Assembly: GCA_004322435.1 (NCBI GenBank)
Contig: SCTT01000319.1
Coordinates: forward strand, 1-35,246
DNA: 35,246 bases
Reading direction: 5' to 3'
Origin: a bacterium
GTDB lineage: Bacteria > Elusimicrobiota > Elusimicrobia > UBA1565
Below the pieces are notes generated by a model. That model searched no databases. It worked only from the letters and a program-made list of their open reading frames with translations, and had not been told where the DNA came from. Positions 1-35,246 of the stretch are shown here, in pieces. How positions within the stretch are numbered: the stretch's first letter is position 1; each line of letters opens with the position of its first letter. The translations under genes and the position numbers were made by a program.

Positions 1-156
1 GACCAGCTCGCAGGGCAGGCCCTCGAGGCGCCGGGGCTTGCCGCGCGAGGCGTCGTCTAAGACGCGCACCCGGCGCCCCTGCTCGCACAGGCGCCGGACC
101 AAAGAGGAGCCTAAGAAGCCCGCGCCGCCGGTGACGAGGATGAGGCCGTCTTTCAC
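1..156 (-). CDS. NAD-dependent epimerase/dehydratase (SDR), N-terminal fragment truncated by window edge
   Basis: Reverse strand reads (GTG)KDGLILVTGGAGFLGSSLVRRLCEQGRRVRVLDDASRGKPRRLEGLPCELV; GxxGxxG Rossmann motif; GTG start overlaps the upstream gene's stop (GTGA). Confidence 0.8.
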   Translation of the reverse strand, partial: MKDGLILVTGGAGFLGSSLVRRLCEQGRRVRVLDDASRGKPRRLEGLPCELV

Positions 157-1148
157 CGCACGGCCTCCCAGCGGCCGCTGCGCGCGGAGCGGGCGGCGGC
201 CTCGAGCACGCGCTGAGCGGCCAGGCCTTCGCGCACGCCGGGCACGCAGGCGGGGCCGCCCCGGGCGGCCTTGGCGAACCGGGCGGCCAGCGCCGCCGAG
301 GCCGCCAGGCGCATCGCGTCGGCGCCGCGCGTCGGGCGGCTCAGGACGCGCCGCTTCCCCGACGCCGGCGTGAAGGACAGGACGGCCGCGCAGGGGTCGC
401 CGCCGGGGGCCTCCCACGACAAGGAGCCCCTCTCGCCCCAGACCGCCAGGCGCCAGCCGGTCCCGCCGGGGGCGTCGAGGACGGCGTCGAGCGTCGCGCT
501 GACGCCGCCGGAGAGCTCGAGGCACAACGACGCCCGCGCGTCGGCGCCGGCCGGGCGATACTCCCGGCGGGCCCAGACCCGGCGCGCCGGGCCGACGAGG
601 CGCAGCAGCATGTCGACGGCGTGGACGGCGAAGATGCGCAGGGCCCCGGAGTCCGCCGTGCCCTTCCAGCCGCGCGCCGCGGCCAAGGAAGGCGAGGCCA
701 GGCGCCAGGAGACAGCCGCGCCGCGCAGGCGCCCCAGGCGGCTGGCGGCGGCGCGGGCGGCGCGGTAGGCCGGCAGCTCGCCGAACTCGAAGCCGATGCC
801 GTTGGGGGTGCGGCGCAGGGCCTTGGCCAGCGCGTCCGCCGCCGGGAGGCTCAGGGCCAGGGGTTTTTCCAGAAAGACCGCCTTCCCGCTCTCGGCCGCC
901 AGGGCCGCCGCCGCGGGCTGCAGACGCGGCGGCAGGGCGAGCACGACCGCGTCGAGGCCGGGGTCCGTCACCAGGGCGCGCCAGCCGACGACGCCCCGCG
1001 CGCGGGCCGCGCGGGCGGCACGGGCCGCCGACTCCGGCGTCGAGGCGGAGACCGCGTCCACGCGCACGCCGGGGACGGCCCGGAAGGCGGGGACGAGGAA
1101 GCGCACGCCGTAGCCGGCGCCGGCCACGCCCACGCGCAGGGGCCGCAT
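153..1148 (-). CDS. Gfo/Idh/MocA family oxidoreductase
   Basis: MRPLRVGVAGAGYGVRFLVPAF... Rossmann motif and ESGKAVFLEKPLALSL (EKP motif). ORF track start at 1241 is too long; ATG at 1148 overlaps the upstream stop (ATGA). Confidence 0.85.
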   Translation of the reverse strand: MRPLRVGVAGAGYGVRFLVPAFRAVPGVRVDAVSASTPESAARAARAARARGVVGWRALVTDPGLDAVVLALPPRLQPAAAALAAESGKAVFLEKPLALSLPAADALAKALRRTPNGIGFEFGELPAYRAARAAASRLGRLRGAAVSWRLASPSLAAARGWKGTADSGALRIFAVHAVDMLLRLVGPARRVWARREYRPAGADARASLCLELSGGVSATLDAVLDAPGGTGWRLAVWGERGSLSWEAPGGDPCAAVLSFTPASGKRRVLSRPTRGADAMRLAASAALAARFAKAARGGPACVPGVREGLAAQRVLEAAARSARSGRWEAVR

Positions 1149-2341
1149 CAGACCCGGTTGCCGCGCCCGAAGAAGCCCCACACGTCGGCGACGACCTTGC
1201 CGCGCGTGTCGAGGCCCTTGTAGGCGGTGTGGGGCGCGCACAGGATCAGGATGTCGCTCTTCCGCACGACCTCGGCCAGAGGCCTGAGCGCCGGGTCGCG
1301 GACGAACGGGTCGGTCGTCAGGACCGCCTTGGCCCGGAGCGCGAGGAGCTTCTTGAGCTTGTAGCTCAGCGAGGAGCGCGGGTCGTCGTTGTCGGCCTTG
1401 AAGGCCATCCCCAACAGGCCCACCGTCTTCTTGGCGAGGTCGTGGCGCTGGGAGAGCCGCCGCACGATGTAGACCGGCAGGCGCTCGTTGGCGCGCATCG
1501 CCGCGTGGCCGAGGTTGAAGTCATGGTCCGGGGAGGCGGCCAGCTGCATCGTGTCTTTGAAGAGACACGGCCCGGCCGCGAAGCCGGCTCCGGGGAGGTC
1601 CCGGAGGCGGTCGTAGCCTTCCTTCATGCCGCGGTGGATGCGGGAGTAGTCGAGGCCCGCCGAGTTGGCGATCATGTAGAACTGGTTGGCCGCCGCGAAC
1701 TGGATGTAGCGGTAGGCGTTGCAGAAGAGCTTCGCGAACTCGGCCTCGCGCGGGGCGAGCCGCACGATGCGCGGGGCCAGATGCCCGAAGAGCGCGGCGG
1801 CCTCGTCCTCGGCGGCCCGCGTCGTGCCGCTGACGATCTGCGGGAGCTTGCCGAGCTCCTCCACGGCGCGGCCCTGGACGATGCGCTCGGGCGCGAAGGC
1901 GACGCCGGCCTTGACGCCCTTGCCGCGCAGGAAGCGGCCCACCCATTCGGTGACGCCCGGCGTCACCGTCGAGCGCAGCACCAGCGTCTGGCGGCCGCCC
2001 AGGTGCGGCAGGAGGGGCTTCAAGGCCGCCTCGATGTCGCCGGTGCGGGGGTTGAGGAACTCGTCGATGGGGGTGCCGATGGTGAGGACCACGAAGCGCG
2101 CGCCGCGGATGCCGGAGGCCTTGTCCGTGAGCTCCAGGCGCCCCGACTTGAGGACCCGACGCAGCAGCGCCGCCCCGCCCTCTTCCATGAAGGGCATGCG
2201 GCCCTTGGCGATGGCGGCCAAGGCCCGGCGGTTGACGTCCACGACGCGCACGCGCAGGCCGCGGTCCGCAAAGGCCAGGGCCAGCGGCAGGCCGACGTGG
2301 CCCGCCCCGCCGATGACGCACAAGTCCGCGTTTTGACGCAT
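1148..2341 (-). CDS. Nucleotide-sugar dehydrogenase (UDP-ManNAc/UDP-Glc 6-dehydrogenase family, WecC/WbpA-like)
   Basis: CVIGGAGHVGLPLALAFADRGLRVRVVDVN, TIGTPIDE, LRSTVTPGVTEWVGRFL, FAPERIVQGRA, KLFCNAYRYIQFAAANQFY, GMAFKADNDDPRSSLSYKL. Confidence 0.88.
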   Translation of the reverse strand: MRQNADLCVIGGAGHVGLPLALAFADRGLRVRVVDVNRRALAAIAKGRMPFMEEGGAALLRRVLKSGRLELTDKASGIRGARFVVLTIGTPIDEFLNPRTGDIEAALKPLLPHLGGRQTLVLRSTVTPGVTEWVGRFLRGKGVKAGVAFAPERIVQGRAVEELGKLPQIVSGTTRAAEDEAAALFGHLAPRIVRLAPREAEFAKLFCNAYRYIQFAAANQFYMIANSAGLDYSRIHRGMKEGYDRLRDLPGAGFAAGPCLFKDTMQLAASPDHDFNLGHAAMRANERLPVYIVRRLSQRHDLAKKTVGLLGMAFKADNDDPRSSLSYKLKKLLALRAKAVLTTDPFVRDPALRPLAEVVRKSDILILCAPHTAYKGLDTRGKVVADVWGFFGRGNRV

Positions 2342-2349
2342 GCCGAGGG

Positions 2350-2379
2350 ATTGTCACAAACCCCCTCCACCCCCGTCAA
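2350..2379 (-). promoter_or_regulatory. Candidate sigma70-like promoter for the dehydrogenase operon
   Basis: Reverse strand TTGACG (2374-2379), 18-bp spacer, GACAAT (2350-2355); predicted start site lies within a few nt of the ATG at 2341. Confidence 0.4.
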
Positions 2380-2396
2380 TCTGGCCCGTCTCCCGG

Positions 2397-2408
2397 TTTT
2401 TGTACCAT
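2397..2408 (+). promoter_or_regulatory. Candidate -10-like element TTTTTGTACCAT upstream of flippase
   Basis: Resembles ATTTTGTAGAAT upstream of the HAD gene at 31910; no convincing -35. Confidence 0.25.
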
Positions 2409-2420
2409 CGTGCTTCGCCC

Positions 2421-3956
2421 ATGCCGGAACGTCCGCGCCTCGTGCGCTTCCTCGTGAACACCCTCTGGAGCCTGTGGGGGCTCGTGGTGCTCTCGGCCTT
2501 GAGCTTCTTCCTGCTGCCGCTGATGGTCCGCGGCCTGGGGCTCGAGGGCTACGCCCTCTACGCCCTGATGGGCTCCTTCTCGGGCTATCTGCTCCTGCTG
2601 ACGATGGGCGCCGGCAACGCCACGGTCAAATTCGTGGCCGAGCTGCGCGGCAAGGGGGACGGGAACGCGGTGCGGGCCGCCGTGCTCGCCTCCCTGCGCC
2701 TCCATACCCTCCCCGTCCTCGCCGGGTCCGCCGCCCTCTTCGCGGCGCGCGGCTGGCTGACCGCCTCGTTCTTGAACGTCAGCCCCGCCGCGCAGGCGGA
2801 CGCCGCGTTCTTGGTCGCGGCGGCGTCCGCGAGCGGCGTGTTCGTGGCTCTGCTCCAGCTCGCCGTCTGCGTGAACCAGGGCCTGCAGCGCTTCCCCGCC
2901 GCCAACGCCCTCCTGGTCGCCCAGTCGACGCTGGTCCTCGGCGGCAGCGCCCTCCTCGTGTGGCTCGGGCACGGCCTGCGCTCCCTCGGCGTCCTCTACA
3001 TCGCGGTGCACGTCGCCCTCGCCGTCGGGGCGCTCGCCTGGGCATGGGCGTCTTTGCCGGACGCGGCCCCGGAAGACGGGGCGGCCGATCGGGCGACGGC
3101 GGCGTCCTTCCGCTCCTACGCGCTGCAGATCTTCGTGACCCAGCTGGCGTGGTCGGCGACGTTCCAATGGGACCGGCTGGTCCTCGGCTCGCGCCTGCCG
3201 CTGGCGGAGCTGGCCTATTACACCATCCCCGCGATGCTGCTCCAAAAGCTCTTCGCCCTCCCGAACGCGGCGATGGTCTCGCTGTTCCCGATGATCAGCG
3301 AGATGGAAGGCCAGGGAGAGGCCGACGCCCTCGGGCGCGTCTACCGCCTCGGAGGCCAGCTGGTGCTGTGGCTGACCGTGCCGGGATTCCTGCTTTTGTC
3401 CCTCTTCGCCCCGCAGCTCTTGTCCTTATGGCTCGGCGGGGATTTTTCCGAAAAGGGCGTCTGGCCGCTGCGCCTCATCGCCGCCGGATATTTCTTCAAT
3501 CTGCTCGGTTCGATGCCGACGACGGCGGCGACCGGCCGCGGGCGGCCCGCCTACACGTCCGCGTGGCAGACGGCCCAAGCCGCCCTGTGCCTGGTCGGCT
3601 GGGTCGTGTTCATCCCCCGGATGGGGATCCTCGGCGCCGCCTTGGCCTTCGCCCTGGCCCAGGCGCTGGCCGCCCTGCCTTACGTCTGGCTCGTCAGCCG
3701 AGACCTCTTCGGCATGACCGCGGCCGAATACGCCGGCGAGGTCCTCGCGCGGCCGCTGGCGGCCGCGGCCGGGCTGCTCGCCGTGCTCTGGCCCCTGCGC
3801 GAGCGGGCGACCGGCTGGGGGTCGCTGGCGGCCCTGTGCGCCCTGGGGACCCTCGCCTACTGCGGCGCCGGGCTCGCGGTCGTGGGCTCCGACGAGCGCG
3901 CTCTGATCCGTCGCCTCTGGGGGGCCACGCTGGGCCGCGCGGAGCCCGCATCGTGA
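2421..3956 (+). CDS. Polysaccharide flippase / oligosaccharide translocase (Wzx/PST-like)
   Basis: Polytopic protein: MPERPRLVRFLVNTLWSLWGLVVLSALSFFLLPLMVRGLGLEGYALYALMGSFSGYLLLLTMG. Track start at 2340 is too long; ATG at 2421 fits. Confidence 0.82.
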   Translation: MPERPRLVRFLVNTLWSLWGLVVLSALSFFLLPLMVRGLGLEGYALYALMGSFSGYLLLLTMGAGNATVKFVAELRGKGDGNAVRAAVLASLRLHTLPVLAGSAALFAARGWLTASFLNVSPAAQADAAFLVAAASASGVFVALLQLAVCVNQGLQRFPAANALLVAQSTLVLGGSALLVWLGHGLRSLGVLYIAVHVALAVGALAWAWASLPDAAPEDGAADRATAASFRSYALQIFVTQLAWSATFQWDRLVLGSRLPLAELAYYTIPAMLLQKLFALPNAAMVSLFPMISEMEGQGEADALGRVYRLGGQLVLWLTVPGFLLLSLFAPQLLSLWLGGDFSEKGVWPLRLIAAGYFFNLLGSMPTTAATGRGRPAYTSAWQTAQAALCLVGWVVFIPRMGILGAALAFALAQALAALPYVWLVSRDLFGMTAAEYAGEVLARPLAAAAGLLAVLWPLRERATGWGSLAALCALGTLAYCGAGLAVVGSDERALIRRLWGATLGRAEPAS

Positions 3957-5014
3957 GCCGGCCCGCGGCGACCAGCCTCGTCACGGCCTACAACTACGGC
4001 CGCTACATCACGGCCACCCTGGAGAGCGTGCTGGCCCAGACCGTGCCCGCCTCCGACCACGAGGTCATCGTGGTCGACAACGGCTCGACCGACGACACGC
4101 GCGCGCGCGTGGCGGCGTTCGGGGCCCGGGTCCGCTACCACTACCGGGAGAACTCCCAGGGGCAGGCCGGGACGCTCAACGCGGGGCTGGCGCTGGCCCG
4201 GGGCGAGGTCGTCAGCTTCCTCGACGCCGACGACCTCTGGGTCCCCGACAAGGTCGAACGCGTCCTCGAGCGCTTCCGGAGCGAACCGGACCTCGGCGCG
4301 GTCCAGCACGGCTGCCGCTACATCGACGGCGCGGGGGCCGACCTCGGCGTCGAGACTTTGCCCCGCCCCGGCCGGGTCACCTTCGAGGACCTCTTGCGCG
4401 GGCCGGTCTGGGGCTCGCACATGAGCTCGATGAGCCTGCGCCGGGACGTCCTCGAGCGCATCGGCCCCGTCCCCCCCGACTTCGCCTACACCCTCCCCGA
4501 CGCCTACCTGTTCCAGCACGGCCTCTTCTTCGCGCCGGCCGGGAACATCCCGCTGGCGCTGACGCTCTACCGCCGCCACGGCCGCAGCTGGAGCGACCGC
4601 TGGGGCGAAGCGAAGGGCTGCGCCCAGGACCTCGCGCTCGGACACCGCGCGCAGCGCCGCTTCGACGCGCACTTAAAGCGCCGCCTGCGCGCCCAGGGCC
4701 TGGCCCTGCGCTGGTCCCCCGAGGCCCTCGCCGAGCGCCGGCGCGAGCGCTCCGAGCGCCTGGTGCTGCTCTCGGCCTACGCGGGGCGCCGCGCGCGGGC
4801 TTTGCGCCTCTTGGGCGCGCTGCTGCGCGGCGCGCGCGGAGCGGGCGAGGCGGCCCTCAAGGCCGCCGCGCTCTCTCTGGCGGTGCTGGCGCCGGGGCTC
4901 TACGCCCGGCTGTACCTCCTCTATCGCCGGCGGCCGGCGGCCGCGATGGCGCTGGGGCGCCTGCGGGAAGCCGACCCGTTCGCCGGCGGGACCCCGGCGG
5001 GAGCCCCGCGATGA
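3953..5014 (+). CDS. Glycosyltransferase family 2
   Basis: SRPAATSLVTAYNYGRYITATLESVLAQT...VIVVDNGSTDDT...LARGEVVSFLDADDLW; GTG start overlaps upstream TGA. The 1261-aa ORF in the track is an antisense extension of this gene. Confidence 0.88.
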   Translation: MSRPAATSLVTAYNYGRYITATLESVLAQTVPASDHEVIVVDNGSTDDTRARVAAFGARVRYHYRENSQGQAGTLNAGLALARGEVVSFLDADDLWVPDKVERVLERFRSEPDLGAVQHGCRYIDGAGADLGVETLPRPGRVTFEDLLRGPVWGSHMSSMSLRRDVLERIGPVPPDFAYTLPDAYLFQHGLFFAPAGNIPLALTLYRRHGRSWSDRWGEAKGCAQDLALGHRAQRRFDAHLKRRLRAQGLALRWSPEALAERRRERSERLVLLSAYAGRRARALRLLGALLRGARGAGEAALKAAALSLAVLAPGLYARLYLLYRRRPAAAMALGRLREADPFAGGTPAGAPR

Positions 5015-6099
5015 CCCGGGTCCTCGCCGTACTCGGCACGCGGCCCGAGGCGGTCAAGCTCGCCCCCGTCGTGCGCGCGCTGCGCCGGCGCGGCATCGGC
5101 GTGCGCCTGGTCTCGACCGGCCAGCACCGCGAGCTCCTCGACGACGCGCTCGCCGACCTGGGGCTCAAGGCCGACGCCGACCTGCGGCTGATGCGGGCGG
5201 GGCAGACGCACGTCCGGCTCGCCGCGCGCGTCCTCGAGGGTCTGGGGCCTCTGTTGGCCCGCTGGCGTCCCGCGCTGACCTTGGTCCAAGGCGACACCAC
5301 GACCGCCGCGGCGGCCGCGCTGGCCTCCTTCCACGCGGGCGTGCCGGTCGGCCACGTCGAGGCCGGCCTACGCTCCTTCGACCGGGCGAACCCCTTCCCC
5401 GAAGAGGGCAACCGGGTGGTCGTCGACCACTTAAGCGCCCTGCGCTTCGCGCCGACCCGCGCGGCGAGGGCGAACCTGCGCCGCGAGGGCCTGGGCGGGC
5501 CGGGCAGCCTCGTCACCGGGAACACGGCGGTGGACGCGGTGCGCTGGGCCGCGGCGCGGGCCCCCCGGAGCCGGCCCGGCTGCGTGCTGGCCACCTTCCA
5601 CCGGCGCGAGAGCTTCGGGCGGCCGCTTGAGCGCATGCTCGGCGCCCTGCGCGCGCTGGCCGCGCGCAGGGCCGACGTCCGCGTCGTCTTCGCGGTGCAC
5701 CCAAACCCCGCGGTGCGCCGCGCGGCCCGCGCGCTCCGGCCCCACCCGCGCCTCGAGCTCCTTGCCCCCCTGCCCTACCTCGACTTCGTCGGGCTTTTGG
5801 CCGGCTGCCGCCTGGTCGTCACCGACTCGGGCGGCCTGCAGGAGGAGGCGTCCGCCCTCGGCCGGCCCGTCCTCGTCGCCCGCGACGTGACCGAGCGCCC
5901 CGAGCTTCTGGCGGCCGGCGGCGGCCGGCTCGTGGGCCGGGAGCCCGCGCGTCTCGTGCGCGAGGCGGAGCGGCTCTTAGACGACGCGGGCGCCTGGCGG
6001 CGGATGTCCCGCGCGCGCTGCCCCTTCGGCGACGGCCGTGCTGGCGAGCGCACCGCCGCGGCGGTGGCCCGTTGGCTGGCCGGCCGGAGGCGCGCGTGA
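5011..6099 (+). CDS. wecB: UDP-N-acetylglucosamine 2-epimerase (non-hydrolysing)
   Basis: MTRVLAVLGTRPEAVKLAPVVRALRRRG, STGQHRELLDD, VQGDTTTAAAAALASFHAGVPVGHVEAGLRSFD, NPFPEEGNR, TDSGGLQEEASALGRPVLVARDVTERPE. Confidence 0.92.
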   Translation: MTRVLAVLGTRPEAVKLAPVVRALRRRGIGVRLVSTGQHRELLDDALADLGLKADADLRLMRAGQTHVRLAARVLEGLGPLLARWRPALTLVQGDTTTAAAAALASFHAGVPVGHVEAGLRSFDRANPFPEEGNRVVVDHLSALRFAPTRAARANLRREGLGGPGSLVTGNTAVDAVRWAAARAPRSRPGCVLATFHRRESFGRPLERMLGALRALAARRADVRVVFAVHPNPAVRRAARALRPHPRLELLAPLPYLDFVGLLAGCRLVVTDSGGLQEEASALGRPVLVARDVTERPELLAAGGGRLVGREPARLVREAERLLDDAGAWRRMSRARCPFGDGRAGERTAAAVARWLAGRRRA

Positions 6100-7109
6100 G
6101 CTCCCCCTTCTTCACCGTCGTCATCCCCACCTACAACCGCGCGCGGCTGGCCGCCGCGGCGGTGTTGAGCCTCCTGGGCCAGACCGAGAAGGACTGGGAG
6201 GCCTTCGTCGTAGACGACGGCTCCGCCGACGGCACGCCCGAGGTCCTCGCGCGCCTGCCGGCCGACCCGCGGGTCACCGTGGTCGCCCAGAAGGAGAACG
6301 GCGGCCAGCACCGCTGCCGCAACCTGGCCATCGCCCGCGCGCGCGGGCGCTTCGTGACCTTCCTCGACTCGGACGACATGTACCTGCCCTCCCGCCTGGC
6401 CGCCTTCCGGGCCGCGGCCGAGGCCCGCCCCGGCGTCGGCTTCTGGTTCTCGAACGCCTACGTCTGGCGCCTGGGCCGCGTCGTGGGCACGCTCTTCGAC
6501 CCCGCCCGCGAGATCCCGCAGGGCCGCGTCCCCGGGCACTACGCGGTCGGCGAGCGCTGGCTCCCCTACGTGACGACGAACGTCGCGGTGTCGCGCGAGG
6601 CCTTCGAGCGCTTCGGACCCTTCCGCACGGACCTGCGCATCCTGGAGGACACCGAGCTCTACGCGCGGATGCTCGCCGGCGGCCTCGAGGTCGGCGCCCT
6701 CGCCGCGCCGCTGTCGGTGCGCACCCTCCACGAGGGGCAGATCACGCGCGAGCACGGCCGTGACTACCGGGAGTCTCTCGAGGCCCTGCGCGCCTCGGGG
6801 CTGCCGGCGGAGCTCTTCGAGGAGCGCCGCCGGGCGCTCGCCGAGGAGGTCGCGGGCTACATGCTCAAGTCGCTTAAGCCCGACGAGGCGCGGGCCTTCT
6901 TGGCCGCCGAGCTCGGGGCCGCCGCCGCGCGCAAGACGGGCGTGTGGCGCTGGGCGGCCCTGCCCGCCCCCGTCCTCGCCGCGGCTCGGGCGGCGCGCGG
7001 CGCGTGGCTCCGGGCGCGCTACTCCCCGGCGCTGGCCCCCGCCGACTACGCGGCGGCCGCGGCCGCGGTGAAGCCTTACCTCGACGAAGCCGCGAGGCTC
7101 GCGCCGTGA
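6096..7109 (+). CDS. Glycosyltransferase family 2
   Basis: FFTVVIPTYNRARLAAAAVLSLLGQT...FVVDDGSADGTPEVLARL...VTFLDSDDMYLPSRL; GTG start in GTGA overlap. Confidence 0.88.
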   Translation: MSSPFFTVVIPTYNRARLAAAAVLSLLGQTEKDWEAFVVDDGSADGTPEVLARLPADPRVTVVAQKENGGQHRCRNLAIARARGRFVTFLDSDDMYLPSRLAAFRAAAEARPGVGFWFSNAYVWRLGRVVGTLFDPAREIPQGRVPGHYAVGERWLPYVTTNVAVSREAFERFGPFRTDLRILEDTELYARMLAGGLEVGALAAPLSVRTLHEGQITREHGRDYRESLEALRASGLPAELFEERRRALAEEVAGYMLKSLKPDEARAFLAAELGAAAARKTGVWRWAALPAPVLAAARAARGAWLRARYSPALAPADYAAAAAAVKPYLDEAARLAP

Positions 7110-8248
7110 GGATCGTCATCGAGGAGCCGCTCCACGGCTCGGGGCGCGGCGGCGTCGCGGTCTACAACCGGCGCCTGATCACGCTGCTCTCCGAGATGGA
7201 CCCCGAGACCGAGTACCTGCTCTTCACGTACTACTTCGGCGGCCATCCCGACGTCGCGGCCCGCCTGGCCCCGCCCCCCGGCGCGCGGTGGAAGCGCCTG
7301 CACGCGCGCTGGCCGGAACGCGTCGTCCGCAAGGCCGAGTGGGGCTGGAAGGTGCCGCTCGTCGAGTCCTATCTGGCGGCCCGCGGCGCGGACCTCTATC
7401 ATTGCCACCGCGTGCCGGTCACAAAGCGCGTCCCCCTCGTCACCACGGTCCACGACCTGTTCACCGAGGTCCACCCCGAGTGGAGTTCCGGCTGGATGAA
7501 GGAGCTGTTCGGCGAAGTCGTGCGTCCGGGCTTGGGGCGCGTCGAGCGCATCCTCTCCATCTCGGAGGGCACGAAGAAGGATTTGGTCGAGCGCTGGGGC
7601 GTGGCGCCCGAGCGCATCCAGGTCATCCACGAGGGCGTCGACGGCGGCGTGTTCAAGCCGTTGCCTAAGGAGACCTTGGCCCACGTGCGCGCCCAATACC
7701 GGCTCCCCGAGCGCTTCCTGATGATGGTGGGCCCCTTCGACCCCTGGTGCGACCCGCGCTGGACCCTGGAAGCGCTCGCGCGGCTGCCCTCCCATCTGGG
7801 AACCGTGGGCCTCGTGATGGCCGGCCCGCGCGGCTCGCTCTACGAGGACGTCCAGCGCCGCGCGGCGGAGCTGGGCCTGTCGCGCCGCGTCCAATGGCTG
7901 GGCTACGTCCCGCAGGCCGACCTCGTGGCGGCCTACAACCTCGCCCAGGCTTTGATGTTCGCCTCCGGCTACGAGGGCTTCGGCCTGCCCGTGCTCGAGG
8001 CGATGTCCTGCGGGACGCCGGTCGTCACCTCGCGCTCGGGGGCCCTGCCCGAGGTCGCCGGCGAGGCGGCTCTCTTGTGCGACTACGACTCCCCCGAGCA
8101 GCTCGCCGCGGCGATGGTCCAGGTCTTAGACGACGGCGCGGTGCGCGCGGACCTGCGCGAGAAGGGCCTGCGCCGGGCGGCCGCCCTGCCTTGGGAGAAG
8201 ACCGCCCGCGAGACGCTCGCCGTGTACCGCTCCGTCCTCGGCCGCTGA
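7106..8248 (+). CDS. Glycosyltransferase family 4 (group 1)
   Basis: RIVIEEPLHGSGRGGVAVYNRRL...HDLFTEVHPEW...VIHEGVDGGVFKPL...MFASGYEGFGLPVLEAMSCGTPVVTSRSGALPEVAGEAALL (EX7E motif). Confidence 0.9.
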   Translation: MRIVIEEPLHGSGRGGVAVYNRRLITLLSEMDPETEYLLFTYYFGGHPDVAARLAPPPGARWKRLHARWPERVVRKAEWGWKVPLVESYLAARGADLYHCHRVPVTKRVPLVTTVHDLFTEVHPEWSSGWMKELFGEVVRPGLGRVERILSISEGTKKDLVERWGVAPERIQVIHEGVDGGVFKPLPKETLAHVRAQYRLPERFLMMVGPFDPWCDPRWTLEALARLPSHLGTVGLVMAGPRGSLYEDVQRRAAELGLSRRVQWLGYVPQADLVAAYNLAQALMFASGYEGFGLPVLEAMSCGTPVVTSRSGALPEVAGEAALLCDYDSPEQLAAAMVQVLDDGAVRADLREKGLRRAAALPWEKTARETLAVYRSVLGR

Positions 8249-8988
8249 TGGACGCGGCCAACGACGCGTACTACCGCAGCCTCTCCGCGGGCCGCAGCGA
8301 CTATTGGCGCAAGATGGCCGCGCCGCGCCTGCGGGTGCGGCGCCTGCTCGCGGAGCTCGCCCGCGAGGCGGCGCAGTCCGTGGTCGACCTCGGTTGCGGG
8401 GGCGGTGAGCTCCTCTTGGAGGTCGCGGCCGCAAACCCCGCGGCGCGCCTATGCGGCGTGGACGCCTCCGAGGCCCAGCTCGCCGAGAACCGGCGGCGGC
8501 ACCCCGGGGGCGAATGGCTGACCGCGGACCTCGACTTCCCCGAAGCCGTCCCGCCGGCGCTGGCCGGGACCTTCGACGCCGTCGTGGCCAGCGAGGTGCT
8601 CGAGCACGTGGAGCGCCCCCGTGTCTTCCTCGCCAACGCCCTGACGCTCGCCCGTCCCGGCGGACGCCTGCTGTTGTCCACCCAGAGCGGGCCCGTGGGC
8701 GAGACCGAGCGCGCCGTCGGCCACCGGCGCCACTACTCGGCCGAGGAGGCCCGGGAGCTTCTGCGCGGGTCGGGCTGGGAGCCGTTGCGCGTCTGGAACG
8801 AGGGTTTCCCGTTCCACGACCTCTCCAAGCGCCTCGCCAACCTCCGCCCCGGCGCGGCGATGGAACGCTTCGGCGGCGCCGCGTACGGGCCCGTCGAGGA
8901 CGCCGTCTGCCTGGCGCTGCGCCTGGCCTTCCGGCTCAACTCCCGCACCCGCGGCGCACAGCTCTTCGCCGCCGCGCGCAAGCCATGA
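8248..8988 (+). CDS. Class I SAM-dependent methyltransferase
   Basis: VVDLGCGGGELLLEVAAANPAARLCGVDASEAQL...FDAVVASEVLEHVERPRVFLANALTLARPGGRLLLST; TGATG overlap start. Confidence 0.85.
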   Translation: MDAANDAYYRSLSAGRSDYWRKMAAPRLRVRRLLAELAREAAQSVVDLGCGGGELLLEVAAANPAARLCGVDASEAQLAENRRRHPGGEWLTADLDFPEAVPPALAGTFDAVVASEVLEHVERPRVFLANALTLARPGGRLLLSTQSGPVGETERAVGHRRHYSAEEARELLRGSGWEPLRVWNEGFPFHDLSKRLANLRPGAAMERFGGAAYGPVEDAVCLALRLAFRLNSRTRGAQLFAAARKP

Positions 8989-9752
8989 GCGGCGGGACCG
9001 AGCGCGCCTTCGGCTTCGCCTGGGCCTTCTATCACGAGGTCATCCCGCTCCATAAGGAGCAGTTCGCGGGCTGGATCACCCCGTTGCCGCTCTCTTTCTT
9101 CAAGGCCAAGCGCTTCCTCGACGCCGGCTGCGGCATCGGCCGCAACAGCCTGTGGGCGCTCGAGGCCGGCGCGGCCTCGGGACTGGCCTTCGACTACGAC
9201 GAGCGCACGGTCGGCGTCGCGCGGCGCAACCTGGCCGCGCACCCCGCGTGCGAGGTGAGGCACCTCTCCGTCTACGACCTCGTCGCCGACGCCGAGTTCG
9301 ACGCCGTCTTCTGCATCGGCGTCCTCCAGCACCTCGAGCGCCCCGCGGACGCGGTGCGGAACCTGGCGCGCGCGCTCAAGCCCGGGGGAACGCTCATCCT
9401 CTGGGCCTACGCCCGGGAGGGCAACGAAGGCTACCTGCGCTGGGCCGACCCGCTGCGGCGCCTGGTGACCTCGCGCATCCACCCCGTGCTGACGCTGGCG
9501 CTCGCCCGCGCTCTGACGACGCTCCTGCGCCTGCGTTTGCTTCTGCCCCACGGCGACCCTTATCTGGCGCTCCTCGCCAAGCGCTCGTTCCGCCACACCG
9601 AGGCGATGGTCTTCGACCAGCTGCTCCCCCACATCGCCCACTACTGGACGAAAGACGAGATGCTCGCCCTGGCCGAAGGCCTCCCCCTGCGCGTCACGCG
9701 CCTCACCCACACCCATGGAATGTCCTGGACCCTCCTGGCCGAGAAGCTCTAA
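8985..9752 (+). CDS. Class I SAM-dependent methyltransferase
   Basis: FLDAGCGIGRNSLWALEAGAASGLAFDYDERTV...FDAVFCIGVLQHLERPADAVRNLARALKPGGTLILWAYAREG; ATGA overlap start. Confidence 0.85.
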   Translation: MSGGTERAFGFAWAFYHEVIPLHKEQFAGWITPLPLSFFKAKRFLDAGCGIGRNSLWALEAGAASGLAFDYDERTVGVARRNLAAHPACEVRHLSVYDLVADAEFDAVFCIGVLQHLERPADAVRNLARALKPGGTLILWAYAREGNEGYLRWADPLRRLVTSRIHPVLTLALARALTTLLRLRLLLPHGDPYLALLAKRSFRHTEAMVFDQLLPHIAHYWTKDEMLALAEGLPLRVTRLTHTHGMSWTLLAEKL

Positions 9753-11526
9753 GGCCGTCCTCCTCGCCGCGGCCCTCTATGCGGGGACCTTGGCCGTCCT
9801 CCATGCCCCACTCCTGCGCGACCCGGGCCGGCCCGTGCTCGGCGGCGGGCAGGTCGCGGGCGTCCTGGTGTGGGAGGCCTGGTGGTTCGGCGGCGCGTGG
9901 CGCGCGGCCGGCCCCTCGCCTTGGACGTCGACGGCGCTCATGCACCCCGAGGCCGTCCCTGTGGGCCCGCACTCGCCGCTGAGCGCCCTCCTCTACTGGC
10001 CATTGGCAAAGGCCGTGGGCCTCTACGCGGGGGTGAACGCGCTGGCGCTCGCCGCCTACCTGGGGGCCGGGGTCGGGATGTTCCTATTGGCGTTCGAGCT
10101 GAGCGCGCACGGGCCCGCCGCGCTGGCCGCGGGCTTCGTGTTCATGTTCAGCCAGGAGTCCTTGACCCAGCATCGCCTGGGGCAATTCGGCCAAGCGTTC
10201 ACCGGGTTCCTCCCCGTGCTGTTTCTCGGACTGCGCCGCCTGGCCGACGGGCGTCCCGCGCGCCTCCCCCTCCTCCTCGGGGCCCTGGGCTCCGCGCTGG
10301 CGACGCCCTACACGGCCTTCGCCGCGCTCGGGGTCGGCGGGCCGCTCTACGCCGCCGCGCTGTGGGCGCGCGGCGAACTGGGCGACCCCCGCCGATTCGC
10401 GCGCGAGGCGGCCCTGGCCTGGGGGTTGGCGGCGGCGGCCTGCGCCGCGGCCTATTGGCCGGTGGTCGCGCCTTTGCCGGACCTCATCGGCGGCAGCGAG
10501 TCCTACTCGCTGAGCCTGCTGTCCTTCGTGGACCTCCCGGCCTGGCACCCGTCGCAGGCCGTGCAGTCGCTGCGGCGCCTCACCTCTGGCTTCCCCGACG
10601 AGGCCGCGCTCACGGCGGGCCGGGTGCTGAGCCGGCCGGGCCTGGCCCGCCGCGCCGCGGCCGAGCACCTGATGGGCTACTTCCCGCTGACGCTCTTGGC
10701 CCTGCTCGCCTGGGGCTGGCGCGCGAAGGCCGCGCGGGGGCAGGGCGCTTGGGGCCTCCTCGGCGCCGGGGCGCTCGTGCTGGCGCTGGGCCCGCACCTG
10801 CAGCCCGCCTTCGCGCCGACGGCCGTGCCTCTGCCCTACGCCCTCCTCCAGGCCCTCCCGCTCGTGGGGAGCCTGCGCGCCCCGGCGCGCCTGGCGACGC
10901 TGGCCTGGCTCGCCGCGGCGGTCTTCGCCGCGTTCGCGGTGCGAGCGCTCTGGGACGCGAACCGGCCCCGGGCCCGCGCGGCGCTCTTCTCGGCCCTGGC
11001 CGTCGGCTTCGCCTGGGAGCTGGCCCTGCCCCAAGCGGGCCGCTGGTGGACGGCGCTTCCGGACGGCGAGGCCTATGCGCTCCTGCGCGCCGACCCGCGC
11101 CCCGGCGCGGTGCTGGAGCTGCCCGCCGCGGTCGGGCCGGCGGGCGACGTCTCGGTGGACGTCCAGCCCTACATGCTCGCCCAGCCGCTCCACGGACGGC
11201 CGCTCGTGCTGGGGCGTCCGCCGCGGCACACCTGGGCCTCCCTTCGCACCGTGCTCAACACCGACGTCCTCTACGAGACGACGCACCCCGCCGTCCTGCA
11301 CGCGCTCTACGAGGACCCGCGCCTCGCCGCTCGGCGCGCGGCGCTGACGCAGGGCGGCCGCGGGGCCCTGCGGCGCGCGGGCGCGGCGTTCGTCGTGGTC
11401 CACGGGACGGACCCGCTCTTCTCGGAGGAGGTCCTGGCCGACTACCGCCGCTTCGTGGGCGACGTCCTCGGACCGCCGCTTTTGGTCGACCGCTTCGGCA
11501 TCGCCGTCTACGCGGTGGGTCCGTGA
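9715..11526 (+). CDS. Polytopic membrane protein, possible GT-C type glycosyltransferase
   Basis: 603 aa with many hydrophobic segments and a soluble C-terminal domain; overlaps the upstream CDS by 38 bp, so the start is less certain. Confidence 0.65.
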   Translation: MECPGPSWPRSSKAVLLAAALYAGTLAVLHAPLLRDPGRPVLGGGQVAGVLVWEAWWFGGAWRAAGPSPWTSTALMHPEAVPVGPHSPLSALLYWPLAKAVGLYAGVNALALAAYLGAGVGMFLLAFELSAHGPAALAAGFVFMFSQESLTQHRLGQFGQAFTGFLPVLFLGLRRLADGRPARLPLLLGALGSALATPYTAFAALGVGGPLYAAALWARGELGDPRRFAREAALAWGLAAAACAAAYWPVVAPLPDLIGGSESYSLSLLSFVDLPAWHPSQAVQSLRRLTSGFPDEAALTAGRVLSRPGLARRAAAEHLMGYFPLTLLALLAWGWRAKAARGQGAWGLLGAGALVLALGPHLQPAFAPTAVPLPYALLQALPLVGSLRAPARLATLAWLAAAVFAAFAVRALWDANRPRARAALFSALAVGFAWELALPQAGRWWTALPDGEAYALLRADPRPGAVLELPAAVGPAGDVSVDVQPYMLAQPLHGRPLVLGRPPRHTWASLRTVLNTDVLYETTHPAVLHALYEDPRLAARRAALTQGGRGALRRAGAAFVVVHGTDPLFSEEVLADYRRFVGDVLGPPLLVDRFGIAVYAVGP

Positions 11527-12719
11527 GGACCTTCTCGAAGGCCGCCGCGGCGCGCCTTTTCCTCGCGCGCCAGGGGCTGGACCGCCCGCGTTTTCAGCCC
11601 CTGACGCGGGAGTCGCTTGAGCGCTGCGCCGCGGCGACGGGCGGGCTGCAGCTCGATTCCATCAACGTGGTCGAGCGCGCGCACCGCCTGACGCTGTGGA
11701 GCCGCTTCGGCGCCTACGACGCGCAGGCCCTCGACGCCTGGGTCTACCGGGACCGCGCGCTCTTCGAATATTGGTCGCACGCCGCCTGCCTCGTCGCGCG
11801 GGAGCACCTGCCGGCGTGGCGGCGCGTGATGGCCGACTACAAGACCCGCCACACCGGCTGGTCGGGCTGGCTCCGGCGCAACGCCAAGGCCGTGGCCGCC
11901 GTGGAGGCCGAGGCCGCGGCGCGCGGCCCGCTTAAGGGCGGCGGCTTCACGCGGCCCAAGAGGCGCGGCGGGGGTTGGTGGAACTGGGACGCGACCCAGC
12001 ACGCGCTGCATTATCTTTGGATGGCCGGGCGCCTCGGCGTCGCCGCCCGCGTCAACTTCGAAAAGGTCTACGACCTGGCTTCACGCGTGCTGCCGGAGGT
12101 CGAGCCGCTGCCCGCCGCGGAGTTCCCCGGCTGGCACCTGCGCACGTCGCTGAAGGCGATGGGCGCGGCGACGGAGAAGGACCTGCGGATGTACATGACT
12201 TTCCCGCGGCAGAAGGCCGGAGAGCGCGGGCAGGCGCTCAAGGCCCTCCTCAAAGACGGGGAAGCCGTCGAGCTGCGGGTCGAGGGCGCGGAGGAGCCCT
12301 GGTACGCGCTCGCCGCGGACGTCCCAGCGCTTGAGAACCCGCCCGAACCGTCGGGGACGACGCTGCTTTCTCCTTTCGATTCCTTGATGTGGCACCGGGA
12401 GCGCGTCGTCCGTCTCTTCGATTTCGACTACAAGATCGAGGTGTACACGCCGGCGCCCAAGCGCCGCTACGGGTACTACGTGCTGCCCATCCTGCACGAC
12501 GGGCGCCTCGTGGGGCGGCTGGACCCCAAAAACCACCGGGACCGGAAGGTCTTGGAAGTGCGCCGGGTGCACCTGGAGGCGGGGGAGGAGAGGAACGCCG
12601 ACTCCATCCTGCAGGGGACCGCGGAAACCCTCAAATCCCTGGCCTCCCACCTCAAAGCCGAGCGGGTCGGCGTCACCGCGCGGGCCGCGCCGGGGCGGGC
12701 GCTCCGGGCGCTCCTCTAG
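11523..12719 (+). CDS. Winged-helix DNA-binding (HTH_42) protein, YcaQ/AlkX-like crosslink glycosylase family
   Basis: (GTG)RTFSKAAAARLFLARQGLDRP...GGLQLDSINVVERAHRLTLWSRFGAYD...ALFEYWSHAACLV...LLSPFDSLMWHRERVVRLFDFDYKIEVYTPAPKRRYGYYVLPILHDGRLVGRLDPKNHR. Confidence 0.85.
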   Translation: MRTFSKAAAARLFLARQGLDRPRFQPLTRESLERCAAATGGLQLDSINVVERAHRLTLWSRFGAYDAQALDAWVYRDRALFEYWSHAACLVAREHLPAWRRVMADYKTRHTGWSGWLRRNAKAVAAVEAEAAARGPLKGGGFTRPKRRGGGWWNWDATQHALHYLWMAGRLGVAARVNFEKVYDLASRVLPEVEPLPAAEFPGWHLRTSLKAMGAATEKDLRMYMTFPRQKAGERGQALKALLKDGEAVELRVEGAEEPWYALAADVPALENPPEPSGTTLLSPFDSLMWHRERVVRLFDFDYKIEVYTPAPKRRYGYYVLPILHDGRLVGRLDPKNHRDRKVLEVRRVHLEAGEERNADSILQGTAETLKSLASHLKAERVGVTARAAPGRALRALL

Positions 12720-13513
12720 CGGGTCCGGGTCGCCAGCATGTTGTGGGCGTCGAGCTTGCTCGTCGTGAAGCCGAACCCGGTCAGGAAGGCCGCGATCTCC
12801 CCTTCGGAGAGCCGCATCTTCTCGAGGATGGAGGGCAGGCACTCGAGGACGACGCAGCTCAGGCGCGGGTCCGCGAGCATCCGCCGCATCCCGCGCAGCG
12901 CCGCGAACTCCGCCCCCTCGATGTCCATCTTGACGAAGTCCGGGCACACCTCGGGGGGGAAGAGGCCGTCGAGGGAGACGCTGACGACCCGGCGCCCGGC
13001 CGCGCTGCCCGGAGGGGGCACCGCGATGGAATGCGCCGAGGGAGCGGCGTCGTTGCGGTAGAGGTCGGCGAAACCCAGGGACTCGGACACCGCGTAAGGG
13101 CAGACCTCGACGTTGCGGCAGCCGTTCTCGCGGATGTTCCGCTGCAGGAGCCAGAGGTTGTCGTGGTCGGGTTCGAACGCGTAGACCCGGCCCGCGGGGC
13201 CCACGAGCCGGGAGGCCAGCACGCTGTAGAACCCGATGTTGGCCCCCAGGTCGAAGACCGTCATGCCGGGCCGCAGGCGCTCCTTGAACGCGCGCGACTC
13301 GGCCGACTCGTACTCCTCCCCCATGCGCAGGCAGTCCGAGATCGCCTCGTCGTGGCCCTGCAGGTAGAACCGCATCGAGTCGACCTCGACGAAGTCCGGC
13401 TGCAGCCAGCCTTCCCAGACCAGGCGATGGAGGCGGTTGAAGACGCCTAAACCGAAGCCGAACCCGCGGGCCCGGCGGAAGAACGCCCGATACGCATCGC
13501 TCAACAAGCTCAC
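12716..13513 (-). CDS. FkbM family methyltransferase
   Basis: GMTVFDLGANIGFYSVLASRLVGPAGRVYAFEPDHDNLWLLQRNIRENGCRNVEVCPYAVSES...CPDFVKMDIEGAEFAALRGMRRML. GTG start overlaps the asnB stop; the N-terminal part of the 633-aa track ORF is asnB out of frame. Confidence 0.88.
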   Translation of the reverse strand: MSLLSDAYRAFFRRARGFGFGLGVFNRLHRLVWEGWLQPDFVEVDSMRFYLQGHDEAISDCLRMGEEYESAESRAFKERLRPGMTVFDLGANIGFYSVLASRLVGPAGRVYAFEPDHDNLWLLQRNIRENGCRNVEVCPYAVSESLGFADLYRNDAAPSAHSIAVPPPGSAAGRRVVSVSLDGLFPPEVCPDFVKMDIEGAEFAALRGMRRMLADPRLSCVVLECLPSILEKMRLSEGEIAAFLTGFGFTTSKLDAHNMLATRTR

Positions 13514-15435
13514 GCGCCGAACCCCCTGAAATCCGGCCGGCACTTCTGGTGCCAGAGCTCGAGCATGAGGAGCGCCCACAGCCGGTAGCCGTGGTCGCGC
13601 CGGCGGGACTGGTGGTCGTCCCACATCTTGCGCAGGTAGGCTTCCTCGAAGTAGCCGCGGTTCAAGGCCTCGGGCGAGAGGACGGTCTCCTCGAAGTAGC
13701 GCTTGAGCTTGCCGCGGAACCACGGCGCCATCGGGATGCCGAAGCCCATCTTCGGGCGCTTCGTGATGGACTGCGGGAGCTTGTCGGCGAAGGCCCTTTT
13801 CAGGATCCACTTGTGCCCGCGCAGGCCCTTGAGCTTCCACTCGCCCGGCAGCCGGAAGGCCGTCTCCATCACCTCGTGGTCGAGGAAGGGCGAGCGGGCC
13901 TCCAGGGAGTTCGCCATCGAGGCGATGTCCATCTTCACCATCAAATCTTCGGGCAGGTACGTGACGACGTCCGTGTAGAGCATCCGGTTGACGAAATCCT
14001 CGCCCTTCGAGCGCTCGTAGGCGTCGCCCAGGTAGCTGGCCGCGCGGGAGCGCGCGCCGGCCTCCTCCTCCCCGAGGGCCCGGCGCATCGCGGGGCCGTA
14101 GAGCCCCTGCTTGTCCTCGTCGGAGAAGTAGCAGATGACCTTGAGGTGGCGCTGGGCGAAGTCGCCGAAGACGGCCGCGCGCAGGAAGCGCTTGGCGCGC
14201 CACAAGGTCGAGAAGGGCGCGTCCTTCTCGGGCAAGTACTCGGCGCCCGCGACGATGAGCCTCTTCAGCGGGCCCGGGACCACGTCGTAGAGGCGCGCCG
14301 CCTTCATCGCGAAGTAGCGCACATAGCCGGCGAAGGCCTCGTCGCCGCCGTCGCCGTTTAAGGCCACGGTCACGTGCTTGCGCGTCTCGCGCGAGACGTA
14401 GTACGAGGGCAGGGCCGAGGCGTCGGCGTAGGGCTCGCCGTAGTGCCAGGCCAGCTTCGGCAGGACGTCGGCCATGTCGGCCGTGACGACGAACTCGTTG
14501 TGGTCGGTGCCGTACTGACGGGCGACCTGGCGGGCGTAGGGCAGCTCCGAGAAGGCGTCGTGGTCGAAGCCGATGGAGAAGGTCTTGACCGGCCGCTCGG
14601 AGAGCCCGGCCATGCACGCGACGACGATGGAGGAGTCGATCCCGCCCGAGAGGAAGGCTCCCAGCGGCACGTCGCTGATCATCCGCAGCTTGACCGCCTC
14701 GATGACCTTCGCGCGGACCATCTCTTCGGCCTCGCGGACGTCGGCGGTGAGCCGCGGCGCGCCCAGCGGCAGGTCCCAGTAGCGCTCGATGGTGACCCGG
14801 CCGTCCTGGTAGGTCAGCGTGTGCGCGGGCGGCAGCTTCTTGACGCCCTTATAGATGGTGCCCGGCGCGGGGATGTACTGCAGCGACAGATAGAGGTCGA
14901 TGGCCCGGGCTTCGAGCGCCGTGTCGACCCCGTCCCAGACCAGCAGGGACCTGAGCTCGGAGGCGAAGGCCAGGCCGCCGGGGAGGAGCGCGTAGAGCAG
15001 CGGCTTCTTGCCGATGCGGTCGCGCGCGAGGAAGAGGCGCTTGTCGCGCTTGTTCCAGACGGCGAAGGCGAACATGCCGCGCAGGCGGCCGACGGCCGCC
15101 GCGCCTTCCTTCTCGTAGAGGGCGAGGACCACCTCAGTGTCGGAGCGCGTCTTGAACGGATAGCCGGCCGCCTCGAGCGGCGCGCGCAGCTCCTGGAAGT
15201 TATAGACCTCGCCGTTGAAGACGATGACGAGGTTCCCGTCGCGGCTCTCCATCGGCTGATGGCCGCCGGACACGTCTATGATGGAGAGGCGCCGCATCGC
15301 CAGGGCCGCGTGGTCGTCGGTGTAGAAGCCCTCGTCATCGGGCCCGCGGTGGGTGATTAGGTCGTTGGCTTTTTTAAGGCGCGCGCGGTCGGCCTTGCCG
15401 GGCGAGGCGAAGACCGCGCCGACGATGCCGCACAT
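13510..15435 (-). CDS. asnB: Asparagine synthase (glutamine-hydrolysing)
   Basis: MCGIVGAVFASPGK (Cys2 nucleophile), HRGPDDEGFY, VFNGEVYNFQELR, RSDTEVVLALYE, LGAFLSGGIDSSIVVACMAG, ALNGDGGDEAFAGYVRY. Confidence 0.93.
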   Translation of the reverse strand: MCGIVGAVFASPGKADRARLKKANDLITHRGPDDEGFYTDDHAALAMRRLSIIDVSGGHQPMESRDGNLVIVFNGEVYNFQELRAPLEAAGYPFKTRSDTEVVLALYEKEGAAAVGRLRGMFAFAVWNKRDKRLFLARDRIGKKPLLYALLPGGLAFASELRSLLVWDGVDTALEARAIDLYLSLQYIPAPGTIYKGVKKLPPAHTLTYQDGRVTIERYWDLPLGAPRLTADVREAEEMVRAKVIEAVKLRMISDVPLGAFLSGGIDSSIVVACMAGLSERPVKTFSIGFDHDAFSELPYARQVARQYGTDHNEFVVTADMADVLPKLAWHYGEPYADASALPSYYVSRETRKHVTVALNGDGGDEAFAGYVRYFAMKAARLYDVVPGPLKRLIVAGAEYLPEKDAPFSTLWRAKRFLRAAVFGDFAQRHLKVICYFSDEDKQGLYGPAMRRALGEEEAGARSRAASYLGDAYERSKGEDFVNRMLYTDVVTYLPEDLMVKMDIASMANSLEARSPFLDHEVMETAFRLPGEWKLKGLRGHKWILKRAFADKLPQSITKRPKMGFGIPMAPWFRGKLKRYFEETVLSPEALNRGYFEEAYLRKMWDDHQSRRRDHGYRLWALLMLELWHQKCRPDFRGFGA

Positions 15436-16665
15436 CTAGGCGGCCCTCCGCGGCGCGAGGCGGGCCCAGGCGCCTTGGGCGCCCAGCGCGGCGAGCACCG
15501 CCAGGGCGGGCACGGCGGGGACCACGTAGCGGGAGAGGCCCTGGGTCAGCAGGTGGATGTTCATATAGAGGATGAGGGCCGTCACGGGGCGCGCCGCGGG
15601 GGTCTTCCACGACAGGACCATGCCGGCCAGGGCCGCCAGCAGGAAGGCCGCCTCGGCGCCCTTCGCGAGGACCTTGCCCACGGCGGCGCCCCAGGCCCCC
15701 TCGCGACGGTAATCGGCGAAGGCCCGGTCCAGCCCTAAGCCCTGCTCGGCCCAGCCGCCGTCGAACCAGATGGTCTTAAGACGCCCCACGCAGAACCCGA
15801 CGTAGCGCAGCGGCGCGCGCCGGATGTTGGCGAGCGCGACCTCCTTCGAGGCCGGGCCGATTTGCGGGTCGTGGGCGAAATAATAGCCGCGGATGGGCTC
15901 CGGCAGCGCCTCGTCGGGCGTGATGCCCTGGACGCCCTCGGTCGACTGGTAGAACGCGTGCAGTCCCATGCCGTCTTCAAAAGGTATGACACGCCCGAAC
16001 AGCAGGAAGTTCCGCACGAGCCACGGCGCGACGAAGAGGTAGGCCGCCGCTGTCATCATGAGGCCCCAGCGCCAGGCGCCCGGCCGGCCGGTCCAGGAGG
16101 GGAGGAAGGGGGTCAAGAGCGGCGGCAGGAGCAGCAGGCTGGAGCGGCAGGTCAGCGACAGGCCGGTCACGGCGCCGGCGGCCAGCCAGGGGCGCGCCGA
16201 GTCCCCGCCCTCCTGGACGGCGCGCACGAGGAGGAGCATCAGCGCCGCGAAGAGGAAGGAGAGCACGCTCTCATAGCCCGTCGTGAAGTCGAGGTGCGCG
16301 GAGAAGGGGTTGAGGACGGCCATCAAGGCGGCCGCGGCGGCCCAGCGCTCCGGCGTCAGGCGGCGGGCGGCGAGGTAGGTCAGGACCGCGGCCCCCATAG
16401 ACAGGAGGATGTTCATGACGATGACCGGCGTGGGCCCCGCCGACCCGGTCAGGCGGATGAGGAGCGCGAGCGTCAGAGGCCAGAAGGGGAGGCGGAAGGC
16501 CGTGGGGGTGAGCCCGTCGTAGGCGTAGACGCCGTGCTCGGCCAGGGACCGGGCGATGAGGTGGAAGTCCCCCTCCACGGGCGTCAGCAGCCCGGGGTTG
16601 ATCCAGACCTTGAAGGCGCGGAAGGCCAGCCCGGCGGCCAGGACGGCCCAGACGGCGCGCGGCAT
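15436..16665 (-). CDS. Polytopic membrane protein, GT-C/ArnT-like glycosyltransferase
   Basis: MPRAVWAVLAAGLAFRAFKVWINPGLLTPVEGDFHLIARSLAEHGVYAYDGLTPTAFRLPFWPLTLALLIRLTG...; multiple TM segments; ATGA start. Confidence 0.72.
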   Translation of the reverse strand: MPRAVWAVLAAGLAFRAFKVWINPGLLTPVEGDFHLIARSLAEHGVYAYDGLTPTAFRLPFWPLTLALLIRLTGSAGPTPVIVMNILLSMGAAVLTYLAARRLTPERWAAAAALMAVLNPFSAHLDFTTGYESVLSFLFAALMLLLVRAVQEGGDSARPWLAAGAVTGLSLTCRSSLLLLPPLLTPFLPSWTGRPGAWRWGLMMTAAAYLFVAPWLVRNFLLFGRVIPFEDGMGLHAFYQSTEGVQGITPDEALPEPIRGYYFAHDPQIGPASKEVALANIRRAPLRYVGFCVGRLKTIWFDGGWAEQGLGLDRAFADYRREGAWGAAVGKVLAKGAEAAFLLAALAGMVLSWKTPAARPVTALILYMNIHLLTQGLSRYVVPAVPALAVLAALGAQGAWARLAPRRAA

Positions 16666-17651
16666 CAAGACGTCCGCGCGGCGGCCTTCGGGAAGTGCTT
16701 GCGGCGCACCTCCTCGCGCACCCAGGCGTAGGTGCGCTTGAGGCCCTCTTCCAAGCTGATCCGCGGCTCCCAGCCGAGGACCGCGCGCAGCTTCGAGTTG
16801 TCCGAGTTGCGTCCGCGCACGCCCTGCGGGCCCGGCACGTGCTTTTTGACGATCTGGACGCCCGCCGCCGCGGCCACGAGGTCCGCCAGCTGGTCGATGG
16901 AGACCATCCGGTCCTGACCCAGGTTCAAAGGCTCCGCGTGGTCCGAGCGCATCAGGCGGGAGATGCCCTCGACGCAGTCGTCGATGTAGCAGAACGAGCG
17001 CGTCTGCTTGCCGTCGCCCCAGATCTCGACTTCGGGGTTGCCCGAGAGCTCGGCGAAGGCCACCTTGCGGCACATCGCGGCGGGGGCCTTCTCGCGCCCG
17101 CCGTCCCAGGTGCCCTGCGGCCCGAAGATGTTGTGGAAGCGCACGATGCGCGCGGTGATGCGCTTTTCCTCGTTGGCGTGCAGGCACAGGCGCTCGGTGA
17201 GGAGCTTCTCCCAGCCGTAGGCGTCCTGCGGCTGGGCGGGGTAGGCGTCGTCCTCCTTCAAGGGCACGACGTCGGCCGAGGTCTGCTTGTACTCGGGGTA
17301 CACGCAGGCCGAGGAGGTGTAGAAGTAGCGCTTGACGCCCGCGCGCAGGGCCCCTTCGAGGGTGTTGATGTTGATGAGGGCGTTCGAGGAGAGGATCGTG
17401 TAGTGGTTCGCCGAGATGTAGCCCATCCCGCCCATGTCGGCGGCCAGCGCATAGACCTCGTCGACCCCTTGGGCCGCGGCGTCGGCGGCGGCGCGCTCGC
17501 GCAGGTCGCAGACGCTGAACTCGTCGGCGTCCGTGGGGGCGTATTCGGGCTTCTTCAGGTCGGCCCCGCGCACCCAATGGCCCTGGGCTTTCAGGTAGGT
17601 GACGAGGTGGTGGCCGATGAAGCCGCCGGCGCCGGTGACGAGGATTCTCAT
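16665..17651 (-). CDS. GDP-mannose 3,5-epimerase-like SDR
   Basis: MRILVTGAGGFIGHHLVTYLKAQGHWV, YALAADMGGMGYISANHY, SSACVYPEYKQ, PQDAYGWEK, RFHNIFGPQGTWDGGREKAPAAMCRK, IWGDGKQTRSFCYIDDCVEG, VPGPQGVRGRNSDN: motifs typical of plant-type GME. Confidence 0.85.
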   Translation of the reverse strand: MRILVTGAGGFIGHHLVTYLKAQGHWVRGADLKKPEYAPTDADEFSVCDLRERAAADAAAQGVDEVYALAADMGGMGYISANHYTILSSNALININTLEGALRAGVKRYFYTSSACVYPEYKQTSADVVPLKEDDAYPAQPQDAYGWEKLLTERLCLHANEEKRITARIVRFHNIFGPQGTWDGGREKAPAAMCRKVAFAELSGNPEVEIWGDGKQTRSFCYIDDCVEGISRLMRSDHAEPLNLGQDRMVSIDQLADLVAAAAGVQIVKKHVPGPQGVRGRNSDNSKLRAVLGWEPRISLEEGLKRTYAWVREEVRRKHFPKAAARTS

Positions 17652-18565
17652 AGCAGGCTCCGATAGCGGGTGAAGGCCTTGGCCGCGCGCTCGGGCAGGA
17701 AGGCGGTCAGCGCCTCCTTGTCCTTCTGCAGCGCCGTCACCAAGGCGAGGTTCTTCTCGTAGCCGAGGAACTCGCCCACCATGTCCTTGGTGAAGTCGTG
17801 CACGTTGCGGTCCTGGCGCACCGAGGGCTTCGCAAAGACGACCTTGAACCCCTGCGCCTGCAGGTGGTACGCGCCCCAGATGTCGTCCATGCGGCCGATG
17901 CCCGGGAACATGAAGTAGTGCCGCAGGGCCTCGCGGGTCAGGAAGGTGTTCTGGGAGTTGAACGGCGCCCAGGCGTTTGAGGCCAGCGGGAAGCCGGCCG
18001 CCTCGAAGCGGCAGGCCGGGCGGTGCTCCATGCGGCAGAGCGCGTCGATGTCGGGGTCCCCGTCCCAGAAGTCGGCCTGCACGTCGCAGCGGCCGAGCGG
18101 CTCGCCCGCCGCGACCTGCGAGTAGTCGCGCTTGTGCAGGAGCTGCAGCGGGTAGCCGCGGTGCCACAGGTGGCGGTAGTTCGTGGCGCCGACGGGGTCG
18201 AAGACCGGGAGGTCCGTCTTGAAGAGGCGGCCGCGGGGGTGCGTGCCGACGAGGAGGTCCGTCCCCCAGCCCTCGTAGGGGACGTTGTCGTCGTCGACCG
18301 TGGCGACGACGTCGGCGCCCTGGCGGTAGGCGTGGAGGAAGCCCATGTTGCGGCGCTGGATGCAGCTCCAGCCGATGGCGTCGGAGAGCTCCTTGTCGAG
18401 CTCCTCCTGCATCGCCGGCGTCATGTAGAGGCCGCGACCCAGCTTGTAGTCGGCCGGGGTCTTCTTGTCTCCGACGACGACGAGCTCCCAGCCCTCCATC
18501 CGGTCGAAGAGCCGGATGGCCTCGGTGGGCGGGTTGATGGTGGTCGAGACGATGAACTTCTTCAT
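17648..18565 (-). CDS. STELLO/RGP (GT75)-like putative glycosyltransferase
   Basis: MKKFIVSTTINPPTEAIRLFDRMEGWELVVVGDKKTPADYKL...DAIGWSCIQRRNMGFLHAYRQGADVVATVDDDNVPYEGWG; ATGA start. Confidence 0.7.
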   Translation of the reverse strand: MKKFIVSTTINPPTEAIRLFDRMEGWELVVVGDKKTPADYKLGRGLYMTPAMQEELDKELSDAIGWSCIQRRNMGFLHAYRQGADVVATVDDDNVPYEGWGTDLLVGTHPRGRLFKTDLPVFDPVGATNYRHLWHRGYPLQLLHKRDYSQVAAGEPLGRCDVQADFWDGDPDIDALCRMEHRPACRFEAAGFPLASNAWAPFNSQNTFLTREALRHYFMFPGIGRMDDIWGAYHLQAQGFKVVFAKPSVRQDRNVHDFTKDMVGEFLGYEKNLALVTALQKDKEALTAFLPERAAKAFTRYRSLL

Positions 18566-19272
18566 CCCGCCTGCCCCGGGTTGGCCCCGAGCACCTCGCG
18601 GGCGAGGTACCCGAGCAGATGCGTCCCGCCCGCCAGCGCCTTGAAGTGCGTCTCGCCGTAGAAGCGCGGGCTCTCGACGGCCGGCACCTCGGTGCGCGAC
18701 TGGCGGAGCTTGTAGGAGCGGGCGGCCATGCACAGATCGACCGAGTGCCCCTCCTCCTCGACCCTCATCGCCTTGAAGGCCTCCACGCGGAAGCCCTTGA
18801 TGCCGTGCAGGATATCGGTGAGGTACGCGCCCTCGCGGCGCCACAGGAGCGCGACCAGGGCGCCCAGGACCTGGACGAACCACTTGCGCGGACGCACCAC
18901 GTCGGCGTCCTCCTCGTTGCGGCCGCCGGCCATGTTGCGGCTGGCGGCCACGAGGTCGGGTCCGGCCAAGAGGGCCTTGCGGATGTCGCTGACGATGGAC
19001 ACCGGCACGGTGCCCTTCGGGAAGAAGACGACCAGCGCGTCGGTCTTGGCTACGCGCGCGGCGTGGACGTACGCGGCGTTCAGGCCGCGCTTGGGCTGCA
19101 CGTGGACGGGGATCCCTAAACCCTTCAGGTAGTCGCCCGTGCCGTCCTTCGAGCCGCCGTCGACGCAAAAGACCTCGTCGAACTCGCCGCGCGGCAAGAG
19201 CGGCACGTCGCGGCGGCAGCCTTCGAGCTCGTTGAAGGTCAGCAGGCACAGGCCGACGGTGGGGGCGCTCAT
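18562..19272 (-). CDS. Glycosyltransferase family 2
   Basis: MSAPTVGLCLLTFNELEGCRRDVPLLPRGEFDEVFCVDGGSKDGTGDYLKGLGIPVHVQPKRGLNAAY. Confidence 0.8.
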   Translation of the reverse strand: MSAPTVGLCLLTFNELEGCRRDVPLLPRGEFDEVFCVDGGSKDGTGDYLKGLGIPVHVQPKRGLNAAYVHAARVAKTDALVVFFPKGTVPVSIVSDIRKALLAGPDLVAASRNMAGGRNEEDADVVRPRKWFVQVLGALVALLWRREGAYLTDILHGIKGFRVEAFKAMRVEEEGHSVDLCMAARSYKLRQSRTEVPAVESPRFYGETHFKALAGGTHLLGYLAREVLGANPGQAG

Positions 19273-19287
19273 CGGGAGACCCTTAGG

Positions 19288-20385
19288 CTAGCAAACACGG
19301 TAGAGGGCTTCCACGCGGGCGGCCACCGACTCCATCCCGAACGCCTTCGCCCGCTCGCGGGCCCCGGCCGCGAGGCGCGCGCGGAGGCCGGGGTCGTCCA
19401 ACAGCCGCCGCAGCGGCGCCGCGGCCCCCGGGTCCGGGTCGCCGTCGAAGAGCAGGCCGCTGCGCCCGTCCTCGACCGCCTCGGCCGTCCCGCCGACCCG
19501 GCTGCCCAAGACCGGCAGTCCGGAGGCCAAGGCCTCGAGCAAGGCGTTCGAGAGGCCCTCCGAGACCGACGGAAGCACGAACACGTCCGCGGCGCGGTAG
19601 AGCGGCGCCGGGTCACAGACCGGCTCGAGGACGCGCGGCCCCAAGGCCTCGAGGGCCACCCGCTCGGGACCGGCGCCCACGCAGACGAACTGGGGCGGCG
19701 GGACCGTCCCCGCGCACGCCCGCCCGAACGCCCTCGCGAAGGCCGGCAGGCGCTTCTCCCACGCCAGGCGGCCCATGTAAAGGAACACGGGGCCGGGGCC
19801 CAATCCCAGAGCGGCGCGCAGGGACTCCTTCTCGCCCGAGGCGGGAGGCCGGAAGCGTTTAAGGTCCACGCCGTTGGGGACGACTTCCGCCGTCCCCAGG
19901 CCGTGCTCCGCGAGCTCGTCGGAGAGCTCGGCGGCGACGGCGATGAAGCGCGGACGCAGGAGCTTGAAGAGCGCGAGCTTGAGCCGTCCCGCGGCGCTCT
20001 TGGCCGACAGCGCGATCTCGCCGATGCCCTTCCCCCCGCCCAGCTTCACGACCGCGGGCTTCCCGAGCAGCCTCCCCGCCAACGCCGCGGCCAGCGCCGG
20101 GGAGGAGGCGAGGTGGGCGTGCACCGCGTCGTAGTCGCCCCGCAGCAGACGTTTGAGGCAGGCCGCGAAGAACACCGACGAGTTGAGGACCCCGCCGCCC
20201 CAGGCCGCCAGGCGCTCGACCGGGACGCCGTCGACGTCCTCGCGCGCGGGGAGACCGGGCAGGGCGCGGGTGAGCACGAAGACGTCGTGGCCGCGCGCGC
20301 GCAGCGCGCGGGAGAGCTCGTAGGCCTGGCGCTCGGCCCCGCCCAAGGACGGCGGGAAGCCCGCGCTGACCATGGCCACCCTCAC
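19288..20385 (-). CDS. Glycosyltransferase family 4
   Basis: RVAMVSAGFPPSLGGAERQAYELSRALRARGHDVFVLTR...VVPNGVDLKRF...YMGRLAWEKRLPAF...VFVLPSVSEGLSNALLEALASGLPVLGSRVGGTAEAVEDGRSGLLF; GTG start in GTGA overlap. Confidence 0.9.
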   Translation of the reverse strand: MRVAMVSAGFPPSLGGAERQAYELSRALRARGHDVFVLTRALPGLPAREDVDGVPVERLAAWGGGVLNSSVFFAACLKRLLRGDYDAVHAHLASSPALAAALAGRLLGKPAVVKLGGGKGIGEIALSAKSAAGRLKLALFKLLRPRFIAVAAELSDELAEHGLGTAEVVPNGVDLKRFRPPASGEKESLRAALGLGPGPVFLYMGRLAWEKRLPAFARAFGRACAGTVPPPQFVCVGAGPERVALEALGPRVLEPVCDPAPLYRAADVFVLPSVSEGLSNALLEALASGLPVLGSRVGGTAEAVEDGRSGLLFDGDPDPGAAAPLRRLLDDPGLRARLAAGARERAKAFGMESVAARVEALYRVC

Positions 20386-21413
20386 GGGCCCGGCCTTTCC
20401 GCCAAAAACCCCACCTTGGGCACGACGCCGTGGGCCAGTTGGCTGACGATGCGCAGTCCCGCGCCTTCGAACCAGCCGCGCACCTCCTCTTTGGTGTGCT
20501 TGGTCTGAAACGGCGGGGCCAGCCAGTCGAAGTTCTCGATGAGGCGCACGCCGAACTGGGGGTCGACCGAGTACGTCAGGTACTTGAGCACGGGCACCGC
20601 GCCGAGCAGCGTCAGCGGCCAGCACAGCGCGTAGAGCAGATGGAAGGGCATCCGCGTCGTGACGACGCGCAGGGAATCGGAGAGGAGCTGGCGCGCCCAC
20701 ACGAGGACCCACACCAACGGCAGCGCGCTCCTGAGCCAGGCGCGCGTCGAGCGCAAGGGGTTCGTCTTGAAGCTGGACCAGGGGCCGGGCGTGCCGTAGA
20801 CCCACACCGAGAGCTTCCCCCCCTTCTTGACGAGAGGGGCGATGCGGTCGAAGGCGCCCTTCGTGTCGGCGGTGTGGTGGATGACGCCGTGGCTGAACAC
20901 CAGGTCGAAGGTCCCGGCCTTAAACGGCGGCCGCAGCAAGTCCCCCTGGACGACGTGCAGGCGCGGGTTCTCGCGCATCGTGCGGATCAGTCGCGTCAGG
21001 GCGTCCGAGAGGTCCACCGAGACGACCTCGGCGCCGAGCTCCAAGGCCGCCAGCGAGAAGCGGCCCATGCCGCAGCCCGCGTCCAGCGTGAGCTTGCCGG
21101 CCAGGGCGGCGGGCGGCAGCTGCACCTCCTCCAAGAAGATGTCCCGGTCGACGCCCGGGCGGGGGCCCGGGTAGCGGTGCCACTCGAAGCCGAAGCGCTC
21201 GGCGGTGCTCGCGACGCGGCCGTCCTTCATCGCGTCGCCCAAGCGCAGGCGCGGGACGCCGTCGGCGATGGGGTACTGCACAGAGCAGCGCCGGCAGCGC
21301 AGGGAGCCGCTGTCGAGCTCGGCGCCCTCGTGAGGATGGTCGTCTAAAGAGGCGAACTCGAGCTCCCCCGAGCAGACGGGGCAGGCCAAGAGCGGGAGGA
21401 GGGCCATCTTCAT
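20382..21413 (-). CDS. SAM-dependent methyltransferase with N-terminal Trm112-like zinc ribbon
   Basis: MKMALLPLLACPVCSGELEF...LRCRRCSVQYPIADGVPRL, then LTLDAGCGMGRFSLAALELGAEVVSVDLSDAL...FDLVFSHGVIHHTADTKGAFDRIAPLVKKGGKLSVWVYG. Confidence 0.87.
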   Translation of the reverse strand: MKMALLPLLACPVCSGELEFASLDDHPHEGAELDSGSLRCRRCSVQYPIADGVPRLRLGDAMKDGRVASTAERFGFEWHRYPGPRPGVDRDIFLEEVQLPPAALAGKLTLDAGCGMGRFSLAALELGAEVVSVDLSDALTRLIRTMRENPRLHVVQGDLLRPPFKAGTFDLVFSHGVIHHTADTKGAFDRIAPLVKKGGKLSVWVYGTPGPWSSFKTNPLRSTRAWLRSALPLVWVLVWARQLLSDSLRVVTTRMPFHLLYALCWPLTLLGAVPVLKYLTYSVDPQFGVRLIENFDWLAPPFQTKHTKEEVRGWFEGAGLRIVSQLAHGVVPKVGFLAERPGP

Positions 21414-23236
21414 ACGCTGAGACGGTACCAAACGAGCCCAGCGCGCGCCCAGGCCGCCCAGGCGAGCACGGCCGCGAGGCACAAGAGCGTCCAGCCCGGC
21501 GGCTCATAGCGGAAGTCGGCCTGAAACGGGCCGTCGGGGACGTCCACCTGCAAGAACAGGCCTTCGGCCAACCGCGTCGGGGCGGGACGCCCGTCCACCC
21601 AGGCCCGCCAGCCGGGGCACTCCGGTATCGCGAAAGTCAACGGGCCGGGCCCCGCGCCGCGCACGCGCCAGGACTCGGGCCGCGGGCTCTGCACGGAAGC
21701 CGACCCGCCGGGGACGCGGGCCAGAGCCGCGGCGCCGTCCACGCGCGCGTAGGGGGTCCCGCCGGGTCCGGGCAGGACGGCCGACACGCCCAGCGCGCGC
21801 ACGCCGGGGGCCGAAGGCGTCGCAAGATAGAGCCGGCTCGGGTCCGCGGCCGGACGCCCTTCGGCCGCGAAAGCGTACTCGGCCAGGCGCGCGGGGTAGT
21901 AGGCGGCGTAGCCGTTCACGTTCATCAGCCGGTACATCATCGTCTTGTCGGCGTTGGGCAGGCCCGGCGCCGTCAGCACCCGTTCGAGGCGCCCGCCCAA
22001 GGCCTCGGCCACCGCGCGGTTGGGCGCGAGGTACGCCGCGGCGTCCTCGGAGCCGAGGAGAGACGCGCCCGTCCGCCCCGCCTCGGCCAGCGCCGCCAGC
22101 GCGAGCACGCCCGCGCCGAGCCGTGCCGTGCGCGAGGCGCTGCGCGCGAAGCGGGCCCAACCCAGCGCCGCCGCCAGCCACAGGCCCCAAAGGGTCCAGA
22201 CGCCGAAGCGCGCGGGCACGCGCGAGAGCGCGGCCAGCGGCCCGTCCTTCCAGAGCGCCCACCACGGAGCGTGGGAGCCCGCCGCCAGCGCCGCGCCGGC
22301 GGCGGCCAAGGCCCACCCGGCGCGGGCGGCCGGCAGGGAGCCGGCTCCGGCCGCCGCGGCCGCCAGCGGCGCGAGCCCCAGGCTCAGCGCGTACTCCTCG
22401 AACCACTCCGACGGGTCGCCCGCGAACGTGCCGTCCCGCGGGTCGCCGAAGGCGCGGGGCGAGAGCAAAGTCGCCAGCGCCCGCGGCGGCATCGAGTAGG
22501 CGGACGCGAAGGCCTCCGGCAGGCCGCGGCGGTTGGAGCGCGTCAGGAGCTCCGCGGCGGGCACGGCCTGCACGAGCGCGAGCGCCGCCGCGCCGGCGGC
22601 CCCGACGAGGAACGCGCGGCCGCGGCCGCGCGGCTCGGCCAGCGACCAAGACGCCATCGCCAGGGCGTTCATCGCCGCGAACTGCGGGTGGCCGCTAAGC
22701 CCTTGGAGCGCCCAGACGCCGGCGAGGAGCCAGGCCCTCCGCTCGAGGAGGGCGAGCCAGCACCAGGGAACCCACGCGAGGGAGAAGAGCAGGGTCGGCA
22801 CGCCCTGGAGCAGCCGCCCGGCCGTGAACGGGGAGAGCGCGAACGCCGCGCCGAGCGCCGCGGCGGAGGCCGCCCCGGCGCCGAGGCGGCGCGCCAGCAG
22901 CTGCGCGCCGACGAAGGCCAAGAGCAGATGGAAGAAGGCCAGCGCCGTGAACGCCCATACGGCCGGGAACAGGCGCGTCAACGTCGCCGGCGGGTAGAAG
23001 AGCGCCGTCTGCGGGTCGGCCAGGTGCGGTACGCCGGAGAAGACGTAGGGGTTCCAGAACGGCAGGTGGCCGGCGGCCAGGCGCGACGCCGCGAGGTGGT
23101 GCAGCGGCACGTGATAGCCGTAGAGGTCGCCGAAGTTCGCGACGGCCCGGCCCGGATCGAGCAGCGCCGGGCCCAGGAGCGCCGCGAAGGCGGCGGCCGC
23201 GGCCAGCGCCCAGGCGGCGTCGCGGCGCCCGGTCAC
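21410..23236 (-). CDS. YfhO-like polytopic membrane protein
   Basis: GDLYGYHVPLHHLAASRLAAGHLPFWNPYVFSGVPHLADPQTALFYPPATL; about a dozen hydrophobic segments; GTG start in GTGA overlap. Confidence 0.78.
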   Translation of the reverse strand: MTGRRDAAWALAAAAAFAALLGPALLDPGRAVANFGDLYGYHVPLHHLAASRLAAGHLPFWNPYVFSGVPHLADPQTALFYPPATLTRLFPAVWAFTALAFFHLLLAFVGAQLLARRLGAGAASAAALGAAFALSPFTAGRLLQGVPTLLFSLAWVPWCWLALLERRAWLLAGVWALQGLSGHPQFAAMNALAMASWSLAEPRGRGRAFLVGAAGAAALALVQAVPAAELLTRSNRRGLPEAFASAYSMPPRALATLLSPRAFGDPRDGTFAGDPSEWFEEYALSLGLAPLAAAAAGAGSLPAARAGWALAAAGAALAAGSHAPWWALWKDGPLAALSRVPARFGVWTLWGLWLAAALGWARFARSASRTARLGAGVLALAALAEAGRTGASLLGSEDAAAYLAPNRAVAEALGGRLERVLTAPGLPNADKTMMYRLMNVNGYAAYYPARLAEYAFAAEGRPAADPSRLYLATPSAPGVRALGVSAVLPGPGGTPYARVDGAAALARVPGGSASVQSPRPESWRVRGAGPGPLTFAIPECPGWRAWVDGRPAPTRLAEGLFLQVDVPDGPFQADFRYEPPGWTLLCLAAVLAWAAWARAGLVWYRLSV

Positions 23237-25176
23237 GCGGCCTCCGCGAGCAGGCCCCGCGCGGACCAGAGGCCCAGCGCCGCGAGCGTGACCAGGGTGA
23301 GGGAGAGGCCGAGCCGGAAGGAGAGCGGGTCGTAGCGCAGCACCACCCGCCACGGGCCGGCGGGGACCGGACGCTTCACGAAGGCCCCCAGCGCGGGCTC
23401 GAAGGCGGGGCGCGGCGGCCAGGCGCGCCAGCCGGGGCCGAGCGGCTCGGCCAGGTAGAGCCAGCCCGCCTCCTCGGCGGCCCCCGCCGCCTCGAGGCGC
23501 CCCGGGCCCGAGCGAGCGACGCTGAGCGGCCGCGCGGCCGCGGGGTCGGGGGGTTGCGCCGAGTCCGCGGGGAGCGCGGCGCCGGCCGCCGGGGGGAACC
23601 ACCAGGCGCGGGCGACCGGCGCGACGGGGGTCGAGACGTCCCAGAGCGCGGCCCCGCGCGGCGTCAGGCCCGGGGCCGAGACGGGGCCGGGCGTGAGCAG
23701 CGCGCCGGCGTCGGCCCAGGGCATCCAGCGCGCCGCCTCGGCGGCGCCGGAACGGCTTTGGATGAAGTCGAGGAAGGCGTACTGCCGGGCGGGCACGAGC
23801 GGCTCCCCGAAGCCGGTGACGGACTCGACGCGGTAGGGCGCGTTCGAGAGCCCGTAGAGGCGGCGCTTTAAATCCAGCGCGGCCTGGTCCGAGTCGGACC
23901 CGACGGCGCGCTGGGCGTGCAGGGCCTTGGGCGACATCAGCACGCGGTGCGGACCCGCCGCCGCGCGCGCGGCGGCCACGACGGGCCCCGCGTCCGTCCA
24001 AAGCGCCGCCGGGGCGGTCGGATGGGCGCCGGCCGCGTAGACGGCGAGCTCGGCGAGCGCCGCCGCCAGCGCCCACGGCGCCCAGCGCCGGCCGGAGAGC
24101 CCCCGCGCGCACAGGAGCGCGAGCAGCGGGACGAGGAGGTAGGACAGGTTCCCGGGATAGCGGACGTAACGCAGCGGCGGCAGCGCCGCCCAGAGCCCGC
24201 GCGAGACGGGGTTCGTCCCGCCGAGGAGGAGCAGGGCCGTCCCCGCCCCGTACACGAGCGCCCCGGCCGCCGCCGCGGGACCGGCCGCGGTCAAGCCGAG
24301 GAGCGCCGCCGCGCCCGGGACGAGGCCGGCGTAGGCGGTCTTCCACCACCAGACGGCCGGGTCGTAGTCGGCCGGCGGGATGAGCGGCGGAGCGCTCAGC
24401 TGCACGAGGTCCCGCGGCGTAAACGACCAGGTCAGGGCCTCCTCGGACGACAGCCCCGCGCCGCGCTTCGAGCCGCGCGCGAGCTCGAGGGCCGGCACGA
24501 GCAGCACCCCGGCGAGCGCCGCGGCGAGCGCCGCGGCGGCGGCCCAGCGTCCGGCCCGGGCCGCGAGCCCCGCGAAGCCCTCGGCCCGCCGGACGCTCAA
24601 CAAAAACGCCGCCAGCGCCCCGCCCGCCGTCATCGTGGGATAGCCGGCGAGGAAGGAGAGCGCCAGCGACAGGGCCAACGGGAGCGGCGCGTCGGCGAAA
24701 AGCAGGAACGCCGGCAAGAACGCCAGCGCTCCCAGATGGTTGAGGAACGGCAGCCGGCTGACCGCGACGCCGCCCAGCGCCGCCGCGACGGCCCCCGCGG
24801 CGGCGGCCGAACGGGAGAAGCCTCCGCGGCGCAGCGCCAAGAGCCACAGCGCGGCGGTCAGGGCGTAGCTCAGCGCGTGGTAGACGGCCAGCGCGGAGGC
24901 GAAGCCGAACAGGTGGAAAGGCGCCGTCAGAGGATGCCAGGCCGCGCACTGCATCTGGGCGGCCAGCGGCATCCCGAGGTAGTCGTAGGGGTTCCAGAGC
25001 GGAAGCGCCCCCGCCTGCGCGAGCTGCGCGGGCAGCGCGCGCCAGGCGAAGTGGATGTAGAGGAGGTCGCCCCAGTAGAAGGTGCGCCCGGCCAGACGCA
25101 ATCCGCCGAACAGCGCGCCCGCCAGGGCCGCGCCGGCGGCCAGGACCCCGAAGTCGCGGCGCGAGAGCCCGCTCAT
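23233..25176 (-). CDS. YfhO-like polytopic membrane protein (tandem paralogue)
   Basis: MSGLSRRDFGVLAAGAALAGALFGGLRLAGRTFYWGDLLYIHFAWRALPAQLAQAGALPLWNPYDYLGMPLAAQMQCAAWHPLTAPFHLFGF; ATGA start. Confidence 0.78.
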   Translation of the reverse strand: MSGLSRRDFGVLAAGAALAGALFGGLRLAGRTFYWGDLLYIHFAWRALPAQLAQAGALPLWNPYDYLGMPLAAQMQCAAWHPLTAPFHLFGFASALAVYHALSYALTAALWLLALRRGGFSRSAAAAGAVAAALGGVAVSRLPFLNHLGALAFLPAFLLFADAPLPLALSLALSFLAGYPTMTAGGALAAFLLSVRRAEGFAGLAARAGRWAAAAALAAALAGVLLVPALELARGSKRGAGLSSEEALTWSFTPRDLVQLSAPPLIPPADYDPAVWWWKTAYAGLVPGAAALLGLTAAGPAAAAGALVYGAGTALLLLGGTNPVSRGLWAALPPLRYVRYPGNLSYLLVPLLALLCARGLSGRRWAPWALAAALAELAVYAAGAHPTAPAALWTDAGPVVAAARAAAGPHRVLMSPKALHAQRAVGSDSDQAALDLKRRLYGLSNAPYRVESVTGFGEPLVPARQYAFLDFIQSRSGAAEAARWMPWADAGALLTPGPVSAPGLTPRGAALWDVSTPVAPVARAWWFPPAAGAALPADSAQPPDPAAARPLSVARSGPGRLEAAGAAEEAGWLYLAEPLGPGWRAWPPRPAFEPALGAFVKRPVPAGPWRVVLRYDPLSFRLGLSLTLVTLAALGLWSARGLLAEAA

Positions 25177-26642
25177 CCGCCGGGCCTGCGGCGCAGCACG
25201 GGGCAGGCCTGGCCCCCGCGCGCGAGGGCGGCGACCGCCCGCGGCTCGTCGCCCAGGCGGCGGTACACCGCGGCCAGCTCGCGCCAGGCGCGCGGACGGT
25301 AAGGGTCGAGGCGCAGCGAGGCTTCGAAGGCCTCCGCCGCTCGGGTCAGGTGCAGGGCCGGGTCCTCGCCGGCGGCGGCGCGCCCGAGCGCCGCGTGCGC
25401 GTAGACGAGCGGAGACTCGGAGTCGCGCGGACGGCGCGCCGCCGCGTCGGCGGCCAGCGCCTGCGCCTCGAGGAGGCGCCCCTCCCCGAGCGCGAAGGCG
25501 GCCTGGGCGCGCGCCCGGTCGGCCGCCCACAGGGCGAAGACGGCGCTCGCCGCCCAGGCGCCGGCCCAGAGCGCCGCGGCGGCCGCGGGCAAGCGCCAGC
25601 GGCCGCGCACTCCGGCGCCCTCGCCGGATTCCGGCACCGAGCAGGCGGCGAGGTAGCAGAAGAGCCATAGGTTCCCCGGCACCGAGAGCGGCCAGTCCCA
25701 CAGCGAGTGCAGGAGCGCGGCCAGGGCGCCGAAGCGCTTGTAGCTGCGCGCGGAGAAGAGCAGCCGCCACAGGCCCGCGAACCACAGCAGGGCGAACGGG
25801 AGGCCGTACTCGGCGGCGGTCTGCAGCGGCCACTGGTGCGCGTAGACCGCCGTCAGGCCGCTCTCATGGTAGCCGGGCAGCGCCGCGGCGTAGGCGCCCG
25901 GCCCCGCGCCCAGCCACGGCCGGTCCGCCGCCATCGCCGCGGCCGCCCGCCACCAGGCGAGGCGGTCGAGGACCTCCGGCGACTGGAACTTGTTGTAGAC
26001 CGCGACGAGGCACACGAGGGCGCCGGCGAGCGCGGCCCAGGTCTTGGCCTCGCCGCGCCAGCGCGCGGTCAACAGCAGCGCCGCGAAGAACGCCATCCAC
26101 GCCCCGACGCTCTTGGTCCACCAGAGGCACAGGCCCAGCCCCGCGACGAGCAGCCAGTCGCGCCGGTCGGCGGCGACGGGGATGAGCATCAGGACCGCGC
26201 CGGCCCAGGTGTTGGCGTTGAGGAGCGCGCTCTCGGGGCGGTGGGCGCCCAGCCCCCAGCGCTGGTAGACGGCGAGCGTCATCAGCACCCAGGCCGCGGC
26301 CCGCACCGCCTGGTCCACCGTCTCGCGCTCGTCTTTGGAGAGCACCGCGGTCGCCGCGACGACGCCCAGGCCCACGAGGAGGACCGGCAGCTCGAAGGGC
26401 GCCTCGCCGGAGAGCGGACCCCGCCAGGCGCTCAAGGCCGCCAGGGCGGCCAGCCCCGCCAGCCAGGCCCGCGCGCGGGCGGAAGGCAGCGGGACGTAGC
26501 CCAGGCACACGCGCAGGGCCAGCCAGGCGGAGCCGCCGACGGCGACCACCGAGGCCACCAACGTCTGCGCCCAGGGGTCCCACGAGCCCCTCAGGAGGGG
26601 GCCCAGGGCCGCCGGGACGGCGACCAAGAGGGTCAGGAGCAA
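25173..26642 (-). CDS. O-antigen ligase-like (Wzy_C) membrane protein with C-terminal TPR-like segment
   Basis: TTG start 10 bp after the pilQ stop; multiple TMs; WWRAAAAMAADRPWLGAGPGAYAAALPGYHESGLTAVYAHQWPLQTAAEYGLPFALLWFAGLWRLL; C-terminal SLRLDPYRPRAWRELAAVYRRLGDEPRAVAAL. Confidence 0.78.
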   Translation of the reverse strand: MLLTLLVAVPAALGPLLRGSWDPWAQTLVASVVAVGGSAWLALRVCLGYVPLPSARARAWLAGLAALAALSAWRGPLSGEAPFELPVLLVGLGVVAATAVLSKDERETVDQAVRAAAWVLMTLAVYQRWGLGAHRPESALLNANTWAGAVLMLIPVAADRRDWLLVAGLGLCLWWTKSVGAWMAFFAALLLTARWRGEAKTWAALAGALVCLVAVYNKFQSPEVLDRLAWWRAAAAMAADRPWLGAGPGAYAAALPGYHESGLTAVYAHQWPLQTAAEYGLPFALLWFAGLWRLLFSARSYKRFGALAALLHSLWDWPLSVPGNLWLFCYLAACSVPESGEGAGVRGRWRLPAAAAALWAGAWAASAVFALWAADRARAQAAFALGEGRLLEAQALAADAAARRPRDSESPLVYAHAALGRAAAGEDPALHLTRAAEAFEASLRLDPYRPRAWRELAAVYRRLGDEPRAVAALARGGQACPVLRRRPGG

Positions 26643-26652
26643 GCCGCCCCCG

Positions 26653-28791
26653 TCAGGAGGCCATGATCTTCGTCGTGACGAAGATGAGGAGCTCGACTCG
26701 CTTGCGGTCGACGAACTTCTTGCGGAACAGGTACCCGATGATCGGGATGTCCCCCAACAGCGGCACCTTCGCGACGTTCTCGACCGCCGAGTCCGTGATG
26801 AGCCCGCCGATGACCACCGTGCCGCCGTCCTGGATGATGACGATGGTCTGGGCCTCGCGCGAGTCCACCGAGATCGCGCCGGACGTCCCGGCCGAGGCCG
26901 CGGTGGCCGAAGGCTGCTTGACCGCGGGCTTGACGTCGACGGTGATGCGGCCGTCGGCGTTGATGGTGGGCGTGACGTCCAGCGTGATGCCGGTCTCCTG
27001 ATATTCGACCTTCTGGCTCGTCGTGACGGTGCCGCCCGAGGGCGTCGTGTCGGTCGTCACGTACGGGATGCGCGTCGTGATGTTGATGGAGGCCTTCTTG
27101 CCGTTCAAGGTCGTGACCTTGGGGTCGGAGAGGACCTTGGCCTTGCCCTGGGACGCGGCCGCGGTCAGCGTGGCCGAGAGGAAGTAGTTGTTCGTGACGC
27201 GGCCGAAGGTGAACGCGCCGAAGACCTTGTCGGCCGGCAGGAACACTCCGGTGCCGCGGCCGTTGGCGCCGTCCCCGTTGACGGCGTTGACGTTGGTGAC
27301 GAGGGGGTTCAGGGTGGGGCTCGAGGCCTTCCTGGGGTTCGTGACCGTGCCGATGAGCGTGCGGCCGTCCTGGTTGAGCATCCGGTCTTCGTCGGAGCTC
27401 AGGTAGTCCCACTGGATGCCGAGAGCCAGGTCCTTCGTCAGCTGCACCTCGACGAGCTTGGCCTCGATCAGGACCTGCTGGGGCCGGATGTCGAGCTCCG
27501 AGAGCAGGCGCTCGACGGCCGCGATGCCCTCGAGCGTGTCCGTGATGATCAGGGAGTTCGTGTTCTTGTCGACGACCAGCTTCGCGGTGCGGCCCTCGGC
27601 CGTCGCCACCGCGGTGATCGAGCTGCTGATCTCCTCCGCCTTCGCGTACTTGAGGCGTATGACCCGCGTCTGGTTGACCGCGACGCTGCGCTCGGTCTTA
27701 AGCGACGCCGGCGTCAGCACGCGCAGGATGTTCTCGCCGACCTGGTTGGCGACCAGGCCCTTCATGCTCAGCACGGTCAAGAAGGCCTCGTTGAAGGGGA
27801 CCTCGCGCAGCTGCAGCGTGATGGACCCGGTGACGTCGGCGCCGTAGACCATGTTGACGTTGGCCTTCTGGGCCAAGAGCGCCAGCACGTCGTGGACGTC
27901 CATGTTGTCGAACTCGAGGGTGACGGGGTCGTTTGGCAAAGTCGCCAGGATGTCGCGCCGGAGCTTGCCCCGCTCGACGACGGCCGCCGCGGCGGAGGCC
28001 TTCGGGGCGCTGATGCCGGCCATGCGCGAAAGCTCGGCCGAGGGCTCCGAGGTCATGCCCTTGGGCATCTTCGACTCCTCGGCGGCGGCGGCCGGGGCTT
28101 CGTCGGGGAGCGCGGCCGCGGGCTTGGCGGGCGCGGCGGCGGGCGCCGCGGGCTTGGCGGCGACGACCGGTGCGACGACCGGGGCGGCGACGGGGACCGG
28201 CGCCGCTACGGGCGCGGGCGCCGGGGCCGCGGGCTTGGCCGCGACGGCGGGGGCCTTCTTCGCAGCGGGCTTGGGCTCGGCTTTCGCGGTGGGCGTGGAC
28301 GCGGCGACGGCCGGCGGCGTCGGGGGCTCCTTCTTCGCCGCGGCCGGCGCCGGGGCCGGAGCGGCTTCCGCGACGTCCGAATCGGACTGCGGGCCGACCA
28401 ACTCGACGTCGAGCCGCGGGCCCTCCCAGCGGGCCTTGTAGCTGACGAGGCTCTTGAGGTACAGGACGACGCGGGCGATGGGCGCGGGGTCCTTCTGGTA
28501 CTGGCCGGCCCGGACCTTGTCGAGGAACTTGCCCTTGCCCTTCACGACCTGCGACGCCCCCTCGTGCTCGGTGTTCAGGAGCTCGACGACGAGGCGCGGC
28601 GGCTCGGCGGTGGTGAAGGCGTTGAACTGCGCGGGCTTGGAGAGGTGGATCGAGACCTTGTCGGTGCCGGCCTCGACGCCCTCGAGCATCGCCTTCGAGG
28701 TCTCGGCGGCCAGGACCGGCGGCGGCGCCAGCAGCGCGGCCACGCTCAAGAGCGCGACGGCCCGCCGGGCCTCGCGAAGGATAGTCGTCAT
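26653..28791 (-). CDS. pilQ: Type IV pilus secretin PilQ (AMIN + secretin)
   Basis: Signal peptide; ATSKAM/AMIN-like N-term; VTLEFDNMDVHDVLALLAQKANVNMVYGADVTGSITLQLREVPFNEAFLTVLSMKGL; RPQQVLIEAKLVEVQLTKDLALGIQWD; TIVIIQDGGTVVIGGLITDSAVENVAKVPLLGDIPIIGYLFRKKFVDRKRVELLIFVTTKI. Confidence 0.95.
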   Translation of the reverse strand: MTTILREARRAVALLSVAALLAPPPVLAAETSKAMLEGVEAGTDKVSIHLSKPAQFNAFTTAEPPRLVVELLNTEHEGASQVVKGKGKFLDKVRAGQYQKDPAPIARVVLYLKSLVSYKARWEGPRLDVELVGPQSDSDVAEAAPAPAPAAAKKEPPTPPAVAASTPTAKAEPKPAAKKAPAVAAKPAAPAPAPVAAPVPVAAPVVAPVVAAKPAAPAAAPAKPAAALPDEAPAAAAEESKMPKGMTSEPSAELSRMAGISAPKASAAAAVVERGKLRRDILATLPNDPVTLEFDNMDVHDVLALLAQKANVNMVYGADVTGSITLQLREVPFNEAFLTVLSMKGLVANQVGENILRVLTPASLKTERSVAVNQTRVIRLKYAKAEEISSSITAVATAEGRTAKLVVDKNTNSLIITDTLEGIAAVERLLSELDIRPQQVLIEAKLVEVQLTKDLALGIQWDYLSSDEDRMLNQDGRTLIGTVTNPRKASSPTLNPLVTNVNAVNGDGANGRGTGVFLPADKVFGAFTFGRVTNNYFLSATLTAAASQGKAKVLSDPKVTTLNGKKASINITTRIPYVTTDTTPSGGTVTTSQKVEYQETGITLDVTPTINADGRITVDVKPAVKQPSATAASAGTSGAISVDSREAQTIVIIQDGGTVVIGGLITDSAVENVAKVPLLGDIPIIGYLFRKKFVDRKRVELLIFVTTKIMAS
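28079..28370 (-). repeat. Ala/Pro/Lys-rich low-complexity linker within pilQ
   Basis: APAPAPAAAKKEPPTPPAVAAS...AKPAAPAPAPVAAPVPVAAPVVAPVVAAKPAAPAAAPAKPAAAL; recurring AKPAAPA units between the AMIN-like and secretin parts. Confidence 0.8.
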
Positions 28792-28795
28792 GGGG

Positions 28796-29398
28796 TCACT
28801 CCTCCGCCTCATCGGCGTCCTCACCGAGCCTCAAAGTCTGGACGTCCTTGTCGGCCGTCGTCAGGGTCACCGTCTTCTGCGCGGGCTGGATCACGCCGGT
28901 CACGCCCGGCACGGGCTTCTTGCGCATGTCGTAGAGCCGGCCGCCGCGCAGGATGAAGCTGAAATGGGTGTTCATGTCGACGAGCATCGCCGACATCCCC
29001 GCCTTGTCGCGCATGATGCCCTTGAGCTCGAGCTGGTGGATGCTGAACTCCTCGGGGTCGAAGTCCTTGGGCGGCGCCGCGACGGGCGCCGCGGCGGCGC
29101 CGGAGCCGCCGAGCTTCATGAAGGGGTCGCGCAGCTTGGCGCCGCCATAGATGTCGTCGACGCCGAGCGCCTTGACGCCGCCGGTCGACTCCTCGACCGC
29201 CGGGGCCTTCTCCTTCTTGGGCTTGCGGGGGGCGTCCTGCTGGGCGGCCGAGAGCCCGGGGGTGCCCGGCTGCCCGCCGCCGCCCGAAGGAGCGGCCGTC
29301 GGCTCGGACGGCGCGCCCGGCCCACCCATCGGCATGGGCGGGCCGCCCTGCGAGAAGGCGGGGAGGGCCAAGAGGAGGGAGAGGGAGAGGGCGGTCAT
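28796..29398 (-). CDS. pilP: Type IV pilus assembly protein PilP-like
   Basis: Position between pilO and pilQ; YGGAKLRDPFMKLGGSG...FDPEEFSIHQLELKGIMRDKAGMSAMLVDMNTHFSFILRGGRLYDMRKKPVPGVTGVIQPAQKTVTL. Confidence 0.85.
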   Translation of the reverse strand: MTALSLSLLLALPAFSQGGPPMPMGGPGAPSEPTAAPSGGGGQPGTPGLSAAQQDAPRKPKKEKAPAVEESTGGVKALGVDDIYGGAKLRDPFMKLGGSGAAAAPVAAPPKDFDPEEFSIHQLELKGIMRDKAGMSAMLVDMNTHFSFILRGGRLYDMRKKPVPGVTGVIQPAQKTVTLTTADKDVQTLRLGEDADEAEE

Positions 29399-29940
29399 CC
29401 TTTATATTGGTAGGAGATCAGCTGGAAGGTCACGTTCATGCGGCCCTCCGTGTCCGGCGCGCCGTAGGTGATCCCGCGGACGTTGTAGATGCGCTCCTCG
29501 AGGGCGACGGCGGCCAGGAAGCGCCCGAGCTCGTGGAACGTCGCCGAGCCGGTGACCATATAGGTCGTCTCGATGAAATGGGCCTGAGGCTTCGAGCCTC
29601 CCGGGACGAACGTCGCCAGCTTGAGGTTATAGCGGCGCGAGAGGGCGGTCACGGTGTCGATGACGGCCGGAAGGTCCTGGGTCTTCGGCAGGCGCTTCTC
29701 CGCCTCGAGGGCGGCGACGTTGAGCTCCTCGAGCTCCTTCTGGATCTTGTTGAGCCGGACGGCCTGGTTCTTGGCCTTCGCGATCTTGCCCTCGACCTCC
29801 TCGATCTTGGCCCGGGTCTCTGAGATCTTCTCGGACACGGGCAGCCAGAAGTACTTGATGTAGCCGAAGCCGCCGCCGCCGAGGACGAGGACCGCCACCG
29901 CGAGGTACTTCTGCTGGTCCGGGCTGAGCTTCACGGTCAT
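29395..29940 (-). CDS. pilO: Type IV pilus assembly protein PilO
   Basis: MTVKLSPDQQKYLAVAVLVLGGGGFGYIKYFWLPVSEKISETRAKIEEVEGKIAKAKNQAVRLNKIQKELEEL (TM plus coiled coil), PilO-like C-term; ATGA starts either side. Confidence 0.88.
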   Translation of the reverse strand: MTVKLSPDQQKYLAVAVLVLGGGGFGYIKYFWLPVSEKISETRAKIEEVEGKIAKAKNQAVRLNKIQKELEELNVAALEAEKRLPKTQDLPAVIDTVTALSRRYNLKLATFVPGGSKPQAHFIETTYMVTGSATFHELGRFLAAVALEERIYNVRGITYGAPDTEGRMNVTFQLISYQYKG

Positions 29941-30494
29941 TTCGCCGCCGCCGCGTCCGGCCGGTACTTCATGCTCATCGGGAAGGTCACCATGCCGTCG
30001 GCGCTCAGCATGATCGCGCCGAGCGCCGGGTCCCTGAAGGTCGTCGACTGCAAGAGCTGGCGCAGCCATGCCGTGGCGGCCTCGGGCCCGGTCGCCTGAC
30101 AGGACATGGTCACCGTGAGGTCGGTCGCCGACCCGGCGGCGGTCAAGGAGACCAGCCACACGCCCTCGCCGAGGTTCTTCAACAGCTCCGTCATGAAGCG
30201 CGGGTAGAAGGAGCGGGCGACGAGGAGGTCCTGGATGACGTCGAGCCGCGACTTGACCGCCTTGGCCTTGGCCTCCAGCTCCTCGACCTGCTTGACGATG
30301 GCCTCGAGGCGCTTGAACTCGGCCTCCGCCTCGACGCGGCGCTTCTCGAGGGCCACGCTCTTGTAATAGTGGGAGAAGGAGATCCCCAGGAAGATGACCG
30401 CCAAGAAGCCCGCGGCGACGGAGACCTGCGCGAGCCGCTGCTTCTGCAGCTCGCGGTCCAGGATCTCCTGCGGGACCAGGTTTACTTTGATCAT
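29937..30494 (-). CDS. pilN: Type IV pilus assembly protein PilN
   Basis: MIKVNLVPQEILDRELQKQRLAQVSVAAGFLAVIFLGISFSHYYKS; N-terminal KVNLVP matches the PilM-binding INLLP-type motif; one TM then coiled coil. Confidence 0.92.
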   Translation of the reverse strand: MIKVNLVPQEILDRELQKQRLAQVSVAAGFLAVIFLGISFSHYYKSVALEKRRVEAEAEFKRLEAIVKQVEELEAKAKAVKSRLDVIQDLLVARSFYPRFMTELLKNLGEGVWLVSLTAAGSATDLTVTMSCQATGPEAATAWLRQLLQSTTFRDPALGAIMLSADGMVTFPMSMKYRPDAAAAK

Positions 30495-31651
30495 GCCCAG
30501 TCCCTGTTGCGGCGCAGCGCCAACCCCGCCGCGACGCCCAGCGCCGGCAGCATGTCCGCCGGGAGGTCGGCGGGCAGCGTCGGCACGAACGCGAGCGGGT
30601 TCATCACGGACACCGGCACCTTGAGCTCGGCCGAGAGCGCCTTCGCCAGGTTCTTCATCCGCGCGGTGCCGCCCGAGAGGACGATGCGGCCGATCGAACG
30701 CTCCGGCCCCTGCGACAGGTAGAAGTCCACCGAGCGGTGCAGCTCGCCGACGAGGTCCTTGAGGACGCCGCTGACGGCCTGGGAGACCCCCAAGGCGTCG
30801 CGGTTGCCCTCGGCCAGCGCCTTCTCCTTCTCCTCGGCGTCGATGAGGATGCCGTTGGCCTTCTTGGCCTCCTCGGCCTTCGCCGCGTCGTATTGGAGGG
30901 CCTTCATGATGGCCTTCGTGAAGGTGTTGCCCGAGATGAACACGTCGCGCACGACGCGCGTCACGCCCGCCTCGATGATGGAGAGGTTCGTCACCGTGTG
31001 GCCGATGTTGAGGTAGAGCGTGGAGCCGGCCTTGCCCTCGCCCTCCCCGACGGCCTCGTAGACGTTCTCGAGGGCGAACGAGTCGACGTCGATGACGGTG
31101 GGCTTCATGCCCACCGACTCGAGCACCTCGACGCGGGCCGCGATCACGTCCTTCTTGACGGCCACCAGCACCGTCTCCATCTTCTTCTGGCCTTCCTCGA
31201 CGAGGTCGCCCAGGATGTGGAAGCCCAGCTGCACGTCGTTGATGTCGAAGGGGATGAAAGGCTCGGCCTCGGTGGTGAGGGTCGCGCGCAGCTCGTCTTT
31301 GGTGAGCTTGGGGAACTTCACGTAGCGGACGATGACCGCGTTCCCGGACACGGCCGTCGAGGCGTGCTTGACCTGCACGCCCTTCTCGATGAGGAGCGCC
31401 CGCAGGCGGTTGACGGTCGCCTGCTTCTTCTCGTCGGGGGAGGCGTCGGCCTTCGCGTCGATGGGCGCGTAGCCCCAGGCCTTGAGCGTCCAGGCCTTGC
31501 CTTCCTTCTTCAAGTGCACGACCTTGAGCGCGAAGCTGCCCACGTCGACGCCGACGACGTCCGTGGGGCCAAAGAGGAAGGAAGCCTTCTCCTGGAGGCC
31601 CTTGAGGTCTATCGCCTGCAGCTTCGCCTTGATGACGTCGAGTCCGGCCAT
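30491..31651 (-). CDS. pilM: Type IV pilus assembly protein PilM (actin-like ATPase)
   Basis: DVVGVDVGSFALKVVHLKKEG...TAVSGNAVIVRYVKFPKLTKDELRATLTTEAEPFIPFDINDVQLGFHIL...LYLNIGHTVTNLSIIEAG...IVLSGGTARMKNLAKALSAEL. ATG at 31651 preceded by GGAGG. Confidence 0.93.
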   Translation of the reverse strand: MAGLDVIKAKLQAIDLKGLQEKASFLFGPTDVVGVDVGSFALKVVHLKKEGKAWTLKAWGYAPIDAKADASPDEKKQATVNRLRALLIEKGVQVKHASTAVSGNAVIVRYVKFPKLTKDELRATLTTEAEPFIPFDINDVQLGFHILGDLVEEGQKKMETVLVAVKKDVIAARVEVLESVGMKPTVIDVDSFALENVYEAVGEGEGKAGSTLYLNIGHTVTNLSIIEAGVTRVVRDVFISGNTFTKAIMKALQYDAAKAEEAKKANGILIDAEEKEKALAEGNRDALGVSQAVSGVLKDLVGELHRSVDFYLSQGPERSIGRIVLSGGTARMKNLAKALSAELKVPVSVMNPLAFVPTLPADLPADMLPALGVAAGLALRRNRDWA

Positions 31652-31654
31652 CGT

Positions 31655-31659
31655 CCTCC
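31655..31659 (-). promoter_or_regulatory. Shine-Dalgarno GGAGG of pilM
   Basis: Reverse strand GGAGGACGATG. Confidence 0.7.
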
Positions 31660-31709
31660 GCCGCCCGGGGGCGGCCATGCGCGTCCCGCTGCGCGCGGTC
31701 CGTGCGACC

Positions 31710-31752
31710 AAAAAAAATCGCCGATGCCCCCAGAGACAGGGGGCCTTCGGCG
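31710..31752 (-). terminator. Intrinsic terminator/attenuator in pilM leader (minus strand)
   Basis: Reverse strand CGCCGA-AG-GCCCCC-TGTCTCT-GGGGGC-A-TCGGCG-A-TTTTTTTT: 12 bp of stem with a small internal loop, 7-nt loop, U8 tract. Confidence 0.8.
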
Positions 31753-31771
31753 CACAGCGTCCACCACCCAC

Positions 31772-31800
31772 TTTTTAACAGGATAATGCCCCGTTGTCAA
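31772..31800 (-). promoter_or_regulatory. Candidate sigma70-like promoter of the pil operon
   Basis: Reverse strand TTGACA (31795-31800), 17-bp spacer, TAAAAA (31772-31777). Confidence 0.5.
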
Positions 31801-31881
31801 GCCCTCCCGTGTCAGCCGTCCGGTTCCCCCCGCCGCGGGCCGCTTATAAAGGAAGGGAGGGCCTCGGGCCCGCCGAGCCAT

Positions 31882-31893
31882 ATTTTGTAGAAT
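31882..31893 (+). promoter_or_regulatory. Candidate -10-like element ATTTTGTAGAAT upstream of HAD operon
   Basis: TAGAAT matches TATAAT at 5/6, located 16 nt before the ATG at 31910; similar to the element at 2397-2408; no clear -35. Confidence 0.35.
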
Positions 31894-31909
31894 CCCGGCT
31901 TCCGACCCG

Positions 31910-32608
31910 ATGGCTCCCCCGAAGGCGCTCCTCTTCGACTTCGGCGGCACGCTCGATGACGACGGCCGCCCGTGGCTCGAACGCCTCCGCCCGCTGTGGC
32001 GGGAGGCCGGCGCGCGCCAACCCGACGCCGCCTTGGACCGCGCCTTCTACGACGCCGACGACAACCTCCCCAAGCGCCACGACCTGACGGGCCTGGACCT
32101 CGCCGCGACCGTGGCGCTCCAATGCGCGGACACCGGCCGGGTCCTGCTGCCCGAGGACCCCGACGCGGCGGCCCGGGTCGCCCGGCGCTACACGTCCGAG
32201 AGCCGCGCGGCGCTCGCCCGCAACAAGCCCGTCCTCGCGCGCCTCGCCCGCCGCTTCAAGCTCGGCGTGGTCTCGAACTTCTACGGGAACCTCGAAGGCC
32301 TCCTCGCCGCGGAGGGCCTCGGAGGCCTCTTCGGCGCCGTCGCCGACTCCGGCCGCGTCGGCGTCGAGAAGCCGGACGCGGCCATCTTCCAGTGGGCCCT
32401 CTCGCGCCTGAGCGTGACGCCGGGCGAGGCCTGGATGGTGGGGGATTCCCTCAAGCGCGACATGGCCGGGGCGGAGCGGCTCGGCATGGGCCACGTCTGG
32501 CTGGCCGGCCCCTCTCCCAAGACCCCGCCCTGCTGCGGGGACGCGCGCGTCCTCTCCTCGTTGGCCGGGCTCGAGGCCCTCGTGGCCCCCGCGGAGGCCG
32601 CGCGTTGA
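31910..32608 (+). CDS. HAD superfamily hydrolase
   Basis: ALLFDFGGTLDDDGRPWLERLRPLWREAG...KLGVVSNFYGNLEGLL...VGVEKPDAAIFQWALSRLSVTPGEAWMVGDSLKRDMAGAERLGMGHVWL. Confidence 0.9.
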   Translation: MAPPKALLFDFGGTLDDDGRPWLERLRPLWREAGARQPDAALDRAFYDADDNLPKRHDLTGLDLAATVALQCADTGRVLLPEDPDAAARVARRYTSESRAALARNKPVLARLARRFKLGVVSNFYGNLEGLLAAEGLGGLFGAVADSGRVGVEKPDAAIFQWALSRLSVTPGEAWMVGDSLKRDMAGAERLGMGHVWLAGPSPKTPPCCGDARVLSSLAGLEALVAPAEAAR

Positions 32609-33324
32609 GGGCGGCCGGCGTCATTGCGGCGGGCCTTGGGCAGCGCCTGAAGGACTCCCACCCGGGCGTCCCCAAGCCGCTCGTGCCCGTCGCCGGCCGC
32701 CCGCTCGCGCACTGGGTCGTGTCGGGCCTGCTCGCCGCGGGCGTCGAGCGCGTCACGGTGCTGCTCAACAGCCGCGGCGACGCGGCGCGCGAGGCGCTTG
32801 AGCGGGGCTTCCCCGGCCGGGTCGCGTTCCTGCGGGCCGACCCGCCCACCTCCTTTGACAGCTTCCGGCTCGTCGCGGCGCACCTGGCCCGGACCGAGAC
32901 CGCCTTCCTCATGAGCACCGTGGACGCCTTGGTGCCGCCGGCCGAGGTGCGCCGCTTCGCCGCCGCGGCGCTCTCGCCGTTTCCGGACGGCGCCGTCCCC
33001 GAGGCCGCCGTCGCGCTGACGCGCTACATCGACGACGAGAAGCCTCTGTGGACCGCGACCGACCCGACGGGCCGCGTGAGCGCCTTCGGCGACGCGGTCG
33101 TCCGCCGCGACGCCGTCACCTGCGGCCTCTACGCGCTGACGGCCGGCGCCGCCGCGACGCTGCCGCCGACCGCCGCGCGCCTGCGCGACTGGTGGTCCTC
33201 GCTGCCGGCCGCGGGCCGGCCGGTGCGCGGCGTGCTGCTCTCGGACACCGTCGACGTGGACCGCCCGGAAGACCTGCCCGCCGCCGAACGCCTGGCCGCG
33301 GCCCTCCTCAAGGAGGCCGCGTGA
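32605..33324 (+). CDS. Nucleotidyltransferase (sugar-phosphate/MobA-like NTP transferase)
   Basis: TTG start in TTGA overlap; RAAGVIAAGLGQRLKDSHPGVPKPLVPVAGRPLAHWVVSGLLAAGVERVTVLLNS...FLMSTVDALVPPAEV...DTVDVDRPEDLPAAERL. Confidence 0.82.
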   Translation: MRAAGVIAAGLGQRLKDSHPGVPKPLVPVAGRPLAHWVVSGLLAAGVERVTVLLNSRGDAAREALERGFPGRVAFLRADPPTSFDSFRLVAAHLARTETAFLMSTVDALVPPAEVRRFAAAALSPFPDGAVPEAAVALTRYIDDEKPLWTATDPTGRVSAFGDAVVRRDAVTCGLYALTAGAAATLPPTAARLRDWWSSLPAAGRPVRGVLLSDTVDVDRPEDLPAAERLAAALLKEAA

Positions 33325-34166
33325 GCTTCAAGGCGCTGGGCGTCTTCCGCGAGCTGCAGAACTCCCCCGGCCGCGAGTCCGACGACGCCCTCATCCTCAA
33401 GGAGGTGCTCGAGCAGCTCGAGGTCTTGGGGGTGAAGACCACGGCCGTCACGCCCGAGGAGCTCGACGGCCTGCCGCTCTCCGGCTACGACGTCGTCATC
33501 CCGATGTGCGAGGCGCCCGCGCGCATCGCGCGCCTCGACGCCGAGGCGCGCCGCGGCGCGGCCGCGCTGTGGGTGAACCCGCCCTCGGCCGTGCTCGCCT
33601 GCTACCGCACCGCGATGGTGCCGCGCCTGGCCGCCGAGCCCGGCGTCGTGCAGCCGGTCGCCGAGGTCCGCGAGACCGCCGGCGGGCCCGGCCCCGCCCC
33701 GGAATTCCCCGCCCCGCACGGCTGGTGGGCCAAGCGCGGCGACGTGCACAACACCTGCGACCGCGACGTGGTGCGCGTCCCCGCCTGGGGCGACGCGCCC
33801 GCCGTGCTCGCCGACTTCGCCTCCCGCGGCATCCGCCACTGGGTGCTGCAGGCGCACGTGCCGGGCGATTTGGTGAAGTTCTACGGCGTGGGGCCGGGGC
33901 GCTGGTTCACCTGGTTCTACCACGACCCGGTGCGGGCCAGGCGCACGCCCTTCGACTTGGACGCCCTGGCCGAGCAGGCCGCGCGCGGCGCGCGCGCGCT
34001 GGGGCTCGAGGTCTTCGGCGGCGACGCCATCATCCGCGAGGACGGCTCGCCGGCCGTCATCGACCTGAACTCCTGGCCGTCCTTCGCGCGCGTGCGCCGC
34101 GGCGCGGCCGTCCAGATCTCCTGGCATCTGCAAAGACGCTTGAAAGCCCTCACGAGGACCCCATGA
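33321..34166 (+). CDS. ATP-grasp domain protein (RimK/ITPK-like motifs)
   Basis: GTG start in GTGA overlap; HWVLQAHVPGDLVKFYGVGPGRWFTWFYHDP and LEVFGGDAIIREDGSPAVIDLNSWPSFARVRRGAAVQI resemble ATP-grasp nucleotide- and metal-binding segments. Confidence 0.7.
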   Translation: MSFKALGVFRELQNSPGRESDDALILKEVLEQLEVLGVKTTAVTPEELDGLPLSGYDVVIPMCEAPARIARLDAEARRGAAALWVNPPSAVLACYRTAMVPRLAAEPGVVQPVAEVRETAGGPGPAPEFPAPHGWWAKRGDVHNTCDRDVVRVPAWGDAPAVLADFASRGIRHWVLQAHVPGDLVKFYGVGPGRWFTWFYHDPVRARRTPFDLDALAEQAARGARALGLEVFGGDAIIREDGSPAVIDLNSWPSFARVRRGAAVQISWHLQRRLKALTRTP

Positions 34167-35246
34167 CCATGACGACCGACACGACCTGGGCCGGCCCGCG
34201 CTCTCTGGAGCTCTTCGCGGAGGAGCAGGGCTACCTGACCCCGGGCCTCCAGCAGATCGCGGTGTTCTCGAAGCTCGCGATGGCCAAGGGCCGCGGCGCG
34301 GTGCTCACCGACGAGGACGGCAAGGACTACCTGGACCTCGTCGCCGGCGTCTGCGTCGCCTCCATCGGACACGGCCACCCCGTCTGGGCCAAGGCGCTGG
34401 CCGACCAGGCCGCGGCGCTCTCGGTGGGCTCCTTCACCACGAAGGCGCGCGTCGAGTTCGGGCGGCGCCTGATGCCGCGCCTCCCGAAGGGCCTCGACCG
34501 CGTCCAGCTCTACTCGAGCGGCGCCGAGGCCGTCGAAGCGGCCTTCCGCCTCGCCAAGAGCCGCACCGGACACTTCGAGTTCGCCGGCTTCTGGGGCGGG
34601 TTCCACGGCAAGACCGGCGGCGTGCTGCCCCTCTTGGGCGATACGTCCTTCAAGCAGGCCCTGGGCCCGCTGATGCCCGGCACCTACAGCTTCCCGTTCC
34701 CGAACCCGTACCGCTGCCCGTTCAAAACGCAAGCCCCGCACGACTGCGCGGCGCACTGCCTGGACTTCCTGCGCGAGGGCCTCAAACGGCAGACGACCGG
34801 CTCCTTGGCCGCCCTCATCTGCGAGCCCATCCAGGGCACGGCGGGCAACGTCATACCGCCGGCGGGCTGGCTCAAAGGGCTCAAGGAGGTCGCCGCCGAG
34901 GCGGGCGCCCTCCTCATCGCCGACGAGATGATCACCGGCTTCGGCCGCACCGGCCGCTGGTTCGGCGTCGAGCACGAGGGCGTGACGCCAGACGTCATCA
35001 CCCTGGGCAAGGGCGTGGCCGGGGGCTTCCCCGTCAGCGGCGTCGTGACCTCCGCGGCCGTCGCCCAGTCGAAGCCCTTCGCCAACCCCTCCGGCTCCTC
35101 CTCGAGCTACGGCGGCAACCCGCTGGCCGCCGCCGCCTGCGCGGCGACCCTGCGCATCCTGGACGACGAGCGCCTCGTCGACAACAGCGCCAAGGTCGGC
35201 GCGCGGATGCTGAGCCGCCTCCAAGCCATGAAGGAGCGCTTCGCCT
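34163..35246 (+). CDS. Class III (PLP-dependent) aminotransferase, C-terminus truncated by window edge
   Basis: Not in ORF track because no stop lies in the window. ATG in ATGA overlap; DLVAGVCVASIGHGHPVWAKAL, LYSSGAEAVEAAFRLAKSRTG, FWGGFHGKTGG, ICEPIQGTAGNVIPPAGWLKGLKEVAAEAGALLIADEMITGFGRTGRWFGVEHEGVTPDVITLGKGVAGGFPVSGVV. Confidence 0.92.
   Translation, partial: MTMTTDTTWAGPRSLELFAEEQGYLTPGLQQIAVFSKLAMAKGRGAVLTDEDGKDYLDLVAGVCVASIGHGHPVWAKALADQAAALSVGSFTTKARVEFGRRLMPRLPKGLDRVQLYSSGAEAVEAAFRLAKSRTGHFEFAGFWGGFHGKTGGVLPLLGDTSFKQALGPLMPGTYSFPFPNPYRCPFKTQAPHDCAAHCLDFLREGLKRQTTGSLAALICEPIQGTAGNVIPPAGWLKGLKEVAAEAGALLIADEMITGFGRTGRWFGVEHEGVTPDVITLGKGVAGGFPVSGVVTSAAVAQSKPFANPSGSSSSYGGNPLAAAACAATLRILDDERLVDNSAKVGARMLSRLQAMKERFA

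Follow-up and report, generated by a model that had tools for sequence, protein, structure and literature searches.

An Elusimicrobiota operon joining pilMNOPQ to a Wzy_C ligase gene and a candidate glycan-transfer module

Ligases known to glycosylate pilins are usually encoded beside a pilin gene and have been described mostly from Proteobacteria, the YfhO/CsbB/GtcA proteins form a multi-component transmembrane glycosylation system in Firmicutes, and leader attenuators consist of an intrinsic terminator near the transcription start. Genes for PglL-type ligases often adjoin a pilin gene (PMC3643930). For type IV pilus (T4P) formation in Myxococcus xanthus, a polysaccharide pathway of the Wzx/Wzy type is important, and three Wzy_C proteins of this species are predicted to be polymerases (PMC7484181). 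The locus described here resembles PglL/TfpO (PilO of Pseudomonas aeruginosa) in that a membrane ligase of the Wzy_C family, with conserved His and Arg, is genetically tied to type IV pili. It differs in that the ligase gene is tied to pilMNOPQ and not to a pilin gene, except in the L066 lineage, and in that a glycan cluster follows (PMC3643930); furthermore, the Elusimicrobiota ligase has a C-terminal TPR, and PglL_A was undetected in it. As with the M. xanthus EPS (Wzx/Wzy) pathway, polysaccharide genes would be functionally linked to type IV pili; that link was established with mutants in M. xanthus (PMC7484181), whereas here it would follow from a gene order kept across a phylum. No description of such a pilus-glycan gene linkage was found in the open-access literature.

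The window, by which we mean the whole stretch of 35,246 nucleotides that was analysed, is a contig of an Elusimicrobiota metagenome-assembled genome (4.04 Mb, 578 contigs); among named genome records, those whose pilM genes come closest are mostly Elusimicrobia metagenome-assembled genomes. At 12716-31651, a codon-usage gene finder called 16 consecutive minus-strand genes, running from pilM-N-O-P-Q through a Wzy_C ligase-like gene to ten glycan genes. The pilus and ligase genes are as follows.

30491..31651, minus strand: pilM (PF11104, 1.2e-50)
29937..30494, minus strand: pilN (PF05137)
29395..29940, minus strand: pilO, alignment complex (PF04350, 8.5e-19)
28796..29398, minus strand: pilP-like gene (by position; PF04351 in 5/11 orthologues at E<=0.1)
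26653..28791, minus strand: pilQ, secretin with AMIN domain (PF00263, 3.6e-49; TIGR02515 above cut-off)
25173..26642, minus strand: pilQ-linked Wzy_C ligase with C-terminal TPR and invariant R227 and H269 (PF04932, conserved residues, WaaL fold match)

PilM, PilN, PilO, PilP and the secretin PilQ of a type IV pilus cluster are present in that order; the pilP gene of the window itself had no Pfam match, and PilQ scored 303.6 bits with NCBIfam TIGR02515 (cut-off 284.35). From FkbM towards pilM, the junctions measure -4, 0, -1, -4, -4, +15, +8, -4, -4, -4, +10, +4, -4, -4 and -4 bp, so that the widest intergenic gap in the unit is 15 bp. The +10 junction is that of Wzy_C and pilQ, and 10 bp leave no space there for a promoter or terminator. 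An internal signal of either kind splitting pilQ from the ligase gene was not obtained: the junction held no terminator-like match, and a single weak sigma70-like match lay within pilQ, where 0.4 were expected in shuffles. An earlier, sequence-only reading of this DNA had described a closely spaced sixteen-gene minus-strand run, and the gene calls together with the Pfam and NCBIfam families confirmed it.

The arrangement pilMNOPQ - Wzy_C - YfhO_A - YfhO_B - LPG_synthase_TM - methyltransferase - GT4 - AsnB, encoded on one strand with mostly short gaps, is widespread among the order-level relatives first examined. Wzy_C directly follows pilQ in 60 of the 65 named loci (loci with PilQ and a following gene). 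Ligase and PilQ searches within Elusimicrobiota were compared: of 121 genomes in which PilQ matched strongly, 94 had a ligase downstream of PilQ at a distance of 719 bp or less (median gap 38 bp). The linkage is present in at least 16 of 26 families, several of them outside the window's class, and in families outside that class YfhO-like, LPG_synthase_TM, GT4 and AsnB genes recur at the locus; the 80 loci kept from a scan of genome contigs for pilM look like Elusimicrobiota. As for apparent exceptions, a more divergent Wzy_C adjoins pilQ in two families (f8 and f22), Wzy_C is one gene further along in f6, and LPG and GT4 genes are present in f9. This phylum-wide conservation excludes a chance arrangement, and, as judged from the compared genomes, the pilQ-Wzy_C junction is ancient. 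The kept junction answers the synteny check suggested in the sequence-only reading and, together with the near-zero spacing and one conserved promoter upstream of pilM, gives good support to its proposal that pilus assembly and glycan synthesis, and with it glycan ligation, are co-expressed in an old arrangement. The phylum-wide joining of pilMNOPQ, ligase and glycan genes suggests a coupling of pilus assembly with the transfer of surface glycan, dating from early in this little-cultured phylum and directly testable in any cultured carrier.

It could be argued that these genes form one operon by inheritance only, their order persisting without functional coupling. Ligase distances correlate with PilM distances (r 0.91) as in any vertically inherited pair, and this correlation therefore points to co-inheritance, not function. 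Either partner can also be lost separately. In G005 and G007, pilMNOPQ, pilins and other glycan genes were kept and the ligase was lost from the operon, and G019 kept a Wzy_C-LPG-MT-GT4 cluster and a pilin, while pilM was not found in this 93%-complete genome. These dissociations indicate that neither half strictly requires the other. However, pilQ-Wzy_C persists across orders that differ in the gene preceding pilM and in most glycan genes further downstream, and distant families again show the core; we consider inheritance alone improbable. Elusimicrobiales have no YfhO cluster behind the ligase gene; what comes next there is a second Wzy_C-TPR protein, then a PLD-family protein and an unknown protein.

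The assignment of the Wzy_C gene as encoding a WaaL-fold ligase is good, and is supported by family membership, structural match and conserved residues. The protein scored 46 bits with the Wzy_C/O-antigen ligase family PF04932, above the curated cut-off of 31.7. AlphaFold modelled it with a pLDDT of 94.3 at full length, including the TPR, and 92.0 when trimmed of the TPR. Since the full-length model returned only TPR matches in Foldseek, the trimmed domain was used, for which the sole significant solved structure was the WaaL O-antigen ligase 7tpg (7tpg_B; E 7.3e-6, probability 1.00, TM 0.52/0.49), with the runner-up at E=0.3. The PDB profile search was inconsistent for WaaL, giving E=3.5e-5 with the A3 alignment and no match with the trimmed A5. 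The 45 pilQ-linked homologues compared share R227, W230, W231, G245, G247 and H269 without exception. H269 and R227, residues of a catalytic type, are probably equivalent to the His and Arg of WaaL, whose residues in the periplasmic loop region are H338, R288 and R215, and the ligase was counted as carrying the conserved pair. In the structural comparison with PglL and WaaL proposed in the sequence-only reading, the significant match was to WaaL, and the loop residues whose absence would have told against that reading are probably in place. The PglL_A motif (PF15864) was absent from the Pfam matches of the ligase; the pilin transferase PilO/TfpO of P. aeruginosa, whose gene adjoins the pilin gene, likewise lacks PglL motifs (PMC3643930). 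In contrast to WaaL, the Elusimicrobiota ligase is encoded with pilus genes and bears a C-terminal TPR, the TM-score is only about 0.5, and a lipid A-core acceptor is not indicated.

The pilQ linkage also defines a distinct clade of Wzy_C proteins. A tree placed 74 pilQ-linked ligases together in a single clan (support 0.884). Seven other Wzy_C proteins of the window's own genome, which has eight further Wzy_C genes besides the pilQ-linked one, fall outside this clan, as do the second tandem copies; L145 groups with the latter and was excluded from the clan. In G003 and G006, which belong to one genus, the TPR and histidine loop of the ligase have been lost along with YfhO_A and YfhO_B, a single event that is no more than suggestive.

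Downstream of the ligase gene, the unit continues with the following genes.

23233..25176, minus strand: YfhO_A, large membrane protein, probable GT-C enzyme (without Pfam match; YfhO match in 10/25 of the joint A/B alignment)
21410..23236, minus strand: YfhO_B, large membrane protein, probable GT-C enzyme (PF09586, 2.5e-6, below the curated cut-off)
20382..21413, minus strand: methyltransferase with Trm112-like N-terminus, conserved core (PF08241 and PF03966)
19288..20373, minus strand: GT4 glycosyltransferase, conserved core (PF13692, PF13439)
18562..19272, minus strand: GT2 glycosyltransferase, lineage-specific insert (PF00535; absent here in the relatives examined)
17648..18565, minus strand: 305-aa protein, glycosyltransferase-like by eye, lineage-specific (without Pfam match)
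16665..17651, minus strand: NAD-dependent sugar epimerase/dehydratase, lineage-specific (PF01370, 1.8e-45)
15436..16665, minus strand: PMT_2 GT-C glycosyltransferase-like protein, lineage-specific (PF13231, 1e-9)
13510..15435, minus strand: AsnB-type amidotransferase, conserved core (PF00733, 1.3e-105; TIGR01536 above cut-off)
12716..13513, minus strand: FkbM methyltransferase, last gene, lineage-specific (PF05050; TIGR01444 above cut-off)

The 11-gene glycan locus of the sequence-only reading is present in the window, but as a unit it is partly lineage-specific. The LPG_synthase_TM gene of the order-level relatives has been lost from the window, which carries the GT2, 305-aa, epimerase and PMT_2 block between GT4 and AsnB and the terminal FkbM gene. 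These additional genes were not encountered at this place in the relatives examined, and all of them lie outside the conserved core. The two YfhO-like GT-C membrane proteins recall the YfhO/CsbB/GtcA system; however, the family match is weak (26.6 bits for YfhO_B with PF09586 against a cut-off of 28.5, and matches at E<=0.01 for 10 of the 25 aligned A/B members), the phylum is diderm, and GtcA and CsbB were not recognised in the core, relatives having a PF03706 protein instead. A PDB profile search with the YfhO-like proteins gave no match.

The reading that we favour, although tentatively, is that an ancestral Elusimicrobiota operon co-expresses PilMNOPQ and an extracytoplasmic glycan-transfer module whose acceptor is tied to the pilus. 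Transcription would begin at a single extended -10 promoter ahead of pilM, and within the window's order the transcript would pass a hairpin/U-tract attenuator. The cytoplasmic GT4 and GT2 enzymes, the epimerase, the methyltransferase and AsnB may then build or edit a lipid-linked glycan, the YfhO- and PMT-type membrane proteins may add sugars on the periplasmic side, and the pilQ-linked WaaL-fold ligase would move the glycan en bloc to its acceptor, most likely a pilin or another component of the pilus or envelope. This reading draws on the order and spacing of the genes, the phylum-wide synteny with a core repeated in distant families, the separate ligase clan and its correlation with PilM, the invariant H269 and R227, the WaaL fold, the promoter, the occurrence of PglL-type ligases beside pilin genes, and the pilin gene found in the operon of the L066 lineage. 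We counted against it the undetected PglL_A, the pili of G005 and G007 without an operon ligase, the ligase of G019 where pilM was not found, the genus without the histidine loop, and a pilin C-terminus that is the same in ligase-less genomes. In its most specific form, which we regard as rather unlikely, Elusimicrobiota would have a dedicated class of phylum-ancestral, mostly TPR-bearing Wzy_C ligases that attach glycans to type IV pili where these are assembled; the ligase gene would share its transcription unit with the genes of the alignment complex and secretin, and in one order a new leader attenuator would control it.

The structural pilin, which the sequence-only reading had placed outside the window, is represented by genes on other contigs of the same genome. 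These pilins are paralogues of one family and share a conserved C-terminus that approximates CTHTDTKGSxWTxY; this motif was considered as a marker of ligase presence and rejected, since it also occurs where the ligase was lost. The adjacency of ligase and pilin genes typical of the PglL/TfpO type is not seen in the window. The exception is L066, in which a pilin of the common family is encoded inside the operon, between pilO and pilP. Glycan transfer to a pilin is a plausible hypothesis.

Pilus glycosylation is only slightly more likely than a co-regulated surface polysaccharide, and the two are close rivals. The module would then possibly make an O-antigen or exopolysaccharide, with Wzy_C as a WaaL-type ligase or Wzy-type polymerase and the pili unglycosylated, and the shared operon would reflect either a need of T4P motility for the polysaccharide or the joint activation of both. 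The structural match is to WaaL, PglL motifs were undetected, a Wzx flippase is encoded within or just after the locus in some relatives, and G019, in which pilM was not found, retains the glycan part; all of this counts in favour of such a pathway, as do the importance of Wzx/Wzy for T4P and the predicted Wzy_C polymerases in M. xanthus (PMC7484181). In contrast, the conserved core showed no recognisable export gene of the Wzz/OPX type, the eight further Wzy_C genes of the genome are available for such roles, and the pilQ link predates most of the downstream glycan genes.

The unit is also marked by its promoter and a leader element, which are located between pilM and the divergent genes.

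31772..31800, minus strand: unit promoter (-35 TTGACA at 31800-31795, 17-nt spacer ending TGT, -10 TAAAAA at 31777-31772)
31710..31753, minus strand: leader hairpin, probable attenuator (GCGCCGA-[variable stem-loop]-TCGGCG, then a T-run)

TTGAC[AT], a 16-17-nt spacer and a -10 element were found in 34 of 38 pilM upstream regions, 33 of which have the extended TG. GCGCCGA starts 47 nt past the start of the -35 element. Because the inner stems differ in length, MAFFT-based covariation of the leaders was uninformative and each sequence was folded separately; both stems fold in all 29 distinct order-level leaders, with a mean z of -2.25 against shuffled inner loops. The hairpin is conserved at the order level and missing from most Elusimicrobiales leaders. 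A known riboswitch was rejected, as Rfam 15 gave no match at the pilM leader up to E=5, and so was a common genomic terminator, as the copy at pilM is the only well-paired one in its own genome; among the matches in relatives, good pairing is a feature of the pilM leaders, and the others are sporadic, like the reversed control. The GC-rich hairpin and U-run between promoter and first gene resemble known leader attenuators, from which they differ in the conserved flank GCGCCGAG, the variable inner stem and the lack of a matching Rfam family. The hairpin and U-tract probably act as an intrinsic attenuator shortly after the transcription start. On the far side of this region, pilM is separated by 258 bp from a divergent HAD - nucleotidyltransferase - unknown - aminotransferase operon, and at its 3' end the unit overlaps a convergent AlkZ gene by 4 bp.

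Upstream of pilM, between the promoter of the pil/glycan unit and the gene itself, the window and the order-level relatives carry a hairpin and T-run, which is restricted to the window's order, has a copy number of essentially one and for which Rfam holds no family. Divergent from pilM is an operon that adjoins this gene across the window's order, whereas the adjacency is not kept in Elusimicrobiales. A second glycan operon is convergent to the main unit.

31710-31753, minus: hairpin and T-run with conserved GCGCCGAG flank
31910-35245, plus: operon for, in order, a HAD hydrolase, a nucleotidyltransferase, a 281-aa ATP-grasp-like protein and a class III aminotransferase
2442-12719, plus: second glycan operon, encoding a Wzx-type flippase, two GT2 and one GT4 glycosyltransferases, a WecB-type epimerase, two methyltransferases, a YfhO-like membrane protein (no Pfam match) and, as final gene, an AlkZ-like DNA glycosylase

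In Elusimicrobiales loci such as L097 (14597-20134), pilQ is followed by a tandem pair of overlapping Wzy_C proteins. A PLD-family protein comes next, along with an unknown one of ~470 aa. In one genus (L041, 12653-13738; L044, 8691-9782), the pilQ-linked Wzy_C protein has neither the histidine loop nor the TPR, and YfhO_A and YfhO_B, the large membrane proteins encoded after the ligase in the window, are absent too.

Several pilin paralogues of one family, with a common conserved C-terminus (approximately CTHTDTKGSxWTxY), were found per genome, with up to 16 matches in a genome among the own genome and relatives.

Contigs C36, C439, C67 and C496 (loci L162-L165): own-genome pilin paralogues

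In a related locus, L066, the pil operon itself contains a pilin of this family (12272-12694), whose gene separates pilO from pilP.
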